Assembly: GCF_017488845.2 (NCBI RefSeq)
Contig: NZ_CP083373.1
Coordinates: 62,001 to 126,000 of the forward strand
Reading direction: 5' to 3'
Source of the DNA: Ensifer canadensis
GTDB taxonomy: Bacteria > Pseudomonadota > Alphaproteobacteria > Rhizobiales > Rhizobiaceae
DNA: 64,000 bases
The stretch's first letter is position 1. Every line of letters starts with the position of its first letter. The position numbers and the translations under genes are program-made. Under the pieces are notes generated by a model. It did no database searches and was not told the DNA's origin. It saw only the letters and a list, made by a program, of their open reading frames with translations. Shown in pieces: positions 1 through 64,000 of this stretch.

Positions 1-202
1 GCTTGTTCGCAAGCGCATCGTCGGTCAGTTCGCCCGGCAAGGGCCAGGTCAATCCAACCGCTGCTGCGCGCCGCAGATTATCCTGCACCGTACTGCGCGC
101 TATTCCCAACACGACGGCAATCTCGCGGGAGCTCGTCCCGCTTCCGGCAAGCCGCAGCATTTGTCGTAACTGTCTCATGGTCAGCCTTCTCTTTGCCGGC
201 AT
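1..202 (-). CDS. istA: IS21-family transposase IstA, N-terminal part, runs off the window
   Basis: IstA is the DDE transposase of IS21 elements and works with the helper ATPase IstB. The reading frame starts MPAKRRLTMRQLRQMLRL and continues with SSREIAVVLGIARSTVQ, the N-terminal helix-turn-helix typical of IstA. Only about 67 residues are inside the window because the gene leaves its left edge. The start ATG at 202 follows a GTGGAG sequence. Non-coding repeats typical of IS21 ends lie upstream, at 279-368. The family call is firm; whether the rest of the element is intact cannot be seen. Confidence 0.85.
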   Translation of the reverse strand, partial: MPAKRRLTMRQLRQMLRLAGSGTSSREIAVVLGIARSTVQDNLRRAAAVGLTWPLPGELTDDALANK

Positions 203-278
203 CAAAATCTCCACGTTTGTCGTGGTGTAATTGATGCCAAAGTTGCTGACCCAGGAGGTAATGTTCAGTGCCGAAAAC

Positions 279-368
279 CGGCCGGTCTTTGATTGGAACG
301 GTGGCCGGCTTCAGATCGGAATGGTGGCCGGTCTTTGATCGGAATGGCGGCCGGCTTCACGTCGGAAT
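279..368. repeat. IS21 end: four degenerate ~22-bp direct repeats
   Basis: Four alternating copies of a unit built on GGCCGG(T/C)TT...(A/G)TCGGAA occur head to tail (about 281-298, 300-321, 323-345 and 346-368). Multiple terminal repeats that bind the transposase are usual at IS21-family ends. They mark the outer boundary of the element, directly abutting the truncated NmrA-like gene. Confidence 0.65.
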
Positions 369-1078
369 CCGCAGTGGCAAATGAGGATCGGCTTCACGCG
401 GTTTTCAGGCAGGCAAAACGCGCTTTCCTTCTCAATCCGCCGGCAAGCCCAGCCTCCGATACCAACAGCGAGGAACTCAAAACCGCTCGAAGCATCGCGA
501 GAGCTGTCGGAGGATCAGACCTGGAGAAGGTCGTCGTTGCATCCTCTTATGGCGCTCAGGCTGGCGACGGCATTGGTGACTTGTCCGTCCTTTACGAATT
601 TGAGCAGCTTGTGCAAGGAACTGGGGTACCGACTGCGATAAACCGGGCGGCCTATTACTTCACCAATCTGGATAATCTGCTGGAGACAGCTAAAGAGGGA
701 CATCTGTCGTCGCCTTTCCCCGGAGATCTTGTGTTGCCGATGGTCTCTCCTGCGGACCTCGCAGAGGTAGCGGCGATACGACTTTCAAGCACCAACAATG
801 ACGTCGGTATTGAGTATGTCGAGGGCCCCCGCAGATACACTTTTACGGAAGTGGCGCAAGCCTTCTCAAACGCGCTTGGTCTTCCTGTCGCACTACAAGG
901 GATAGCCCGTCAACGGATCGAAAAGAGCTTCCGAGAGCAGGGGTTTTCCGAGGCCGCCGCCCGCTCCTATGCCCGCATGACCATGGCGACGATTGACGGT
1001 GCCGAACTGCCTAACGAGCCGATCCGTGGGAAAGTCACACTCGAAGAGCATGTCAATTCACTCGTCTCGCAGACTTAA
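369..1078 (+). pseudogene. NmrA-like NAD(P)-binding protein, 5' end removed by the IS21 element
   Basis: The remaining frame reads RLHAVFRQAKRAFLLNPPA, KVVVASSYGAQAG and AINRAAYYFTNLDN, matching atypical SDR/NmrA-family proteins (YesF/QorB-like sugar or quinone redox sensors). The usual N-terminal Rossmann glycine motif and roughly 50 residues are missing, and the reading frame runs directly into the IS21 end repeats at about 368. The C-terminal part, ending HVNSLVSQT, looks complete. I infer that the insertion destroyed the gene. The open frame continues upstream into the repeats (to about 293), so a fusion product cannot be excluded. Confidence 0.7.
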
Positions 1079-1247
1079 TCTAAGCGTCGAACGCGTCAGT
1101 ACCCACGATTTCGAGTTTTGCGTGCGCCGCTTTCCGTGATGATGAATGGTTTCAGCGACAGCGACATCTCCAGCCGACCCAGAGTTTCCCGGCGCCTCAC
1201 AGGTGCGCGTAGCGGCGCTTTTGGAATCTCATGTTTCGGCATCGACT

Positions 1248-1436
1248 TCAGGGTCTTTGTTTGTCTCCAGCGCTCTTACCGTCAGAGCTTCTGGAACGCT
1301 CCTCAAATCGGTCCTCTCCCTTTGCCAGCGGGCTTCCTTTCTGGCGTTCCACCCGTCTCTCCTCCTTTTCAGCGCTCTCTTTCAAGCCTTTGGCCGACTC
1401 TTCGCCTGCGGGCGTTGGTTTTTTGGCCTCTTTCAT
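1248..1436 (-). CDS. Small highly charged hypothetical protein (62 aa)
   Basis: It begins MKEAKKPTPAGEESAKGL and is almost entirely hydrophilic, rich in Lys, Glu and Arg, without cysteines or a membrane segment. A GGAG sequence lies seven bases before the chosen ATG at 1436; the longer frame upstream has no such site. The protein resembles intrinsically disordered small rhizobial proteins, but I do not recognise the family. Nothing else in 1,080-1,720 looks coding; the overlapping plus-strand frames there have unlikely composition. Confidence 0.4.
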   Translation of the reverse strand: MKEAKKPTPAGEESAKGLKESAEKEERRVERQKGSPLAKGEDRFEERSRSSDGKSAGDKQRP

Positions 1437-1649
1437 TTTCAATCTCCAGAGTTTTGTTCCCACAACGGTGGACGCCAGGTCTCGACCAGGAACACAAGTT
1501 TCCGATTTCAGTTGAACGTCCATACTCGGGCGATGTTCCTCACACCTCTTCTCCGCGCCGCTGGAGCCGCGCGCTCGATCTGGGAACTGCCTAATCGCTG
1601 AGAAAGACGATCCGTAAACGGATCACTTCTCTGCAAAGGTCCCCATACA

Positions 1650-1709
1650 TATCATTCCTCTTGACTGTGGGGTTAGATATTTATACGTATCATTTCAAAG
1701 GTAATGATA
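1650..1709 (+). promoter_or_regulatory. hipBA promoter and HipB-type operators
   Basis: A perfect inverted repeat TATCATT-N8-AATGATA occupies 1688-1709, directly before hipB. A further half-site TATCATT lies at 1650-1656 and a partial one (GTATCAATT) at 1717-1725. TTGACT at 1661-1666 with TACGTA 17 bases downstream could be the -35 and -10, placing the palindrome over the start of transcription. The E. coli HipB operator is TATCC-N8-GGATA, so the half-site start and the 8-base spacer agree. Autorepression is inferred. Confidence 0.7.
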
Positions 1710-1725
1710 GGTCCAGGTATCAATT

Positions 1726-2028
1726 ATGAGATCAGAGGCTCTACTTCAAATCGGGCGATTGTTAAAGACGAAGCGTAAAGGCTTGAGGCTCACACAAGAG
1801 CAAGTTGCCGGCATGGCAGGCATATCGCGTCCTCGGTATCGCGAAATCGAGACGGGGAGCGCCGCGGCCCGTACGACGACGCTGATCAACATTGCTCGCG
1901 CCCTCGGTCTCGAAATTATGCTTATCCCTCAGGCGATGGTCCCAGCCGTTGATGCGTTGCTACGACCGAATGACGACGACGATTTGCCCGCCTTCATGTC
2001 CCGTCCCGACGGTGACACTGATGTCTAA
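1726..2028 (+). CDS. hipB: HipB-like XRE antitoxin
   Basis: This 100-residue protein carries an XRE-type helix-turn-helix (LTQEQVAGMAGISRPRYREIETG, about residues 24-46) followed by TTLINIARALGLEIMLIP, the usual layout of HipB. The family binds its own promoter as a dimer and neutralises the HipA kinase. The gene overlaps hipA by eight bases (ATGTCTAA), which suggests translational coupling. An upstream palindrome with a HipB-type N8 spacer supports autoregulation. The acidic Asp-rich C-terminus (NDDDDLPAF) may contact the toxin, but that is a guess. Confidence 0.9.
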   Translation: MRSEALLQIGRLLKTKRKGLRLTQEQVAGMAGISRPRYREIETGSAAARTTTLINIARALGLEIMLIPQAMVPAVDALLRPNDDDDLPAFMSRPDGDTDV

Positions 2029-3274
2029 TACGTCTCTAAATCCCAAATCGGTCTCATCGCTTGAGGTGTTATTGAACAATCTGAAGGTCGGCACGATCGT
2101 CAGGACACCCGGCGATTTCAACGCGTTCAGCTTCGAGGATAGCTATCGCGCTACGGGTGGTTTCCCTGTGCTCAGTCTGTCTTTTCGCGCGGCAACCGGA
2201 GGATTGCGCAAGGATCCAAAACCTGTAGCTAGAGCTTTGCCCGCATTTTTTGCCAATCTTCTTCCCGAGGACAAACTGCGCGAGGCGATGGAAAAGCACC
2301 ACGCAGGCAGTGTTCGCGCTGGGAACGATTTCGATCTGCTTGTGGCCCTCGGGTCGGATCTACCAGGTGCTGTCCGCGTCGTACCAAGCGAAGGAGTGGT
2401 TGCTAATGCCGACGCTCTGTCACGGCCCGAACCGAAGGCCCGGTTTTCGCTCGCGGGTGTGCAGATGAAACTTTCCGTCATCAAGAACACGGGCAAGGGT
2501 GGGGGCCTGACCATCCCGCTCGGGCATGAGCAGGGGTCTTATATCGCCAAGTTTCCTTCGACTTCGTTTCCGGGCGTCTCGGAGAACGAATATGCCAATC
2601 TGGCTCTGGCAGAAGCGATCGGCATGGATGTGCCGGAACGTGAGCTCGTCGAACAATCGGAATTCGCGGGTATTCCGGAGGAATTCAATACGCTGTCCGA
2701 CGGGAACGTCTTGCTCGTCAAACGCTTCGATCGCGGCATGGATGGTGAGCGGATCCATATCGAGGATTTTGCTCAGGTGTTCGGCATCTATCCTTCGCGC
2801 AAATACGAAGGCGCGGCCTATCACGATATCGCCGCTGCACTCGGCGTTGCGGTTTCCTCTTCGGCCGCGCTGGAATTCGTCCGACGGTTGGCTTTGGCCG
2901 CCATCACTGGCAATGGTGACATGCACCTCAAAAATTGGTCGCTGATTTATCGCGGCGCAGGCGACAAGCCGGCACTTGCACCGGTCTACGACGTGCTCTC
3001 GACGGTTCCCTATATTCCGGCTGATGCTATGGCGCTGTCGCTTGCCGGCGACCGCTCCTTCAAGGCAATGAATGCACAACGGTGGAAGGCCTTCGCTAAC
3101 CGTTCACGTCTGCCGGAAGCTGCTGTGCTCAAAGCGGTGACCGAGACGGTTGAATGTGTAAACCGGCTTTGGTGGTCCCTGCCTGAACGTGCCGTTATTC
3201 CTGAAAAAGTGCTGGAACGAGTCGATGCCCACATAAAGCTTATGACGCCAATACTCGGCACTTGCGCAGATTAG
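2021..3274 (+). CDS. hipA: HipA-family serine/threonine kinase toxin
   Basis: The 417-residue protein fits the HipA family, whose members phosphorylate aminoacyl-tRNA synthetases (GltX for E. coli HipA) and cause growth arrest. Visible landmarks are RFSLAGVQMKLSV (HipA core), GSYIAKFP, FDRGMDGERIHIEDFAQ, the catalytic loop GNGDMHLKNW and the metal-binding region LAPVYDVLST. The start at 2021 is chosen because it overlaps the hipB stop and gives the family N-terminus; the frame upstream only shadows hipB. The last ~25 codons are repeated at 4,238-4,320, where they are a dead fragment. Confidence 0.9.
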   Translation: MSNTSLNPKSVSSLEVLLNNLKVGTIVRTPGDFNAFSFEDSYRATGGFPVLSLSFRAATGGLRKDPKPVARALPAFFANLLPEDKLREAMEKHHAGSVRAGNDFDLLVALGSDLPGAVRVVPSEGVVANADALSRPEPKARFSLAGVQMKLSVIKNTGKGGGLTIPLGHEQGSYIAKFPSTSFPGVSENEYANLALAEAIGMDVPERELVEQSEFAGIPEEFNTLSDGNVLLVKRFDRGMDGERIHIEDFAQVFGIYPSRKYEGAAYHDIAAALGVAVSSSAALEFVRRLALAAITGNGDMHLKNWSLIYRGAGDKPALAPVYDVLSTVPYIPADAMALSLAGDRSFKAMNAQRWKAFANRSRLPEAAVLKAVTETVECVNRLWWSLPERAVIPEKVLERVDAHIKLMTPILGTCAD

Positions 3275-3431
3275 CATTGGGTATCTTCCTGAGGCGTTGG
3301 AAACCCGTTCGAATGCCGCATCCGGCGGGGCCTCAAATCGAAACCAGGTGGCCGTCTGGTTTCAGAACATTTAAAGCTTTCGCAAGCATCTTCGGATCGT
3401 CGCTATTCAGCACGACGTCGTAATTCAAGAG
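3200..3431. repeat. Direct repeat copy 1 (hipA 3' end plus quinone oxidoreductase relic)
   Basis: About 232 bp from CCTGAAAAAGTGC to TTCAAGAG recur in the same orientation at 4,238-4,467 with a few substitutions and short indels. The repeat contains the last ~25 codons of hipA and, on the opposite strand, the frame LNYDVVLNSDDPK...LNVLKPDG from a zinc-type quinone oxidoreductase. The two copies bracket brnTA. Confidence 0.85.
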
Positions 3432-3483
3432 TCGAGCGGCCTTAGCGTCGGATGCGAAATTGTGGTTCATCTCCTCGTTAAAC

Positions 3484-3523
3484 GTATCACGTTTATTGTT
3501 GCATTAATGAATAAATGTGATAC
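3484..3523 (+). promoter_or_regulatory. brnTA operator, long inverted repeat
   Basis: GTATCACGTTTATT at 3484-3497 and AATAAATGTGATAC at 3510-3523 form a 14-base inverted repeat with one mismatch and a 12-base spacer, ending eight bases before the brnT start. BrnA antitoxins bind inverted repeats in their own promoter, so this is the likely autoregulatory site. Confidence 0.7.
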
Positions 3524-3531
3524 ATAAATGC

Positions 3532-3777
3532 ATGAAGATCACCTACGATAACCACAAGCGCCAGTCCAACATAGCCAAGCACGGCTATGACTTTGACGAT
3601 CTGCACGGCGAGTTCTTCATGTCGTCTCTCGTGATCCCGGCAAAGGAAGGCCGCTTCATGGCAATCGGCGTCCTGCGCAACGGCGTTATCGCAGTCGTGT
3701 TCGCCCACCTTGGAACCGAAGGCATTTCCATCATTTCCATGCGTGACGCCAGCCAGAAGGAAAGGAACCTACTATGA
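3532..3777 (+). CDS. brnT: BrnT-family ribonuclease toxin
   Basis: BrnT toxins are small RelE-fold ribonucleases that stop translation. The 81-residue product starts MKITYDNHKRQSNIAKHGYD, followed by a FDDLHGEFF-like segment, and ends near ISIISMRDASQKERN, matching the family start (KxxxNxxKHGxxFxxA) and the conserved RxIS(M)RxAxxxE end. ATG 3532 is preferred over upstream in-frame codons because it gives the family N-terminus and leaves the operator intact. The stop overlaps the brnA start (ATGA). Confidence 0.88.
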   Translation: MKITYDNHKRQSNIAKHGYDFDDLHGEFFMSSLVIPAKEGRFMAIGVLRNGVIAVVFAHLGTEGISIISMRDASQKERNLL

Positions 3778-4100
3778 CCAACCAACCCCGCAAGGTTCGC
3801 TACCTCTCCGATAAAGAAGAGGCTGAAATCCAACGTAAGATAGCCAGTGACCCCGACGCGCCAGAGGCAACAGATGATCAGTTAGCTCAAGCAAGGCCGT
3901 TTGCGGAAGCTTTCCCTGACCTGGCTGAAAGCATCAAGAGGTCTAGAGGGCGCCCGGCTATCGAAAAACCTCGGCAACAGATATCCATTCGGTTGGACCC
4001 CGACATCATCGAGCACTACAAGCGCAACTGCGGCAAGGGCTGGCAAAGTCGATTGAACGACGACCTTAGAAAGGTCGTGGGATTGAAGAAAGCCAGCTAA
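3774..4100 (+). CDS. brnA: BrnA-family antitoxin
   Basis: The 108-residue protein ends in the BrnA DNA-binding segment: RGRPAIEKPRQQISIRLDPD followed by KGWQSRLNDDLRKVVG, a ribbon-helix-helix-like fold that binds the operon promoter and BrnT. It overlaps brnT by four bases, the usual toxin-first order of the family. The variable acidic N-terminus (about residues 1-55) is typical of the toxin-wrapping part. Confidence 0.88.
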   Translation: MTNQPRKVRYLSDKEEAEIQRKIASDPDAPEATDDQLAQARPFAEAFPDLAESIKRSRGRPAIEKPRQQISIRLDPDIIEHYKRNCGKGWQSRLNDDLRKVVGLKKAS

Positions 4101-4237
4101 CCTCGCCCTCGGACTATCCGGGGACGGGTGTCAATTTGGCGATATCTGTTCGGCCTGTGAGCGCGCCGCCGCAAGTCGCAGTTTATCGATTGTTGTCCCA
4201 GATGTCGGACACTCGATGTTGTACTCTGAGCTTCCTG

Positions 4238-4467
4238 CCTGAAAAAGTGCTGGAACGAGTCGATGCCCACATAAAGCTTATGACGCCAATACTCGGCACT
4301 TGCGCAGATTGGCATTGGGTATCTTCCTGAGGCGTTGGAAACCCGTTCGAATGCCGCATCCGGCGGGGCTTCAAATCGAAACGAGGTGGCCGTCTGGTTT
4401 CAGAACGTTTAGGATTTCGCAAGTATCTTCGGATCTCGCTATTCAGCACGACGTCGTAGTTCAAGAG
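4238..4467. repeat. Direct repeat copy 2
   Basis: Second copy of the segment at 3,200-3,431. It contains the orphan hipA tail (EKVLERVDAHIKLMTPILG in frame but without a gene body) and the start of the oxidoreductase relic. Differences include GCAGATTGGC for GCAGATTAGC and a lost base near 4,436. The oxidoreductase homology continues past the repeat only here, so copy 2 adjoins the original locus of that gene. Confidence 0.85.
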
Positions 4468-4597
4468 AACTTTCTCAAAGTCTGGCTGGTGTAGTCATCA
4501 CCACATCCGCACCGAAGCTTTTGACGAGAGCGGCGTTCTTCGCGCTCGTGGTCGTCGCGCCCTGATGCTTTACAAACTGTATTGCGATCGACCTCAT
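4320..4597 (-). pseudogene. Decayed zinc-type quinone oxidoreductase fragment
   Basis: On the minus strand MRSIAIQFVKHQGATTT, NAALVKSFGADVV, FEKVLLNYDVVLNS and LNVLKPDGHLVSI can be read in order but in different frames, matching the NADP-binding half of MDR-family quinone oxidoreductases. A frameshift lies near 4,480 and another near 4,435, and the N-terminal catalytic half is absent. The 3' part is also present in repeat copy 1. It is a relic with no likely product. Confidence 0.65.
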
Positions 4598-4685
4598 TGT
4601 ATGTTTAGCTGACGTACATTTGGCGGATTATATCGACGTGTACGCCCATTAAGAGTATATGCACGCTTCATAGCAGGAGGCGATG

Positions 4686-4994
4686 ATGGGCGCGATCAAG
4701 GATATCACGACCGAAATCAATGAGCCGAACAGCGCTCGAATGAATTTCCGTACGAAGGAACGCGTTAAGAGGACGATCCAGCGGGCCGCTGCACTGTCCG
4801 GTCTCGACGATTCCGCCTTTACGATCAATGCCGCATATCAATCCGCCATTGCAACGATCGCTGCGCATGAGACAACGATCTTGCAGCCGGCCGATCATCA
4901 GGTGTTTTTCGACGCGCTCGACAATCCGCCAGCGCCGGCGGATAGTTTGAAGGAGGCGTTCAAGCGCCACGGCAACACCGTAGATTCCAAATAA
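4686..4994 (+). CDS. DUF1778 (TacA-like) antitoxin
   Basis: The product has the ribbon-helix-helix start NSARMNFRTKERVKRTIQRA followed by AAALSGLDDSAFTINAAYQ and a C-terminal FFDALDNPPAPADSLKEAF, as in TacA-type antitoxins that pair with GNAT toxins. The second of two adjacent ATGs (4686) is chosen because AGGAGG (4675-4680) is then five bases away. The TAA stop overlaps the toxin ATG (TAATG). Promoter-like dyads containing GACGTACA and GACGTGTACG occur at about 4,610-4,645. Confidence 0.85.
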   Translation: MGAIKDITTEINEPNSARMNFRTKERVKRTIQRAAALSGLDDSAFTINAAYQSAIATIAAHETTILQPADHQVFFDALDNPPAPADSLKEAFKRHGNTVDSK

Positions 4995-5539
4995 TGGCAG
5001 ATTCCAGAGCGTCGAAACGCGTTATCGAGCTGCTCGATCCGAATAGGCATGATCGAGCGGCTTTTTCCTGCGGTATCCCTCAAGTCGACAACTTCTTCAA
5101 AAAGACGGCCAACAAACTGTCGAGAGCCGGCAATCTTCGGGTCTATGTGATGACCGAGGAGGACGGCACGACTGTCATCGGTTCTTACGCAATCAATAGT
5201 CATTCAATCAGCTATCGCGACCTGCCGGAGAAATATGCCCGTTCGCGGCCTGGGCATGGAAGCATTCCTGCAGCCTATATCTCGATGGTGGGGCGCGATG
5301 AGCGCTGTAGGAGTGGCGGTTACGGTGGCGATCTCCTTGCCGATTGTCTCAAACGGATCGCCCGAATTGCCGACCAGATCGGGATCGCCGTTGTTCTCCT
5401 TGACGTCCTCGAATGTGGCAATGAGGAAAAGACGAAGCGTCGCGTCGAACTCTACGCTTGGTATGGCTTCCAGTCGCTGCCATCGATGCCGATGCGCATG
5501 TTTTTGCCTGTCGCGACGATCAAAGGCCTATTGGATTGA
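4994..5539 (+). CDS. GNAT acetyltransferase toxin, TacT/AtaT-like
   Basis: TacT-type toxins acetylate aminoacyl-tRNAs and block translation. The 181-residue protein has the family N-terminus HDRAAFSCGIPQVDNFFKK, the acetyl-CoA-binding region MVGRDERCRSGGYGGDLLAD and the C-terminal RVELYAWYGFQSL with the conserved tyrosine context. It is coupled to the DUF1778 gene by a one-base stop/start overlap. The usual R/QxxGxG/A motif appears as CRSGGYG. This is the third toxin-antitoxin module in 4 kb. Confidence 0.87.
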   Translation: MADSRASKRVIELLDPNRHDRAAFSCGIPQVDNFFKKTANKLSRAGNLRVYVMTEEDGTTVIGSYAINSHSISYRDLPEKYARSRPGHGSIPAAYISMVGRDERCRSGGYGGDLLADCLKRIARIADQIGIAVVLLDVLECGNEEKTKRRVELYAWYGFQSLPSMPMRMFLPVATIKGLLD

Positions 5540-5834
5540 TCGGCCACGTTCCTTTGCGTGAAGAGAAGTTAAAGCCTTGTTTGAAAGTTTCACCCTTGAT
5601 CTCGGTCATGGCTGCCTCGATGCCGGCGCGATGCGTTGATTAAAGTAGCGATCGGCTGAGACAAGGATCCGTGAGTCGAGCAGGCAGCGCGGTTGTCCCT
5701 GCGGGTTGATCTCCTCGCTTTTTACGAAATAGAGAGAGCTACGATGGTGGCGAGCCTTGTGCGTGTAAAGGCCATCGTTGGACGCGCTCCGTTGTCGCGA
5801 GCGCGTCCAAGACGAAATGCTAAATATCAACCTC

Positions 5835-7865
5835 TCAGAACTCTTCCCAGTGGCTGGTTGCCAGCGCCGCATTGCCGCTGAATGCGGATGCGACCTTACG
5901 GCTGAGGGAGCGGGCAGGGGAGGCAACTGCGGAATCAGCACTACGGGCAACGCGCGGTGAGCCGGGATGCGTTGCGGTCATGCCTTCGAGCCTGAACTGG
6001 CTGACCAGTTCCCGCAGCCTGACGGCTTCCGAGGCAAGTGTGTTTGACGCCGCGTTCGATTGTTCCACCATTGCCGCATTCTGCTGCGTCGTCTGGTCCA
6101 TCGAATTGACAGCCGTGTTAACCTCGGCGAGCCCCACTGACTGTTCTTTCGCAGATGTGGCGATCGATTCCATGTGCGCATTGATTTCGACGATGAAGCC
6201 GCTGATGGTTTTCAATGCCGAACCGGCATCGCGAACCAGTTTCACTCCGTTTCCGACTTCTGTAGACGAGTTATGGATGAGCCCCTTGATTTCCTTGGCC
6301 GCTTGGGCGGACCGTTGGGCTAGCTCCCGCACTTCCTGGGCTACAACGGCAAAACCCTTGCCGGCGTCGCCCGCCCGTGCGGCCTCCACCCCGGCGTTCA
6401 GTGCCAAGAGATTGGTCTGAAAAGCAATCTCGTCGATGACGCCGATGATGTTGGAAATCTGTTGTGAGCTTTCCTCGATCTTGCGCATGGCCTCTTCAGC
6501 ATGTGAGACAACTTGCGCAGATTCAGCAGCCGATTGATTGGCGCGGCTCGCGACATTCTTGGCTTCTTCGGTGCGCTTGCTGGAATTGGCGACGTTGACA
6601 GTGATCTCGTCAAGGGCTGCGGCCGTTTCCTCGAGCGAGGCCGCTTGCTGCTCGGTGCGCTTTGATAGGTCGTCCGTACCGTCGGCGATCTCGCGGGTGC
6701 CGGTATCAAGCCCAGAGATCGAGTTCGATATTTCGGACATCGTCGTGCCGAGCTGGGAGACAGAATGGTTGAAGTCGCGGCGCAAGGCTTCGAAATCCTG
6801 CGCGAAGGCCTCGTTGAGCTGGAAAGCGAGGTCGCCGGAGGCAAGGCGCTTCAGGCCGGCGGCAAGTCCGGAGGTCGCAACGCGGAGGCGTTCGGCTGCA
6901 TCGGCTTCGGCCTTTTCCTGCGTCGCAATCCGCTCGACCTCAGCACGCCTGCGATTTTCTTCCGCCTCATTCTCCAACCGTCTGTTGGCGATCGCGCCTT
7001 GCCGGAAAACTTCCAGCGCCTTGCCCATGTCGCCGATCTCGTCATCGTTCTTTGCAAGATCGATCTGGGCGTCCAACTGCCCACCTGCGACGAGGCCCAT
7101 CGACGCACCGAGTTTGTACATGCCGCCAATGATCCGCTTGAAGGTCACGAGACCGATAATGGCCAGCATCAAAACGAGAGCGGACATGGCAGCGATCGTA
7201 AGGCTCCAGTAGAATGAGGCACGCGCGTTCGCCTCATCCACCGCCGCCTGGGTGCGCGCTTCGAGTTTGACGAAGAAGGTATCGACCGGCTTCATGATCT
7301 CGGCCTTGTAGCGATGGTAGTCCGGCGAGTTGAGCATCTGCGTCGCCTTGCGCTGGGACTCCGGCCCCTTCGTCGCGGCATTGTCCACGAGATCCATCGC
7401 CTCTGTTTCCAGCTTGATCAGCCCGTCGGAGCGCTTGCCGGCCTCGTCAAGGAGCGAGAATTCCTCGTCCGTGAAGCCGGCCTGCTTCATGAGGTCGTTT
7501 AGGGAAACGGCGACACCATCGGGCCGAGGCTTGGTCTCTCCGCTTGCGACGAAGTCCCAATAGATCCGGTGATAGTCTTCCGGGCGCGGTCGTGTACCGT
7601 TTCTGATCTCTACGACGGCATTGTATTGTTCCTTGAAAGAAACGTCGCCGGTTTCGGCATATGTCCGCACCAAACGAGTGAGGTCGTCGGACGACTGGCG
7701 CAAATTATCGGCAAGCAGATAAGATCGGTACTTCTGGTCGTAGGCCTTTGTCACATCCGTGGCAGCGCCGTCGTATCCCCACAGGCTACCGACCAGGCCC
7801 GTAATAGCGATACCGGTGGCGGATGCCAGGATGATGAATTGGTTCTTGATTCTCATGATGGACAT
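5835..7865 (-). CDS. Methyl-accepting chemotaxis protein with C-terminal tether
   Basis: This 676-residue receptor has a membrane helix at about residues 10-30, a periplasmic helical sensor (about 31-220) and a second membrane helix (about 220-245). A HAMP region follows, then a second HAMP-like stretch ([16 protein letters not shown]). The signalling hairpin reads [20 protein letters not shown] and [18 protein letters not shown]. It ends HWEEF, a CheR/CheB tethering pentapeptide usual in rhizobial MCPs. It is monocistronic and no che genes are nearby, so it would feed a chemotaxis system elsewhere. The ligand is unknown. Confidence 0.93.
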
Positions 7866-8229
7866 TTCTCAACGTGGACATGTCTCTTCTGGCGCGCCGA
7901 ATTCATTTCTGACGTGATGAAGTCATGTCGCACACAAGTGCAATTCCCGAGATCATCGTCGGGTGGCTAAGGGAACGTGATGCAAAATGGTTAGCAAAGT
8001 GAGAATCTTTCAATGGATCGGGCATAGATTCAATATTTTGCCTGAATACAGTTTAGAGTTGCACCTATAAATATCTGCGATGCTCCGAAGCCGTTATTTC
8101 GTCCATCGGCGCAATACATCGTTGCTCGCGCGTTACATCACCGCCTGCATAGTGGCGGCGGATCGGATTCGCATCTAAGTATTCTGCACGAAGCCGCGAT
8201 ATGCCGCTGGAGTTCGGAGAAGAGTAGAG
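7866..8229. other. Intergenic stretch, no gene seen
   Basis: The bases between the MCP start and the DUF1127 stop are relatively AT-rich near 8,000-8,090 and must hold the MCP promoter, but I recognise no sigma site, RNA gene or repeat. Confidence 0.4.
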
Positions 8230-8631
8230 TCAACGAGGCATTCCCAGCAGTCGACGTTTTGTCTTCATCGAAGGCTTCCAGTTGGCGTTATTTGCCGTTC
8301 GGTGTCTTCCGAGTTCCTTCGTCCCAATGGCCCGTTTTGACCTCCCGGAAGCTTCGCAAGGCGGCCTCAAAACCTTATCAGCGGCATATCTTGTAGTTCC
8401 AAAGAGTGCGGTTTCTGCTCTGTAGCTGAGGAGCCTTTCGACGATCCGCGGGATATCGTTCCTCGTTATACCAATGTCCTCGAGCAGCCTGTCGTCGAGG
8501 TTGTGAAGCGCGGCGGTCGCCCGCCTCCGCTGCCGGCGTTGCAGGGTACGTAGAAGAAGTTTCGTCACGCTGAAATTGCGCAGCGTCGGATCCTGGCGGT
8601 CTTGGGGTGATGAGTGTTCGTATGCGGACAT
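8230..8631 (-). CDS. DUF1127-domain protein with long C-terminal tail
   Basis: The segment LLLRTLQRRQRRRATAALHN followed by LDDRLLEDIGITRNDIPRI (about residues 26-65) is the short arginine-rich DUF1127 domain. In Rhizobiales small DUF1127 proteins are linked to phosphate and carbon metabolism and to RNA binding. A GGAGGG lies six bases before ATG 8631. The remaining ~70 residues are unlike the usual 45-70-aa family members, so the tail may be a read-through caused by a lost stop or a frameshift. Confidence 0.6.
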   Translation of the reverse strand: MSAYEHSSPQDRQDPTLRNFSVTKLLLRTLQRRQRRRATAALHNLDDRLLEDIGITRNDIPRIVERLLSYRAETALFGTTRYAADKVLRPPCEASGRSKRAIGTKELGRHRTANNANWKPSMKTKRRLLGMPR

Positions 8632-9094
8632 TGTTGCCCTCCATTCGCAGCATTGATCGGCCCGCTCGCGTGGTCGCGGAAGCGAAGCGGCGAACGGGCA
8701 TGCAGACGCAACGGCGCTGAGCGCCGAGCGCGAGTAGCCGTGGCCAGATCGTTTATTTGAGAGGGATCCCCGAAACGGCGAACGGGTGCGTTCGAGCCGC
8801 TCGGGGCTACGAGCGCGTCAGCAGGGACGCTGAGAGAACCAAGTATTTCTTGTGTCGACGTGAAGTAGTCATGATTCCCATGTGGTCACTTGAGGCATTG
8901 GATTCAATTGGTCGAGATGCGGCCTTTGGACGCTGGCTAGACGACCGGTAATTCGAGCACGCCGCGCGCCAGCCGACACGGACCTCGGGGGCCGGAGTTG
9001 TGACGGGCTAGCCATTCTGTCATCGATCCAGCCGCGATAGGGAAGGTCGAACGCGTGAAAAAGCGTAAGATAACGCAGCGAAAACCATCGCAGG

Positions 9095-9345
9095 GCGACC
9101 CTCAGAGCGGGCTCGGATGATCCCGACAAGTCGGTCGCCACCGATGCCTTACCGTAAGTGTCAAGCAGGGCGACTTCGACGAGAGGCCGGTATACATGAC
9201 GCGATCGGCGATTTGAGCGAGCAGCGCGAGATGATGGTGACGGAGAGCATCGCCATGCCCATGCGGGCTCTGATATCGGAAAGAAGCTGGATGATCCCGC
9301 CCGGGTGGTGACGTCAAGGCCGGTCACCTCATCGAGCAACAAATG
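9095..9345 (-). pseudogene. Relic of a peptide-type ABC transporter ATPase
   Basis: On the minus strand LLLDE(V)TGLDVTT (Walker B and D-loop of OppD/DppD-type ATPases, with one or more codons lost), SDIRARMGMAML and LAQIADRVMY can be read in consecutive but different frames. This is the order found in oligopeptide or dipeptide transporter ATPases. Walker A and the signature motif are not visible. The rest of 8,632-9,653 shows no gene; the long minus-strand open frame across it merely threads through the relic. Confidence 0.5.
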
Positions 9346-9653
9346 ATGAGAATTAACGCGCACCTGAATATTGCCCATGCGGCTCTGCGGGCGGCTTCCG
9401 CGGCGTTCCGGAAACGGAGGCGTTGAAAGGAGCTTACCCTTGAAATTGCTGCATGCGCTGTCTAAATGCAGGGCATGTGTATGGATACGTCTGTCAAGAT
9501 TTTGAGTCTTACCGATCAAGCATGCTCCCCCTCCCGGAGCAGGCAGCCTTGACTCTGTAACGCCGCCACAGACCCGCCGCTCCGGGAACACATGATCAAG
9601 AACAGTGCGGTTCTATTCGTGCCGAACACACGGCGCGTTAATGGAGCGTATCC

Positions 9654-9818
9654 ATGTCCCACTTACGATCTCGCCCGATCTGCGTCACCTGCAATCGCCA
9701 TCTTCCCGTTGCCGCGGCCCGCTGCCCATGGTGCAAGACGCCAATTCTTAGCCGCCCGCCGCGCTTTTTCCGTCGGTCACAACCGGCGTCCGCTTTGTGT
9801 TGCAACCACCTTTCTTGA
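9654..9818 (+). CDS. Small zinc-ribbon protein (54 aa)
   Basis: ATG 9654 follows GGAGCGTATCC (GGAG seven bases upstream) and opens a 54-codon frame with two CxxC pairs, CVTC (residues 10-13) and CPWC (24-27), separated by ten residues and followed by an Arg/Pro-rich tail. This spacing fits a zinc ribbon. It ends a few bases before the NUDIX gene, so the two probably form one transcript. I do not recognise a named family. The function might be RNA or protein binding, but that is open. Confidence 0.55.
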   Translation: MSHLRSRPICVTCNRHLPVAAARCPWCKTPILSRPPRFFRRSQPASALCCNHLS

Positions 9819-9833
9819 GGAGGGATGCCGACG

Positions 9834-10370
9834 ATGAGCCACAACACAAAAATCGACGATCATGCATTGAGGGCCAGCGGCATCGACGAATTGCAGCAGG
9901 TTGGGGTCTTGCCCTGGCGCATTCGGCGCGACGGCGCGCCGAAGGTCTTACTCATAACGTCACGCAGGCGGGGGCGATGGATCGTGCCCAAGGGATGGCC
10001 GATGAAAGGATACCCGCTCCTTGTCGCAGCGGCGCGGGAGGCCTTCGAGGAGGCCGGGATCATTGGTGACATGTGGCCTTCACCGGTCACCACCTATCGA
10101 TACATGAAGGCATTGGACGACGGCTCGGAGATCCCCTGCCGCGTCGCCGTGTTCGGCATGAATGTACGAGGCACTCTGACCCACTGGCGAGAAAAAGATC
10201 AGAGGCAGCGGCGATGGTTCTCCGTTGAGGCGGCTGCGGACAGGCTCGATGACATCGAGCTTTCCGCCTTCGTCAGGGCGCTGGCGACCGCGCCGGAGCG
10301 CCTGGAGCCCTCCGACCGGCCCGCCAGCCGTCATCTTGCACGCGCTGGGCCGAGCAAGATAAGGAGCTGA
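9834..10370 (+). CDS. NUDIX hydrolase, DIPP-like
   Basis: The 178-residue protein carries WIVPKGWPMKGYPLLVAAAR followed directly by EAFEEAGI, the NUDIX box. Proteins with PKGWPMKG are usually diphosphoinositol-polyphosphate or nucleotide-diphosphate phosphohydrolases. The metal-binding REAFEEAG is intact, while the first Glu of the classical box is replaced by Tyr, which also varies in related rhizobial members. ATG 9834 is chosen because AGGAGG (9818-9823) lies ten bases away; the earlier ATG at 9825 would be too close. Confidence 0.8.
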   Translation: MSHNTKIDDHALRASGIDELQQVGVLPWRIRRDGAPKVLLITSRRRGRWIVPKGWPMKGYPLLVAAAREAFEEAGIIGDMWPSPVTTYRYMKALDDGSEIPCRVAVFGMNVRGTLTHWREKDQRQRRWFSVEAAADRLDDIELSAFVRALATAPERLEPSDRPASRHLARAGPSKIRS

Positions 10371-10586
10371 GGAAACACGGATGTCTTCAACGATCTTCCC
10401 CCGGCGCGATCGGCGGCGCACCGCATTTCCCATCCGCAGGGTCAACGCCAGACGCTGACCGCCTGGCGCCGCTACCTGCGACGGCAAGAGGGGCGCCAGG
10501 AATTTGTCCAATCCCAGATCGAACCCTGCGGAGCAACGCTGACGATTCGCGTGCCGGCCGTTGCCCATTTTGAGAAAGAACCCGCA

Positions 10587-10793
10587 ATGAGCTTCAGATA
10601 CAGCCACACTTTCCCCATCAGCGGCCCGAACAAGCTGCCCCGCTTCAGGCAATGGGCAGCCAAGAACGTTCCGGGCGTTGCCGTGTCCCTACCACCCCAG
10701 GTGCCTGTCAAGAGCACGGCCTTGACGGTACGGCTGAAGTCCGGAGAGGACCGCGATATGCTGATCGCGAAATTGGAAGGAGCCAGCTTCTAG
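10587..10793 (+). CDS. Small hypothetical protein (68 aa)
   Basis: The frame starts MSFRYSHTFPISGPNKLPRF and ends IAKLEGASF, is basic and of mixed composition, and shows no membrane segment or known motif. It is in frame with, and open back to, the NUDIX stop at 10,370, so the intervening 216 bases might encode a longer ancestral protein whose start is lost. Function unknown. Confidence 0.4.
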   Translation: MSFRYSHTFPISGPNKLPRFRQWAAKNVPGVAVSLPPQVPVKSTALTVRLKSGEDRDMLIAKLEGASF

Positions 10794-11059
10794 GCGGATG
10801 CCGGCAACGTTGCGTAGGGGACTTACGCTCACCGTAGGTTAGACGCACTGCACCGGAGACGACGGCGAATGACGGGCCGCTCACCGCACCAAAACCGTGC
10901 GGTTGGGATCGGCGCGTTGTTCGTCGTCATGCTCGCGGGTAACACATGACCCGGCGGCCACGTACGCCAGTCTGCCGCGATCGAGGGGTAATCCTGCGCT
11001 CGGTTGGGACGGCTTCGATGCGAATAGGCCACGTCGAATTGGACGATAGTCCACCAAAA

Positions 11060-11580
11060 GAGCACACTGGCGACGTTTACTTCCTTCCACCGCGCGGCTA
11101 TCGCCGAGCAGATGGTTGAAACGGTTGAGCGCCCGGGTCCCGGCGACGCTCCACAGATCGATTTTCGCAACGAGGAATTCCTGGCGATCGGCGCTTGCCG
11201 GGCAGGGCGCTGGTCAGCCATCCTTATGATCAGGCTGTGCCCGATAAAACGCTGTCCGCGTTCCGTTCCCGCCCGGTCAGCGCAGGCGATGAAGAGGCCG
11301 TTCGTATGGGCAGCCGCTTTATGGAGAATGTTCGCCACTGGCGCGGCGACGCTCTCGGCCCCGCCATCGGCACCCAGTTCGTGGGAACGCAAACGAGTTC
11401 GGCGCAAGCCAGCGCAAGCGAGCGGAACGTTTTAGGAAACCAGCCATCGTAGCAGATAGCGATGCCGACGCGGCCGAACGGTAGTTCGAACACGGGAGTT
11501 TCCTTGGCTGCAGATGGCGGGACTAAAATCGGCGGTCCCTACTTGCGCGGAAAGGGCGAAATAGTCGTGGCCCAAACCTG
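11060..11580 (-). pseudogene. Broken nitrilase/carbon-nitrogen hydrolase gene
   Basis: PVFELPFGRVGIAICYDGWF contains the cysteine nucleophile motif of the nitrilase superfamily. It is followed by LVCVPTNWVPMAGPR in the same frame, then KAAAHTNGLFIACADRAGTE in a second frame, and FNHLLGDSRAVEG in a third. The order matches one nitrilase-family enzyme with at least two frameshifts. The N-terminal third is not recognisable beyond about 11,580. The original substrate cannot be inferred. Confidence 0.65.
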
Positions 11581-11640
11581 CCAGATCATCCTTGGGTTCG
11601 GAAAAGCCAGAAAACCTATTCGGGAGAACTGAAATGCGCG

Positions 11641-12024
11641 GTATGCAAAAAGGAACCCATGGAAGAACACAACCAAGTTCCATAATTACTCTTATCTGAT
11701 TTTATGTAATGAAATAACATAACATGACATAGAACGGTAACAACCGCACTCCTGGCGCGAACACCTCTCGCCAAGCTTGACGCCCGTCGTTCACTGTCCC
11801 AATCTTACGCTTCCCTAGTCCCAGGGCGACAACGGCAAAGCCTTGCCGACGTCGAAAGAACACGTCCATGGAGGGCTGCTTCGACATCGTCGCGGCGACA
11901 TTGGGCTTCTGTCCGGGAGCCACTCCGTCATCCCCGGGTGGTGAGCCGAGGACTCACCCCGCGAAAACGGAAGCTTCGCCCCGGGCCGAGCATGACGGAT
12001 GGAAAATTCGGCCGATCAACGGCC
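11641..12024. other. Intergenic stretch, no gene seen
   Basis: The region between the nitrilase relic and the aldo-keto reductase stop includes an AT-rich patch with repeated ATAACAT/ATGACAT words at 11,705-11,735. No frame has convincing composition. Confidence 0.35.
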
Positions 12025-13068
12025 TCACTTCACCGCAGCGGCCGGCCAGTCCATCACATCCTCCTTGCCGCCCGCCAGACGACCGCGACTGCCGGTAACG
12101 ATATCGTAGGGGAAGCCGAGCGGGATGGCGCTGGCGGTATCGAGGCGGGCGATCTGCTCTTCGGTCAGGCGAACATTGAGTGCTGAAAGATTGTCGTCGA
12201 GCTGCTCCTTGGTGCGCGGACCGATGATCGGCAGCGTTGAGCCTTTGGCTAGTACCCAGGCGATGGCGATCTGACCGGCAGGAAGTCCGGTTTCCTCGGC
12301 AATCGCCAGAACCACGTCAACGGTTGCCGTCTTGCGATCGTCGCTTTCACCATGGATGACCGCGCCGAGCCCTTGCGCCCTGCCCGTCTCGCCCTTGCGA
12401 TATTTTCCGGTGAGGAGACCACCGCCAAGCGGTGACCAGCTAACGGTGCCCAGTCCAAAGGCATTGGCCATGGGGATCAGCTCGCGCTCGACGGTGCGTT
12501 CCACGAGGCTGTATTCGATCTGCAGCGCCGAGATCGGCGACCAGCCGCGCAGGTCTGCCAAGGTGGCGGCGGTGGCGACGCGCCAGGCTGGGAAGTCCGA
12601 CAGGCCGGAATAGAGGATCTTGCCGGAACGGGAGAGGTCATCAAGGCCGCGGACGATTTCGTCGATCGGGGTGACGGCATCCGGCATATGCACCCAGAGA
12701 AGATCGATGCGATCGGTGTTCAGGCGCTTCAGGCTGGCTTCCACGGATTGAATCATCGCCTTGCGGCTGTTGCCAGTGCGCTGCAAGCCGCTGGTCGGCG
12801 CATCGCCCAGCGAGAACTTTGTAGCGAGCACGATATCGTCGCGCTCGCTAGTGATGAATTCGCCGGTCAGCGTTTCCGAGTGGCCGAACTGATACTGGTC
12901 GGCCGTATCGATGAAATTGCCGCCGTCGGTGCGGTAACCCTCGAATATCTGCTTCGCAGTCTCTCGGTCCGCGCCGTAGCCCCAGCCGGTGCCGAAATTG
13001 CCGGTGCCCAGCGCCAACGACGAAACGCGAAGGCCGGTGCGGCCCAAAACTCTATAACGCATGCTCAT
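12025..13068 (-). CDS. Aldo-keto reductase
   Basis: A 347-residue NAD(P)H-dependent oxidoreductase of the (beta/alpha)8 AKR superfamily. It shows the N-terminal YRVLGRTGLRVSSLALGTGN, the catalytic Asp-Tyr context NFIDTADQYQFGHSE, the lysine ATKFSLGD, the histidine LLWVHMPD and the cofactor segment LPIIGPRTKEQLDDNL. ATG 13,068 is preferred because AAGG lies nine bases upstream. It is divergent from a TetR-family gene and the intervening region carries two palindromes, so it is very likely the target of that regulator. Confidence 0.9.
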   Translation of the reverse strand: MSMRYRVLGRTGLRVSSLALGTGNFGTGWGYGADRETAKQIFEGYRTDGGNFIDTADQYQFGHSETLTGEFITSERDDIVLATKFSLGDAPTSGLQRTGNSRKAMIQSVEASLKRLNTDRIDLLWVHMPDAVTPIDEIVRGLDDLSRSGKILYSGLSDFPAWRVATAATLADLRGWSPISALQIEYSLVERTVERELIPMANAFGLGTVSWSPLGGGLLTGKYRKGETGRAQGLGAVIHGESDDRKTATVDVVLAIAEETGLPAGQIAIAWVLAKGSTLPIIGPRTKEQLDDNLSALNVRLTEEQIARLDTASAIPLGFPYDIVTGSRGRLAGGKEDVMDWPAAAVK

Positions 13069-13115
13069 GTGCTTCATCCTTCTAAAAAGAGTTTCCGCCG
13101 GGTTTGTTTATTTAA

Positions 13116-13156
13116 ATGACGATCGTCATGCATTGCATTTAAATGACGGTCGTCAT
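13116..13156. promoter_or_regulatory. Two tandem palindromic operators for the TetR-family regulator
   Basis: ATGACGATCGTCAT at 13116-13129 is a perfect 14-base palindrome and ATGACGGTCGTCAT at 13143-13156 differs only at its centre. Both are preceded by TTTAA or TTTAAA, and their centres are 27 bp apart, close to two and a half helical turns. They lie between the divergent aldo-keto reductase and TetR genes, so they should control both. Confidence 0.8.
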
Positions 13157-13193
13157 ATAGTTTGTCAAGGGTATTTTCCGAAAGGAGTTGCGC

Positions 13194-13769
13194 ATGCGTC
13201 CGACCAAGGAACAGGCAAAGGATAACCGGCAGCGGATTCTCGATACGGCAGCAAAGCTGTTTCGCGAGAATGGCATCCATGCCGTCGGTGTCGATGCCGT
13301 CATGAAAGGGGCCGGCCTCACCCATGGCGGCTTCTACGGCCACTTCAAATCCAAGAGCGATCTTGCAGAGCAAGCGCTGGCCCATGCGATGCAGAACATG
13401 CTAGGCGCCGATGCCCTCAGTGGTTCGTTGGACGATTTCGCGAAATCCTATCTTTCACCAGAGCATCGCGCCGCCGTTGGAGCGGGATGCACCGTGGCCG
13501 CTCTTGGGCCGGAGCTCGCAAGACTGCCGGAGGCGGAGCGAGGCCCGGTGACAGATCATATCCGCGGGTTGATCGCCCATATGGAGAACTGGCAGACGGA
13601 GAGTGGTTTCAAGCCTGACCGCAGCCAAGCGATCGCGGATGTCGCAAGCTTCGTCGGCGCTCTCGTCATGTCCCGGGCGGTGAACGATCCCGTCTTGTCC
13701 GACGAGATTCTGGAGAGCGTGCGCGACCGGGTGACCGGAAAGGCCCAGGACCAACCGATTTCGGCGTAA
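13194..13769 (+). CDS. TetR/AcrR-family repressor
   Basis: The 191-residue protein begins MRPTKEQAKDNRQRILDTAA and has the TetR helix-turn-helix HAVGVDAVMKGAGLTHGGFY followed by GHFKSKSDLAEQAL. The C-terminal ligand domain is of the common 190-residue type. AAAGGAG lies six bases before ATG 13,194. The two palindromes upstream are its likely binding sites, giving autorepression and repression of the divergent reductase. An electrophilic or aldehyde inducer is plausible for such pairs but not shown. Confidence 0.9.
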   Translation: MRPTKEQAKDNRQRILDTAAKLFRENGIHAVGVDAVMKGAGLTHGGFYGHFKSKSDLAEQALAHAMQNMLGADALSGSLDDFAKSYLSPEHRAAVGAGCTVAALGPELARLPEAERGPVTDHIRGLIAHMENWQTESGFKPDRSQAIADVASFVGALVMSRAVNDPVLSDEILESVRDRVTGKAQDQPISA

Positions 13770-14653
13770 CACGACGAAGACCGCATAGCTCCCTCATGCG
13801 ATCTGACCTCGAGAAGGCGGATCTCCGGGATTAGCATGACGCGAATCCCCTTCCCCGGAGTCCTGGACTCTCACGGGCGGCGGCTGTTCGCCGACCCAGA
13901 AATCTTGATTTCGTAGGTGCGCCTACTAGCCCGAGGTTCGAAATCAAGTCGCATACCAGATCCAGCCCTTACCGCTGCTGTCTTGGTCAAGCGGTCCAAG
14001 ACTTCCAGGCGGGGAGTTCGAGACGCAAGACCAAGCCGCCAGCTTCACGCACGCAGATGCCCTTCAAGGATTGCTGTCGCTCTCTCAAACTGCTCCCGAA
14101 GAAACCGATCAATATGCACCATCAACCTGGTATCAAGGCGCCCGATCTCCTCGATCCGACGACGGCTGCGATCGCCATACGAGGCAAGTTTCTTGCCGAT
14201 GCCGATAGGACCGCTCCAGTGCGATGTCCGTCTTCGTCGCTGTGTCCAGGTTCGGATCCAGCGCCGCCCGCGACACCGTCATCGTGACCGCCAAGAACAC
14301 CTGCTCGATCCAAAAGCATCCGTTTGGACAGGCTGATTTCCTCAACCTAAACAATCTTTTTGCATCCAAGATTATCTGGCGACGCTCAGGCGCGGATCAC
14401 GCTTTCGTCGGGCATCGGCTCTCCTAGGTCCAAAGTTTGTGTATGAATTCTGGTCAGTAAGCGCCCGCAACACATTCATTCCGCCGGAAGAAAGGGTTTC
14501 GCTGCCGCGGTCCCGTTCTCCATCGCTGCACCGGCGCATTAGATTCTCCGTTGTTTCTGAACGGGCGTTTACATCAACAACGTGAATCAGTTCGCCCCAA
14601 CCGATTCAAAAGTCTGATTGGACGCGGAATCTTGAACACGTGATGCTGTGTTC
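13770..14653. other. Degenerate stretch without an intact gene
   Basis: Minus-strand fragments such as LDTRLMVHIDRFLREQFERA (about 14,060-14,150) and IEQVFLAVTMTVSRAALDP (about 14,250-14,310) look like protein but lie in different frames with stops between them. I could not assign a family. The part from 14,430 to 14,650 shows nothing. Confidence 0.35.
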
Positions 14654-14905
14654 ATGACCCAGCAGTGCTCCAACCTATACTTTCAACGGATAGATCCAAG
14701 CCGCAACATGGCGCGCTATTATATGTTGTCGATACAGCCGACGCTGTTTGGCGAAGTTTCCCTCATTCGAGCTTGGGGGCGTATCGGTACGCGCGGCCAG
14801 GAGATGAGCCACCACTTTGCATCCGAGACGGACGCTTTGGTGCTTCTTCGGAAAATCGTCCGCCGGAAGTCCGCGAAGGGCTATGTTTTCAAGGGAACTT
14901 GTTGA
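14654..14905 (+). CDS. WGR-domain protein (83 aa)
   Basis: Almost the whole protein is a WGR domain: residues around NMARYYMLSIQPTLFGE are followed by LIRAWGRIGTRGQEM and then ETDALVLLRKIVRRKSAKGY. WGR domains occur in PARPs and in bacterial proteins near DNA-modification or regulatory genes and are thought to bind nucleic acid. Stand-alone copies are common in rhizobia. No stress-type promoter was seen before it. Confidence 0.8.
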   Translation: MTQQCSNLYFQRIDPSRNMARYYMLSIQPTLFGEVSLIRAWGRIGTRGQEMSHHFASETDALVLLRKIVRRKSAKGYVFKGTC

Positions 14906-14988
14906 AAATCACTAGGATACTGCTGTTTTCGCGGAAAACCGATGATTGTTGACATCGGCGCGACGGGGAAACATTCGTCTGGCCTATT

Positions 14989-15013
14989 GGAACATTCTTA
15001 AGCGACTGCCGTT
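14989..15013 (+). promoter_or_regulatory. EcfG-type promoter, perfect (GGAAC-N16-CGTT)
   Basis: GGAAC at 14989-14993 and CGTT at 15010-15013 lie about 30 bases before the first gene of the molybdenum hydroxylase operon. This matches the general stress response consensus of alphaproteobacteria (GGAAC-N16/17-CGTT, or GGAAC-N18/19-TT as defined for Sinorhizobium RpoE2). Confidence 0.75.
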
Positions 15014-15043
15014 TGGCCCAGAGCAGCAGTGAAAGGGTTTCCC

Positions 15044-15565
15044 GTGATCACACGCTCGTCGATGCACGCACCAAAGTGCGCGGTATCATTCATGGTCAAC
15101 GGCCAAACAACAAACGTCGAAATCGCCCCATGGATTACGCTGCTGGATCTGCTGCGCGGTCCGCTCGAGCTTACGGGCACTAAGAAGGGCTGCGATCATG
15201 GACAATGCGGCGCATGCACGGTCTTGATTGATGGTGAACGCATAAATTGCTGCCTTAAGCTCGCCGTATCGCTGGATGGAGCTGATATAAGGACGATCGA
15301 AGGCTTCGGCACTCCGGATGCTTTGCACCCGATGCAACAGGCTTTTCTTGATCACGATGCGTTTCAATGCGGCTACTGCACGCCGGGTCAAATTTGTTCC
15401 GCGATAAGCCTCGTCAATGAAGGCCGAGCGTATTCACGCGCCGAGATCCGTGAACTGATGAGCGGTAATCTCTGCCGGTGCGGCGCCTATACCAACATCA
15501 TCGACGCCATCGAAACGTTCTTGCAGTCGAATGGTCGGCATAAAACGGACGGATCCGGACGATGA
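15044..15565 (+). CDS. Molybdenum hydroxylase, [2Fe-2S] subunit
   Basis: This small subunit of an xanthine dehydrogenase-family enzyme (PaoA/CoxS-like) passes electrons from the molybdenum site to FAD. The plant-type cluster is bound by CDHGQCGACTVLIDGERINC and the second cluster by CGYCTPGQ and CRCG. GTG 15,044 with AAAGGG six bases upstream is the likely start; ATG 15,062 is the alternative. No twin-arginine signal is visible, unlike periplasmic E. coli PaoA, so a cytoplasmic enzyme is inferred. The stop overlaps the next gene by four bases. Confidence 0.88.
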   Translation: MITRSSMHAPKCAVSFMVNGQTTNVEIAPWITLLDLLRGPLELTGTKKGCDHGQCGACTVLIDGERINCCLKLAVSLDGADIRTIEGFGTPDALHPMQQAFLDHDAFQCGYCTPGQICSAISLVNEGRAYSRAEIRELMSGNLCRCGAYTNIIDAIETFLQSNGRHKTDGSGR

Positions 15566-16584
15566 AGCCGTTTTCCTACACCCGGCCCGAATCCGTGGAG
15601 AATGCGATACGCGCGCTTTCAGCCAATCCGCGCGCTTTCGTCCTCGCGGGCGGGACCAATCTCGTTGACTTGATGAAATACGATGTTGTGCATCCAGAAG
15701 CGATCATCGACATCAACCGCCTGCCGTTGAAAGACATCGAAGAGTTGCCCGATGGCGGGCTGAGGATCGGCGCGCTGGTCAGCAATTCGGCGCTCGCCCA
15801 TGATCGACGAGTGATGAATCGCTATCCCCTACTCACAAGCGCCATTCTGGCTGGTGCATCACCACAATTGCGCAACGCGGCTACGACCGGTGGTAATCTT
15901 TTGCAACGGACCCGTTGCTACTACTTCTACGATCCTGCCACGCCTTGCAATAAGCGCCGTCCCGGCTCGGGCTGCTCTGCGCGCGGCGGCTTTAATCGAA
16001 ATCACGCTATCCTTGGTGCGAGCGAAAGCTGCATCGCAGTTCATCCCTCGGATATGTGCGTTGGCCTGGCCGCCCTGGGAGCGACAGTCGAGGTTATAGG
16101 ACCGAAAGGCCAACGTTGTATTGCGCTGGCCGACTTCCACCGGCTTCCCGGCCAGGAGCCAGACCGGGACAACTCATTGGAACCTGGCGAAATCGTCGTC
16201 GCGATCCGACTCGAGCCTAACCACTTCGTCGCGCACAACAGCTATTTGAAGCTGCGTGACCGCCTCTCCTATGCCTTTGCGCTCGTCTCCGTTGCCGCAG
16301 CAATTGATCTATCCGACGGACGCATCGTTGATGTGAGGCTGGCCCTCGGGGGGGTGGCGCACAAACCTTGGCGAGACCCTCTGGTTGAGGCGGAGTTCGC
16401 TGGGGAAATGGCGGAAGATGCAACGTTCCGCCGTCTTGCCGACAGGCTGTTGACCGGCGCCAAAGGATACGGTGACAACGATTTCAAAATAGTGTTGGCG
16501 AAGCGTGCCATTGCGCGTGCACTGACCGAGGCGGCGACGCGTCCGTCCCAATCTCAGGGGAATGGGCCGCGACAGACACGATAG
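15562..16584 (+). CDS. Molybdenum hydroxylase, FAD subunit with extra iron-sulfur motif
   Basis: A 340-residue medium subunit with FAD-binding motifs VLAGGTNLVDLMK and ATTGGNLLQRTRC. It contains the cysteine-rich insert C-YYFYDPATP-C-NKRRPGSG-C, which in PaoB-type subunits binds an additional [4Fe-4S] cluster. This insert places the enzyme with PaoABC-type aldehyde oxidoreductases rather than with classical xanthine dehydrogenase. It overlaps the [2Fe-2S] gene and is followed after 14 bases by the catalytic subunit. Confidence 0.88.
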   Translation: MKPFSYTRPESVENAIRALSANPRAFVLAGGTNLVDLMKYDVVHPEAIIDINRLPLKDIEELPDGGLRIGALVSNSALAHDRRVMNRYPLLTSAILAGASPQLRNAATTGGNLLQRTRCYYFYDPATPCNKRRPGSGCSARGGFNRNHAILGASESCIAVHPSDMCVGLAALGATVEVIGPKGQRCIALADFHRLPGQEPDRDNSLEPGEIVVAIRLEPNHFVAHNSYLKLRDRLSYAFALVSVAAAIDLSDGRIVDVRLALGGVAHKPWRDPLVEAEFAGEMAEDATFRRLADRLLTGAKGYGDNDFKIVLAKRAIARALTEAATRPSQSQGNGPRQTR

Positions 16585-16598
16585 TAAAGGGCTTTTAC

Positions 16599-18875
16599 AT
16601 GCTACGCGAAAACAAAGCGGTCGGCGCGCCACATTCACGCGTGGATGGCCCGTTAAAGGTAACCGGTCAGGCGCGGTATGCCGCGGAATATTTTGACACA
16701 GGCTTGCTGTTTGGATGCGTGGTGTCCGCCAATATTGCAACGGGTAAGATTGCCTCGATCGACATAGACCATGCGGCCTGCATGCCCGGCGTCGTGAAGG
16801 TCTTCACGCACGAAAACCGCCCGGCGGTCGCTTACCGAAATAGCAAGTGGAAGGATCAGGTCGCTCTGCCCGGTCATCCCTTCCGCCCGCTAGAAAATGA
16901 CCGCATACTTTTCGACGGTCAGCCCGTGGCACTTGTGGTTGCCGACAGCTACGAGGCGGCACGAGATGCAGCGAGCTGTGTGCGGGTACACTATCTGCCC
17001 AACCGTCCGCAAACTGATCTTGAGCGCAATCTCGACGAAAGCTACGTGCCGCCGGTGCCCCGCTCTGAGCAATCTATGCCGCCGCCGCCTCGCGGCGATG
17101 CGCACGCTGCCTTCGCAGCCGCGCCATACAAGATTTCCGCCGAGTACCGGATGGATGGTGAACATCACAATCCGATGGAACTGTTCGCCACGACAGTGAT
17201 ACGAAATGGCAACGGCGATTTGACCGTGTATGACAAAACCCAGGGCTCGCAGAACTCCCACGAGTACATTTGCAATGTATTCGGGTTAGCGTCCGAAAAA
17301 TTAACGGTGAAGAACAGTTTCGTAGGAGGTGCTTTCGGGCAGGGATTGCGGCCGAAGTACCAACTCTTTTTGGCTGTGATGGCGAGCCTTGATCTGAAAC
17401 GATCGATCAAGGTCGAGATGAGCCGCCGCGAGATGTTTTACCTGACTTGGCGGCCCTCTAGTTTCCAACAGGTCTCCCTTGCAGCCGATGGAAATGGAAA
17501 CCTGATATCGGTCATGCACCATGCCGTCCATTCGACGTCCCGTCATGAAGATTACCAGGAAAACGTCGCTAATTGGTCCGGCCTCGCCTACCATTGCGAA
17601 AACGTCAAGATTACGTATGAAATCGTCAAGCTCGACGTTTCTACTCCAGGCGATATGCGCGCGCCCGGGGCGGCAACAGGTATAACGGCCCTTGAGGTGG
17701 CAATTGACGAACTCGCTTTCGCCACAGGAACTGACCCATTGGATTTCCGCATCCGCAATTTCGCCCATCGGGACCAGAACCAAGACAAGGAAATCACCTC
17801 CAAGGCGTTGATGGCTTGTTACCATGAAGGCGCTTCACGCTTCGGATGGTCAGGGCGTTCGGCAGAACCGCGCTCGATGCGCGAGGGAAATGACCTTGTG
17901 GGTTGGGGAATGGCAACGGGCTTATGGGAAGCTAAAATGTCGCCAGCTGAAGCCAAAGTGCGGGTTTCTTCTGATGGCAAGGTCTACGTCTCGGCTGCCG
18001 CTTCCGATATCGGGACCGGCACCTATACGATCCTCGGCCAGATTGCCGCTGATTGCTTCGATGTTCCAATTGACAACGTCACCGTTCAGATCGGGGACTC
18101 TTCTCTTCCTAAGACGGCCGTCGAAGGCGGATCCTACACAGCTGCATCATCTGGTACTGCCGTCCAGGCAGCATCAAAGCGTGTCATTGAAACTCTCCTC
18201 AAGCATGCGCATGTCATGTCTGGCACGCCGCTAAAACACGCCGCAGCCAAGGAAGTCGAAATTGCCGAGGGTCGCCTCGTTCTCAAGACCAATCACCAGC
18301 TCGGTCTGGCTTTGTCCGACATCATGAGCTTTGTCGGCGTCTCGGCCATCGAAGAACTTGGAGTAGCCGGGCCAGACAAGAAACTCGCCAAGACATTTGC
18401 TGCCTACACCCATTCAGCCGTGTTTGCCGAGGTCAAGGTGGATGCTGATCTCGGCGTTGTTCGCGTCACGCGAGTTGTCAGCGCCATTGCCGCGGGCCGC
18501 ATCCTTAATCCCAAGACCGCTCGAAGCCAGATTCTGGGCGGCATTGTGATGGGAATTGGCATGGCGTTGCATGAAAAGGGGATGATCGACCACCGCATCG
18601 GCCGGATCGTCAACCATAACTTGGCCGAGTATCACGTGCCCACAAATGCCGATATCGACGGGCTTGAGGTGATTTTTGTCGAGGAGGATGACAACAAGGT
18701 GAGCCCCATCGGAGCAAAAGGACTGGGCGAGATCGGCATTATCGGTGTTGCCGCTGCCGTTTCAAATGCGATATCTCACGCAACAGGGACTCGTTTCCGC
18801 GACTTTCCCATTACTATCGACAAGTTACTAATGAGCGGCACGTCGAGCGATAACGGGCCTCGGCATCACCTCTGA
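16599..18875 (+). CDS. Molybdenum hydroxylase, molybdopterin catalytic subunit
   Basis: The 758-residue large subunit carries the molybdopterin-binding domains of the xanthine dehydrogenase family. GSQNSHEYICNVFGL, FVGGAFGQGLRPKYQ and GGSYTAASSGTAVQAA are recognisable, as is the C-terminal SPIGAKGLGEIGIIG with the catalytic glutamate. With the two upstream genes it forms a complete three-subunit enzyme, most like PaoABC aldehyde oxidoreductase, which removes aromatic and other aldehydes. No dedicated XdhC/PaoD chaperone follows. The stress-type promoter of the operon suggests a role in aldehyde detoxification. Confidence 0.9.
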   Translation: MLRENKAVGAPHSRVDGPLKVTGQARYAAEYFDTGLLFGCVVSANIATGKIASIDIDHAACMPGVVKVFTHENRPAVAYRNSKWKDQVALPGHPFRPLENDRILFDGQPVALVVADSYEAARDAASCVRVHYLPNRPQTDLERNLDESYVPPVPRSEQSMPPPPRGDAHAAFAAAPYKISAEYRMDGEHHNPMELFATTVIRNGNGDLTVYDKTQGSQNSHEYICNVFGLASEKLTVKNSFVGGAFGQGLRPKYQLFLAVMASLDLKRSIKVEMSRREMFYLTWRPSSFQQVSLAADGNGNLISVMHHAVHSTSRHEDYQENVANWSGLAYHCENVKITYEIVKLDVSTPGDMRAPGAATGITALEVAIDELAFATGTDPLDFRIRNFAHRDQNQDKEITSKALMACYHEGASRFGWSGRSAEPRSMREGNDLVGWGMATGLWEAKMSPAEAKVRVSSDGKVYVSAAASDIGTGTYTILGQIAADCFDVPIDNVTVQIGDSSLPKTAVEGGSYTAASSGTAVQAASKRVIETLLKHAHVMSGTPLKHAAAKEVEIAEGRLVLKTNHQLGLALSDIMSFVGVSAIEELGVAGPDKKLAKTFAAYTHSAVFAEVKVDADLGVVRVTRVVSAIAAGRILNPKTARSQILGGIVMGIGMALHEKGMIDHRIGRIVNHNLAEYHVPTNADIDGLEVIFVEEDDNKVSPIGAKGLGEIGIIGVAAAVSNAISHATGTRFRDFPITIDKLLMSGTSSDNGPRHHL

Positions 18876-18881
18876 TGGAAC

Positions 18882-19979
18882 CTAGGCCACTTTATTGAGT
18901 TCAGGCTTCGTGGAGAAATGCGCGTTGCCCAAGCCTGTTCCAATCGTCAATACGCCCCAGCTTTGTGCATCATCGAGAAAGGGAAGCTGCGACAACCCTT
19001 GTACGACGGCGTCATTGTGCATGACGAAAAAACTGTCTTGGTCTCCAATCTTCGGTACCGCACGTCGCAAGACCTCGGGCAGGTTGAAGCTTTCGCTCTC
19101 CCAGTTGCCCCCCGGCAGATTTTGCGCACCGCGGGTAATCGAGCCCGTTTCTTCGATGATCCCGGGACAGGCGATGCCGACTACTGGAGCGAGATCGAGC
19201 TTTTTCTTTCGCGCATATTCCACCATATGCCTGAGCATCGCGGCGACCTTTTCAACGCACGTGGTCCGGTTCGGCTCATCGTCGGTGTGCCGCCATACGT
19301 GCGATTTGCCAACCTTCGCATGAGCAAAGTTCTTAGCCTTTTGTGTGTTCAGTTCGACGACACCAACCCGAATATTGGTTCCACCGATGTCCACAGCGAG
19401 GATCGCTTGGTGCCCTTTGAGCATCCAATGAGGTAAAAGGTGCACGCTTCCGATCAGCCCCGCGTCGTCGGGATGATGACGAATTATATTGAGCTCCATT
19501 GCTGAACCTTGCTTCCTCAGGATCATCTGGGCTCGCTTTATACTCAACGCCCCGGCTTGGCTGGAAACGAAGCCGCCTCCCACCACCACCTTCTGTGTAC
19601 CGCTCCAGCTTTTCTCCGCCAGATACCGCAGCAAGACTGACACGAGCTCATGGGCGAACTCCTCGATCGCACTCCACACTGTCACCGCCGCCGCCGGCTT
19701 TCCGTCAGTCAGGAAACGATCGATCGTCCTTTTCGAGAGCATTTCCGTTTGCTTGCGTCCCAGAGGGTCGGGGGCGTTGTCGGATGCGATCTTGCGCCAG
19801 CGTGCGATCATCTCCTTGAATGCTTCCTTGTTGGCTCTGTCGCCAATGAAGCCGTTCTTGTCTTTGATTTCAAAATTATACTCATCGACACGAACCCGGG
19901 GGAGATCCCCTGCCCCATGCGCAATGGGCTTGCCCTTGCTTCGTTCCATTTCCGCCCGTGCCCTGGTCGCTTTTGCCAT
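18882..19979 (-). CDS. ROK-family sugar kinase-like protein with swapped halves
   Basis: Residues about 190-355 hold the usual N-terminal lobe of ROK kinases: ILAVDIGGTNIRVGVVEL, VGIACPGIIEETG, AQNLPGGNW, MHNDAVVQGL and the phosphate motif VLTIGTGLGNAHFS, after which the protein ends. The part that normally follows, KVVVGGGFVSSQAG and HHPDDAGLIGSVHL, is found before it (about residues 127-182). This looks like a circular permutation. The first ~125 residues are helical and unassigned. It may be a glucokinase-like enzyme, but the zinc-cysteine motif of ROK repressors and kinases is absent. It has its own perfect stress-type promoter. Confidence 0.75.
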   Translation of the reverse strand: MAKATRARAEMERSKGKPIAHGAGDLPRVRVDEYNFEIKDKNGFIGDRANKEAFKEMIARWRKIASDNAPDPLGRKQTEMLSKRTIDRFLTDGKPAAAVTVWSAIEEFAHELVSVLLRYLAEKSWSGTQKVVVGGGFVSSQAGALSIKRAQMILRKQGSAMELNIIRHHPDDAGLIGSVHLLPHWMLKGHQAILAVDIGGTNIRVGVVELNTQKAKNFAHAKVGKSHVWRHTDDEPNRTTCVEKVAAMLRHMVEYARKKKLDLAPVVGIACPGIIEETGSITRGAQNLPGGNWESESFNLPEVLRRAVPKIGDQDSFFVMHNDAVVQGLSQLPFLDDAQSWGVLTIGTGLGNAHFSTKPELNKVA

Positions 19980-20010
19980 GAATTTCGTCCCGCCATTTAA
20001 CTACCATCCA

Positions 20011-20035
20011 AACGCGGGTTCCGCGTTGAGGTTCC
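20011..20035 (-). promoter_or_regulatory. EcfG-type promoter, perfect (GGAAC-N16-CGTT)
   Basis: Reading leftward, GGAAC is at 20035-20031 and CGTT at 20014-20011, about 30 bases before the ROK gene start at 19,979. Confidence 0.75.
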
Positions 20036-20106
20036 TTGGGCCGCGGCAGTTCCTGAGTGACGCTCGATTTCCGCCAGTGTCCCGACGGATTGCCTCTCGC
20101 GATTGG

Positions 20107-21135
20107 CTAATGACTCCGCCGGCCGTGATGGCGAGCCGTTGATTGGCCCTGCACGAAGTTGGCCGGCCACAGTTCGTGGATCTCGTTTGCTGGTCGTCCG
20201 GCAAGAAGTTCGAGGATTAACTCGCCTGCACGCATGCCGGCTCGGTGCAGGGATGAACGCGTCGCACTCAACGTAGGTGACATATGTTCGGCGCGCAGAT
20301 ATGCGAGTCTGTCGTCATGAGCCACGACCGAAACGTCTCTACCCACTATAAGGCCGCAAGCTTTTGCGGCGCGATAGACGCCAAGTGCGCTGGTTGTAGA
20401 CCCTGTAACAACGGCCGTGGGGCGCGGGTGCTGTTCAAAAAAGGACCGCCCCACGACAAATCCGTTCTCATCGGTCAGGTCGCCATTCGCTACAATTTCA
20501 GTATCGTATGGCAGCGCCCGTTCGGCGAGTGCTTCCCGATATCCTCGGTGGCGTTGCGAACTAAAAGCGAGTTCTTGTGGGCCGTTTATCAGGGCGATAC
20601 GTTGATGCGCGAGATCCAGCAGATGTTCCGTGGCGAGTTTCGCCAACCCTACGCTGTCGATATCGAACCAAGCGTGATCTGAGCACTCCGGCAATTGGCC
20701 GTAGGTCAGGAAGGGAACGCGCTGCTCGAGGAGCGAAGTGATCCGCGCGTCACCCGCCAATGGACTGCTCAATATCACTGCGTCTACGCGTCCGCCTTTC
20801 GCCAACCTGTCGCACATTTCTATATCGGAATCCTGGGAACCGGATGCCACAGGGGCTATCAGCATTTCGCACTCCCGGGCGACAAGGGCCCGTCCCACTC
20901 CCGTTATGAATTCTGCGGTCTGGTAGGCCAGCGAACGGTCAAAGATGATGCCTATAGCGCCTGCTTTACCGGTTGCAAGGCGGACGGCCGTGCTGTTGGG
21001 ACGATAACCAAACCGGCTAGCCTCTTTCAAAACGCGCTGGCGCGTTTTCTCGCGCACCTCTGGATAGCCGGCGAGCGCACGGCTGACAGTCGTTGGGGAT
21101 AGGCCCAACTTCTCAGCAAAATCCTTCAATCTCAT
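20107..21135 (-). CDS. LacI-family transcriptional regulator
   Basis: The 342-residue protein starts with the LacI helix-turn-helix MRLKDFAEKLGLSPTTVSRA, has the hinge-region context GYRPNSTAVRLATGK, and a periplasmic-binding-protein-like sensor domain (GAIGIIFDRSLAYQTAEFI, ALINGPQELAFSSQRHRGY, VVAHDDRLAYL). It therefore responds to a sugar-like ligand. It lies just upstream of the ROK gene in the same direction, but the two are separated by the ROK gene's own promoter. No transporter is adjacent, so its target is unknown. Confidence 0.88.
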   Translation of the reverse strand: MRLKDFAEKLGLSPTTVSRALAGYPEVREKTRQRVLKEASRFGYRPNSTAVRLATGKAGAIGIIFDRSLAYQTAEFITGVGRALVARECEMLIAPVASGSQDSDIEMCDRLAKGGRVDAVILSSPLAGDARITSLLEQRVPFLTYGQLPECSDHAWFDIDSVGLAKLATEHLLDLAHQRIALINGPQELAFSSQRHRGYREALAERALPYDTEIVANGDLTDENGFVVGRSFFEQHPRPTAVVTGSTTSALGVYRAAKACGLIVGRDVSVVAHDDRLAYLRAEHMSPTLSATRSSLHRAGMRAGELILELLAGRPANEIHELWPANFVQGQSTARHHGRRSH

Positions 21136-21334
21136 CTATCGTCCTAAGCTCCGCATAGATGGGAAACCATTTTCCATCCAATTAGATCCCTGGGGCTGCG
21201 GGAACTTTAAAAGTGAGTGGAGCAAGGGATGCTGATCGCCGCGAAGAGTTACGTAACGTCCTGGACGTTTGTCTGGGAATCCCTGGTGACGGGCCTTTTA
21301 TATTAGGAAGATGTTGTTAGCGGTGGAGGGCGCT

Positions 21335-21360
21335 GGAACGAACACGATTACTCGTACGTT
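21335..21360 (+). promoter_or_regulatory. EcfG-type promoter, perfect (GGAAC-N17-CGTT)
   Basis: GGAAC 21335-21339 and CGTT 21357-21360, about 28 bases before the start of the sigma region-2-like gene. Confidence 0.78.
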
Positions 21361-21387
21361 GTGTGTGAGCAATGATCGAGGATGGTC

Positions 21388-21666
21388 ATGACCGAAGGCA
21401 CCAAAAAGGAGTTCGACGTGATTGGATTGCTTCCGTCGCTGAGGCAGTTCGCCAGTACACTCGAGATGGATCCGCAACGGTCAAAGCTTCTGGTCGAGCG
21501 TACGTTACGTCGAGCCGTCTCCGAACTTAAATCCTATCGCATCGGCATGGACCTTCGTCGGTGGCTCTTCAGATTAATGCTTGAGACCGCCGAACTACGG
21601 GCTTCTCATGGGAAGATAGCTTTACCAGCCCGGCGCGATCGATCACGACAAAGTCTTATGTCCTGA
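21388..21666 (+). CDS. Stand-alone sigma region-2-like protein (92 aa)
   Basis: Residues 13-68 (GLLPSLRQFASTL ... LLVERTLRRAV ... DLRRWLFRLMLETA) align without gaps over 56 positions to region 2 of the ECF sigma factor encoded at 35,785. Shared positions include L-P-x-L-R, LV-x-x-TL, G-x-x-L-x-x-WL and the final Met. There is no region 4, so it cannot act as a normal sigma factor. PhyR uses a sigma-like domain to bind the anti-sigma factor NepR, and a similar decoy role is my inference. The gene is driven by a perfect stress-type promoter. Confidence 0.7.
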   Translation: MTEGTKKEFDVIGLLPSLRQFASTLEMDPQRSKLLVERTLRRAVSELKSYRIGMDLRRWLFRLMLETAELRASHGKIALPARRDRSRQSLMS

Positions 21667-21710
21667 CGTACGGCGGGCAGGATCGTGCACTAAGCAGCTG
21701 AGAGTGAAGC

Positions 21711-21905
21711 TCAGACCTTTTTTGTTTTCATAGCGTCCGAAAGCTTGGTCCGATCGGGATCGCTGAGATTTTCACCAACAGCATCACGATCACTGTCCGG
21801 ATCATCAACTGCCGGAAGGTAGCCGCGGGGGCGGGTCTGTCTTGGCCCTTCCCACCGCGGCGACTGATCGGTGGTGCCAGGTTTACCATCACGTGGCGTT
21901 TTCAT
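21711..21905 (-). CDS. Small hydrophilic hypothetical protein (64 aa)
   Basis: Starts MKTPRDGKPGTTDQSPRW, is rich in Asp, Arg and Pro, and has no structural motif; it is probably disordered. AAAGGA lies about six bases before ATG 21,905. Short proteins of this kind are common among stress-induced rhizobial genes. No stress-type promoter was found directly upstream. Confidence 0.5.
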   Translation of the reverse strand: MKTPRDGKPGTTDQSPRWEGPRQTRPRGYLPAVDDPDSDRDAVGENLSDPDRTKLSDAMKTKKV

Positions 21906-22016
21906 TTTCTTTTCCTTTGTTTGAGTTCATAACAAGTCGACTTGCGTCTCCACATCCCGCCACTCGGCCCACCTGAGGTGAGGCCAACGACCTGGCCCAG
22001 CGAGCACTGTCTGCTA

Positions 22017-22286
22017 CTACGACCCAGACCAACTGTTGACGGCAATGCGAGCTTCGCGCGCGGCCTCAATAAACGCACGACGGGCGTCATCGGGCGAACG
22101 CGAGCTGTGTTCTCCCATATGGCATATTGCCAAAGCCGCCTGTCGGGCCGGCCCGTCGTCGTGATGCCAGTGGTTCCGCAAGATGAGATATGCATCGCGA
22201 GTGCTCTGTACGCGAAATATCCGATCACCATCCGCCAGGAAGATCTCTTCATCCCAAAGTCGATCGACACCCAATTCTTCTCTCAT
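22017..22286 (-). CDS. DUF982 protein
   Basis: The 89-residue product has the DUF982 layout: LWDEEIFLADGDRIFRVQST, DAYLILRNHWHH, ARQAALAICHMG and DARRAFIEAAREARIAV. The family is small, nearly confined to Rhizobiales and of unknown function. The ATG overlaps the stop of the CBS-domain gene (ATGA), so both are in one operon. It is one of three DUF982 genes in the window. Confidence 0.85.
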   Translation of the reverse strand: MREELGVDRLWDEEIFLADGDRIFRVQSTRDAYLILRNHWHHDDGPARQAALAICHMGEHSSRSPDDARRAFIEAAREARIAVNSWSGS

Positions 22287-22747
22287 GCTTCGACCTCCAT
22301 GACTGCGAACTGGGCGGGCTCGGTCGATCTGCTCAGGATCATGCCCGCAACTTCCGGATGAACACGTGCGATGTCTGATAGCGAAAGAACCCCGACCGCC
22401 TCATGGCGATCATTCACAACGACAAGACGGCGGATCTTGCGTTCTGCCATCTTTTGCGCCGCATTCAATATGCTATCCTCAGGAGTGCAGGTTTCTGGCG
22501 AGACGACCATAAATTCGCGCACCGCACGAGTAGGGGGCGTGCCTTCGGCAAGCACCGACACAACGATATCTCGATCGGTAAGAACGCCAATGATGGCGCC
22601 GACACCGGGGACTTCCACCGGAAGTATTCCGACACCCGTTGCCGCCATCAAACGGGCGGCGGACTGGGCACTATCATTGGGTGAGATCGTAAAGGGCGTC
22701 GGTGTCATAAGTGAACCCACATTTGTAATCTGCTCAGAGCTTGCCAT
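22283..22747 (-). CDS. CBS-domain pair protein
   Basis: The 154-residue protein consists of two CBS domains: MTPTPFTISPNDSAQSAARL with GVLTDRDIVVSVLA, and VSPETCTPEDSILNAAQKM with GVLSLSDIARV. CBS pairs bind adenosine nucleotides such as AMP or ATP, and this stand-alone form (HRP1/YrhF-like) is frequent among stress-induced proteins. It is the middle gene of a three-gene operon, overlapping the genes on both sides. Confidence 0.88.
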   Translation of the reverse strand: MASSEQITNVGSLMTPTPFTISPNDSAQSAARLMAATGVGILPVEVPGVGAIIGVLTDRDIVVSVLAEGTPPTRAVREFMVVSPETCTPEDSILNAAQKMAERKIRRLVVVNDRHEAVGVLSLSDIARVHPEVAGMILSRSTEPAQFAVMEVEA

Positions 22748-22937
22748 CGATCAAGCTCCTGCCATTGATCGATGCCGGCACCGCGATTTCGTCAGCGGGT
22801 GATTTTGGCAAAGGAAGATCGACGCGGTCCGGTGGCTCGACTTGCGCATCGTGGATCTTGTTCTTGCCATGTGTGGGCGGCCCGAAATATTCGGGCTTCG
22901 GTGGGCGCGGCGGAAGACGTTTGAAGCGGAGGCGCAT
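22734..22937 (-). CDS. Small proline-rich hypothetical protein (67 aa)
   Basis: Starts MRLRFKRLPPRPPKPEYFG and is rich in Pro, Lys and Asp with no recognised domain. AAAGGGA precedes ATG 22,937. Its 3' end overlaps the CBS gene by 14 bases, so it is the first gene of the operon that starts at the stress-type promoter 22,970-22,994. Confidence 0.5.
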   Translation of the reverse strand: MRLRFKRLPPRPPKPEYFGPPTHGKNKIHDAQVEPPDRVDLPLPKSPADEIAVPASINGRSLIDGKL

Positions 22938-22969
22938 AACGGGTCCCTTTCAGTTGATTGTCAAAACTC

Positions 22970-22994
22970 AACTCAATCCGCTGGTAATTGTTCC
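22970..22994 (-). promoter_or_regulatory. EcfG-type promoter (GGAAC-N16-AGTT)
   Basis: GGAAC 22994-22990 and AGTT 22973-22970, about 33 bases before the operon of the proline-rich, CBS and DUF982 genes. Confidence 0.6.
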
Positions 22995-23257
22995 GATTTT
23001 TGCTGGTCACGGTCCTCACCAAAACGTGCCTCGACTGCGTGTAATATCGCTTGGAGCTCCTCACTGAGGGTATTTTGGGCTGCGAAAGCCTCACTCGGCA
23101 CGACGCCTGGATCTTCCTCATGATCCTTCACGACCAAATCGTCCTCCACCTGTCCTAGAAGGCTTTGCCATTCCTCGGGGCGAGCTTGGCGAAGAATGCC
23201 CAGTAGTCCAATCAGCAGCTCTCTGTGCGCTGCCAGTTGAAATTCCAGCTTGTTCAT
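22973..23257 (-). CDS. Hypothetical protein (94 aa)
   Basis: Starts MNKLEFQLAAHRELLIGLLG, followed by acidic helical sequence ending QQKSEQLPAD. GGAG seven to ten bases before ATG 23,257 supports that start over an upstream in-frame codon at 23,386. The sequence suggests a helical soluble protein. I do not recognise it. Its last codons overlap the promoter of the next operon. Confidence 0.5.
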   Translation of the reverse strand: MNKLEFQLAAHRELLIGLLGILRQARPEEWQSLLGQVEDDLVVKDHEEDPGVVPSEAFAAQNTLSEELQAILHAVEARFGEDRDQQKSEQLPAD

Positions 23258-23564
23258 CTCTGGCTCCATTCGTTGCTCCACTCTGCACTCGAACTCACCT
23301 GGCCTGCTTGGTTCCCAGGTGCGATAGAGACCGTCAGGAAACTGATCTCGCATGTGGAGCTCATGGACGCTCATGCTCGACTTCACAACGGCCCGTGTCC
23401 GAGCGTGTTCCGTCCATATCGAGTTTGAGGTTCACCCACATGGTCCGAGACAGGTTGGCGTTGTTTCGCAATACTGAGATATCTCATGGCAATATGGCGG
23501 CTCACGACCGCCATCGGGCGGAGCCGGCATTGCTGGCTATTTTCGCGATGCCTCTTCTTCGCCT

Positions 23565-23789
23565 TTACAAAGATGGTTTGCGATCATCACCTGTATCGCG
23601 CGCTTCATCTTGGGTGGGGTCGGATGGCAAGGTTTGATTCCGGTTCGTCTCTCTCGGCATAGGCACCTCGTCGGGGCCTATCTCTCGGGCTGCCTGTTCC
23701 CAATGACGTCTCTCCTGTCCCTCGGGGCGTCCTTCATTCTCCCATATCGCATAGGCTCGGCGCCGTATTATTTCGTCCCTGTCGTTCAT
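23565..23789 (-). CDS. DUF2934 protein (74 aa)
   Basis: The N-terminus MNDRDEIIRRRAYAIWENEG plus RPEGQERRHWEQAAREI is the DUF2934 domain, a short helical family of unknown function in proteobacteria. A paralogue with the same first residues is at 36,365-36,625. The start is fixed by the family N-terminus. It is divergent from the BON gene and both have stress-type promoters. Confidence 0.82.
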   Translation of the reverse strand: MNDRDEIIRRRAYAIWENEGRPEGQERRHWEQAAREIGPDEVPMPRETNRNQTLPSDPTQDEARDTGDDRKPSL

Positions 23790-23829
23790 GGCCTGATCTC
23801 CGTATTTCATGTCAACTACGGAGCTTGCT

Positions 23830-23854
23830 AACCGGCCAGTCGACCATTTGTTCC
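23830..23854 (-). promoter_or_regulatory. EcfG-type promoter (GGAAC-N16-GGTT)
   Basis: GGAAC 23854-23850 and GGTT 23833-23830, about 40 bases before the DUF2934 gene. Its -35 is only 21 bases from the -35 of the divergent promoter at 23,876. Confidence 0.65.
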
Positions 23855-23875
23855 GGTTTGATGACGCCGATTGTG

Positions 23876-23900
23876 GGAACACATAATCGGCTCGGCGGTT
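23876..23900 (+). promoter_or_regulatory. EcfG-type promoter (GGAAC-N16-GGTT)
   Basis: GGAAC 23876-23880 and GGTT 23897-23900, 30 bases before the BON-domain gene start at 23,931, which itself has AAGGAG upstream. Confidence 0.65.
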
Positions 23901-23930
23901 TTTCCAACGGTGGTCGCAAGGAGAAATGAC

Positions 23931-24459
23931 ATGCCAAAACATCGGAGCACGGCTGATGACTACTCCGCACGCCCCCGAGGAGCGGACTACGAGAACTCGA
24001 TTTATGGGACCATTCCCGAGGAAAGGGGTTCTCTAAGAGAAATCCCCGAGAGCAACAATACCTGTCCTACAATCGCGCAAGAACGTTTGACGGAACCGGA
24101 TTTTCCAGCGCGAATGACGCCCCTGCGGTCGGGGATTGTCACCCTCGGTCCCGGAGCCATGGGCGGTGAGACAGGAATCACCGCTTGGCCCATTTCAGGG
24201 AAGGGGGCCCAAAGCCTACCCGCGAAGTGACTGCAGCATCGAAGAGGTTGTCAAGGATCGGCTGACCCTCGCTGGAACCCTCGATGCAACGGAAATCGAA
24301 GTCAGCGTTTACTCAGGCGAAGTCGTGCTTTCCGGTACCGTCAACAGCAAGTCGGCACGGCGTCAAGCGGAAGAAATCGCGGAGGGCGTGCGCAGCGTCA
24401 GCCATGTACGGAACAATTTGCGAGTGGACCTTAAACAGGGCCACTTAAACGAGACATGA
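23931..24459 (+). pseudogene. BON-domain protein, apparently frameshifted
   Basis: The first frame starts MPKHRSTADDYSARPRGADY behind a good ribosome site and stops at 24,230. The BON domain (SIEEVVKDRLTLAGTLDATE, EVVLSGTVNSKSARRQAEEI, VSHVRNNLRV) lies in the next frame and ends at 24,459. In related rhizobial proteins a sequence like GRGPKAYPRSD links the two parts in one chain. Here it is out of frame, so one frameshift between about 24,130 and 24,200 is likely. BON domains bind phospholipids or hold envelope proteins under osmotic stress. Confidence 0.6.
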
Positions 24460-25265
24460 GGCAAAGCAGGAGCCGACCAGCCGCAGGGAAATTGAGACGA
24501 CAACGCCTGCCGTCGGACGCTTCGTCTCACCCAAACAGCACACGGACAGAGACATTGGATAAAGCAGATCCCAAACCGCGATTGGGCCCCGCGCTGGCAG
24601 GCGAACACGCTGAGGCGAAGACGCTAAGCAAGTTGGAAGCACAGGCGCAAGTCTGTCAACGCTGTGATCTTTACAGGCACGCGACCCAGCTCGTTTTCGG
24701 CGAAGGACCGCGGTTCGCACGCCTGATGTTTATCGGGGAGCAGCCTGGCGACCAGGAGGATCTTTCTGGACGCCCATTCATCGGACCGGCGGGAAAGTAG
24801 TTTGCTGAGTGCTTGGTTGAGGCTGGCATCGATCGGGCGGAGTGTTATGTGACCAACGCTGTTAAACACTTCAAGTTCGAGCAGCGCGGCAAACGTCGGC
24901 TTCATTCGCGTCCGAATGCCGGTGAGATCCAGCGATGCTCTTGGTGGCTCGGCGCTGAACTTGATCTCGTCTCTCCCCAGGTCGTCGTCGCGTTGGGCGC
25001 GACTGCGGCCCACGCTCTTCTCGGCCCATCTGTTAAGGTGACGCGGGACCGTGGGCATGCGTTTGCGAGCGATCGCCCGTTCAAGGCGCTTGTGACCGTG
25101 CACCCGTCCTTTCTCCTGCGCATTCCGGATCGACGGAGAGCCGAAGAGGAACGCCAACATTTCGTTGCCGACCTCGTTACTGCCAGCCTGGCTATAGAGG
25201 CGACGGGACGGGTTGAATCGTCGAGTGAGATTCGACCGGGAAGGAGCGATCATGTCTACACCTAA
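24456..25265 (+). pseudogene. udgX: UdgX-type uracil-DNA glycosylase interrupted by an in-frame amber codon
   Basis: UdgX binds uracil in DNA covalently. The frame shows CQRCDLYRHATQLVFGEGP, motif 1 GEQPGDQEDLSGRPFIGPAG, the UdgX-specific loop GKRRLHSRP with the histidine that forms the covalent bond, and the C-terminal VTVHPSFLLRIPD. At 24,798-24,800 a TAG follows GPAGK in the same frame, just where family members continue into an alpha helix, and the frame resumes with CLVEAGIDRAECYVTNAVK. Unless the codon is suppressed or is a sequencing error, the enzyme is not made. It overlaps the BON frame by four bases. Confidence 0.75.
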
Positions 25266-25590
25266 ACCGCCAAACCCTGACGAGCAGCCTCCGATGCCCG
25301 CGCCGACCTGGATTCCCAGGCCGATCGAAGAACCGGAACCGGATGAATTGCCGGACGAGAAGCGGAATCCCAACCCAGATGAGGTGAGTGACCCCCCAAA
25401 TATCTATCCGGCCATGGCAGCGGCTGTAAAGCCACGTCCTGAGGGAACCAAACGTAAATTCCCGAGTTTTGGAGGTCGCAGACGACTGTGGAGGAGCAAT
25501 CAAGCGAAAGCGCATTATTCATGGTGTTGTCATTCTGGTCCTTCCAACCTGGCAAACCGCGCTCTGCAAAAAGTGAAACGTCGGCAGTAA
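25252..25590 (+). CDS. Proline-rich small hypothetical protein (112 aa)
   Basis: ATG 25,252 follows AAGGAGCGATC and opens MSTPKPPNPDEQPPMPAPTW followed by a Pro, Glu and Asp-rich stretch (EEPEPDELPDEKRNPNPDE), a composition seen in short rhizobial stress-induced proteins. The last ~50 residues are basic and of different character, so the true stop might have been lost. It overlaps the udgX frame by 14 bases. Function unknown, probably disordered. Confidence 0.5.
   Translation: MSTPKPPNPDEQPPMPAPTWIPRPIEEPEPDELPDEKRNPNPDEVSDPPNIYPAMAAAVKPRPEGTKRKFPSFGGRRRLWRSNQAKAHYSWCCHSGPSNLANRALQKVKRRQ
25444..25468 (+). promoter_or_regulatory. Possible EcfG-type promoter (GGAAC-N16-AGTT) inside the preceding gene
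   Basis: GGAAC 25444-25448 and AGTT 25465-25468. The next start downstream on this strand is the glycine-rich stress protein at 25,728, giving a leader of about 250 bases, longer than for the other sites. Confidence 0.4.
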
Positions 25591-25727
25591 CCGTCCGAAC
25601 AAACCTGAACGCACCTGGGCCCCCGCGCCAACTCAATGCGGCTCCGGCAAAGGAGCATATGAATGGAGACGGAAATAAGGACTGTCATCTGTGGTGGTGC
25701 CTTGATGACACGAAAAAGGAGCCTCAC

Positions 25728-26327
25728 ATGCGGACTGTAAGTGGACTTTTTGATAATCATGATGACGCGCGGAACGCCGTTGCGCAGTTGGAAGCGGTGG
25801 GCGTGCCTTCATCCGACATTAGTCTCATCGCCAACAACGCTGATAACCGCTACTCCGATAGCGATACGAATGCTGCCGAGGGCGCCGGTGCCGGTGCGAG
25901 TCTTGGTGCCGCAGGAGGCGGAGCGGTTGGGCTTCTAACGGGCCTAGGATTGATGGCAATACCAGGTGTTGGCCCTGTGGTGGCGGCGGGTTGGTTGGCA
26001 TCAACCGCAGCAGGAGCTGCCGCGGGCGCGGTGGCCGGAGGAGCTGTCGGAGGCATGATCGGAGCGATGACCAATTCCGGGGTAAACGAAAGCGACGCTC
26101 ACGTTTATGCCGAGGGTGTGCGCCGTGGTGGTAGCGTTGTCACAGCGCGCGTTGATGAAGGGCTGGTAGCGGACGCTGAGGCAATACTGCGCGCCAATTC
26201 GGTCGATCCCGTTGGAAGGCGGCAGGCATATGCAGAAGCCGGTTGGCAGCGGTTTGATGACCGAGCCGCGCCTTACAGCGCAAGTGAAATCGAAGAAGAA
26301 CGCCGGCGCTACACCCGCATCCCTTGA
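25728..26327 (+). CDS. Glycine-zipper general stress protein (YflT/heat-induced type)
   Basis: The 199-residue protein starts MRTVSGLFDNHDDARNAVAQ, the N-terminal domain of general stress proteins of the 17M/YflT type. A long Gly/Ala-rich membrane-interacting region follows (GAGAGASLGAAGGGAVGLLT through AVAGGAVGGMIGAM, about residues 50-115). It ends with a second small domain (ADAHVYAEGVRRGG-like) that holds VVTARVDEG. AAAAAGGAG lies just upstream of ATG 25,728. Such proteins rise strongly under osmotic and starvation stress; their biochemical role is unknown. Confidence 0.8.
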   Translation: MRTVSGLFDNHDDARNAVAQLEAVGVPSSDISLIANNADNRYSDSDTNAAEGAGAGASLGAAGGGAVGLLTGLGLMAIPGVGPVVAAGWLASTAAGAAAGAVAGGAVGGMIGAMTNSGVNESDAHVYAEGVRRGGSVVTARVDEGLVADAEAILRANSVDPVGRRQAYAEAGWQRFDDRAAPYSASEIEEERRRYTRIP

Positions 26328-26648
26328 TGAATGCGCACGTTGATCTAGCCCATTCAGGCTCCTCAAGGCGCCCGTGATCGGGGGCACGGAGCGAGAGGGC
26401 GGCAAAACCCGAATCTGTGAAAATTGTCGTCGACATCCTTTCGGTGCCAATGGCCGCAGGGCGCTCTTTCTCCTTGCTGGTGCACACGAACCGCAGAGCC
26501 CGCAGAGTGTCTTCGAGGCCAGTGAGAAACCCGACAACATTTCTGAACATTTGGCTGCGGGTCGGCTGGCAGCGCTCGTGTCAGTTGATGCTCCCTACCC
26601 AGCAGATCTCGTGATTTGCCCCCGGCCACGCTGCCTCGGTGGACTCTG
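26328..26648. other. Intergenic stretch, no gene seen
   Basis: Between two convergent genes. Open frames on both strands have shifting composition and no ribosome site. No terminator hairpin was convincing. Confidence 0.35.
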
Positions 26649-26909
26649 TTATTTGTCACCGGCCAGATCCGCCTCCCGCGCAGCCTTGAAAAATGCGATT
26701 CGCGAGAGATAAGCAGGAGCATGACCCGAAAGGACCTCTTCGCATGCGGTTAGCGCTGAGGTGTACGCAGGGCCTGTTGCCGCAGCCGGCGGCCAGCGCT
26801 GCAAAAGGATTTCCTTTGCCTGACGAGCGTTGCCGACAACCTCTACACGGTCGGCATCGGGCAACCTGATCACGATTGATTCATTCCATGCTCCTGGGTG
26901 CGGTGACAT
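26649..26909 (-). CDS. DUF982 protein (86 aa)
   Basis: Family landmarks are WNESIVIRLPDADRVEVVGN, QAKEILLQRWPP, YTSALTACEEVLSG and IAFFKAAREADL. GAGGAG five bases before ATG 26,909 sets the start. It is monocistronic behind a stress-type promoter. Compared with the copy at 22,017 only the skeleton is conserved, so the three window copies are old paralogues rather than recent duplicates. Confidence 0.82.
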   Translation of the reverse strand: MSPHPGAWNESIVIRLPDADRVEVVGNARQAKEILLQRWPPAAATGPAYTSALTACEEVLSGHAPAYLSRIAFFKAAREADLAGDK

Positions 26910-26963
26910 GCTGCTCCTCAAACGGTTGGTGATTGTTGGCTAGAACTGTCCGTCACCTGCCAA

Positions 26964-26988
26964 AACATCGCAATCGCGGTCCTGTTCC
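26964..26988 (-). promoter_or_regulatory. EcfG-type promoter (GGAAC-N16-TGTT)
   Basis: GGAAC 26988-26984 and TGTT 26967-26964, about 55 bases before the DUF982 gene. Confidence 0.6.
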
Positions 26989-27078
26989 GCATCGATCAAA
27001 AAAGATTGCTTCAGGCAGTTCGAAGGATCCGGCTGCACGTTCCGCACCCGATCATCACGACGATGTGTTTAGCTTTAC

Positions 27079-27103
27079 GGAACGTTGTTGGCGGTTCCCA
27101 GTT
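27079..27103 (+). promoter_or_regulatory. EcfG-type promoter (GGAAC-N16-AGTT)
   Basis: GGAAC 27079-27083 and AGTT 27100-27103, about 40 bases before the small exported protein at 27,145. The paralogous gene at 54,333 has the same hexamer pair and spacing. Confidence 0.65.
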
Positions 27104-27144
27104 TGGCAAGGTGTTCAAGGCATTTTTTTAATCAGGAGTTCATC

Positions 27145-27399
27145 ATGCTCAGGAAACTTTTAGTGGGAGCGTTTTTATGCGTTCTCGTGGCGCCTTCTGC
27201 TTTTGCTCAGTCCGATATCACCTGTAACCAGGCGGCCATGACGAAGCTTGAGACAGACGTGAAGGCCATCACCGATGAGATGAAAAAGGACTACGCCAAC
27301 AAGGAGTTGGCGATGGCGAAGCAAGCCCTTGCATCGAATGACGCTGACAAATGCAAGACCCACATGTCGAACGCAATGAAGGGAAATGACCCGATGTGA
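27145..27399 (+). CDS. Small exported two-cysteine protein, copy 1 (84 aa)
   Basis: A signal peptide (MLRKLLVGAFLCVLVAPSAF, cut after Ala-Gln) precedes a ~62-residue helical domain with DITCNQAAMTKLE, KELAMAKQALASND and DKCKTHMSNAMKG. Two cysteines, at the start and near the end, could form a disulfide in the periplasm. A paralogue of exactly the same length lies at 54,333-54,587. I know no named family; similar short proteins occur in rhizobia. The GGAGTTCATC upstream provides the ribosome site. Confidence 0.7.
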   Translation: MLRKLLVGAFLCVLVAPSAFAQSDITCNQAAMTKLETDVKAITDEMKKDYANKELAMAKQALASNDADKCKTHMSNAMKGNDPM

Positions 27400-27534
27400 T
27401 CGTTCCAAATCACTGTGCGCAAGCAGTGCGGATCGCGCCACAGATCGCGATCCGACGGCAGCAGTGAGATATCTTTGACAATGCGATTATATAATTGATG
27501 GTCGTGGTCCAAACGGGTCAACCGACCACCCATC

Positions 27535-28251
27535 TCAAGAGTTCAAGTTGAAGCGTGCAAGGATCGGGAGATGGTCAGACGCGCGTCTTGCTGGAGGCGC
27601 AGTGATCACCTCAAGCGATAGGAGCTCAAGTGCGCCCGAGTGCATGACATGATCGAGCCGCAACAGAGGATAGAGCGACGGGAAAGTTGCCAACGAACGA
27701 CGCGACCCGGTCTGGTCAACGAGGACCTTTTTGAGGCGTTGCAATTCGCGCGAACCGGGGAGCGCATTCAGATCGCCAACAAAGACCGTCGGGTTGTCGC
27801 GACAACGCTGATTACCCAGCCAGTCAGGTCCCAGCAATTCCATAGTCTGTGCGAGACGTTCCCTCCGTCTGAGGCCGAAATGGGTATTTAAAACGTTCAG
27901 TCGGAAATCGCCAAAACGGACCTCCACCCACAATGCGCCGCGAGGTTCACCAATCGACGGCAAGGGCCCTGCACGCACCAGCTCCGAGGGGTGTGCTGTC
28001 ATTATGGCATCTCCATATTGCTCTTCTTCCAAATGTAGGGCCGGATGGAAGTGCGATTTCATCCGAAGATGTTCGGCTATAGCTTCTGCCTGATCGATGG
28101 TCTGCGTACGCGCGCGGCCCACATCCAGCTCCTGGAGGGCAATCACGTCAGGATCGCAAGCGGCAATCACCTCTGCGACGCGCTTGATGTCCAGTCGGCG
28201 ATCCGTGCCGATGCAACTGTGAACGTTATATGTCAGAACAGAAAACTCCAT
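27535..28251 (-). CDS. Endonuclease/exonuclease/phosphatase-family protein, YbhP-like
   Basis: A 238-residue metal-dependent phosphoesterase with the EEP motifs VLTYNVHSCIGTD, VIALQELDVGR, NVLNTHFGLRRRERL, VFVGDLNALPGS and the C-terminal ASDHLPILARF (catalytic Asp-His). Members with this length act on lipids or nucleic acids. In E. coli the relative YbhP is encoded beside cardiolipin synthase B and YbhN, both of which have homologues here at 50,782-53,139, so a lipid-related role is plausible. No stress-type promoter was seen. Confidence 0.82.
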   Translation of the reverse strand: MEFSVLTYNVHSCIGTDRRLDIKRVAEVIAACDPDVIALQELDVGRARTQTIDQAEAIAEHLRMKSHFHPALHLEEEQYGDAIMTAHPSELVRAGPLPSIGEPRGALWVEVRFGDFRLNVLNTHFGLRRRERLAQTMELLGPDWLGNQRCRDNPTVFVGDLNALPGSRELQRLKKVLVDQTGSRRSLATFPSLYPLLRLDHVMHSGALELLSLEVITAPPARRASDHLPILARFNLNS

Positions 28252-28363
28252 GCGTGATATCCGATGTGTTGGTCATTGAGAAGAAACAGATGCAACCGGG
28301 TTGGCGCCGTCCCTGTGGTCGTCTCTGAAGAGAGCTTGCGTGAGGTCGCCCGTCACGCAAGAA

Positions 28364-29419
28364 CTACAACTTCGGTGTCTTTGCTTGCGCCTCCTCCGTG
28401 AAGATATCCCATGCTGATATGAAAAGGGCGGCTATCAAAGGACCGATAACAAATCCATTGGCGCCAAGCACGGATAGGCCCCCCAGCGTTGAAAGCAGCA
28501 CTACATAATCTGGCATTCTGGTCTCCTTGCCGACAAGCCGGGGACGCAACAGATTGTCCACCAGCCCGATTACCAGGAGGCCGACTGCGACGAGCACAAC
28601 GGCTTTCAACCAGAGTCCGATCAAACCGAGGTAGATGGCCGCCGGTATCCATATAAGGGAGGTGCCCAGTATTGGGATTAACGAGACAAAGAACATTACG
28701 ACAGACCAAAGCAAGGCTGGTTCGAGGCCCAGCAGCCGGAAGGCCAATCCCCCGATGATGGCTTGAACCAGCGCTATGACGAGGGTCCCACGCACCGTTG
28801 CACGCACAACTGAAGTGAACTTGACAGAAAACTGGCGCGTATTCTCCTCGCTAAGCGGAACGACTCGGCGAATGGCTCCGACCAGATCGCGACCATCACG
28901 GAAGAAGAAGAACAACAGATAGAGCATAAGGCTCGCCGAGACCAGGAACCCAAAAGTCCCCTGCCCGAAGCTCAAGGCTCTTTCGGCGAAGAAACTCCCA
29001 CCTTCCATCAGGCCCGAGGATAATGACGCGTTCAGCTCGTCGAAGCTCTTAAACTCAAAGCCTTGAAACCACCTGCCGACGGATGCAGGAAGAGCATCCT
29101 CGATTTTGCGCGCAATGGGTTCGAGATCGATCGCACCGCTTTGTATCCGAGTGTAGAGTTTGCCACCTTCCCTAAACAGCGAAACGATGACAGCCAGTCC
29201 GGGAACGACGACCAGGCAGACACAGATACTAAGGCTGATTGCTGCCGCCGCGTTTGAGCGTGGACCGAGGGTGCGGGCAACGCGGCTGTGTAAGGGATGG
29301 AACATGATCGCCAACACAACTGCCCAAAGAATCGCCGAATAGAATGGAGCCACAATGGTAGCGAAAGCCACCGTCACCAGGGCGAGAAGCAGATAGAAAA
29401 AGAAGCGGTGTTTGGTCAT
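28364..29419 (-). CDS. AI-2E family transporter (permease)
   Basis: A 351-residue membrane protein starting MTKHRFFFYLLLALVTVAFA with about eight helices. The large soluble loop after helix 3 and the C-terminal pore segments (LIPILGTSLIWIPAAIYL, GLSVLGANGFVIGPLI) are characteristic of the AI-2E/PerM family. Members export small molecules or exchange ions (TqsA, Na+/H+-type). ATG 29,419 with AAAGG upstream is preferred over the adjacent TTG. Substrate not predictable. Confidence 0.85.
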   Translation of the reverse strand: MTKHRFFFYLLLALVTVAFATIVAPFYSAILWAVVLAIMFHPLHSRVARTLGPRSNAAAAISLSICVCLVVVPGLAVIVSLFREGGKLYTRIQSGAIDLEPIARKIEDALPASVGRWFQGFEFKSFDELNASLSSGLMEGGSFFAERALSFGQGTFGFLVSASLMLYLLFFFFRDGRDLVGAIRRVVPLSEENTRQFSVKFTSVVRATVRGTLVIALVQAIIGGLAFRLLGLEPALLWSVVMFFVSLIPILGTSLIWIPAAIYLGLIGLWLKAVVLVAVGLLVIGLVDNLLRPRLVGKETRMPDYVVLLSTLGGLSVLGANGFVIGPLIAALFISAWDIFTEEAQAKTPKL

Positions 29420-29712
29420 CAACGCCTTTCCACTGTGCGGACCTCAAAAAACTGGCCAGTTTGCGACGAACTTCTCGAGCCATCAGGTGAAACGCGTGTG
29501 AGGGAAGATCGTTGCCCGACACCGTAGCAACCTTCGTCCTTCGGTTGAGATTGTATCGCACCAAGTTAGGCCGCCACTTGAACGCAGCAAACTCCCTCGC
29601 TGATGCTATCCGTGAGTTGACGGGCAAATCCGCGATCGACGCTACTCATCGAACTCGGTGTCTGCCCGGGTTGTTCCGGTTTGCCGTGGAAGACTTGCCT
29701 GACGGTTGAGGG

Positions 29713-30084
29713 CTACGCTGAAATCTGGAGCATCAAGTGCAATGTTGATACAAGCTCGTCTTCCGCGACAGGCTTTTGAAGCCGTAACATCGTGGAAAAT
29801 TCGGATGGTATGATCTGGTGATCATAACCTGTCAGGAAAAAGAACGGGACTGCTCGCTCCTTGAGCCACCTCGCAATTTCGAAACAGGGGCCTTTGCCCA
29901 TGTTGATGTCAACTACGGCCCCCGAAATCTGACTGGTGGCGATTTGTTCCAGGCAAGAATTGACGGAAGGAAAAGGGCCAACCACTATCGCGCCGGTTCG
30001 TCTGATGATGCGGGAAATTTCATCTGCCTGAAGATAGTCGTCCTCGGCTACAAGGATGCGATATCCGGTCAGTTCCGTCGTCAT
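29713..30084 (-). CDS. Single-domain response regulator, FAT GUY type
   Basis: The 123-residue receiver domain has the acidic pocket AEDD, the phosphoacceptor VVDIN (Asp59) and the K of LQKPVAED. The T-loop reads VPFFFLTGYD, which fits the PFxFATGY signature of regulators such as SdrG that take part in the general stress response phosphorelay of alphaproteobacteria. No output domain follows. It is close in sequence to the receivers at 41,858 and 47,597, so one of the HWE-type kinases is the likely partner. Confidence 0.83.
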   Translation of the reverse strand: MTTELTGYRILVAEDDYLQADEISRIIRRTGAIVVGPFPSVNSCLEQIATSQISGAVVDINMGKGPCFEIARWLKERAVPFFFLTGYDHQIIPSEFSTMLRLQKPVAEDELVSTLHLMLQISA

Positions 30085-30498
30085 CTTTAGGCCCTAGTTT
30101 CACCCCCAGTTTGTTTCAAAGCACTCGATACCCCACTTTTTTAACGAAGTACGCGCCAAAAAGTTCACATACGGACTTTGCGGATCTTGATGCCTGCGGC
30201 GCTCCTCCCCTACCGGCTACTGGGTGCGAATTGCGTTGGGAACACTGATGCGAGTAATCCGCGACAATGCTCAGCGCGGCTATTTTTCAGGGATCCCCGC
30301 CCGCGGAGTGGGTGGGAATTCAGACACTCAACCGGACCATAGCTTCGGTGGTCACGAATAATTCGGACACGTAGCTCGGAAATGTTTGGCGGCAATAGCG
30401 GGGATGCTGACAAGGCCCGGAAGAAAAAGCTGCCCAGATTCATTGCCCTCTTCGAAGAAGAGCAGGCGCGCTTTCACTGCAAGTTCAGGACGCGCAGC
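30085..30498. other. Intergenic stretch, promoter only
   Basis: Apart from the site at 30,143-30,167 I see no gene. A plus-strand frame opens at 30,382 (MFGGNSGDADKARKKK) but soon runs antisense into the peroxiredoxin gene and is not supported. Confidence 0.35.
30143..30167 (-). promoter_or_regulatory. EcfG-like site with one mismatch (TGAAC-N16-CGTT)
   Basis: TGAAC 30167-30163 and a perfect CGTT 30146-30143, about 60 bases before the response regulator start. The first base of the -35 deviates, so this may be weak or accidental. Confidence 0.4.
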
Positions 30499-31140
30499 CT
30501 AATGGGCCACCTGGGAAGCTGCCGACATCAATTCCTCGGGATTGGGCGCGCTGAATGTTTGGAGGCCACCCTTCAGAACTTCAGTGAAGCTCCAGCGTAT
30601 GATGCCCTCCCGATCAATCAGGAACTGACCGACAAGTTGCCCCTGGTCGGAAGTCATCATCTGCTGATCGGCTGCGGTAATTTCATATCCTTCGCTCTTA
30701 TTGATAAACTCGTCCATTGCCATCACGTCCATTGGCTCAGGCAACTCGCCCGGGAGGTCGATCCGTATCGCCATGACCGTGTCCATTCCGACTTCACGCA
30801 AGCCGAAAGCATGGTGCGAAGCCCGCACCGGGTCGGACGCTGCAAGAACTTCGGGAATCGGATGGTAACGGAAATAGAGTCGGGCGCGTTCGACCGGGGT
30901 GTTTACGACCGCTAGAGTTTGAACGCCCTTTTCACGCAGGGCCGGGTTAAGTTGTGCCATCGCTGCGACATGGCGCCGGCAGAACGGACAGTGCAAGCCT
31001 CGAAACAAACCAATCAATAATGGATTACGGCCTCGAAAATCTTCGAGCGCGATCTTGCCGTCGCCCGAGATCGCATCGAGCACAACATTCGGCGCCCGGT
31101 CACCCGGCTGCAGCGGGCCGTCGACGCTGCTCATGGGCAT
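30499..31140 (-). CDS. Peroxiredoxin-like (AhpC/TSA) protein
   Basis: The 213-residue protein has a thioredoxin fold beginning GDRAPNVVLDAISGDGKIAL, with IGLFRGLHCPFCRRHVAAMA carrying a CxxC pair at the position of the peroxidatic cysteine. LIDREGIIRWSF follows near the C-terminus. It belongs to the alkyl-hydroperoxide-reductase-like group of peroxiredoxins. GAGGAGG six bases upstream fixes ATG 31,140. No stress-type promoter was found, although removal of peroxides would suit the island. Confidence 0.82.
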   Translation of the reverse strand: MPMSSVDGPLQPGDRAPNVVLDAISGDGKIALEDFRGRNPLLIGLFRGLHCPFCRRHVAAMAQLNPALREKGVQTLAVVNTPVERARLYFRYHPIPEVLAASDPVRASHHAFGLREVGMDTVMAIRIDLPGELPEPMDVMAMDEFINKSEGYEITAADQQMMTSDQGQLVGQFLIDREGIIRWSFTEVLKGGLQTFSAPNPEELMSAASQVAH

Positions 31141-31333
31141 AGACAACCTCCTCGCGCGGCTCAGTCAAAAAAGGCAGCGGCACTCGCGCGGTCTCAAAAC
31201 TTCCCGCCCAAGGCTTTGCAATCGGATCATAGCACGGAAAGTGCCTCTGCGGTTCGCCGATTTTGCTTCCGAAGCTTTCTGCCATCAAAGAAATGATCAG
31301 TTTCTGTTTGCTTTGTCATCCTGCCGGCGGCGG

Positions 31334-32188
31334 TCAGCTATTCTCTATGGCAAAAGCTAAATAATCGCGCAGATCTTGCGGCGACTGGATCGTACCGCGT
31401 GCGCATGAAACAGCTGATCGGCGCCCGATTCGGATCGAGTAACCACCCATCGCGTTAGCTGTCGCAAACATCGTTTCATCCGTGAGGTCGTCACCGATTG
31501 CAAGTGGCCGCCTGCCACGAAATGGAGGATTGGCCATGAAGCGCTCAAGAGCATCGGCCTTGGAAGCCCCAGCAGGGCGTAGTTCGCACACCTTTTTTCC
31601 CATTTGCAAGGTCCAGTCTGGCCCTGCTTTCTTAGCATAGCGCCTCATTAACGCTTCGACTTCCTGCTCAAAACTCGGCGCAAGCCTATAATGGAGGGCG
31701 ACCGCGGCACCCTTGTCCTCGACAAGGACATCCGGCATGTTTTGCGCTTCAGCCAGTAGGTTCCCCTTCAGTATGGCGAAAGCTGTCGGCGCCTCTACAA
31801 GGAGGAGATGACCATCAGTACCGCGCATTTCACCGCCATGTAATCCGGCGATGGGGAACTCAAAAGGTTGAAAAATCTCATCCGCATACAGGAGCGCGCG
31901 TCCCGTCACAATCGCAAGCGCGCCATCCATTCGGGTAGAGAGATGGTGCAGGTTCTCGGGAAGCTCCGCGGGAACGTGAATTGCATCGGGCGTTGGTGCC
32001 AAATCGAGCAATGTCCCGTCGATGTCCAAAAAGAGCGCCCAAGCAAGCGGGTTTTCAACCAGGTCGCGCAGAGCGGCATCCAGTGCAGGTGTCTTGCGTG
32101 CGAACGGCTTGCTGTCGTCGGTGGTCATCGGCTGCGAGATTTCTCCGTCTAAGGCCCCCACGAATGCCCAGTGCGTAGCGGTCTTCAT
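31334..32188 (-). CDS. otsB: Trehalose-6-phosphate phosphatase
   Basis: OtsB removes phosphate from trehalose-6-phosphate. The HAD motif ALFLDIDGTLLDLAPTPDA, the substrate segments AIVTGR and AGLHGGEMR, KGAAVALHYR and the C-terminal Asp pair AIGDDLTDE are all present. It starts 27 bases after the otsA stop and must be cotranscribed. A second in-frame ATG at 32,128 (MTTDDSKPF) would give a more typical length; neither start has a strong ribosome site. Confidence 0.92.
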   Translation of the reverse strand: MKTATHWAFVGALDGEISQPMTTDDSKPFARKTPALDAALRDLVENPLAWALFLDIDGTLLDLAPTPDAIHVPAELPENLHHLSTRMDGALAIVTGRALLYADEIFQPFEFPIAGLHGGEMRGTDGHLLLVEAPTAFAILKGNLLAEAQNMPDVLVEDKGAAVALHYRLAPSFEQEVEALMRRYAKKAGPDWTLQMGKKVCELRPAGASKADALERFMANPPFRGRRPLAIGDDLTDETMFATANAMGGYSIRIGRRSAVSCARGTIQSPQDLRDYLAFAIENS

Positions 32189-32215
32189 GAGCAGGCGCGC
32201 CTCTTTGGTCGGTGT

Positions 32216-33592
32216 TTATTGCAAGGGCGGCACCTCCAGGTCGTCCAAAAACCATTCGCACCAATGCTGGACGTCATGTTCCAGCAGATGGTCGTACATA
32301 GATCTCCATCTTTCCCGCCTCTCTTCAAGCGACATCGTCAAAGCTGTCGAGAGAGCCTGGGCTATCCCCTCCACGTCGTAGGGATTGACCTTGATCGCGC
32401 CATCGAGTTCCCTCGCCGCGCCGGCGAATGCAGAGAGTACCAAGACTCCTGGATCGTCCTCGCTTTGGGCGGCCACATATTCCTTTGCCACCAAGTTCAT
32501 GCCGTCTCGCAAAGGCGTAACGAGGCCTACTTTCGACAAGCGATAAAGTCCGGACAAAAGATTATGCGGCACGGAACGATTGATGTACCTGATGGGAACC
32601 CAGTCGAGCGTACCTAGCTCACCATTCACCCGCCCAGCCTGTTCGGCAACCACGCGCTGCATCGCTTCATATTCAGGGACTTCGGAGCGTGATTTGGGCG
32701 TGATTTGTAGGTAGGTGACTTTTCCTTGCATGTGCTTTTCAGAGCGAATGAAACGTTCAAAAGCATCGATCCGCTGCGTTATACCCTTTGAATAGTCAAG
32801 ACGGTCGGCGCCGACGATAAGATCTCTGCCCCTGAGGCTCTCGGCTGCTTTGCGCAGGGGCCGGCTGGTCGCGGATTGTGCAGCAAGCGTGCTGAAGCGA
32901 GCTGTGTCAATTCCGATGGGATACGCCCCTACCCTGAGTGATTTGCCTTCCGTCGTGGTGATTATCCCGCCTACGTGTCTGGCGAGGCCACTCCTATGCA
33001 AACAACCCAAAAAATTCTCCACGTCGTACTTTGTCTGAAAACCGACCACATCGTAGGAGCAGAGGCTTTTCAGGATTTCTGCGTGAACAGGCATGGCGAA
33101 AAAGACGTCGGGAGGCGGCCAGGGAATATGAAGGAAAAAACCGAGACGGTTGCGAAGCCCGGCCCTTCGCAACTCCGCTGCGAGAGGAATAAGATGGTAA
33201 TCATGGACCCATACAAGATCCCCTTCCTGTACCAGGGAGGCTAGACGCTCGGCGAAAAATCGGTTGACGCGGAAATAGCCGCTCATCTCTTTGCGCTCAT
33301 ACTCCGCGAGGTCGAGTCGATAATGGCAGATCGGCCAAAGCACTCGATTGGCAAAGCCTTGATAATATTCTTCCAGGTCTTTCTGAGTAAGATCAGTCAA
33401 TGCGTAGGTGATTTTTCCCACGGTGCTGATTGCCAACGGTGCGGGGGACTTGTCGTCCGTTTGCTGACCTGACCAACCCATCCAGAGACCTCCCCGCTGC
33501 GCCAAGGCTGCGCTCAATGCGATAGCGAGTCCGCCAGCTGATGATGGTTGAGCGAGAGTAACGCGGTTGGAAACGACGATAAGACGGTTCAT
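32216..33592 (-). CDS. otsA: Trehalose-6-phosphate synthase
   Basis: OtsA joins UDP-glucose and glucose-6-phosphate. [11 protein letters not shown] marks the true start at 33,592; the frame upstream is not part of the family. Further motifs are [37 protein letters not shown] (catalytic His region), [11 protein letters not shown] and [15 protein letters not shown]. The 458-residue length is normal. Trehalose protects against osmotic, heat and drying stress, and otsA is a known RpoE2 target in Sinorhizobium meliloti, consistent with the perfect promoter here. Confidence 0.94.
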
Positions 33593-33629
33593 TGGCAGGG
33601 GGGCTTCCGTTTGTTCATGGTGACGGTGG

Positions 33630-33655
33630 AACGAAGAAGCGAGTTCGAATGTTCC
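33630..33655 (-). promoter_or_regulatory. EcfG-type promoter, perfect (GGAAC-N17-CGTT), for otsA
   Basis: GGAAC 33655-33651 and CGTT 33633-33630, about 38 bases before the otsA start. Its -35 is 22 bases from that of the divergent site at 33,678. Confidence 0.82.
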
Positions 33656-33677
33656 AACCCACTTGGGCCATGCGGTA

Positions 33678-33702
33678 GGAACAAGCGCCTGTTTGGCGAA
33701 TT
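33678..33702 (+). promoter_or_regulatory. EcfG-like promoter (GGAAC-N18-TT)
   Basis: GGAAC 33678-33682 with TT at 33701-33702 (four bases read AATT). It points toward the EIIA-like gene at 33,745 and is back to back with the otsA promoter. Confidence 0.5.
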
Positions 33703-33744
33703 GTACTGGCGGAAACGGACAACTGCCTACGCGTGGAGATAGCC

Positions 33745-34243
33745 ATGAAGGAGAGTTTGTTTTTCTCACTTGACGAAATCATGGTGGGCTTGGTGGCAGC
33801 CAACGTTGAGACCGTCCTCGAGGCTGGTGCTATCGCCTTGGGGGCAGCGGCCGGGATGCCGTCCAAAGGCATCTACGCACGCCTGCGTGAAAGTGAGCAG
33901 CTCGGCTCTACTGCCACTGGCAGGCTTCGCACTGCCTCATGCATTTATGACAACGCTACATGAGCCCATGAAGCTTCTGGTGGTGCTTCGCGAGCCTGTG
34001 CTTTTCGACCCATATAACCCACTCACAGCAGTCGATATCGTTGTGATGATGATCTGGCCCGCATTCCGTCAGCAGGGCTTCCTTCCCTCACTCGCACGCC
34101 ATTCGAGAATCTTCGCCAATAATAAGCTTTTGGAGCGTCTCCGCTCCGCGCGGAATGAGGCGGATGTCATCGCTGCACTCGCCGGTCACAAGCGGGGCAC
34201 TCCCGCCATGCGCTCCGGCGTCGCGAGAGACCTGATAAGTTAA
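33745..34243 (+). pseudogene. PTS EIIA(Ntr)-like protein, frameshifted
   Basis: The first frame (MKESLFFSLDEIMVGLVAAN ... GIYARLRESEQLGSTATG) and the second (GFALPHAFMTTLHEPMKLLV ... LARHSRIFANNKLLERL) together make one PtsN-type EIIA domain, including the phosphorylatable histidine in ALPHA. They are out of register by a two-base loss near 33,925, so the product would be truncated before the active site. EIIA(Ntr) regulates potassium uptake and stress signalling. It is divergent from otsA. Sequencing error is an alternative. Confidence 0.65.
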
Positions 34244-34257
34244 ATTAACATCGCTTC

Positions 34258-34332
34258 CTAACTTAGGCCAAAGAAAGACAAAATAGCGATGACCACAACA
34301 ACGAGGCCTACGAGATAGATGATTTGGTTCAT
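34258..34332 (-). CDS. Single-helix membrane peptide (24 aa)
   Basis: ATG 34,332 has AAGGAG seven bases upstream. The product MNQIIYLVGLVVVVIAILSF ends GLS: one membrane helix and nothing else. A stress-type promoter lies just upstream at 34,359-34,383. Short peptides of this pattern occur in several rhizobia and may modulate membrane proteins, but no function is known to me. Confidence 0.65.
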   Translation of the reverse strand: MNQIIYLVGLVVVVIAILSFFGLS

Positions 34333-34358
34333 GTCACACTCCTTCGTTCTCATAACAA

Positions 34359-34383
34359 AACAGCCAGAAAGCCAAACTGTTCC
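34359..34383 (-). promoter_or_regulatory. EcfG-type promoter (GGAAC-N16-TGTT)
   Basis: GGAAC 34383-34379 and TGTT 34362-34359, 27 bases before the 24-residue membrane peptide gene. Confidence 0.65.
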
Positions 34384-34505
34384 CGAATGTTGCGCCATGC
34401 GCGTATCCGCGCTTGCCACGACGAGCCTGGCCCCGGTTTCGTCGATGCGGAAGCTTCTTCCTTTAAAATATACGTCGGTCTCGCCAAGCAATTTTTGACA
34501 AACTT

Positions 34506-34530
34506 GGAACAGGCCTGCGTGGGCGCTGTT
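34506..34530 (+). promoter_or_regulatory. EcfG-type promoter (GGAAC-N16-TGTT)
   Basis: GGAAC 34506-34510 and TGTT 34527-34530. The next plus-strand gene is the SDR at 34,725, leaving about 190 bases of leader; no small gene is evident in between. Confidence 0.5.
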
Positions 34531-34724
34531 GGAAGCCTGTAGCCAGTATAAATTGGATGACCGCTTCGAATGCACGTACATCTGGCCAAGCCATATGCTC
34601 TACACAGTGCAGGTTATCTTCGGCGACCTACGCCGTTGCGAGCCCTCTTTTGTTCGCATTGGCCATTCACGTCGTGGGGCGCTGAAACACGCCTGCTCAA
34701 CGCCTTCAACAGAAAGATATCAAT

Positions 34725-35504
34725 ATGTCGCATTTTTGCGTAGCGCTTGTTACCGGCGCCGGCTCGGGTATCGGCAAAGCAGTCGCGGAGCGGCTTGCCC
34801 GCGAGAACGTCACCGTTGGTGTTCTGGGACGCAGCGAGAGTGAACTAAGGGAGACGTTCAACAAGATTGTAGCTGATGGCGGCAAGGCGATTGTGCTGAT
34901 GGCCGATATATCAGATGAAAAACAGATGAGAAGAGCGGTTCAGCAACTGGTTGATGAAACCGGGCGCCTCGATATCGTTGTTGCCAATGCCGGCATAAAC
35001 GGCGTTTGGGCCCCGATCGACGACCTGCAACCTTCCGAGTGGGATCAGACCATCGCCGTCAATCTGCGCGGCACCTATCTTACGCTGCATCTGACCGTGC
35101 CGCATCTCAAAGGATGCGGAGGCGGATCGATCGTTGTCGTCTCGTCGATCAACGGCACTCGTACCTTCACGACTCCGGGTGCTACGGCCTATACTGCAAC
35201 CAAGGCTGCTCAGGTGGCGATGGTGCAGCAACTCGCCTTGGAATTGGGAAAGCACGGCATCAGGATAAATGCCGTATGCCCTGGTGCGATTGCAACCAAG
35301 ATAGAAGACAACACCAGCCTGCGTGGTGAGAAGGAAACCGTAATTCCAGTGAACTGGCCGGAGGGCGATGTCCCGATAACCGGCGGAGACCCCGGAAGGC
35401 CTGACGATGTCGCCGAGGTGGTCTGGTTCTTAGCCTCCCGTGGTTCGCGGCACGTGACCGGAAGCCCCATCTGGGTAGATGGGGGCCAGGGTTTACTGCG
35501 CTGA
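34725..35504 (+). CDS. Short-chain dehydrogenase/reductase
   Basis: A classical 259-residue SDR: cofactor motif VTGAGSGIGKAVAERLA, NAG motif VVANAGING, catalytic Ser in VVVSSINGTR, Tyr-x3-Lys in TAYTATKAA, and the C-terminal GSPIWVDGGQGL. It reduces or oxidises a small alcohol or carbonyl with NAD(P). The substrate cannot be told; glucose-1-dehydrogenase-like enzymes share this layout. The start follows AACAGAAAGATATCAAT. Confidence 0.88.
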   Translation: MSHFCVALVTGAGSGIGKAVAERLARENVTVGVLGRSESELRETFNKIVADGGKAIVLMADISDEKQMRRAVQQLVDETGRLDIVVANAGINGVWAPIDDLQPSEWDQTIAVNLRGTYLTLHLTVPHLKGCGGGSIVVVSSINGTRTFTTPGATAYTATKAAQVAMVQQLALELGKHGIRINAVCPGAIATKIEDNTSLRGEKETVIPVNWPEGDVPITGGDPGRPDDVAEVVWFLASRGSRHVTGSPIWVDGGQGLLR

Positions 35505-35716
35505 TTACGAAGGCTTGGAAGCCGCGGCGCATTCGCGCAGGGCCCGTGCGCAGCTTAGAGAATCCGTGCGGTATCTCACTACCTCAAACAATCCGCGCTC
35601 GCCATGATGTAAATCCCATTTGCTTAAAGACAGGGAGGGCCATCGGCCCGAGATGGTTTAACTAGAAAACAAAGATCGAAAAATCGGCCCAAGACCCGGG
35701 ATTTGAAGTTTGGGTC

Positions 35717-35741
35717 GGAACTTTGTTTAGCCGAGAGCATT
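35717..35741 (+). promoter_or_regulatory. EcfG-like promoter (GGAAC-N18-TT) before the sigma gene
   Basis: GGAAC 35717-35721 and TT 35740-35741 (four bases read CATT), about 45 bases before the sigma factor gene. It suggests positive autoregulation or control by the genomic EcfG. Confidence 0.55.
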
Positions 35742-35784
35742 CCACAGATTGATCTCACGTCTGGCTAGATGAAAGGCGTCGTTC

Positions 35785-36300
35785 ATGTCCACGGTACCCT
35801 CCGGCCAACATCAGGTTACAATCCAAGATCAGGTCGTCGATCTTATCCCGGCTCTACGCGCTTTTGCGCGCACATTTGTTTCTGCCAGCCACGAGGGCGA
35901 TGATCTTGTACAGGAAACTCTGTTTCGTGCGTTGCGCAGCATTGATCGCTTCGAGGAGGGAACTAATCTGAAATCATGGCTCTTCACGATCATGCACAAT
36001 GTTTTCCGTACGCAATATAAGGTGCGTAAACGCGAGGCCCCTGGGGTGGTCGATTGTGCGGAGATGCCCATCCCCATAGCAGCGCCGCAGGACTGGCACG
36101 TGCTGAACAAGGATCTTCGCAAAGCGCTCCAGTCCCTGTCCCCTGAACACCGAGATGTCATAATACTCGTGGCTGGCTATGGTTTAAGTTATAAGGAAGC
36201 GGCGGATATTTGTGATTGTGCCATCGGAACAATCAAGAGCCGCCTCAACAGGGCCCGCGATGAGCTAGCCCACGAGATGCAAGGCAACCCGCTGCATTGA
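35785..36300 (+). CDS. ECF sigma factor, EcfG-related
   Basis: The 171-residue protein has region 2 (DLIPALRAFARTF, DDLVQETLFRAL, NLKSWLFTIMHNVF) and region 4 (LQSLSPEHRDVIILVAGYGL, YKEAADICDCAIGTIKSRLN), with only a short linker. The DLIPxLRxFAR start and GTIKSRLxRAR end are typical of EcfG/RpoE2-type sigma factors of the general stress response. No nepR or phyR lies next to it, unlike the canonical locus, so it is probably a secondary EcfG copy. It is the best candidate in the window to read the GGAAC...GTT sites. Confidence 0.85.
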   Translation: MSTVPSGQHQVTIQDQVVDLIPALRAFARTFVSASHEGDDLVQETLFRALRSIDRFEEGTNLKSWLFTIMHNVFRTQYKVRKREAPGVVDCAEMPIPIAAPQDWHVLNKDLRKALQSLSPEHRDVIILVAGYGLSYKEAADICDCAIGTIKSRLNRARDELAHEMQGNPLH

Positions 36301-36364
36301 AGCGGGTTGCCTCATCGAAAAGGGGCCAGCAGCCAGATCGTGACTTGGAGCCGCCTAAACCATC

Positions 36365-36625
36365 TCACTTTTGTATGGGTCCCACGCGCCCTCGACGATG
36401 TTTCGAAGGGCTCGTGCCTGCTGTCTTGGGCACGCGGGAGTCTTCGTACCCGCCGAGCGCGCCGGTGGATCCCTCGGTCTCGGTAAAACTATCCCGGGTT
36501 TCTTCTTCTGACGAAAATTGCCGACTTGCTTCTTCCCAGTGCCTGGTTTCCTGCCCGTCCGGTCGCCCTTCTTCTTCCCAGATCTGGTAGGCTCGCTGTC
36601 TGATGCGTTCGTCCCTGTCATTCAT
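36365..36625 (-). CDS. DUF2934 protein (86 aa)
   Basis: MNDRDERIRQRAYQIWEEEG followed by RPDGQETRHWEEA is the DUF2934 domain, nearly identical at the start to the copy at 23,565. The C-terminal half (SFTETEGSTGALGGYEDSRV) is polar and probably disordered. It is convergent with the sigma gene and has its own stress-type promoter. Confidence 0.82.
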   Translation of the reverse strand: MNDRDERIRQRAYQIWEEEGRPDGQETRHWEEASRQFSSEEETRDSFTETEGSTGALGGYEDSRVPKTAGTSPSKHRRGRVGPIQK

Positions 36626-36665
36626 CTAACTCGATCTCCGGCTTCGAATGTTAGCGCAGCGGCAG

Positions 36666-36690
36666 AACAGGCAGTGCTTGGTTTTGTTCC
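36666..36690 (-). promoter_or_regulatory. EcfG-type promoter (GGAAC-N16-TGTT)
   Basis: GGAAC 36690-36686 and TGTT 36669-36666, about 40 bases before the DUF2934 gene. Confidence 0.62.
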
Positions 36691-36751
36691 TTCTTGAGCT
36701 GCCAAAATCTATCGCAGAACGCTGGCGGCCGAGAACCGACAGTTCGTTAAA

Positions 36752-38836
36752 TCACGCATCCGCAGCGATTTTCTCAGACAGAAAGACGACGGCGGTCTGA
36801 CCCGCTACTGTTTCGACGGCGTTTGGTGCTGGACTAACTGCGCCTTCGCCTGCACTGTCAAATATACACTTCCATGCCGAATGAGCAGGCTTGGGAAGGG
36901 CGAAGTCGCAGGGTTCGCCTGCGTTGAGGACAAGCAGGATTTGAGTGCCCGCTAAGGTTCCCGTACCCGTCAGCAAAACACCGAGAGTTTTCCGTTCACC
37001 GTCCTGCCAATCACTATCGTTCATGTTCTGACCGTCGGCGCGAAGCCACGTGACCGCAGTTCCATGCTCGTCAGTGAGGTCGCCCGTAGGAAAACGATCG
37101 TGCCGCAGGAGCGGGTACGATTTTCTCAAATTAATTGCAGCGCAGCAAAATTCGAAAAACTCGGGTTTCATGCTGCTCCAGTCTATCCATCCAATCTCAT
37201 TGTCTTGGCAATAGCTATTATTGTTGCCGCCTTGAGTGTTGCTCAACTCATCGCCGCCAAGCACCATCGGCACGCCTTGGCTAAACAAGAGCGTCGCCAT
37301 CATTGCTCGCCGCCGTCGATTGCGTGCAGCTAGAATATTCCCGTCTTCCGTTTCCCCCTCAACACCAAGGTTGTCTGAGTGGTTATTGGAATGTCCGTCC
37401 TGATTGCCTTCGCCATTCGCATCATTGTGCTTCTCGCGGTACGACACGACGTCACAAAGCGTAAACCCGTCATGGGCAGTGATGAAGTTGACGGAGGATG
37501 TTGCGGCTCTGCCCGAGTGATCGAATTGCCTGGGCGAACCAACAAGCCGCTCGGAGAGGGCCGGCAGCATTCCGTTGTCTTGTTTCCAGAATCGTCGGAC
37601 ATCATCCCTGAAGCGATCGTTCCACTCGCGGAAGGGGTGCGGGAATCCCCCGAGTTGATACCCGCCCTCACCGATATCCCACGGCTCGGCTATGAGCTTG
37701 ACGCCCGCCAGAACTGGGTCTTGTCGTATTGCATCAAAGAATCCCCCCTCCTGGTCGAACTCGTATCCCTCCCTTCCAAGAGTGCTCGCTAAATCAAACC
37801 GAAATCCATCCACATGCATGGCGGTAACCCAGTATCGCAGGCTGTCGAGAACCATGCGCAGGACCATGGGATGAGCGACATTGAGAGCATTTCCAGTTCC
37901 TGTGGTGTCGTACGTATGGCGCATTTTTTCGGGCGACTGCAAGTAGTAGCTCAGGTTGTCGATGCCACGGAATGACAGGGTCGGGCCCCGCTCCGAGCCC
38001 TCCCCGGTATGATTGAAGACCACGTCCATAATCACCTCGATACCGGCGGAGTGAAAGGCTCTGACCATGGCCTTGAATTCCCGAATGGACCCGTTCGATT
38101 GATATCGTGGCTCCGGCGCGAAGTATCCAAGAGGTTGATATCCCCAGTAATTGGACAGCCTCTTTTCAAGCAGATGCCTGTCGTCGACAAAATGCTGAAC
38201 GGGCAGAAGTTCGATTGCTGAAACACCCAGTTTCTCCAGATGCTCAAGTATGGCCGGATGCGCGATTGCTTCAAACGTGCCCCGGACGTCGTCAGGCACG
38301 CCGGGATGTGTCATCGTTAATCCACGTACGTGGGCTTCGTAGATGATGGTGTCATTCCAGGGGCGACGTATCGCCTCTTCTCCCGACCAGTCGAATTCCG
38401 GATCCTGGACTATCGCCTTGGCCATATAGGGAGCGCTGTCTCGCTCATCGAAAGACAAATCAAGGTCTTTGTGGCCGATTGTGTAGCCGTACAATGCATC
38501 ATCCCACCGAATGTCACCGAATATCTGTTTGGCATAGGGATCGAGTAGAAGTTTGTTAGCGTTGAAGCGATGGCCCCGCCTTGGATCATAAGGACCATGA
38601 ACGCGATAGCCGTAAATCGTTCCCGGCCCGATGCCTTCCACATACCCCGACCAGATGTCCCCTTCGCGGTCGGGAAGGGGCATGCGAGTGAATTCTTCTT
38701 TGCCGTCGGACGAAAATAGGCAAAGCTCCACCTTCTCGGCGTGGGCGGAAAACAGCGCAAAGTGGGTCCCGCGCCCGGTGTACTCAGCCCCAAGCTCGGG
38801 CTTTAAAAAGTCGAGCTTCGAGAATGTAAGATCCAT
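36752..38836 (-). CDS. glgX: Glycogen debranching enzyme
   Basis: GlgX cleaves alpha-1,6 branches of glycogen or limit dextrins and supplies maltodextrins, which TreY can use. The 694-residue protein has an N-terminal CBM48-like domain (GRGTHFALFSAHAEKVELCL) and GH13 motifs VVFNHTGEG, DGFRFDLASTLG, LIAEPWDIG and FITAHDGFT. ATG 38,836 (MDLTFSKLDF) gives the usual N-terminus; an open frame extends upstream across the promoter and is not used. A perfect stress-type promoter lies 60 bases upstream. Confidence 0.93.
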   Translation of the reverse strand: MDLTFSKLDFLKPELGAEYTGRGTHFALFSAHAEKVELCLFSSDGKEEFTRMPLPDREGDIWSGYVEGIGPGTIYGYRVHGPYDPRRGHRFNANKLLLDPYAKQIFGDIRWDDALYGYTIGHKDLDLSFDERDSAPYMAKAIVQDPEFDWSGEEAIRRPWNDTIIYEAHVRGLTMTHPGVPDDVRGTFEAIAHPAILEHLEKLGVSAIELLPVQHFVDDRHLLEKRLSNYWGYQPLGYFAPEPRYQSNGSIREFKAMVRAFHSAGIEVIMDVVFNHTGEGSERGPTLSFRGIDNLSYYLQSPEKMRHTYDTTGTGNALNVAHPMVLRMVLDSLRYWVTAMHVDGFRFDLASTLGREGYEFDQEGGFFDAIRQDPVLAGVKLIAEPWDIGEGGYQLGGFPHPFREWNDRFRDDVRRFWKQDNGMLPALSERLVGSPRQFDHSGRAATSSVNFITAHDGFTLCDVVSYREKHNDANGEGNQDGHSNNHSDNLGVEGETEDGNILAARNRRRRAMMATLLFSQGVPMVLGGDELSNTQGGNNNSYCQDNEIGWIDWSSMKPEFFEFCCAAINLRKSYPLLRHDRFPTGDLTDEHGTAVTWLRADGQNMNDSDWQDGERKTLGVLLTGTGTLAGTQILLVLNAGEPCDFALPKPAHSAWKCIFDSAGEGAVSPAPNAVETVAGQTAVVFLSEKIAADA

Positions 38837-38895
38837 GAGAGGTTCCCGAATTTGATGAGCAAGGCGTCGATCGGCAGGATAGCTGGCCAGGCTCG

Positions 38896-38920
38896 AACGC
38901 GCCGACTGAAGTTTTGTTCC
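38896..38920 (-). promoter_or_regulatory. EcfG-type promoter, perfect (GGAAC-N16-CGTT), for glgX
   Basis: GGAAC 38920-38916 and CGTT 38899-38896 on the strand of glgX. Confidence 0.8.
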
Positions 38921-39270
38921 CCTAGCGCTCCGACGTCGAGGAACCTTGCCCAATGTGGCAATGAGGAGAGCTATAATGTTTTTTGATTATTTTACGGGAC
39001 CGTATCCCTAAGCGAGGGGGCGGCCATCGTATCGCATAGTATGGAACTTTTACTCCTGTGGGCACCGCATGAACAGCGCACGCCCGTTATTGGTTGTCCA
39101 GCTATCGCTGGGATGGACTTGGTTTCGATGCGGTTGAGCATATCGTAGATCGCCGAAAACCTTCGTTCCTTAACGAGCTCACGTCTTCGCTGGGTGCCCC
39201 AGGCAAGCTTTCGGCAACGACGCGGCGCTGTGGTGCCTACCACGGCGCCCCACAGATTCTGCTCGCGGCC
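38921..39270. other. Intergenic stretch, no confirmed gene
   Basis: A minus-strand frame here contains RRELVKERRFSAIYDMLNRI, which reads like protein, but it has no good start or ribosome site and no family I know. It may be a gene remnant. Confidence 0.3.
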
Positions 39271-39486
39271 TCACCGCAGCCAAACTGGTAACTGCGAGCA
39301 ATCAAGAAACTGCTCATTCTTGGTCTTGTAGCCCAGGGCCTCCCAGGCGAATTTCTGAGCTGCCCGCCTTGCGGCATCTCGGTCGGGATACTGATCGGGC
39401 AACACATAGTCCCTAGATCCGCACGACAGCAAGGCGCGGCGGCTTAACACGTCAAAGTGAAGTTGTAGGTTTTCGCCTGCTTGCAT
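39271..39486 (-). CDS. Small hypothetical protein (71 aa)
   Basis: ATG 39,486 follows GGGAG with an eight-base gap. The product starts MQAGENLQLHFDVLSRRALL and contains QYPDRDAARRAAQKFAWEA, a mixed alpha/beta composition resembling short DUF6894-like or HTH-like domains, without a secure match. A weak site GGAGC-N16-TGTT lies upstream but deviates in the -35. Confidence 0.45.
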   Translation of the reverse strand: MQAGENLQLHFDVLSRRALLSCGSRDYVLPDQYPDRDAARRAAQKFAWEALGYKTKNEQFLDCSQLPVWLR

Positions 39487-39538
39487 AAGTCGGCTCCCTT
39501 GGCAGCGAACAGGCAGCGGGGAAGAAAGCTCCATGCGG

Positions 39539-39724
39539 TTAGAAAACTGTCATCCAAATACCGCGCCAAAATAGACAGTCGGGATCATCCATCCGCACAT
39601 GTTCCTTGAATTTCTCTTTCGGGCGCGCGTAAGGGTTCAATCGGCCGATTTTTTTGCACTGTCCGCCTTGCCCCGACCTCCCGCGGTTGTTCGTTTGCTT
39701 TGCAACAATCAGGGTAATGGGCAT
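39539..39724 (-). CDS. Small basic hypothetical protein (61 aa)
   Basis: Starts MPITLIVAKQTNNRGRSGQG and is rich in Arg, Lys and Gly with one aromatic-rich end (LFWRGIWMTVF). AAGGAGGAGGG precedes the ATG at about twelve bases. No family recognised, no stress-type promoter; doubtful as a gene. Confidence 0.35.
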   Translation of the reverse strand: MPITLIVAKQTNNRGRSGQGGQCKKIGRLNPYARPKEKFKEHVRMDDPDCLFWRGIWMTVF

Positions 39725-40044
39725 TTTATTAGCCCTCCTCCTTGAAGCCCCCGCCTTTCGCGGAGCAAGGGTCGGTCCGCTTGCGTCCCGTTGGCTGCGT
39801 CAGCCACCCTCGTCGTCGCGCAGTCCGCGCATCCAAAGTGATTTGAGCATTCGAGTTCGCACGGCGGTGAGCTCCAACTCGTCAGTGGCGACAGAACCAA
39901 CCCCTTACGGCCAGCGGCGCAGTCGCGCGATCTCTTTGGGCAGCGCTGCGATGAATTGATCCGCTGAGAATTCTCGCCTTTGAACAACCCGTCACCCCCC
40001 GATTGTTCCGTTTTCAGAATCTTCTCCGTCGGAGTTTTTTGCGC

Positions 40045-40070
40045 GGAACATTCCACCCCGGCGCAGTGTT
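40045..40070 (+). promoter_or_regulatory. EcfG-type promoter (GGAAC-N17-TGTT) for glgA
   Basis: GGAAC 40045-40049 and TGTT 40067-40070, about 40 bases before the glgA start. Confidence 0.65.
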
Positions 40071-40108
40071 GGAAGTCGGAGTGGTCAGACATTGAAGGGA
40101 TGACTTCG

Positions 40109-41566
40109 ATGGATATTTTGGCGGTGACGGCTGAGGTATTTCCCTTAATCAAGACCGGTGGCCTCGCGGACGTGACGGGCTCGTTACCCAAAGCACTGAA
40201 AAAGTTTGGCGTCCGTGTTAAAACCCTTACTCCGGGATACCGGGCAGTAATGCGCGCTCTGCCGAGCGCTAGATTGGTCAAGACCTACGACGATCTATTC
40301 GGTGTACAAGCCAGACTTCTGGCTGCGCAGGCGGCCGGTCTAGATCTTCTTATTCTCGACGCTCCCGAGTTCTTCGACCGGCCCGGCGGCCCCTATCTTA
40401 ACGAGTACGGGGAAGAGCATCACGATAATTGGAAGCGGTTTGCTGCGTTTTCGAAGGCCGCCAGCGAGGTGGGAGGGAGCGGGGTGAAGGAATGGAAGCC
40501 TTGTCTCATCCACGCCCATGATTGGCACTCGGCGCTAACACTTGCCTATCTGAAGTATGGCGAACACTTCGAAGTGCCTCGTGTGTTGACGGTTCATAAC
40601 CTTGCGTTTCAGGGGCAATTCCCGGCCCGCCATTTCCCCCGCCTCGGCCTCCCCGCTCAATCCTATTCAGAGGCGCTCGAGTATTATGGAGAACTGGGAT
40701 ACCTCAAGGCTGGCTTGATAGCTGCGGACAAAATAACAGTTGTAAGTCCGACCTACGCCCGTGAAATCATGTCACCGGAAGGCGGGATGGGCTTGGATGG
40801 CGTGATGAACGCCCGGCATGACGACGTGATCGGAATAGTCAATGGAATTGACCTTGAAGTATGGGATCCATCCTGTGATCCGCACCTGAACTACCCATTT
40901 TCAGCACGCACGCCGCTCAGGAGGCTTGGCAATCGCTACGACCTGCTTGATCGGTTCGGGCTGCCTCACCGGCACGGCCCGGTCTTTGCAAGCGTCAATC
41001 GTCTGACCTGGCAGAAAGGCATGGATTTGCTTGCAGACGTTGCCGACGAATTTTTTTGGAAAGACGGGATGCTGGTTGTGCATGGTCAAGGCGACCCACA
41101 CATTGAGGGGAAGTTCCTGGAGGCGGCCGAACGGTATCCCCAACATGTTTCTGTCAAGATTGGGTATGACGAGAGCCTGGCACACTTAATCCATGCTGGA
41201 GCCGACGCGATGCTCGTCCCTTCTCGGTTCGAGCCCTGCGGATTGACGCAGTTGTACGCGCTTAGATATGGCTGCATACCCATCGTCGCGCGCACAGGCG
41301 GCCTGTCCGAAACCATCATCGACGCTAATGATGCAGCCGTGCATGCGCAAGCGGCAACCGGCATTCAGTTTCTTCCCATAGACCATCAAGGCCTTAGGCA
41401 CGCCCTGCGAAGGGCCGTCAAGCTCTACCGGCGGCATCGCACGTGGGAACGCCTCCGACGACAGGCTATGAAGACCGACTGCTCGTGGGAACGCAGTGCC
41501 GAACAGTACTGCGAGATATATTCGCGGCTCTTGAACGAAAACGCAGAACTGCGCCAAACGGCCTAA
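40109..41566 (+). CDS. glgA: Glycogen synthase (ADP-glucose)
   Basis: GlgA extends alpha-1,4-glucan chains from ADP-glucose. The 485-residue protein starts MDILAVTAEVFPLIKTGGLA (ADP-glucose-binding K-x-G-G-L), followed by LIHAHDWHSALTLAYLKYG, VVSPTYAREIMSPEGGMGLD, SVNRLTWQKGMDLL and SRFEPCGLTQLYALRYG. ATG 40,109 with AAGGG nine bases upstream matches family starts. glgB, glgC and glgP are not nearby, so this copy is probably a second, stress-regulated glgA that together with glgX and TreYZ routes glucan toward trehalose. Confidence 0.93.
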   Translation: MDILAVTAEVFPLIKTGGLADVTGSLPKALKKFGVRVKTLTPGYRAVMRALPSARLVKTYDDLFGVQARLLAAQAAGLDLLILDAPEFFDRPGGPYLNEYGEEHHDNWKRFAAFSKAASEVGGSGVKEWKPCLIHAHDWHSALTLAYLKYGEHFEVPRVLTVHNLAFQGQFPARHFPRLGLPAQSYSEALEYYGELGYLKAGLIAADKITVVSPTYAREIMSPEGGMGLDGVMNARHDDVIGIVNGIDLEVWDPSCDPHLNYPFSARTPLRRLGNRYDLLDRFGLPHRHGPVFASVNRLTWQKGMDLLADVADEFFWKDGMLVVHGQGDPHIEGKFLEAAERYPQHVSVKIGYDESLAHLIHAGADAMLVPSRFEPCGLTQLYALRYGCIPIVARTGGLSETIIDANDAAVHAQAATGIQFLPIDHQGLRHALRRAVKLYRRHRTWERLRRQAMKTDCSWERSAEQYCEIYSRLLNENAELRQTA

Positions 41567-41857
41567 GTAACTTAACGATTGGAACCGCGATCACGAACCA
41601 CAGTCGCGAGGAACGCGAACATCGGGAACTACCCCTGATTGCGGGCGGGATCGAGGGCTATCACGGCGAACGGTGTCCGCGGGGGCAGAAGTTGTCGGAT
41701 CGAGACCAAAGACCGGCGGCCAAGAGTCTCGCTCGGGTCAGTCGCACGGTCTCCTGCCTCTTAGCAACATTCCAGCATAAGGCCTTGAGATTGTTGTTTT
41801 CGAAGGGCTAAGCCCGTTGTCAACAAATCTTGTCGCGGCGGTCGCCTGTCCGTAGCG

Positions 41858-42469
41858 CTAGTTTGGCCCGAATGGTGCTTCTGCAAAGATAGAGAGCATA
41901 ATCTGGTGCAGCCACGCATCCAGAGGCTGCCCGTCAATCCTGCATGAAACCTCTGCGATCGCCTTTTCAAGCGTCCTCTCCACAAGTCGATCCGCAGCCC
42001 ACGGCGTCGGAAGCAAAAGCCGTGCCCGCAATCGAAGCCCAGGCACAAGCTCGAGAACGCGCTCTTCTGGCGCTTCGGGCCTCGTCGGCGTCAGGCCAGA
42101 CATCGTTTTTAACCGTTGCTCAAACACTGCATTCAGAAGATCGCTCACACCCGCCGTCTTGCTCACCGTTAGAGCCGTCGAAAATCGCTCTGGAACGTCT
42201 ATTTCATCGTAGCCGGTAAAAAAAACCACCGGAACGGCCCGCCTGGCGAGTTCGTCAGCCACCGGATATATCAATTCGCCATTCAAGCTTATGTCGAGAA
42301 CCGCGACATCGATCTGGGGGGTTGCACTCAAGCTTTTCAGTGTTCGCTCAACCGAGGGCAATGGTCCAATAACAGTTGCGCCAGCCCGCTCGAGCCAGGA
42401 TGCGATGTCGTCGGCAAGCAAATATTCGTCTTCCGCGACCAAAACGCGCAACGGTTGGCGGGTTGGCAT
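41858..42469 (-). CDS. Response regulator: receiver followed by a sigma region-2-like segment
   Basis: Residues 7-125 form a receiver domain with AEDE, phosphoacceptor VAVLDIS (Asp59) and the FAT GUY-type loop VVFFTGYD. Residues 140-195 (ELVPGLRLRARLL ... DRLVERTLEKAI ... LDAWLHQIMLSIF) align without gaps to region 2 of the ECF sigma factor at 35,785 and to the stand-alone protein at 21,388. PhyR has the opposite order (sigma-like first, receiver last) and a longer sigma-like part. This protein may be an inverted, shortened PhyR analogue. GAGGAA eight bases upstream sets ATG 42,469. Confidence 0.78.
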   Translation of the reverse strand: MPTRQPLRVLVAEDEYLLADDIASWLERAGATVIGPLPSVERTLKSLSATPQIDVAVLDISLNGELIYPVADELARRAVPVVFFTGYDEIDVPERFSTALTVSKTAGVSDLLNAVFEQRLKTMSGLTPTRPEAPEERVLELVPGLRLRARLLLPTPWAADRLVERTLEKAIAEVSCRIDGQPLDAWLHQIMLSIFAEAPFGPN

Positions 42470-42499
42470 GCGGTGTTTCCTCCTCAAGGCGCCCGAAGC

Positions 42500-42703
42500 T
42501 TAATGCTTCTTAACGCGACTTAGGTTCTTTAAGCCTGCAGAGCTACTTCGCGCGTCGAGTGCTTTCTGCAGCCGGTTCGCCAGCACCAGCAAGCTATCCG
42601 GCGAATCATCGATCAACAGGTTGGCGGTACCTTGGTCCTCGTCCTCAAGGAGGGGGGAGGAAAAATCCTCACCACCGGCGCTGCCTTTTTTTTGAGGTGC
42701 CAT
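42500..42703 (-). CDS. Small acidic hypothetical protein upstream of the response regulator (67 aa)
   Basis: Starts MAPQKKGSAGGEDFSSPLLE and continues with SPDSLLVLANRLQKALDARS, an amphipathic helix, then a basic tail. It lies 30 bases before the response regulator gene in the same direction. Position and size recall NepR, but the NepR core (LRxxYxxVLxEPVPxxF) is absent. It could still bind the sigma-like segment of its neighbour; that is speculation. Confidence 0.5.
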   Translation of the reverse strand: MAPQKKGSAGGEDFSSPLLEDEDQGTANLLIDDSPDSLLVLANRLQKALDARSSSAGLKNLSRVKKH

Positions 42704-42793
42704 AAAAGTCGCCTATATCGGTCGCGCTCACATGGCGCCACTAAATCACAATACGCGCTCGCGCTTCGCATGCCAAGACTAGGCCCGGTTGAG

Positions 42794-42819
42794 GGAACGG
42801 ACCGTCGGTGCCGGGCGTT
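42794..42819 (+). promoter_or_regulatory. EcfG-type promoter, perfect (GGAAC-N17-CGTT)
   Basis: GGAAC 42794-42798 and CGTT 42816-42819, about 44 bases before the KTSC-domain gene. Confidence 0.8.
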
Positions 42820-42862
42820 CTCGTTAGTGCAGCGAGACTTTCAATCAGAACCTGAGAACGCG

Positions 42863-43108
42863 ATGCCTTCCTCCCTCATCGACAAGTTCAATTATGATCC
42901 GGCCAGCAAGATATTGTCGATATGGCTCTTGCCGTCCGGGAACCGGTATGATTACCGCGATGTTCCGCCGGAAATCGCGGAACAATTTAAGCTCGCATTC
43001 GCCAAAGGCCGCTTCTTCAACTCGTCCATTCGCGGTAAATTTAAGTACACAAGGGATAGCGTCTCCACTGCCGTCACTCGCGCATCGCCGCGAGGTGGCT
43101 CTCGGTGA
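42863..43108 (+). CDS. KTSC-domain protein (81 aa)
   Basis: FNYDPASKILSIWLLPSGNR followed by YDYRDVPPEIAEQFKLAFAK and FFNSSIRGKFKY is the KTSC domain, a short fold named after the KTSC motif in lysyl-tRNA synthetase-associated copies and found as a stand-alone protein in many bacteria. Here the motif reads FNSSIRGK. Function unknown, possibly RNA binding. The start is set by the family N-terminus; the frame upstream is not used. Confidence 0.78.
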   Translation: MPSSLIDKFNYDPASKILSIWLLPSGNRYDYRDVPPEIAEQFKLAFAKGRFFNSSIRGKFKYTRDSVSTAVTRASPRGGSR

Positions 43109-43291
43109 AGTGGTTTCATTGGGGATGAGTAGAGGCCTGTTCCGCGTAATCCGGCTCCGTCTTTGCGCTTTGCCCAACGGGATCGACGGCTTCTCGATAA
43201 CCACCTTGAGCGAATGTGCGCTGTGGTGGTTTACGCAGTGCCAGGGGCGGTCGACGCAGGTAAACTGGAGTGCGAGAATGGTGCGGAGTTC

Positions 43292-43316
43292 GGAACTATT
43301 GGGCAGAACTAAGGTT
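43292..43316 (+). promoter_or_regulatory. EcfG-type promoter (GGAAC-N16-GGTT)
   Basis: GGAAC 43292-43296 and GGTT 43313-43316, 39 bases before the gene at 43,356. Confidence 0.65.
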
Positions 43317-43355
43317 TCTAGGAAAATTTCGATTATTGACCATAGGGAGACCACA

Positions 43356-43646
43356 ATGTCGCTATCTCACCAGATCTCGTCGCCGCGTGAACCCGACCAG
43401 TACGAGGGTCGGGAGGCCGACTGTACGGCGGCACTTAGGCCCTTGGTGGCTGATATCGCGACCGCCGAGCCTGAAGCTCTCGTTGCTGCATTAAACGGAA
43501 ACATGGACAGCCTAGAAAAGGATACTGCTTTGGCTTTCGTTATCGAAGCCGCGAAATCCGCCGGCTGGGACAGCGAGGAGGTCGGCCCTGCGGTGATGCG
43601 ATTAGCGCGGGAATACGAGGGCGCAAAGGGCGCCATTTTTGACTGA
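43356..43646 (+). CDS. Hypothetical protein (96 aa)
   Basis: AGGGAGACCACA precedes ATG 43,356 and the product starts MSLSHQISSPREPDQYEGRE, followed by an acidic helical part (DIATAEPEALVAALNGNMDS, EEVGPAVMRLAREYEGAKGA). It appears soluble and helical. I do not recognise a family. The stress-type promoter and ribosome site make it a credible gene. Confidence 0.6.
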   Translation: MSLSHQISSPREPDQYEGREADCTAALRPLVADIATAEPEALVAALNGNMDSLEKDTALAFVIEAAKSAGWDSEEVGPAVMRLAREYEGAKGAIFD

Positions 43647-43796
43647 GGCGCCCTCATATCTTAAAGGGTTGTTCTCGGGTTCCGGGCGCCGCCTCCCGCT
43701 GTTCGGCGTCGTCAAGGTCTGTCTTAACGATGTAAGTGTCAGCGTGCTGACGCGCGGCTTCGCGGCGAGCATCGATCTCGCCACTGTGGCGGTTGA

Positions 43797-44768
43797 TCAG
43801 CGACGTGTCCGAGCCAAGGCGATCGCTGCAAACCCGATGACTACGAATGTGAGAATAGCGGAGGTGGGTAGCGGCCTGCTTGCTCGCAGGCCGCCTTCCA
43901 CGCCGCCTGGATTTGCGGCAGAGCGAAACAAGTTGCCATGGCTTACCTCTGTGCGAGGTGCGCCCTTCAGATATCTGGCAAGGATACCGGCCATTATTCG
44001 TGCCGTACTGTTGGGAGCCAAAAAGTGGCCAAGCCGCGCCAATCTGGCGGCACTGCCGAGAGTCAAGGAAGCGCGCGGATGATTTGCAAGTCGCACGATC
44101 GAGCGAGCGGCTTTTCGTGGATCATAGACAGGTGGAGGTACGGTCAGCGCGCGTCCCGTATAGTTAGCACTGTGCGCGATTCCAGGGGTGTCGAGAAACG
44201 TCGGATAGACGTCGCAGATATGGATGTCGCGATAGGGCGTTAACTCGGCTCTCAGCGCTTCGGTAAACCCTTTGAGTCCGAATTTGCTGGCGGAGTAAGC
44301 AGCAGCATAAGGCGCTGAGGCGAACCCGCCGAGCGAGATCATATTGATGAATGTACCATGCTTCTGGCGCTTGAAAATTGGTACGACCGCATGGGCGTCG
44401 TTGAGATGCCCGATGAGGTTCGTTCGGATCACCTGCTCATGGGCTTCCTGCGGCGTCTCGTCAAATTTTCCCACCGCACCGACGCCCGCGTTGCTAAACC
44501 AGACATCGATTTCGCCAAAGCTTAGAGCCTTCTGTGCGAGCTCGCGCACCTCATCCGCCTTGGTGACATCGGTGGGTACAACTAAAACTTCGGCGCCCAG
44601 TTCCCGGCAGCGCGCGGCCACAGAATGGAGTGCTGATGCGTTGCGCGCCGCGATCACCAATCGTGCACCGCGGCGAGCAAATTCTTCAGCGGTCGCCTGT
44701 CCAATGCCGGATGATGCGCCAGTGATGACGACGACTGGGTGGTGGGGTCTCTGTTGCAGCATTTGCAC
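43797..44768 (-). CDS. SDR oxidoreductase with C-terminal membrane anchor
   Basis: A 323-residue short-chain dehydrogenase with VVVITGASSGIGQATAEEFA, VWFSNAGVGAVG, Ser in INMISLGGF, and Tyr-x3-Lys in AAYSASKFG. It carries about 70 extra C-terminal residues ending in a hydrophobic helix (AILTFVVIGFAAIALARTRR). This form (DltE/YqjQ-like SDRs) is frequent in rhizobial stress islands, often beside glucan or envelope genes. Substrate unknown. No stress-type promoter detected. Confidence 0.85.
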   Translation of the reverse strand: MQMLQQRPHHPVVVITGASSGIGQATAEEFARRGARLVIAARNASALHSVAARCRELGAEVLVVPTDVTKADEVRELAQKALSFGEIDVWFSNAGVGAVGKFDETPQEAHEQVIRTNLIGHLNDAHAVVPIFKRQKHGTFINMISLGGFASAPYAAAYSASKFGLKGFTEALRAELTPYRDIHICDVYPTFLDTPGIAHSANYTGRALTVPPPVYDPRKAARSIVRLANHPRASLTLGSAARLARLGHFLAPNSTARIMAGILARYLKGAPRTEVSHGNLFRSAANPGGVEGGLRASRPLPTSAILTFVVIGFAAIALARTRR

Positions 44769-44820
44769 ATCCTCATACGATTTATGGCGTTAGAACGCCG
44801 GGGCATATCCGCAGGCGGGC

Positions 44821-45435
44821 TCAGTCGCCTTCGCCGGGGTAACGTGCATTGGACAGCAAACGAGCAAGATGGCTAGTGTTGCGCGCCAGCATGCCCGCCA
44901 TCGTTTGCACGGTCTCTGGAACTTGCTTCAGGTCTATGAAGTTTTGGCTACCCATGGCTTCGCCGACCCAGTAGCAGACAGCATTCGCCGGAATCGTAAA
45001 ACCGACATCGTTCAACGCTTGGAACAGCTCAGCCGAAACATGGTGAGCTCCGTCTTCGTTGCCGACGACTGCCACGGCTGCGACACGCCCATAGGACACC
45101 ATACGTCCCTGCTCGTCAGTCTCGTCCAAAAACGCATCCATGCGCTCAAGTGCCCGCTTGGCCACGCTCGAGGGCTGTCCGAGCCATATAGGCGTTCCCA
45201 CGATTAGTATTTCGGCGGATAGGATCTTTTCGCGAATCTGCGGCCATTCATCACCTTTGCCCTCGTCAGATTTTACTCCAGGCAGAATGGCATGTTCGGC
45301 GAGCCGGATGGTTTCTGTCTCGACGCCCTCTTTTTTCAGTTCGTCGGCAATCAGTGATAGCATGCGTTCGGTTGAGGAGCCGTCTGACGGCTTTGTTTTC
45401 AGGGTACAATTCAGGGCGATTGCATTCAGCGACAT
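44821..45435 (-). CDS. Flavodoxin-family NAD(P)H-dependent reductase
   Basis: The 204-residue protein has the FMN-binding loops of the NADPH-dependent FMN reductase/WrbA-like fold: ALNCTLKTKPSDGSSTERML (phosphate loop), ILIVGTPIWLGQPSSVAKRA and AVVGNEDGAHHVSAELFQAL. It probably reduces quinones or flavins to prevent one-electron redox cycling. It lies 50 bases upstream of the SDR gene in the same direction, so they may be cotranscribed. Confidence 0.85.
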   Translation of the reverse strand: MSLNAIALNCTLKTKPSDGSSTERMLSLIADELKKEGVETETIRLAEHAILPGVKSDEGKGDEWPQIREKILSAEILIVGTPIWLGQPSSVAKRALERMDAFLDETDEQGRMVSYGRVAAVAVVGNEDGAHHVSAELFQALNDVGFTIPANAVCYWVGEAMGSQNFIDLKQVPETVQTMAGMLARNTSHLARLLSNARYPGEGD

Positions 45436-46042
45436 TTGGTGAAGCCTCGTTCGCTTGGTTCAAAGATTGTCAGCAAGATCACCGCTCCACGCTCAACCCT
45501 CAGCTCGCCAAAGGGTTCCGGGATCTGCGCGGTTGGGGGCCTTTTGTGAAGCGCCCACCGGACTGGATGCTGATGCTCGCGCTCTCGACGCACCTCATAG
45601 TTGCGGCTTCAGCTCCGGTCCGAGATTGCCGGTTGAAGACCGAGAGGCGCGTGTACCCGACCGGCGCGGTGCCCTGATGAGCGTGTCGACTTCCCCGCTC
45701 AAACAATTATGCGTGGCTTACGCCCAAGCGGCCGTCTTCCGCGCTGAATTGCGAGCAAAGAGGGGTGCCGACCAATCTCCTAAGGGAATACGACGTCGCG
45801 TGTCGTGAAATCGAGGAAGGTGTCGTGCGCCATCTGGCACTTCAAGATCCCATAAGGGACCGCTAAGCTGATTGCGACTCTGTTGATGGATGGGAACGGT
45901 ACGAAGATTTATCGTCATCGGACATTCGACAGAACCTTTTCGTCTTTCTGCGGTTTGTAGCTCGGGCAAAATGCAAGGGCGTCCAAAGCACACGGATATC
46001 GCTTTCGCGCTCGAATCTAACGCGAGGGATTTGCCAGAAAGT
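45436..46042. other. Intergenic stretch, no gene seen
   Basis: Six hundred bases between the flavodoxin gene start and the kinase stop. Frames on the plus strand (for example MSVSTSPLKQLCVAYAQAAV near 45,677) lack ribosome sites and recognisable motifs. No promoter of the GGAAC type was found. Confidence 0.35.
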
Positions 46043-47074
46043 TCAGTCGGCAAGCGGGTTACCTTTCAAAGTGAAGCCGCCCAGTTGCCCATGCAGGGAC
46101 CAGAGAAATCGGGACTTTTCGTAGACAACCTCGGCGACGGAGTTGAGCGCCTGCGGTGCAACTCTCCTGAGAACGACGGAGCCGAACCCGGAACGGAGTT
46201 CCCCTGAAGACGGGAACTGTCCCAATGTTTGTTCGTCCCAACACACTCTGAAAGACGGCACGTTGTCGGGCACTTCAACCTGCCACGATATCTCGATCTT
46301 TCCAGGTTTGCCGCTCAGCACGCCGTGCCGCGCAGAGTTTAGTGCCAGTTCGTGGAGCGCCATGCCGAGATTTTCGACGGCGGTTGGTGTTAGCATGATG
46401 GCGGGCCCGACAAACATAAGCGCTTCAGCCCGGCCGAAGGGCTTGAGCTGGATGGCGACAAGATCAGCCATCGTGGCACCTTCCCAATCCGCTGATACGA
46501 TTAGGTCGTGTGATGCTGAAAGTGCCATTATCCGCTGCGTGATATGACGCTCGAAAGTTGGGCTGTCGTAATTACCCTGTGCGGTCTGACGGATCATAGA
46601 CAAGATGATGGAGTACTGGTTTTTGACGCGGTGATTGACCTCGCGCAGAAGAATGCGAATGCGCCGTTCACGATCTTTAATGGCGGTTATATCGCGCGCG
46701 ATAGCCGATGCGCCGACGATATTGCCCGCAGCGTTCCTAATCGGCGACACGGTCAACGAGATCGCAACATAAGTCCGATTCTTGAGCTGCCTCACCGTCT
46801 CAAATGCCGAAATTCGATCACCTCGGCTGACTCGCGCCAGGATCGCGCGTTCCTCCTCCTCAAGATGGGGCGGAATAAGCTTGAAGATCGGGGCTCCTAT
46901 CATTTCATTCGCGCTGTAGCCAAAAAGCTGCTCGGCTGCCCTATTCCAGGTGCGCACGGTGCCATCGAGGTCTTTGCTAATGATCGGATCGAACGAGGAA
47001 TCGACAATCGCAGCTAGTCTGGCCCGATCGAGTTCCGTGGCATCGACGTGTGTTTCGCTTCTTTCCGAGTGCAT
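46043..47074 (-). CDS. PAS-HWE sensor histidine kinase
   Basis: A cytoplasmic 343-residue kinase without membrane helices. It has a PAS domain (about residues 15-130, IISKDLDGTVRTWNRAAEQL and IVGASAIARDITA), the phosphoacceptor LREVNHRVKNQYSIILSMI (His148), the N-box HELALNSARHG and the HWE-type CWDEQ, then GFGSVVLRR. HWE/HisKA2 kinases phosphorylate PhyR or single-domain regulators in the general stress response. The receiver gene at 47,597 is divergent and close, so they may be partners. PAS suggests sensing of light, redox or a small ligand. Confidence 0.9.
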   Translation of the reverse strand: MHSERSETHVDATELDRARLAAIVDSSFDPIISKDLDGTVRTWNRAAEQLFGYSANEMIGAPIFKLIPPHLEEEERAILARVSRGDRISAFETVRQLKNRTYVAISLTVSPIRNAAGNIVGASAIARDITAIKDRERRIRILLREVNHRVKNQYSIILSMIRQTAQGNYDSPTFERHITQRIMALSASHDLIVSADWEGATMADLVAIQLKPFGRAEALMFVGPAIMLTPTAVENLGMALHELALNSARHGVLSGKPGKIEISWQVEVPDNVPSFRVCWDEQTLGQFPSSGELRSGFGSVVLRRVAPQALNSVAEVVYEKSRFLWSLHGQLGGFTLKGNPLAD

Positions 47075-47127
47075 ATCAATCGATCGCCCGAGTGTCCCGC
47101 CGCATCAATGTGTTCCAGCATGTGCGT

Positions 47128-47153
47128 AAACCACCTCAATGACCGAAGGTTCC
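47128..47153 (-). promoter_or_regulatory. EcfG-like site (GGAAC-N19-TT)
   Basis: GGAAC 47153-47149 and TT 47129-47128, about 55 bases before the kinase gene. It fits the N18/19-TT form, but the bases before TT deviate from CG. Confidence 0.4.
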
Positions 47154-47596
47154 GACCTGGCGCCGGAATGACAAACTCAGATCCCGATTAACGTGGGATT
47201 GATCATCTGGTCAGGCCGCAGGTTGTTTGCCTGGAATTAGGAGGTAGGGAAACCTTCAGTTTGGGTAAGCGCAGTTGTCCTTCAGCGCCGCTTGGGGTTT
47301 GGCCGTTGCCACGGAGCGTCGCAATATACGAACTAGCGAAAAATGCAGCGAACCCGCGAAATTTGGCCGGACCGGAGTTTTGTGGGCCCTCCCATAAAAG
47401 GCGATGAACTTCCCTCCGTATGCATGTTGAAGAAATCCGATCGGCTCGTGCGAAACAAACTTCGCCTTAACTGGTTGGGGAGTACATCTATCTATTCCAC
47501 TCATGCGCAGGCGCGCTGCCGGCAGCGATTGATGGGAGGATTGATCCATCCCGCCGCGGCGTACAACAATCGACGCCCTGTGCGCAAAGGAGAGCA
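47154..47596. other. Intergenic stretch, no gene seen
   Basis: Between the divergent kinase and regulator genes; no frame with protein-like composition or ribosome site was found. Confidence 0.35.
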
Positions 47597-47989
47597 GTGT
47601 TGAACACGTCCGTGCCTTGGAGTTCGAGTTTCGCTGGCAAGCGTGTCCTTGTCGTTGAGGACGAGTTCCTGCTTGCCGACGAAACTCGACGCCAACTCGA
47701 ACAATTGGGGGCGATCGTGGTGGGTCCGACTCCGCAAGTCACCGCAGCGCTGGTGCTCATCGACAGGCAGATGATCGACGTCGCAATCCTTGATATCCTG
47801 CTCGATGGTGTCGAAGTTTTTCCGGTCGCCGAGCGTCTCAGGGAACGCGGTATTCCTTTTGTCTTTGCGAGCGCGTTCGGATCGTCCGCCATACCAGAGC
47901 GTTTCAAAGGGTATGTTCTCTGCGACAAGCCAATAGAGCTCGAGAATATCGCTCGCGGGCTCTTTGAGACAACCAATCGAGACCACTGA
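47597..47989 (+). CDS. Single-domain response regulator
   Basis: A 130-residue receiver: KRVLVVEDEFLLADETRRQL, phosphoacceptor VAILDILLDG (Asp66), T-loop IPFVFASAFG and the lysine in YVLCDKPIE. The loop is a variant of the FAT GUY signature. It has no output domain, so it presumably competes for or relays phosphate among HWE kinases. AAGGAG precedes a GTG start at 47,597 (a TTG follows immediately). It is divergent from the PAS-HWE kinase. Confidence 0.83.
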   Translation: MLNTSVPWSSSFAGKRVLVVEDEFLLADETRRQLEQLGAIVVGPTPQVTAALVLIDRQMIDVAILDILLDGVEVFPVAERLRERGIPFVFASAFGSSAIPERFKGYVLCDKPIELENIARGLFETTNRDH

Positions 47990-48010
47990 CCCGGATTCGC
48001 TTGTTTGAGT

Positions 48011-50464
48011 TCAGGTCTTTTTGCTGGAAGTCAGAAGCGCGACTGGGCCGTTCGACAGAAGCGAGCCGATGCGGAGTGTATGGCCAGCAAACAATCGGTC
48101 GGTCAGGAGGTCAATGCTTTCTGGATGAAATCGTTTCGGCAGCAATACTGACGTATCGCCCCAAAAATCTTTTCCGGCCGTTAAGGTGACGGGTTCAACG
48201 TTATTTAGCATCCGCACCGAGGCGATAGCTATGACATGGTGATCTGTGTTCCAGCGCGCAAACGCTACTACATGGTCTTTTCGCTCCCCAACCGGGATCA
48301 ATGGCACATAGTCGCCCTCGGCAAATAATGCCGGCCATTTGCACCTGAGGCGAAGGCCCTTGACAATCAGCTGAAACTTAGATGTGGCTGGAGCTGATGG
48401 ATTTTTACCAGTGTGCGGATCGCCGGTTTGAAGAGGGTACCGGTTGTCTGGGTCAACGAGCGCGTACTGCAGATATTCGCTCCCCTGATAGAAATCTGGG
48501 ATCCCTGGTACGGTCAACTTCATCAAGGTGACACTGAGCGAATTTACAAGGCCGGCGAGCATAAAAGGTTCGCAGAAGTCATGAAACTCCCGCAGGAATG
48601 TAGCATTATCAGTCGCGAGCAACGCCGATACGTAGTCGGAGAGCTGCGCCTCATAGGCTACATTCACGCTCTCCCATGACGTAGCGACCTTTGCCTCGCG
48701 CGCCGCTTTTATCAAGTAGGCTGTGAACCGTTTTTGCAGACCATTTATCGCATCGCGGGAAAGATCGACGGGCAGCACTGCGAGCAGTGCTTGAAAAATC
48801 ATCCACTGGACGTTCAGTGCAATCAAAGGCGTCTGGAAGCGCGTTGTACTGGTTACCCATCTGTCGAACTGTAACGACCACGCTTCGACATCCTCCCCGA
48901 TGGTAAATAGCCTTGCGCGGGCATCCTCGCTCCATTTGGTGTCATGGGTGGAGGTGGCGGTTAGGCCCGCCGGCTGAAGAGCCAGACGATCCCGCATGCG
49001 TCGGTGAAATTCTTCAACGCCGCCATGGGCACCGTGGGCGTCGCAGCCCACCTCATTGACTGCCAGGCAACGCGTATACCTGTAAAGGAGTGTATCCTCG
49101 ACCGCCTTCGCCACGATGGGACCGCTCAGCTGCTGGAAACGATTCAGAAAAGCCATTGACGTTTCTGGTCCGCCGCTTGCCGACAGCAGATGACTGACCT
49201 CAGATAGTGAACTGGCATCCCTCACATGGTCGGATGCAACAGCGATTGCCTGAGCAAGCACCGCATCGTCTTCCTGAGTGCGGGTATTCTCCGTGAAGTA
49301 AGTCCTATAGCGCGGAAAAGCGATTAAAAGTTCCTCGAGCGCCTGTCTAAAAGCCGGCGCTTGGCCCGTCCCAGGTTCGGCAATTTTGACAAGACGAGTG
49401 ACCTCACCGACGAAATGTTTGCGCACCATCTGCGATTGAGCAGCCCGCCGTTCGGTGTCGATGTCACTGTTCTGCGGCGCGATCTTGCGATAGACTTCGT
49501 CAAGTTCGCAAGGACCACAGGGCGGAAGAAAAACTGCGCTCGATGCGGCAATGAATTCGTAACCGGTTGTTCCCTGTACTGGCCACGCAGGCAATCGCTC
49601 TCCCTCAACCAGAATTTTTTCCACGACGATGAAAACGTCTGGTCCAACGGCGTTGCGTAACCAGCCCAAATAACCCGCCGGGTCCACCAGGCCGTCGATA
49701 TGGTCGATCCGCAGACCCGACACTTGCCCACTTGCCACCAGCTCCAGTACCAGTCGATGGACGTGTTCGAATACCTCTCTCTTATCCATTCGCAGTCCAA
49801 CCAAGTCACTGACTTCAAAGAAGCGCCGGTAGGACAGGCGGTGAGCTGCCTCCATCCATGGGATCATTTCCCAAGGCTGTGCAGCGTGCAGCGATCTCAT
49901 GAAGTCGTTTGATTGCGACAAGGTATCCAGTTGGGTCGACTGCAGGAGGGATGATGTGGCGCCGCTCAGTGTCAAAGGATAGCAAACGTCGCGATACCTG
50001 ATGCTTGCTTCATCGCCATCGGTTGCAAGAGAAAATGCGCCCTTGCCGACTTCCCGAGAGAAATCGTGCTCGAGGATAGGCAGCGTCAGACGGCGGCTCC
50101 AATCAATGTCGAAATAGCCGGAGTAAGCGCTTTTCTCACCCTGCGCCAGAACGTCCCGCCACCACACGTTCGCGAGCGAGGCGGCCATGTGATTGGGCAC
50201 GATGTCAAGGAGGATTTGCAAGTTGTGACGTTGCAGGACGCTGCAAAAGTACTGAAAACCGTGACTTCCCCCCAGGCATGGATCAATCTCGTTGAAATCG
50301 ATCACGTCATAGCCATGGGTGGACCCTTTTGCCGCTGTCGTGAGCGGCGAGGCATAGACATGGCTTACACCGAGCCGCACGAAATGTGGGACCAGTTCGG
50401 TTGCGCGGGCGAAGTCCATGCCTTGGCGAAACTGTACGCGATAGGTGGAGGAAGGAAGGATCAT
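48011..50464 (-). CDS. treY: Maltooligosyl trehalose synthase
   Basis: TreY turns the reducing-end glucose of maltodextrin into a trehalose unit, which TreZ (59,751) then releases. The 817-residue protein has MILPSSTYRVQFRQGMDFAR, HGYDVIDFNEIDPCLGG, ILLDIVPNHMA, SGLRIDHIDGLVDPAGYLGW, the C-terminal VPGIPDFYQGSE and DPDNRYP. ATG 50,464 matches the family N-terminus and the frame upstream is discarded. A weak GGAAC site (N17-CTTT) lies upstream. Placing treY and treZ 9 kb apart is unusual. Confidence 0.93.
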   Translation of the reverse strand: MILPSSTYRVQFRQGMDFARATELVPHFVRLGVSHVYASPLTTAAKGSTHGYDVIDFNEIDPCLGGSHGFQYFCSVLQRHNLQILLDIVPNHMAASLANVWWRDVLAQGEKSAYSGYFDIDWSRRLTLPILEHDFSREVGKGAFSLATDGDEASIRYRDVCYPLTLSGATSSLLQSTQLDTLSQSNDFMRSLHAAQPWEMIPWMEAAHRLSYRRFFEVSDLVGLRMDKREVFEHVHRLVLELVASGQVSGLRIDHIDGLVDPAGYLGWLRNAVGPDVFIVVEKILVEGERLPAWPVQGTTGYEFIAASSAVFLPPCGPCELDEVYRKIAPQNSDIDTERRAAQSQMVRKHFVGEVTRLVKIAEPGTGQAPAFRQALEELLIAFPRYRTYFTENTRTQEDDAVLAQAIAVASDHVRDASSLSEVSHLLSASGGPETSMAFLNRFQQLSGPIVAKAVEDTLLYRYTRCLAVNEVGCDAHGAHGGVEEFHRRMRDRLALQPAGLTATSTHDTKWSEDARARLFTIGEDVEAWSLQFDRWVTSTTRFQTPLIALNVQWMIFQALLAVLPVDLSRDAINGLQKRFTAYLIKAAREAKVATSWESVNVAYEAQLSDYVSALLATDNATFLREFHDFCEPFMLAGLVNSLSVTLMKLTVPGIPDFYQGSEYLQYALVDPDNRYPLQTGDPHTGKNPSAPATSKFQLIVKGLRLRCKWPALFAEGDYVPLIPVGERKDHVVAFARWNTDHHVIAIASVRMLNNVEPVTLTAGKDFWGDTSVLLPKRFHPESIDLLTDRLFAGHTLRIGSLLSNGPVALLTSSKKT

Positions 50465-50724
50465 GTGCGGGGTTCCGAATGGGCGGTCAACGCGGGTAAA
50501 AGCGTCGGTATCCGTAAAGGTTCCAGCGTGCTCGCCTCCATATCGCTGAAAAGCAGCTACGAAAACGAGATCGTGACGTGTAGGGATTTGAGCTTGCAAA
50601 ACATCAATTCCCGAACGCTCGTTTTGGCCTGTTGATAGTGAGCACCATCGATCCACCTCGAAACCTTGCTCCCACAAACTCCAAAACTGCCCGCTGCTCG
50701 CCCAATCGAAACTTTCGACCCAAT

Positions 50725-50749
50725 GGAACCTGTCGACTTTGCTACCGTT
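50725..50749 (+). promoter_or_regulatory. EcfG-type promoter, perfect (GGAAC-N16-CGTT)
   Basis: GGAAC 50725-50729 and CGTT 50746-50749, 33 bases before the YbhN-like gene. Confidence 0.8.
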
Positions 50750-50781
50750 CACCCCATCGTGGACGGAGGACTTAAAACGAT

Positions 50782-51885
50782 ATGCGCGTACTTTTCAGGA
50801 TCGCTATTAGTGTCGCGGTTGGCGGAGCGATCTTCCTACTCTACCAAACCCTGCGCGAATACACCTTCACCGAGATCATCGACGCGCTGGGCACGCTCCC
50901 CGGCAAGAACGTTGCGCTCGCCCTTTGTTTCGCCGCCGGTTCGTACCTTTGCCTGTCATGCTTCGATGCTCTTGCTGTTCGCTACGTCGGCAGGTCGCTG
51001 GCGTTCCATCAAATAATGTTAGCCTCGTTTGTGAGCCTGTCCATTGGTCACAATGTAGGCGTTGCCGCCTTGAGCAGCGCGGCAGTGCGCTACAGGTATT
51101 ATTCGCGATGGGGCCTTACGACGGGGGATGTCGCTCTTATCGTCGTCTTTTGCGGGACAACGGTAGCCCTGGGGCTTTCCACGCTTGGTTCTTTTGCTCT
51201 GTTCCTGCGCGCAGCCGATGCCGCATCGATGATGCACATTGCTGAAGGCACGGTCTATGGGGTTGCAATCATAGCTGCCCTGGTTCCTGTCGGCTATCTG
51301 ATGCTTGCCGCAACCCTGCGCCGGCCGGTGCGGTTTCGCCAAAGGAACTTCAGGTTCCCCTCGCTTCACTTAGCAGCGTTCCAGATTGTGGTCGGCTCGT
51401 TGAACTTTGCGTTTGTTGCCGCCTGCTTGCATCAAACGCTTTCAGCCTTCACGCAAGCAGCCTATTTCAAGGTTGCCACCGTCTCAATCATTGCCAATGT
51501 GGCAGCAATTATCAGCCATGTGCCTGGTGGGCTCGGTGTGCTTGAAGCCACGGTCGTGCAAATTCTTCCGGGCGTGACCTCCCTCGCCGCTGTAATTGCA
51601 TTCCGGGTGATTTATTATTTCATTCCGATCATGATTGGCCTCCCGTTGCTTGGGCTGAGCGAACTCATGATCAAAGGCGACCAAACGTCAGGCCCAAAGG
51701 CCGAGCAGACGCGAAATCACGTGTTTGGCGCGGCTACGCAGCCAGACAAGCGGGTGAAAGGGCTTTCGGGGGTCGATGAGCGTGGTTCCCGCGATTTCTT
51801 TGGTGGGGCCTCGGGTGATGTCGATGTCGAAGTGGCGCAGACCCCTGGCAGATTTATTAAGGCGCCTGATGGTCTCCATCAATGA
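50782..51885 (+). CDS. YbhN/UPF0104 family membrane protein (LPG synthase-like flippase part)
   Basis: A 367-residue polytopic protein with about eight helices. It starts MRVLFRIAISVAVGGAIFLL and contains SLSIGHNVGVAALSSAAVRY-RYY, IISHVPGGLGVLEATV and YYFIPIMIGLPLLGLSEL, the hallmarks of the membrane part of lysylphosphatidylglycerol synthase-like proteins (YbhN). It probably moves lipids. The last ~65 residues are hydrophilic and lie antisense to the end of the phospholipase D gene, an overlap of 198 bases, so the real stop may have been displaced. It has a perfect stress-type promoter. Confidence 0.83.
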   Translation: MRVLFRIAISVAVGGAIFLLYQTLREYTFTEIIDALGTLPGKNVALALCFAAGSYLCLSCFDALAVRYVGRSLAFHQIMLASFVSLSIGHNVGVAALSSAAVRYRYYSRWGLTTGDVALIVVFCGTTVALGLSTLGSFALFLRAADAASMMHIAEGTVYGVAIIAALVPVGYLMLAATLRRPVRFRQRNFRFPSLHLAAFQIVVGSLNFAFVAACLHQTLSAFTQAAYFKVATVSIIANVAAIISHVPGGLGVLEATVVQILPGVTSLAAVIAFRVIYYFIPIMIGLPLLGLSELMIKGDQTSGPKAEQTRNHVFGAATQPDKRVKGLSGVDERGSRDFFGGASGDVDVEVAQTPGRFIKAPDGLHQ

Positions 51886-53139
51886 GTTTGTCTTCGCGAA
51901 GACATCGTGCACAGCGTCAGGGGTTGTGCCCAGATGCTCGGCGAGCAGCCGATTGCGGACCGATCTGACTGAGTGCCGACAGGAAGTGGTCAACCCCTCG
52001 ATCGTCAAGTCCGCTTCCGTATCGAGGCCCTCCGATCGGCGGTTGAGGTTGGATGAGCCGACACGAAGAAAGTGATCATCGACCACGAGAACCTTTGAAT
52101 GGACGAGAATCTCGCGTTCATTCCCGTGGTTGTCCGGAACAACGGGATACATCACCCAAAGACGATCATCGCGGTCGGCGCGCTTCAGCTTCCGTATCAA
52201 TCGATCGCGGTTGTCGCCCATGATCAATTTTTCAAGCAGGCCATGCGAGATCCGGGTGACGAGAATGACGATCTCAGGTCCATCTTGTTCGCAAAGACGT
52301 TCCAGCAATATGTCGCCGACACCGAATGATGCGAGATACTGAGCTTCTATATATATGTGCTTACGAGCGGCGCGCAGAATGTCATGTACCAAGGTAATCG
52401 ATTCACGACGCGACCGCCGGCGATCGCCATGGGCTTCCGTGCGGGACAATGCAATTCTGCAATCGGTGAAATCCGCGACGAGACCGGGTGGCCAGAGTGT
52501 GACGGGATTTTCAAGAGGCTCGATGACCTCGCGGGTGGCGTGGAACCAGCGCCGGCGCACCAGCGCGCCGATCATCTGTGCCGCTTGTCCGTGAACGGCG
52601 GCCTGCACATCGTGGACGGGATCATAGGCCTTGCCATCGGGTGTCACGCGCTGGGGGTTGTCCGGATCGTGGCTGCAGTTATCCCATCGCCGTGCCGTCA
52701 GGTCGATTCCCCCGAGAAACGCCAGATTTGCATCCACAGTCACAAGCTTCTGGTGGTGGGAGCCAAAAAACGGATGACGAAGGTCGAAGGCGATTCTGAC
52801 CCGTTCGTGTTCAAGAATACCTTGTTTTCGGAATATCTTGAGCGATTTTCCTGAATAGAGCGGGCCAAAACCCCAGACGAGTATTCGAACTTCGAGGTCT
52901 GGGTTCGACGCGAGAACGCGTCCCAGTAATTCTGCAAGGCTCTCAGGGCGCTCGGAGCCGGGTTCAAGGATGATGTCGGGATTAAAGTCCCAGCCTACGA
53001 TCCAAATCTCCCTTCGAGCGCGTTCAAATGCGCTGCGCACCTGCTTGAAGTAATCTGCAGCGTCGACAAGGATCGATATCCTGTCCGCAATCTCGGTTCT
53101 CCAGACATTGTCGCCCGCTTTGAATATAGATGCACTCAT
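51688..53139 (-). CDS. Phospholipase D-family protein, cardiolipin synthase B-like
   Basis: The 483-residue protein has two HKD motifs, HHQKLVTVDANLAFLGG and HSKVLVVDDHFLRVGSSNLN, and IWIVGWDFNPDIILEPG near the start, as in ClsB/YbhO-type enzymes that make or exchange phosphatidyl groups. E. coli encodes ClsB next to YbhN and YbhP, and here the YbhN homologue is convergent. There is no signal peptide. It starts about 60 bases after a small gene with a stress-type promoter and is probably cotranscribed with it. Confidence 0.9.
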   Translation of the reverse strand: MSASIFKAGDNVWRTEIADRISILVDAADYFKQVRSAFERARREIWIVGWDFNPDIILEPGSERPESLAELLGRVLASNPDLEVRILVWGFGPLYSGKSLKIFRKQGILEHERVRIAFDLRHPFFGSHHQKLVTVDANLAFLGGIDLTARRWDNCSHDPDNPQRVTPDGKAYDPVHDVQAAVHGQAAQMIGALVRRRWFHATREVIEPLENPVTLWPPGLVADFTDCRIALSRTEAHGDRRRSRRESITLVHDILRAARKHIYIEAQYLASFGVGDILLERLCEQDGPEIVILVTRISHGLLEKLIMGDNRDRLIRKLKRADRDDRLWVMYPVVPDNHGNEREILVHSKVLVVDDHFLRVGSSNLNRRSEGLDTEADLTIEGLTTSCRHSVRSVRNRLLAEHLGTTPDAVHDVFAKTNSLMETIRRLNKSARGLRHFDIDITRGPTKEIAGTTLIDPRKPFHPLVWLRSRAKHVISRLLGLWA

Positions 53140-53198
53140 CGGAAAAACACCGGTTTCCCATCGCTTCTTTACTCGGCGACGAAGACAACGGCCGTGTC

Positions 53199-53387
53199 TT
53201 AAAAATAACGCCTTAATTGGTCGGCTTCTTCTTCAAGTAAATTCGCGACATCGTCTATCGGCATGTGGGTAGCGCAAAGGTGAACTGCGCACTCCAAGAA
53301 ACGTATTGATGAACGACGCAAATAGGCTTCTCGTTCGCTCTCAGCGAGTTGTTTTATAATTCGATACTTTTTTCCATCGTCTGTCAT
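53199..53387 (-). CDS. Small hypothetical protein (62 aa)
   Basis: Starts MTDDGKKYRIIKQLAESERE and continues YLRRSSIRFLECAVHLCATH, ending in a leucine and acid-rich helix. It looks like a compact helical protein, possibly DUF-type. The upstream stress promoter (53,431-53,455) and the short distance to the phospholipase D gene support it being real. Confidence 0.5.
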   Translation of the reverse strand: MTDDGKKYRIIKQLAESEREAYLRRSSIRFLECAVHLCATHMPIDDVANLLEEEADQLRRYF

Positions 53388-53423
53388 GGCACCAAACCTT
53401 GAACACACATCTAGCTGCCGAAT

Positions 53424-53831
53424 CTACCACAACCGTGTTGGCTTGAAGTTGTTCCCGGGCGCCCTGCTAAATACACCTCGGGTTAAGTGGGAGGGCCACT
53501 TTCGGGCAATCTCTGCCAGAATTGCATTCCCGATGACCGAGGAACGAGAGGGAACCGAACGGCTGCGTTGCGCAGCCAACAGCACGGCAAATGCTGCGGC
53601 TGCGGCCGCAGCTCCGAAAAGGAGTGTTGATGCGCGAGGATCGACCCGGGCAGACGGTCTATCAACATCGTATCCAGCTTCTTTGAGCTTCTGCCGAAGA
53701 TCGGCCAGCTCCCTACGCAAGTGCTGAATTTGCTTTGCCTGGCTCATGGGTTTTTGTTCGCCCACAGATCCTGAAGCCGTGTCGATGACACCCTTTGGTA
53801 TGGTTTCTCCGATCCGCGTTGGTTTCGCCAT
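53424..53831 (-). CDS. Hypothetical protein with coiled coil and membrane segment (135 aa)
   Basis: Starts MAKPTRIGETIPKGVIDTAS. A heptad-like stretch KQIQHLRRELADLRQKLKEA (about residues 32-51) is followed by one hydrophobic helix STLLFGAAAAAAAFAVLLAA (about 67-88). It resembles short membrane-anchored proteins of rhizobia with a coiled coil on one side. AAGGATAGG precedes ATG 53,831. It follows the DUF982 gene by 14 bases, so they share the promoter at 54,211-54,235. Confidence 0.6.
   Translation of the reverse strand: MAKPTRIGETIPKGVIDTASGSVGEQKPMSQAKQIQHLRRELADLRQKLKEAGYDVDRPSARVDPRASTLLFGAAAAAAAFAVLLAAQRSRSVPSRSSVIGNAILAEIARKWPSHLTRGVFSRAPGNNFKPTRLW
53431..53455 (-). promoter_or_regulatory. 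EcfG-type promoter (GGAAC-N16-GGTT)
   Basis: GGAAC 53455-53451 and GGTT 53434-53431, about 44 bases before the small gene that precedes the phospholipase D gene; it lies in the last codons of the gene at 53,424-53,831. Confidence 0.65.
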
Positions 53832-53845
53832 CGTCCTATCCTTGA

Positions 53846-54154
53846 TCATTTATGCTGTGAGGAAAAAGCCGTACCATCGGTTACCCGCGGCGGCACTGGA
53901 GAGAGCGCCGAAAGTTTTGCGCCCGCCTCCAGGCAGGCAGCGATGAAGTGCTCGCGGGCGACAGCAGCAGGAGCTCTACCATTAAGAGCGGCCCGGCAGG
54001 TGAGGCAGCACTGCCTATATTGCTCCCCATCAATCCGCGGCCACCCGTCCTGAACCAGAGCGAAGGCCTCGTTGACCGACGAAACCGTATGCTCTTTTCC
54101 ATTCGGCAAGTTTATGTGAAGCGGTGTGGACCATATGAGTTCGGTATAGATCAT
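53846..54154 (-). CDS. DUF982 protein (102 aa)
   Basis: WSTPLHINLPNGKEHTVSSV, EAFALVQDGWP, YRQCCLTCRAALNGRAPAAV and AREHFIAACLEAGAKLS follow the DUF982 pattern; this is the third member in the window. GGAG seven bases before ATG 54,154 sets the start. First gene of a two-gene operon under a perfect stress-type promoter. Confidence 0.82.
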   Translation of the reverse strand: MIYTELIWSTPLHINLPNGKEHTVSSVNEAFALVQDGWPRIDGEQYRQCCLTCRAALNGRAPAAVAREHFIAACLEAGAKLSALSPVPPRVTDGTAFSSQHK

Positions 54155-54210
54155 TTGTCGCTCCGAGGGCTCGACCCGCGGTAACGCGGGAAACAACATG
54201 GTTGCCACCC

Positions 54211-54235
54211 AACGCCGCAAGGGCCAGGAGGTTCC
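54211..54235 (-). promoter_or_regulatory. EcfG-type promoter, perfect (GGAAC-N16-CGTT)
   Basis: GGAAC 54235-54231 and CGTT 54214-54211, about 57 bases before the DUF982 gene. Its -35 is 24 bases from that of the divergent site at 54,260. Confidence 0.8.
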
Positions 54236-54259
54236 CACCCCACAACAGCATTTCTCCTT

Positions 54260-54284
54260 GGAACACATAGAGCGCTATTGAGTT
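54260..54284 (+). promoter_or_regulatory. EcfG-type promoter (GGAAC-N16-AGTT)
   Basis: GGAAC 54260-54264 and AGTT 54281-54284, about 48 bases before the small exported protein gene. Confidence 0.68.
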
Positions 54285-54332
54285 CGACAGATGTTTAAAA
54301 CGGCATTTTGCCGATTCCAAAGGAGAAATACG

Positions 54333-54587
54333 ATGTTACTTCGATCAGTAGCCGCAATAGTGTTCGTCGCTGCAGCCGTGACCCCCGCGGTGGCCCAGCA
54401 GGACATCGTGTGCGACGAAGCTTCAATCATGAAACTTGAGCAGGGACTTGGTCAAATTCCCGACGGGGCAAAAAAGATTGAATCGGCAAAAGAGATAACT
54501 ATGGCCAAGGAAGCTATGGCGGCAAATGACATTGAAAAATGCAAATCGCATCTTGGAAATGCGGTCAAAGGCATGGATGCGATGTAA
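54333..54587 (+). CDS. Small exported two-cysteine protein, copy 2 (84 aa)
   Basis: Signal peptide MLLRSVAAIVFVAAAVTPAV with cleavage after AQ, then DIVCDEASIMKLEQGL, KEITMAKEAMAANDIEKCK and SHLGNAVKGMDAM. It shares with copy 1 (27,145) the length, the pattern QxDIxCxxAxxxKLE, MAKxAxAxND, KCKxH and NAxKGxDxM, and the promoter type. AAAGGAG lies eight bases before ATG 54,333. A helical periplasmic protein with one possible disulfide; function unknown. Confidence 0.72.
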   Translation: MLLRSVAAIVFVAAAVTPAVAQQDIVCDEASIMKLEQGLGQIPDGAKKIESAKEITMAKEAMAANDIEKCKSHLGNAVKGMDAM

Positions 54588-54796
54588 CCGATACCGGAGG
54601 GCGCGATCGGGTTCGCGCCCTCCGTGTTCAGCCCGAAACGTTCCCGGGATAAGTACTGGTTCAACCCCGTGTGAGCCGATATATGGCGGGTCAATGCGAA
54701 TCGGGGAGACCAGACCTTGGACGAGACCCCATCACGTTTCGCTCAATTAACCTAACAGGCCTTGTATAATCTGCAGCCCTGCTTGGAGATGGGGAA

Positions 54797-57046
54797 ATGA
54801 GTTTGGTTGAGACGACAGGATCGAATGATGCGGGGTTGGCATTCACACGATCTGAAAAAATCCAGCTGGCGCTAAAACTCGTTTTACCTGTCGTAGCCGG
54901 TGCTTTCCTGATGGCTGCGATCTACGCATCTGTGTACTGGTCGGCGGGCGGCGCCGATGATGTCGCAGCCGCGCGCCAGACCCGCCTGTTCCAGTTGGTG
55001 ATCTCAAAACTGAGGATGGAGCTTGCTCACGAACAGGAAAGCGTGACGGTCTGGGACGACGCCATTGATGCCGTAACCGCCCAAACGAGAGACCAGGAAT
55101 GGCTCGACATGAACCTCGGGCGGTGGATGCACACGTACTTCGGACACGATGGTGCTTTCGTACTGTCACCGGCCGGGCGCCCCGTTTATGCTTTCTGGCG
55201 CGCAGAACGGCGCGGGCCAGAGGCCTTCGACGAAGTCGCCGATGCCGCCATGCCCATGATCAGAAACTTAAAATTGAGGCTCGCCGCAGGCGACGAGAGC
55301 GGCATCACGCAACAAGTCCTTTCCATCGGGGAGAGCGACTTTGTGGTGATTGATGCAAGGCCGGCGGTGATCAGTGTCAAACCCATCGTTTCTGATACGG
55401 GCAATCGCACGCAGGCGCCAGATGAGATCTACCTTCATGTCGCGGTGCGCTACCTGGATCGTCGCTATCTAACGACGCTTGGTGAAGAATATGCTTTCGA
55501 TGATCTACAGTTCCACAATGGAATTATTGGTGATCAATCGAGGGCGACGGCACCGTTAACCACACGTTCGGGTCAGGTGGCCGGTTACTTTTCTTGGTCA
55601 CCTTTCTCGCCCGGAGCCGACTTGATTCGAGAGACCACTCCCATCCTAGCAGCGACCACAGCGTTGATTTTGGCTTTGACAGTCTCAATGGGTGCCTCAA
55701 TCTGGAACCGGTCGCGGCGCTTGAAAACGAGCCAGGCACAATTGAACCATCTTGCCTTTCACGACGGATTGACAGGGTTGGCCAACCGGCGAACGTTTCA
55801 CCGACGCCTTGCTGAAAGGCTCAACGGCGCGAGCAAGCCGCGTGAACTTGCAGTTCTGTACATGGATCTGGACCGCTTCAAGCAGGTCAACGATATGCTT
55901 GGACACCCAGTCGGCGACGCATTGATCATAGCGGTGGCTAAACGATTGAATGAGGCCGCCGGACTTGCCGAAACAGTTGCGCGCATTGGTGGAGATGAAT
56001 TCACTGCAATCATAGCCCATACAAACCGGCAGGATGTCGAAAAACAATGTCAGCGGCTGATCGACGCGATCCAGGAACCCTTCGAGGTCAAGGGGCACCC
56101 CATTCGAATTGGGCTCAGCATCGGCGTGTCCATGTTGGGAAGTGCGCGTGGCACTCAACACAAATCGGCGGACGAAATGATGCGCGAGGCCGATATCGCC
56201 CTCTATCACGCCAAGGGCGCGGGACGGAACTGCTATGCCATCTTTGGCGCGCACATGGACGAACTGATCAAAATGCGCCGCGAGCTCGAGCGAGATCTAC
56301 GCGCTGCTCTCGAAGCAAAGGATCAGTTGGAAATCCATTACCAGCCGGTCTATTCCGCACTGGGCCGCCAGATTACGGGCGTCGAAGCCCTGTTAAGGTG
56401 GAGGCATCCTCTCAAAGGTTTGATACCGCCGGATATGTTCATCGGTCTTGCAGAGGAAATTGGGATTATTGAAAAGGTTGGCTCCCTTGTCCTTAAGGAG
56501 GCCTGCACTGCCGCCTTGCCATGGGAGGGCCTCGGACTTTCCGTCAACGCGTCGGCGCTTGAGATGCGGAACCCGAACTATGCCCGCAATGTGCTGGCCA
56601 TTCTTGATGAACTGAAATTCAAGCCGGAGAGACTGGAAATCGAAATCACCGAGACAGCGCTTGTCGATGAAGACGGGCAGTGCGAGAAGAACATACGCGC
56701 ACTTAGAGCGGCGGGCGTTCGCTTCGCTCTTGATGATTTTGGCACGGGTTTTTCTTCATTCGGGCGCCTACAGCGTCTGGAAGTCGACCGTATAAAGATT
56801 GACCGTTCTTTCGTGAATGGTTTCGGAACACCGGGGGGAAACGAGGAAATTGTTCAGGCAATCATAGGTCTGGCGCACGCCAAGGGGCTGAAGACGACCG
56901 CCGAAGGGATCGAAACAATCGAGCAACAAGAGGCGCTGTGCCGCTTGGGATGCGACGACCTACAGGGTTTTCTGTTATCTCGCCCCGTGCCATCGCAGGT
57001 CATTGCTAAGATTCTGCAGCAGCGCGGATCGACCATTGAGACGTAG
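54797..57046 (+). CDS. CHASE4-GGDEF-EAL cyclic-di-GMP enzyme
   Basis: The 749-residue protein has a membrane helix (about residues 33-53), a periplasmic CHASE4-type sensor (LAHEQESVTVWDDAIDAVTA, MHTYFGHDGAFVLSPAG), and a second helix (about 290-310). A GGDEF domain with intact VARIGGDEFTAII and an EAL domain with VEALLRWRHP, EIEITETAL and FALDDFGTGFSSF follow. Both catalytic signatures look intact, so it could make or break c-di-GMP depending on the signal. No stress-type promoter; it stands alone. Confidence 0.93.
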   Translation: MSLVETTGSNDAGLAFTRSEKIQLALKLVLPVVAGAFLMAAIYASVYWSAGGADDVAAARQTRLFQLVISKLRMELAHEQESVTVWDDAIDAVTAQTRDQEWLDMNLGRWMHTYFGHDGAFVLSPAGRPVYAFWRAERRGPEAFDEVADAAMPMIRNLKLRLAAGDESGITQQVLSIGESDFVVIDARPAVISVKPIVSDTGNRTQAPDEIYLHVAVRYLDRRYLTTLGEEYAFDDLQFHNGIIGDQSRATAPLTTRSGQVAGYFSWSPFSPGADLIRETTPILAATTALILALTVSMGASIWNRSRRLKTSQAQLNHLAFHDGLTGLANRRTFHRRLAERLNGASKPRELAVLYMDLDRFKQVNDMLGHPVGDALIIAVAKRLNEAAGLAETVARIGGDEFTAIIAHTNRQDVEKQCQRLIDAIQEPFEVKGHPIRIGLSIGVSMLGSARGTQHKSADEMMREADIALYHAKGAGRNCYAIFGAHMDELIKMRRELERDLRAALEAKDQLEIHYQPVYSALGRQITGVEALLRWRHPLKGLIPPDMFIGLAEEIGIIEKVGSLVLKEACTAALPWEGLGLSVNASALEMRNPNYARNVLAILDELKFKPERLEIEITETALVDEDGQCEKNIRALRAAGVRFALDDFGTGFSSFGRLQRLEVDRIKIDRSFVNGFGTPGGNEEIVQAIIGLAHAKGLKTTAEGIETIEQQEALCRLGCDDLQGFLLSRPVPSQVIAKILQQRGSTIET

Positions 57047-57099
57047 GCCCATCGAAAACCAACGTGCCCGTGTTGTGCATTGAAGGTGCCAATAGCACC

Positions 57100-57714
57100 T
57101 TAACGCGAAGGCGGAGTAAGCGCACGAACGTCACCTTTCGAGTGAAGGAAATCGGCGGTCGTGCAGAGGGTCAACTGCGCCGAAAACCGTTCGCCTAACA
57201 AGCGAAGCGCGGCATCATGCGTCTGGTCAGCGCCGCTACAAACGGCATCTTCGAGCACAAGGACCCGGTAGCCGAGATCGACGGCGCCGAGCACAGTCGC
57301 GAGGACGCAAACGTCCGTTTCCCCACCCGTCAGCACCACTGTATCCACCCCGCATTGTTGCAGTGATTGATGAAGTTGGCCTTCGAGCCAAGGTGAGTAG
57401 ATGCGTTTGTCGATGATCCTTGCCGGCGGAACAAGTCGGGCCAAGCAAGCTGGAAGCTCCAACAATTCTCTGGGCAGATGCTCCCCTGTCATCATCCACC
57501 ATTTTGCGTAGTATTGAGCCCACATGCCCGGTGCGTCCTGCGCGCGTTCCGGTGGGATGAAACGGGTAAAAATGGTCTGGTCTGGAAAATTGGCGGAGAC
57601 CTCCGCGACATTGGGTAGTACCCTGGACATCCATTCCACTCTCCACGGCGTGTCCTCATTGAAGAGCCGTTGCATGTCAATGCAGAGATGCTTCCAGTTA
57701 CGAGCCAAGTTCAA
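57100..57714 (-). CDS. Isochorismatase-family cysteine hydrolase
   Basis: A 204-residue hydrolase with the catalytic triad of the family: Asp in LCIDMQRLF, Lys in DKRIYSPW and Cys in GGETDVCVLATVLGA. Family members cleave isochorismate, nicotinamide or similar amides and N-carbamoyl compounds. AVDLGYRVLVLEDAVCS is the usual conserved strand. Substrate unknown. A stress-type promoter lies 47-71 bases upstream. Confidence 0.87.
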   Translation of the reverse strand: MNLARNWKHLCIDMQRLFNEDTPWRVEWMSRVLPNVAEVSANFPDQTIFTRFIPPERAQDAPGMWAQYYAKWWMMTGEHLPRELLELPACLARLVPPARIIDKRIYSPWLEGQLHQSLQQCGVDTVVLTGGETDVCVLATVLGAVDLGYRVLVLEDAVCSGADQTHDAALRLLGERFSAQLTLCTTADFLHSKGDVRALTPPSR

Positions 57715-57760
57715 ATCTCCCTCCGAGCTTGCCGGCGGTCGTCCGGCGCATCATCCTTCG

Positions 57761-57785
57761 AACTCAATTTGTGTATGATCGTTCC
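57761..57785 (-). promoter_or_regulatory. EcfG-type promoter (GGAAC-N16-AGTT)
   Basis: GGAAC 57785-57781 and AGTT 57764-57761, before the isochorismatase-family gene. Confidence 0.62.
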
Positions 57786-58160
57786 CTGAGAATGTGCGGG
57801 GTAGCGAGCCGGCCTTGCACCAAAATCGCTCAAGCCTAGTGCCTTTAATTTTTCACGTAGTGACGCCCACCCTGCAAACAGCGGATTACGTCGAGGGGCG
57901 ACCGCGAGCAGGCTGAAACCGCCTCGCAATTGGTCTCTCGCGAACTATGGTCAGCTAAGTTTTGGGAAAGGGAACATTGAACATCGAACGCCGTTGTTCG
58001 GAGATCGCTGGTGTAAAAGCGAGAAAGGCCAGCTCGTCGACCGAACCAACGCGGCAGCGGTCCAACCTCACGGTGTTTGGCTGAGCTTTCGAATCTGGAG
58101 GGGAGGAATGACGGATGCATGAGCCAAGCCTTGCGCCCTCGGTGAGACTGGAGTGCGTCG
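57786..58160. other. Intergenic stretch with one promoter
   Basis: Only the site at 57,971-57,995 was recognised. A minus-strand frame at 57,711-57,929 spans the upstream promoter and is not accepted as a gene. Confidence 0.35.
57971..57995 (+). promoter_or_regulatory. EcfG-type promoter, perfect (GGAAC-N16-CGTT)
   Basis: GGAAC 57971-57975 and CGTT 57992-57995. The nearest gene is the GFA-family protein at 58,161, leaving a leader of about 160 bases in which I see no other gene. Confidence 0.7.
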
Positions 58161-58550
58161 ATGATCAACCGGCTTGGTAGCTGTCGTTGCGGTCAGGTCA
58201 AATACGAAGTCCGCGGGCCGCCGTTGCGGGTCGGGATTTGCCATTGCAAGGATTGTCGACAGGAAAGCGGCTCGGCGTTCACTTTTTTTGGTGTTTGGCC
58301 GCAAAGCGTATTCGACGCAGCTGGTGATACAGTGCTCTACGAAGGACGAAGGTTCTGTCCTCGATGTGGCTCCAGGATGTTCAGCTGCGAGGGGAATGAA
58401 GTCGAGATCAAACTGGGTACGCTGGCCGATGCGCCAACTTCACATCTGCCCACTTATGAACTCTGGGTCAAACGCCGCGAACCATGGTTGCTTCCGATCG
58501 ATGGAGCCGAGCAACATTGGGAGAATCGCCGACCCCCATCAGTCGATTGA
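58161..58550 (+). CDS. GFA/CENP-V family zinc protein
   Basis: The 129-residue protein has the cysteine set of the glutathione-dependent formaldehyde-activating (GFA) fold: GSCRCGQVKYEV, CHCKDCRQESGSAF and FCPRCGSRMF, which bind two zinc ions. Members condense glutathione with formaldehyde or act on other aldehydes, though most are uncharacterised. The role would fit the aldehyde-oxidising operon at 15,044. The start is given by the family N-terminus. Confidence 0.85.
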   Translation: MINRLGSCRCGQVKYEVRGPPLRVGICHCKDCRQESGSAFTFFGVWPQSVFDAAGDTVLYEGRRFCPRCGSRMFSCEGNEVEIKLGTLADAPTSHLPTYELWVKRREPWLLPIDGAEQHWENRRPPSVD

Positions 58551-58715
58551 GGTTTCTCTGTTAGCCGCGCCAGCCGTCCGGGTTTTTGACGCAAGCGCGG
58601 AGCTCGGTTGCATTTGGAGAAGTGTCCCATAGCCCAAGCTTGGCCGATGAGCCAGCACCACTGCGCCCCGTGATACGCGGGGGCACGGCGGTGGCTGGCT
58701 CACGTTGTTGCAGGT

Positions 58716-59210
58716 TTAAGCTGCCTTTGCCTTCATATTTGCCGCACTAAGCGCTAACTGGGTTAATTTCTTGTCCGTAGCACCTTCCTCCTGAAGGGTG
58801 GCGTCGAGCAAGGCGACTGCGTCCTTAAGACCCAACTGTTGGGCCCAGGTTTTCAGCGTGCCGTATCGGGCAATTTCGTAATGCTCAACTGCCTGGGCAG
58901 CAGAGATGAGGCCAGCGTCGATCGCCGGTGAGCCTTTGAACTCTTCGATGATCTCCTCTCCCTCAGCAATCAAACCCTGGACCGCCTCACAGGTCTTGCC
59001 CTGGGCACGTTTCCCGATGAGTTCAAAGACTTGCTGGAGCCGTTCCACATGCCCCTCCGTCTCGTCTTTATGCTTCTCGAACGCGGCCTTGGTGTCACTT
59101 GACTGGGCGGCACGGGCCATCTTCGGCAGCGCCTTCAAGATCTGACGTTCTGCGTAGTAGATATCCTTCAGAGTCTCGTGAAAAAGCTTCTCCAGATTTG
59201 CTTCAGCCAT
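58716..59210 (-). CDS. Ferritin-like DUF892 (YciF-type) protein
   Basis: The 164-residue four-helix protein starts MAEANLEKLFHETLKDIYYA and contains AERQILKALPKMARAAQSSD, KDETEGHVERLQQVFELIGK and AVEHYEIARYGTLKTWA, with the Glu/His ligands of a di-metal site. YciF-type proteins are among the most strongly stress-induced in enterobacteria and alphaproteobacteria. AAGGAGG seven bases before ATG 59,210 fixes the start; the frame upstream runs through the promoter. Confidence 0.9.
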   Translation of the reverse strand: MAEANLEKLFHETLKDIYYAERQILKALPKMARAAQSSDTKAAFEKHKDETEGHVERLQQVFELIGKRAQGKTCEAVQGLIAEGEEIIEEFKGSPAIDAGLISAAQAVEHYEIARYGTLKTWAQQLGLKDAVALLDATLQEEGATDKKLTQLALSAANMKAKAA

Positions 59211-59237
59211 GTGTTCCTCCTTGGTTGAGGATACTCT

Positions 59238-59262
59238 AACCTGACTTGCAGCAAAAAGTTCC
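59238..59262 (-). promoter_or_regulatory. EcfG-type promoter (GGAAC-N16-GGTT)
   Basis: GGAAC 59262-59258 and GGTT 59241-59238, 28 bases before the ferritin-like gene. Confidence 0.68.
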
Positions 59263-59321
59263 GGCCTCGTGTGCAGATCGATCACAGCCTGGCTCTTCGG
59301 CCTCCGCGAACGGGACCATTC

Positions 59322-59346
59322 GGAACCTATCTCTCGCGATGAAGTT
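59322..59346 (+). promoter_or_regulatory. EcfG-type promoter (GGAAC-N16-AGTT)
   Basis: GGAAC 59322-59326 and AGTT 59343-59346, about 74 bases before the DUF6894-like gene. Confidence 0.6.
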
Positions 59347-59419
59347 ATCTTGGTAGGCTACAACCAAGCCACCCTGGCGACATCTCGCCAACAACGCCGT
59401 TATCGGGCGGAGATTAGGC

Positions 59420-59722
59420 ATGCCGTTGTTTTACTTCAGGACGACCGATCAAGAGGGGTTTAGTGCCGATGATCGTGGCTTCGAGTTCCCTGACGAAAAA
59501 GCCGCCCTCGCAGAGGCGAAGGTAACACTTGCTGAAATGGCAGCCGATGGACTGCCGCTAGATCCCGTGTCGATGATTAGCGTGCAGGTCATGAACGAAG
59601 ACCGTATTTTGCTGCTGGAAATGCGGCTCGTCTTGGAGATAATTCCTAACACGAACTGGTCCGACACTGGCAACGACAGGCTCTCCGATTTACTTGAGTC
59701 GCGACAGGGCCGCGGAACATAG
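59420..59722 (+). CDS. DUF6894-like small protein (100 aa)
   Basis: MPLFYFRTTDQEGFSADDRG followed by EFPDEKAALAEAKVTLAEMA matches the short rhizobial family with the start MPxYYFxxxD and a conserved E-x-D-x-x-A-A-x-x-E-A helix (annotated DUF6894). It has an alpha/beta layout without catalytic motif. Function unknown. A stress-type promoter lies upstream. Confidence 0.72.
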   Translation: MPLFYFRTTDQEGFSADDRGFEFPDEKAALAEAKVTLAEMAADGLPLDPVSMISVQVMNEDRILLLEMRLVLEIIPNTNWSDTGNDRLSDLLESRQGRGT

Positions 59723-59750
59723 AGCTGTTTCAAAGGAAGATGGCCAACAC

Positions 59751-61688
59751 TCAGCCGATGAGATGCTCCTGCCAGTCCGCAACATCCTTTGCTGACGGAA
59801 CCCGTTGGGCCCCTCTCGCTTCGGGCGTTAGTAACAGCGCTGTGTTGCCAGATAGCACCCAGCGTCGATCAAGATCGGCGGGCCGTAGCCCGCCTCCTCC
59901 ATATCGAACATCTTCGCTAGACCAGGCTATTGTCCACTGGTGAAACTCCGGAGGAGCGAATAAAGGATCGGCCAGGCTGGCAATCACCAGATCACGACCG
60001 AGATTGATGAGCAGAAGGCGATCATCCTTGCCTTGCGCGGTGAGGTATCGCAATAAGAGGCAGCGATCGCTCAAAACACTTCCGTCCACCGCTGCCGGCG
60101 GCTCCCCTTCGCCAACGACCGGTATGCACCGCCGTAAGGCGATCAGGTCTGTGTGCAGTGCGAGCATGTCTCCATTGCGCTCGGCATCTTCCCAAGCAAG
60201 CTTGCAACGCTCGAATGTTGATCGATCACACGGATCGGGCATGTTCCGTCTGATTTGCTGGTCCCTGAAACTCGCGAACTGCCACAGGAAAGCAAGTCTC
60301 CCATCTCGTACGCTAGAGCTGTTGTCCTTTGCAGCGTCGCTGAAGTAGAGGAAAGGTGTGCTCGCTGAAAACTCTTGCCCTTGGAACAACATCGGCGTTT
60401 GGGGCCCGAGAATAAGAAGCGCCGTCATTGCCCTGAGGCGTGCGCCGCTCGTCAACTGATGGATGCGTTTTCCGCTCGCCGAGTTCGCGATTTGATCATG
60501 ATTGTCGAGGAAGTGCACGAAATTCGCCGGAAGCAGATCGCGCGCTGGCTTGCCCCGGTCCTTGTTCTGCCAGTTGTATCTTTGGCCCTGGAAAAGGTAA
60601 CCATATTTCGCTGCCGACACGAATTCCTGCGGATGGCCCCGGTAGTCATGGAGATAGGCCTCGCGCCGTCCGGTAAGCGCAACCTTGGCCGAATGATGGA
60701 AATCATCATTCCACACGGCGTCCATGCCAAGCCCCCCTCGTTCCGTTGCTCGGACCAAGTTCGCGTCCTGAGGTTCGTTTTCGGCGAGCAGGTACAGCTT
60801 CTTCACGCCCGCTGCCCGTCGACAGGCGTTCGCGATCTCTCCCACAATGTGCCTCTCGCTTTTGTCTTCAAGGGCCTGAGTGGCATCAATCCTCAGCCCA
60901 TCAAAGTGAAACTCCTCGATCCAGTAGACAGCATTGCAGATGAAATAGGTCCTGACTCCATCACAACCGTCACCGTCCAGATTTAGCGATCTGCCCCACT
61001 CGTTGCGTTCGCCCTTAAAATACGATGCAGCGAATCGATCAAATCGATCCCCGGGCCCGAAGTGATTGTAGACGACATCAAGAATAACACCGATGCCGAC
61101 AGCGTGCGCGGCGTCCACGAACGACCTCAGATCGTCCGGCGTGCCGTAAAGTCGCGTAGGAGCGAAGAGTAAAACGCCATCATAGCCCCAGCCGAAGCTG
61201 CCCAGGAATTCGTTCACTGGCATCATCTCGATCACTGTTACACCGAGATCGCGCAGATGTTGCAGCCGTTGTCGCGCTGCTGTCCAGGTCCCTTCTGGCG
61301 TAAACGTGCCGACGTGTAGCTCGTAGACCACTTGGCCTTGCGGGGGCACTCCTGTCCAGGCCTGGTCGCGCCAGATGAAATCTGACGGTTCGATGACCTG
61401 CGAGGGTCCCGTCGGTCCGAGTGGCTGGAACCTGGAAGCAGGGTCGGCTTCCAGGACCCCGTCATTATCGAGGTCCAAATGATAGTTTGTCCCGATGCCC
61501 AAATCAGCTACGAGGCCAGAGAAATATCCATTCCCTTCAGCGTGGAGTGGGTAATGTCCATTATCTGTGACGACCGAAATGCGCTTGCGCGCCGGCGCCC
61601 ACACTCGAAAGGATACACCTCCCCGCATCGGTTCGGCCCCAATGGGAAAACGCCGGCTAATCAGAGCCTCGTGCGCACTCGGACTCAT
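59751..61688 (-). CDS. treZ: Maltooligosyl trehalose trehalohydrolase
   Basis: TreZ releases trehalose from the product of TreY. The 645-residue enzyme has an N-terminal domain (GGVSFRVWAPARKRISVVTD), GH13 motifs VVYELHVGTFTPEGTW, GVILDVVYNHFGPG, FHFDGLRIDATQAL, YLLAENEPQD and VHFLDNHDQIANS, and MLFQGQEFSASTPFLYFSD. GGAGG seven bases upstream fixes ATG 61,688. The otsBA genes (31,334) give a second trehalose pathway in the same island. Confidence 0.93.
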   Translation of the reverse strand: MSPSAHEALISRRFPIGAEPMRGGVSFRVWAPARKRISVVTDNGHYPLHAEGNGYFSGLVADLGIGTNYHLDLDNDGVLEADPASRFQPLGPTGPSQVIEPSDFIWRDQAWTGVPPQGQVVYELHVGTFTPEGTWTAARQRLQHLRDLGVTVIEMMPVNEFLGSFGWGYDGVLLFAPTRLYGTPDDLRSFVDAAHAVGIGVILDVVYNHFGPGDRFDRFAASYFKGERNEWGRSLNLDGDGCDGVRTYFICNAVYWIEEFHFDGLRIDATQALEDKSERHIVGEIANACRRAAGVKKLYLLAENEPQDANLVRATERGGLGMDAVWNDDFHHSAKVALTGRREAYLHDYRGHPQEFVSAAKYGYLFQGQRYNWQNKDRGKPARDLLPANFVHFLDNHDQIANSASGKRIHQLTSGARLRAMTALLILGPQTPMLFQGQEFSASTPFLYFSDAAKDNSSSVRDGRLAFLWQFASFRDQQIRRNMPDPCDRSTFERCKLAWEDAERNGDMLALHTDLIALRRCIPVVGEGEPPAAVDGSVLSDRCLLLRYLTAQGKDDRLLLINLGRDLVIASLADPLFAPPEFHQWTIAWSSEDVRYGGGGLRPADLDRRWVLSGNTALLLTPEARGAQRVPSAKDVADWQEHLIG

Positions 61689-61738
61689 CTGACATCCTCC
61701 ATTAGCCGGCATCACTCGAAGGCAGAGTGATGGAGCCT

Positions 61739-61763
61739 AACCGTGAACTCTGAGGCAAGTTCC
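61739..61763 (-). promoter_or_regulatory. EcfG-type promoter (GGAAC-N16-GGTT) for treZ
   Basis: GGAAC 61763-61759 and GGTT 61742-61739, about 51 bases before treZ. Confidence 0.68.
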
Positions 61764-61944
61764 AAGGCCGCTAGCTGGCACCGAACTTCCTGCGGCATCC
61801 GATCTGAGTGTTTTCTGCCTGGAAGGGTGCTTGGCATAGACGCTGACCAGCATAATCTCGCCTAAGCTCGAGGCTCGCCAACCTCATAGCGGCGCATGCT
61901 CTTGCGGATCCGCGGCAACGAGACGGCGCTGGATAATCCAGGCT

Positions 61945-62049
61945 CTAATGCACTTGTCGGTCGGGCGTCCAGGCCGGCCCAAACCACAGGAGCCAGAGAC
62001 CCGCAAGAATGGGAAGGGACCCAACGGTTAACAATATTACGGCCACCAT
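61945..62049 (-). CDS. Single-helix membrane peptide (34 aa)
   Basis: ATG 62,049 follows GGAGG with an eight-base gap. The product begins MVAVILLTVGSLPILAGLWL, continues LWFGPAW and ends TPDRQVH: one membrane helix with a short polar tail. A stress-type promoter lies upstream. It is too short for most annotation pipelines. Function unknown. Confidence 0.6.
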   Translation of the reverse strand: MVAVILLTVGSLPILAGLWLLWFGPAWTPDRQVH

Positions 62050-62126
62050 GATTCAAACCTCCGTCGGGACATGGTGTTGTGGTATCGGCCCGTCGCATCA
62101 CATGCACTTGCCGTCAGTCAAGACCC

Positions 62127-62151
62127 AACAAACCGGCACTGTTTTCGTTCC
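62127..62151 (-). promoter_or_regulatory. EcfG-type promoter (GGAAC-N16-TGTT)
   Basis: GGAAC 62151-62147 and TGTT 62130-62127, about 78 bases before the 34-residue membrane peptide gene. Confidence 0.6.
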
Positions 62152-62276
62152 ACTGCTGCAGCACGCTGCGTGATGGGCCTGCGCTGCCACCTGCCGCATC
62201 GTCGAGGCAAGTTCGGTGGTCTTGCCTGCTCCCGTCGTAGTGCGATCAAGAGAAGAAGCGACTGGTCGCGCGGCTG

Positions 62277-62301
62277 GGAACCTTTGTCAGGATCAGCAGT
62301 T
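62277..62301 (+). promoter_or_regulatory. EcfG-type promoter (GGAAC-N16-AGTT)
   Basis: GGAAC 62277-62281 and AGTT 62298-62301. It would transcribe toward 62,501. A 38-codon frame beginning at 62,312 (MNVIPAKGKSGEQTNV) lies immediately after it but lacks a ribosome site. Confidence 0.5.
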
Positions 62302-62500
62302 AGTTCCTGGTATGAACGTCATCCCTGCAAAAGGGAAGTCGGGTGAACAAACGAATGTCGTTAAGACAAAGAGAAAATTGGAATGGAAAGGCTCCAACTA
62401 CCGGGCCGGAGAGGTGAAAGCGCCATGACGACCGGCGTGGAAGGAAAAACAATCCAGGCACAGGCGTACCCCTCCCCTTGAATTGAACAGGTGAGAAGTC

Positions 62501-62731
62501 GTGAAATCTGCCGATAGAGATGTAGTAGCGCTTTCCGAACAGCTTCGAGCGATGACGGATGATGAACTGTTTACCCGTATGGGCGAACTGGAAAAGGAAA
62601 GTGAGCGACAATCGGTACCAGACCAAGCCGTCTTGGCAACGATCGCGCTTGTGGAAACCGAAATCGAAAGACGTTTTCCAGGTCAACTCATGGCTCCTTA
62701 CCGTGAATGGCGGCGCCGCGAGATCTTATAG
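62501..62731 (+). CDS. Small helical hypothetical protein (76 aa)
   Basis: Starts MKSADRDVVALSEQLRAMTD and continues LFTRMGELEKESERQSVPDQ, a charged helical protein ending in an Arg-rich tail (APYREWRRREIL). AGGTGAGAAGTC upstream is a modest ribosome site. I do not recognise the family. The stress-type site at 62,277 may serve it with a ~195-base leader. Confidence 0.5.
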   Translation: MKSADRDVVALSEQLRAMTDDELFTRMGELEKESERQSVPDQAVLATIALVETEIERRFPGQLMAPYREWRRREIL

Positions 62732-63225
62732 CCCCCGGCGTCACGCATTGCGAGGCGCGCTCTAGCCGTGCAAGCTCCTCAAGGATGGCCGCATCACAGA
62801 AGCCGCTGATCTTCCGGCGTGACGTCTTGCGCAGCGCAGCGCCGCCTGCATTTCGGAACAGAACTGGAGATCCCGGCAAAGTACGGCGCACCCTATGGCA
62901 CCGACTGCACCTCGATGCGCTATATCGTAAGGCGTTTTCAGCGATCGCGGCGTCATCGAATGATCGCGATTGCGTTCCTCCGGGCCAGATCGGCAGGCGC
63001 CTACGATGATCTGCAACAAGTATCTGAACGAGAGCTACCTGGGCACTAGATCCGCAACCAGGCGACCTTGGTGGCTGAACCCTTTGCCGAGCGGCCCCAG
63101 CATGTCGTGAGCCGGGACCTAACCGGGTGACTTTGAAGCCGAATCTGCGGCAGCACTCATCTACGCCTCGGAGCGCCACGGTTGATCTTCGGAGACATCG
63201 CCAAACAAAAACCGGCTGAAGACTC
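62732..63225. other. Stretch without an intact gene
   Basis: Plus-strand pieces such as EIPAKYGAPYGTDCTSMRYI look partly protein-like but are short and in changing frames. I see no complete gene and no RNA feature. Confidence 0.35.
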
Positions 63226-63250
63226 GGAACACAATTGGGCTCAAAGGGTT
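63226..63250 (+). promoter_or_regulatory. EcfG-type promoter (GGAAC-N16-GGTT)
   Basis: GGAAC 63226-63230 and GGTT 63247-63250, 44 bases before the DUF4142 gene. Confidence 0.68.
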
Positions 63251-63294
63251 GGAGCCGCACGTATGGATTGAGAGACGATACAAAGGAGCTTACG

Positions 63295-63822
63295 ATGAAA
63301 TACATTGCCCTTGCTACCGCGACACTGCTTTTGGGGGGCTCCGCCATGGCGCAGTCCGCGGCTGAGAAATCGGGTATTAATACGGCGCTTGGCGTGCCGC
63401 CTAAAACAGAGGATTTTGTCAAGGAGGCAGCCACAAGTGACATGTATGAAATTGAATCGAGCAAGCTTGCCGTGGAGCGGGGCGATCAAGCGATCAAGAA
63501 CTTCGCGGAGCAGATGGTTGCAGATCATACCAAGACGTCGTCTGAACTTAAGCAAATGCTCACGTCCAGTAAGGTGAAGGCGGAGCTTCCAACCGCGATG
63601 ACAGACGATCAAGTGGAAGCGATCAATGAACTAAAATCCATGCAGGGCGCTGACTTCACCAAGGAATACCTCTCCCAGCAGGAAGACGCGCATGAGGATG
63701 CGGTGGATCTTTTTGCCCGATACGGGAGCGAGGGTGACAATCCCGAACTGAAAGCTTGGGCTGAAAAGACCAGACCAGCGCTCCAGCATCACCTTGAAAT
63801 GGTCGAGGGCATGAATAAGTAA
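63295..63822 (+). CDS. DUF4142 exported protein
   Basis: Signal peptide MKYIALATATLLLGGSAMAQ precedes a four-helix DUF4142 (ferritin-like) domain: DFVKEAATSDMYEIESSKLA, IKNFAEQMVADHTKTSSELK, DFTKEYLSQQEDAHEDAVDL and LKAWAEKTRPALQHHLEMV. Periplasmic members are widespread in stress regulons and may bind metal or protect the envelope. AAAGGAG precedes ATG 63,295. The last ~180 bases of the window after it hold no recognisable gene. Confidence 0.87.
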   Translation: MKYIALATATLLLGGSAMAQSAAEKSGINTALGVPPKTEDFVKEAATSDMYEIESSKLAVERGDQAIKNFAEQMVADHTKTSSELKQMLTSSKVKAELPTAMTDDQVEAINELKSMQGADFTKEYLSQQEDAHEDAVDLFARYGSEGDNPELKAWAEKTRPALQHHLEMVEGMNK

Positions 63823-64000
63823 ATTGAGTTGCTAGGTCGAAAACGTCGGCACGACGCTGTCGGTCGGCCAAGCGAAAAAGCGTCGACGGATGGCGCGCAA
63901 GCTCGCCGCGTGAGGATGCGGCAGTGATGTTTGGCATACAAATGTGAGAGTTGCTGTTTCGGTTTTGCTGTTCACGTCTACGTCCTCCCGGCCGTATCGG

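Follow-up and report, generated by a model that had tools for sequence, protein, structure and literature searches.

The 64-kb window (the whole stretch of DNA analysed) lies within a zone of ~183 kb (C4:16.8-199.4 kb) on a 782-kb replicon, C4, of an Ensifer-group bacterium, in which candidate promoters of the form GGAAC-N16-NGTT are crowded around the gene of an ECF15 sigma factor of the RpoE5/plasmid-borne EcfG2 type (171 aa; 35785..36300, + strand; positions are those of the window unless a contig is named). With a probability of about 0.5, we read this zone as a general-stress promoter territory around a plasmid EcfG paralogue, working as a two-tier cascade from EcfG to the plasmid sigma. 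Under stress, chromosomal EcfG would be released by PhyR/NepR; favoring C at the first -10 position, it would drive the plasmid sigma gene through a GGAAC-N16-CATT site. The plasmid sigma, indifferent to the first -10 base, would read GGAAC-N16-NGTT before the linked stress genes, and the CGTT subset could also be read by EcfG. The clustering of the sites, their promoter-like position and orientation, their recurrence at orthologs, where the first -10 base is free, their linkage to the sigma gene and the constant CATT were established by comparison of sequences.

Density and extent of the promoter zone

A strict scan of the window revealed 41 GGAAC-N16/17-NGTT sites, 32 with the N16 and 9 with the N17 spacer. 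The N16 count compares with 2.4 per control spacing (Poisson P about 1e-24), and about 5 NGTT sites are expected by chance for the two spacings together, near the estimate of about four made in an earlier sequence-only reading of the same DNA. That reading had counted 29 NGTT sites from 14,989 on; the enrichment is real, but the strict count over this part is 39. All of its nine perfect GGAAC-N16/17-CGTT sites were recovered at the positions given, and two more, 1539(-) and 23411(-), bring the number in the window to 11. The first 14.6 kb, which had been taken as the left edge, contains two strict sites, and dense sites resume to the left of the window, so that this part is an internal gap. 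The local peak of sites over stress-type genes is real, but it spans ~183 kb rather than the ~48 kb proposed for the island.

The zone holds 67 of the 152 genome matches to GGAACHW-N14-NGTT in 2.3% of the genome, a fold enrichment somewhat inflated by placing the zone borders at the outermost sites. Over the rest of C4, N16 sites average about 1 per 20 kb, with five at C4:460-480 kb, outside the zone. N16 densities near control were seen in the stretches taken from C2, C3, C5, and C6 and in the C1 stretches sampled regardless of sites. Higher N16 counts outside the zone were observed at C1:395-415 kb (6), C2:1630-1650 kb (5), and C2:1290-1310 kb (3), all sampled on account of known sites there. 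Equal density in other accessory regions, named earlier as the outcome against a distinct cluster, was not found, the sampled stretches being mostly near control. C4 is a contig separate from the 4.05-Mb C1 and carries a ParA/RepA-like gene at C4:191 kb, inside the zone; we infer that it is a plasmid-type replicon.

Among the candidate sites of the window, CGTT with the N16 spacer is present at 14989..15013 (+), 20011..20035 (-), 23387..23411 (-; absent from the earlier list of nine), 38896..38920 (-), and 50725..50749 (+), as well as at 54211..54235 (-) and 57971..57995 (+), which have no called gene close downstream; CGTT with N17 is present at 21335..21360 (+), 33630..33655 (-), and 42794..42819 (+). 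AGTT follows N16 at 25444..25468 (+), 27079..27103 (+), 54260..54284 (+), 57761..57785 (-), 59322..59346 (+), and 62277..62301 (+), and N17 at 29652..29677 (-). TGTT follows N16 at 26964..26988 (-), 34506..34530 (+), and 36666..36690 (-), and N17 at 40045..40070 (+). GGTT was found with N16 at 43292..43316 (+), 45495..45519 (-), 47129..47153 (-), 59238..59262 (-), 61739..61763 (-), and 63226..63250 (+). The remaining 14 strict sites (1489+, 1539-, 18877+, 22994-, 23854-, 23876+, 33628+, 34383-, 42939+, 42966-, 44604-, 44918+, 53455-, and 62151-) are weaker candidates or mirrors; 33628-33653 (+), for example, mirrors the site at 33655.

The claim that nearly all sites stand directly upstream of genes was too strong for the window, where genes called on the same strand lie within 300 nt of 27 of the 41 strict sites and 3 sites fall within called genes. 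Two more sites, 14989 and 21335, face Pfam-recognised ORFs (starting at 15029 and 21382) absent from the gene calls, our home-made callers being prone to under-calling (ORF 15029-15565, for instance, was missed). The promoter-like position and orientation were nevertheless borne out: in C4:16-200 kb, 35/91 N16 sites precede the start of a same-strand gene by 20-80 nt, as against 0/91 with the orientation flipped and 16/141 for the pooled control spacings. In C4:20-200 kb, of which the first caller called 58% coding (both callers under-call), 84/89 N16 sites were intergenic according to the first caller and 82/89 according to the second. GTT stood at exactly the right distance in 84 of the 250 intergenic GGAAC motifs of the zone, preceded by G in 28, C in 25, A in 17, and T in 14. 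The sites have the -35 element, spacing and GTT of an EcfG-type promoter, and C is not enriched above the other first -10 bases. Their earlier description as EcfG-type is apt as to likeness but tells half the story, as the zone holds its own RpoE5/EcfG2-type ECF15 sigma.

The plasmid sigma gene and the site before it

Pfam analysis of the window sigma identified Sigma70_r2, r4_2, and PhyR_sigma2, i.e., ECF-type sigma2 and sigma4 regions with the PhyR_sigma2 similarity that places a protein in ECF15. It shared 43% identity with the chromosomal EcfG and 74% over 159 aa with S. meliloti RpoE5 (SMb21484, pSymB), which has the same GGAAC-N16-CATT site and a small NGTT cluster around it; in NZ_CP019586, the sigma match starts 86 bp past the published rpoE5 promoter. 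The family occurs at 66-77% identity in 11/16 genus genomes, its own included. A chromosomal phyR-nepR-ecfG exists in this genome, and NepR matches above the cut-off were found at C1:401 kb and C1:2719 kb and none on C4. The window sigma is therefore not a canonical EcfG, as unlike the latter it has neither NepR nor a complete PhyR beside it. The small protein at 36365..36625 (-; site 36690), considered as a NepR following the description of S. meliloti rpoE5, was rejected as it resembles an annotated DUF2934 protein of a relative, L238. Alignment of the sigma proteins, including 10/12 loci from other genera, showed that many fixed region 2 residues differ between the RpoE5 type and EcfG (e.g., S64/A, F74/L, and T76/S), several of the RpoE5-type residues being common to most second ECF15 proteins of other genera.

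The site before the sigma gene (35717..35741, +) has the form GGAAC-N16-CATT, common to 13/13 Ensifer copies and S. meliloti rpoE5 and thus to 14/14 Ensifer/Sinorhizobium loci. In other genera, a C-headed box precedes the sigma gene in 8 of the 10 loci (out of 12) that could be read (4 CATT and 4 CGTT), and 2 of the 10 are without one. At one locus of another genus (L248), an AGTT site was present in addition to CATT. The S. meliloti rpoE5 promoter is reported to be RpoE2-dependent (PMC6180224, PMC3616915). Judging from this shared form and the S. meliloti publications, the plasmid sigma gene would probably be transcribed by chromosomal EcfG.

Gene content and candidate regulators

The genes of the zone are of a general stress type. 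Pfam matches identified an OtsA-type trehalose-6-P synthase (GT20; 32216..33481, -, start uncertain; site 33655), an OtsB-type trehalose phosphatase (31334..32188, -), and a GlgX-type glycogen debranching enzyme (36752..38836, -), whose site 38920 is CGTT both here and at its ortholog in L045, another Ensifer. The glycogen/starch synthase (40109..41566, +) has TGTT at site 40045 and GGTT at the L045 ortholog. Two alpha-amylase-family proteins are encoded at 48011..50464 (-) and 59751..61688 (-; site 61763), which we take to be TreY-like and TreZ-like, respectively. The Pfam matches further comprised a DUF892 ferritin-like protein (58716..59210, -; site 59262, GGTT), a YflT-domain general stress protein (25728..26327, +; site 25444), a short-chain dehydrogenase (34725..35504, +; site 34506), a redoxin/AhpC-TSA protein (30499..31140, -), a CHASE4-GGDEF-EAL protein (54797..57046, +), and a DUF4142 protein (63295..63822, +; site 63226). 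At the DUF892 gene site, the first -10 base in six relatives reads T/T/G/T/A/T.

A response regulator at 41858..42469 (-; 41858-42487 in the domain analysis), termed here REC-sigma2 or "inverted PhyR," showed Pfam matches to Response_reg (28.4 bits, under the Pfam cut-off of 30.2) and then PhyR_sigma2. It shares both domains with PhyR but differs in having the receiver first (residues 15-102, followed by sigma2 at 147-197) and no sigma4-like part; the sigma-like N-terminal order of PhyR is thus absent. REC-sigma2 forms a conserved family located 1.5-8 kb from the sigma gene in 9/13 loci, with receiver residues D65 and K110 invariant in 30/30 aligned sequences, the window copy included. Its predicted model (mean pLDDT 88, pTM 0.61, weak linker) matched PDB entries through the receiver part, among them PhyR 5uxv via its receiver; the C-terminal part alone gave no PDB match among the matches listed. 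No description of a receiver-first PhyR was found in the open-access literature at abstract level. The REC-sigma2 protein may tune the plasmid sigma. Other regulators include a PAS-HWE histidine kinase of the general stress response kinase class (46043..47074, -; site 47153(-) 54 nt upstream), a single-domain receiver protein (47597..47989, +), both recognised by Pfam, and a sigma2-only small protein of 94 aa with its own site, 21335 (21382..21666, +; PhyR_sigma2, E 2.9e-7). The latter had 4 homologs in one search; a sigma2-only protein is also encoded at C4:167713-167967.

Reading of the promoters and rival explanations

The -35 GGAAC, 16-base spacer and GTT in the -10 box are likewise features of the EcfG (ECF15) response, e.g., of S. 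meliloti RpoE2, with which the zone also shares the typical targets CsbD, LigD, trehalose, YflT, and ferritin-like. It differs in that its targets are concentrated within ~183 kb of a single plasmid and in the free first -10 base. The zone may be an ordinary EcfG (RpoE2) regulon block on a plasmid, with EcfG reading all sites, though less strongly where the first -10 base is not C, and with the RpoE5-type sigma as a minor EcfG-regulated bystander. We regard this as a serious possibility that falls somewhat short of even odds. The gene content is as it would predict. In S. meliloti, RpoE5 overexpression raised one gene and RpoE2 overexpression 320, and 93 promoter-bearing targets were ascribed to RpoE2 vs one to RpoE5 (PMC6180224); the single target speaks against the plasmid sigma as reader of NGTT promoters, although the authors allow that overexpressed RpoE5 was perhaps inactive. 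PMC7083833 describes EcfG-dependent promoters of Sphingopyxis carrying TGTT, GGTT, and CATT boxes, with changes of TGTT or CATT to CGTT raising transcription. As Sphingopyxis EcfG promoters vary at the first -10 base, a free base there needs no second sigma.

Against this reading stands the base preference itself. The HW-filtered N16 scan gave non-C to C ratios of 48:19 in the zone and 13:17 on the chromosome (P 0.012). In 560 kb of chromosome not chosen for sites, including 8 earlier neutral stretches, there were 2 intergenic N16 C sites vs 1.0 in the control, a small excess, and 4 intergenic non-C N17 sites vs an average of 1.7 over other spacings, counts so low that the contrast between chromosome and zone rests on small numbers. 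This sample replaced one partly picked around CGTT sites and hence biased for base preference. Moreover, the first -10 base at the chromosomal EcfG locus was C in 16/16 related genomes, whereas 39 of 57 ortholog pairs had a site upstream of both members and the base was changed in 24 of these 39. These observations suggest that EcfG would need C in this organism and that the plasmid sigma would be the main reader of the linked NGTT sites.

The non-C excess also tracks the RpoE5-like gene, in genus and family. Genus genomes with the sigma held 601 non-C sites vs 446 in the control and those without it 142 vs 167 (contrast P 4e-4); for C sites, the counts were 453 vs 237 and 166 vs 111, respectively (contrast P 0.10). 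Three carriers (G002, G004, and G011) showed no genome-wide non-C excess, and the contrast is confounded by a difference in plasmid content between carriers and non-carriers. Among family genomes, a second sigma of the RpoE5-like kind was present in 10/16 with non-C excess vs 1/16 without, these 32 being hand-picked by observed/control ratio from 119 non-genus genomes with some excess genomes omitted, and the 148-bit threshold for RpoE5-like being chosen post hoc with the scores already known. For NGTT scanned without the HW filter, control counts from the reversed pattern proved too noisy to tell genomes apart. Six family genomes (G016, G066, G082, G084, G107, and G132) had a non-C excess and no close RpoE5-like gene, G038 had the gene and no site cluster, and in G059, C was found at 8/13 clustered N16 sites.

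The two-tier cascade further agrees with the linkage of site clusters to the sigma gene. Eight Ensifer sigma loci contained 4-16 N16 sites per 11-20 kb locus (control 0.3-1.1), and the S. meliloti rpoE5 region contained 10 per 50 kb vs 0.8 in the control; in S. meliloti 1021, strict sites up to about 26 kb from rpoE5 number 11. Clusters around related sigma genes were also found in 4/5 other genera tested. The sigma of the zone is comparable to R. etli EcfG2, another plasmid-borne, non-canonical ECF15, the likeness being one of type and location. The latter belongs to a plasmid-borne subgroup and prefers its own promoter, no motif having been found for it by Jans et al. 2013 (PMC3892343). As against one target for RpoE5 and no motif for EcfG2, the sigma gene here is accompanied by about 90 candidate promoters with the N16 spacer. 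A plasmid stress-promoter cluster of this kind was not found described in the open-access literature at abstract level.

Tentatively, RpoE5/EcfG2-type plasmid EcfG paralogues of Rhizobiaceae could be dedicated second-tier sigmas travelling with a linked regulon. EcfG would switch them on via a box beginning with C (CATT in Ensifer), which would not be read by these sigmas themselves, they would read GGAAC-N16-NGTT with any first -10 base, and the receiver-sigma2 "inverted PhyR" would control them, so that the plasmid would add a private stress response fitting any host EcfG. The linkage of sigma and sites suggests that a stress regulon can gather on a plasmid with its sigma instead of scattering. 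The zone may also account for the retention of an additional EcfG copy in many related bacteria, the widespread occurrence of which has "not satisfactorily been explained" according to the abstract of Jans et al. 2013 (PMC3892343). The linkage of the sigma to dense GGAAC-N16-NGTT clusters provides a concrete list of candidate promoters, including those of S. meliloti 1021, and a base-level prediction, C being favored by EcfG and any base by RpoE5.

It is improbable that the zone is a recently mobile stress island put together gene by gene, as the terms "portable" and "assembled gene by gene" had implied. Its GC is below that of most of its replicon, IS elements are present, and gene content varies between relatives, 77 of the 192 called genes having a homolog of at least 40% in the relative regions compared. 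However, in the 16-kb block at 26.6-42.7 kb, the order of 14/18 called genes is shared with L045, at 53-80% protein identity, and related sigma genes adjoin similar clusters in 4/5 other genera tested. No tRNA was found in the window and no phage-type integrase among 80 Pfam-scanned proteins (192 genes were called in C4:15-205 kb), although transposases are present and the zone lies on a plasmid-type replicon and includes a ParA/RepA-like gene. It is hardly credible that base composition or repeats alone produced the spacing peak and that it has no regulatory meaning: despite two identical copies of an IS and two site pairs, 33628/33655 and 42939/42966, each made up of the two strands of a single GGAAC..GTTCC palindrome, there is a single sharp spacing with an orientation bias and intergenic location, and in ortholog footprints GGAAC and GTT are conserved while the spacers diverge.

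Extent and content of the stress territory on C4

The site-dense zone C4:16.8-199.4 kb is best described as a territory of general-stress genes on a plasmid, one that includes an EcfG-type sigma factor of its own. In the window, the strict site GGAAC-N16/17-NGTT was found 41 times (32 N16, 9 N17); N16 is thus a strong and N17 a weak outlier, as control spacings (outside N15-N18) gave a mean of 2.4 and a maximum of 8. All nine CGTT sites of the sequence-only reading were present, together with two that it did not list. One CGTT site ends 15 bases upstream of a three-gene molybdopterin/2Fe-2S dehydrogenase operon of the xanthine/aldehyde dehydrogenase type (window 15029-18875).

In position and orientation, the sites resemble promoters. 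In C4:20-200 kb, 84 of 89 N16 sites were intergenic with the first gene caller and 82 of 89 with the second. In C4:16-200 kb, 35/91 had a called gene starting 20-80 nt further on along the same strand, as against 0/91 with the orientation flipped. Among 250 intergenic GGAAC in the zone, GTT stood at spacer 17 in 84 and the next commonest 3-mer there in 9; GGAAC was followed by a mild preference for A/C/T and then for A/T.

The genome comprises 8.09 Mb in six contigs (C4, 782,207 bases; C1, 4,051,102), and the window spans C4:62001-126000. On C4, eight of the nine 20-kb bins between 20 and 200 kb held 8-14 N16 sites each, the exception being 60-80 kb with 3, whereas the remainder of C4 held ∼1 per bin and control spacings 0.1-1.5 each per bin. 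A GGAACHW-filtered scan of the genome yielded 87 non-C and 65 C sites, named after the first -10 base, against 44 and 26 for reversed-pattern controls. The zone contained 48 non-C and 19 C sites, i.e., 67/152 in 2.3% of the genome, a density 34-fold that of the rest when the borders are set at the outermost sites. The stress-regulon cluster proposed from sequence alone, a ∼48-kb island, is real. However, the proposal took in roughly a quarter of its length, the sigma factor is part of the territory, and the supposed edge is an internal gap. Assembly gene by gene is not the best description either, since the zone is partly collinear with another Ensifer and smaller versions surround related sigma genes.

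Sites are few in the first 15 kb of the window, where a chemotaxis receptor is encoded along with other genes, including three of toxin-antitoxin-like character (HipA, BrnA antitoxin and TacA1-like) at 1726-5539. This stretch adjoins one of two identical transposase genes within the zone, C4:60667-62178 (-) and C4:180441-181952 (+), presumably of IS21 type, which could mediate a ∼120-kb inversion taking in the window. A ParA/RepA-like gene, which we take to be of repABC type, lies inside the zone (C4:191236-192432, -), and the replication origin may therefore adjoin the stress territory. One 25-base site sequence occurs twice on C4, at 160269 (+) and 335485 (-), suggesting a duplicated promoter or gene.

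Products of the zone include a trehalose synthase and a trehalose phosphatase, enzymes of glycogen metabolism, two members of the alpha-amylase family, redoxin, YflT, CBS, BON, DUF892, CsbD, DUF1236 and LigD proteins, a BrkB-family protein, a low-affinity iron permease, an HWE kinase with a single-domain receiver close by, and many small unknowns; not every gene has its own site. The annotated plasmid pCTYH.Ch1_2 of E. adhaerens shares this flavour beside its sigma gene (Ku, LigD, CsbD, ferritin-like, PRC-barrel, glutathione synthetase).

The plasmid sigma factor and its candidate regulators

The ECF15 sigma at window 35785-36300 (+) showed 43% identity to the genome's own EcfG, which lies between PhyR and NepR genes at C1:2719 kb; PhyR and NepR are paired once more at C1:401 kb. 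Of the 16 genomes examined in the genus, 11, own included, carry a member of the family (66-77% identity). Named relatives at ≥65% identity belonged without exception to Ensifer in the genome collection, and to either Ensifer or Sinorhizobium among the listed plasmid matches, from which we infer a host of the Ensifer group. The S. meliloti match (74%, NZ_CP019586) starts 86 bp after the rpoE5 promoter known from the literature, and the window sigma is hence of RpoE5 type. In the rpoE5 region of S. meliloti 1021 (pSymB 1380-1430 kb), N16 sites numbered 10, compared with 0.8 for each control spacing; all 11 N16/N17 sites were intergenic, 7 of them preceded a called gene by 24-80 nt, and two form a palindromic pair.

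The protein at window 41858-42469 (-) combines a receiver domain (28.4 bits, just below the Pfam cut-off) with a following PhyR-like sigma2 domain, the reverse of the order in PhyR. This 'inverted PhyR' family is conserved, its domain order recurring in homologs from Ensifer, Mesorhizobium and matches named Oceaniglobus and Tabrizicola; the search gave 82 proteins at E ≤0.001, many covering the receiver alone. Of 13 non-redundant loci, nine (window, L045-L049, L051, L125, L238) have a full-length copy at a distance of 1.5-8 kb from the sigma gene; none was seen near it in L050, L052, L126 and L271, the L052 region reaching just 0.8 kb on one side. The protein is a good candidate regulator of the plasmid sigma. 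Two stand-alone PhyR_sigma2-like proteins, at window 21382-21666 (+; 94 aa) and C4:167713-167967 (+; 84 aa), each have a GGAAC-N16/17-CGTT site just upstream and are possible decoys or sinks for anti-sigma.

Which sigma factor reads the sites

Which sigma is responsible for reading the zone's sites is an easily tested question, and the base before GTT bears on it. Within the zone, all four bases were enriched 10- to 15-fold over control at this position. A 560-kb chromosome sample not chosen for sites had a single non-C intergenic N16 site, where the control gave 1.7, two C sites, where it gave 1.0, and 4 non-C sites at N17; the sample is small and its base preference not clear-cut. In the filtered scan, C1 had 13 non-C/17 C against 48/19 in the zone (P 0.012), and the chromosomal EcfG loci of 16 related genomes each had one N16 site, with C in 16/16. 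Among 116 ortholog pairs with relatives' regions, which are not independent, the own gene had a site in 57, and the relative also in 39 of these (eight control spacings together give 8), the base differing in 24/39; where the own gene had none, the relative had one in 12/59.

Across the genus, the 11 sigma carriers had 601 non-C (control 446) and 453 C sites (control 237), and the five others 142 (167) and 166 (111). Non-C sites within ∼20 kb of the sigma gene made up 11/58 in G001, 10/38 in G003 and at least 10/42 in G004; G002, G004 and G011 showed no genome-wide non-C excess despite carrying the gene. Among 32 hand-picked genomes of the family, a second RpoE5-like sigma (≥148 bits, a threshold fixed afterwards) was present in 10/16 with a non-C excess versus 1/16 without such an excess (Fisher P 0.002). 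Around five of these genes, with 80 kb taken for each, N16 clusters comprised 15 sites in 60 kb (3 C) in G046, 13 in 40 kb (none C) in G077, 9 in 40 kb (3 C) in G109 and 13 in 60 kb (8 C) in G059; G038 had no cluster (2 in 80 kb).

The site upstream of the sigma gene itself is GGAAC-N16-CATT in all 13 Ensifer copies and S. meliloti rpoE5 (14/14 loci), the latter being RpoE2-dependent according to PMC6180224 and PMC3616915. In other genera, 8 of 10 second ECF15 loci read had a C-headed box within ∼500 nt upstream (4 CATT, 4 CGTT). C is thus retained at the promoters on which EcfG would have to act and free at linked targets, and this is the basis for a proposed cascade in which EcfG would read the C-headed box, the plasmid sigma would be made and, we infer, would read the linked NGTT sites. 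Against RpoE5 as the reader counts its overexpression in S. meliloti, which revealed one target (PMC6180224), unless RpoE5 was kept inactive.

G001 and G003 each contain a second non-C cluster (G001:C3:1238-1322 kb; G003:C4:867-910 kb), ∼330-620 kb from the sigma gene on the same contig, and the two clusters have site sequences in common.
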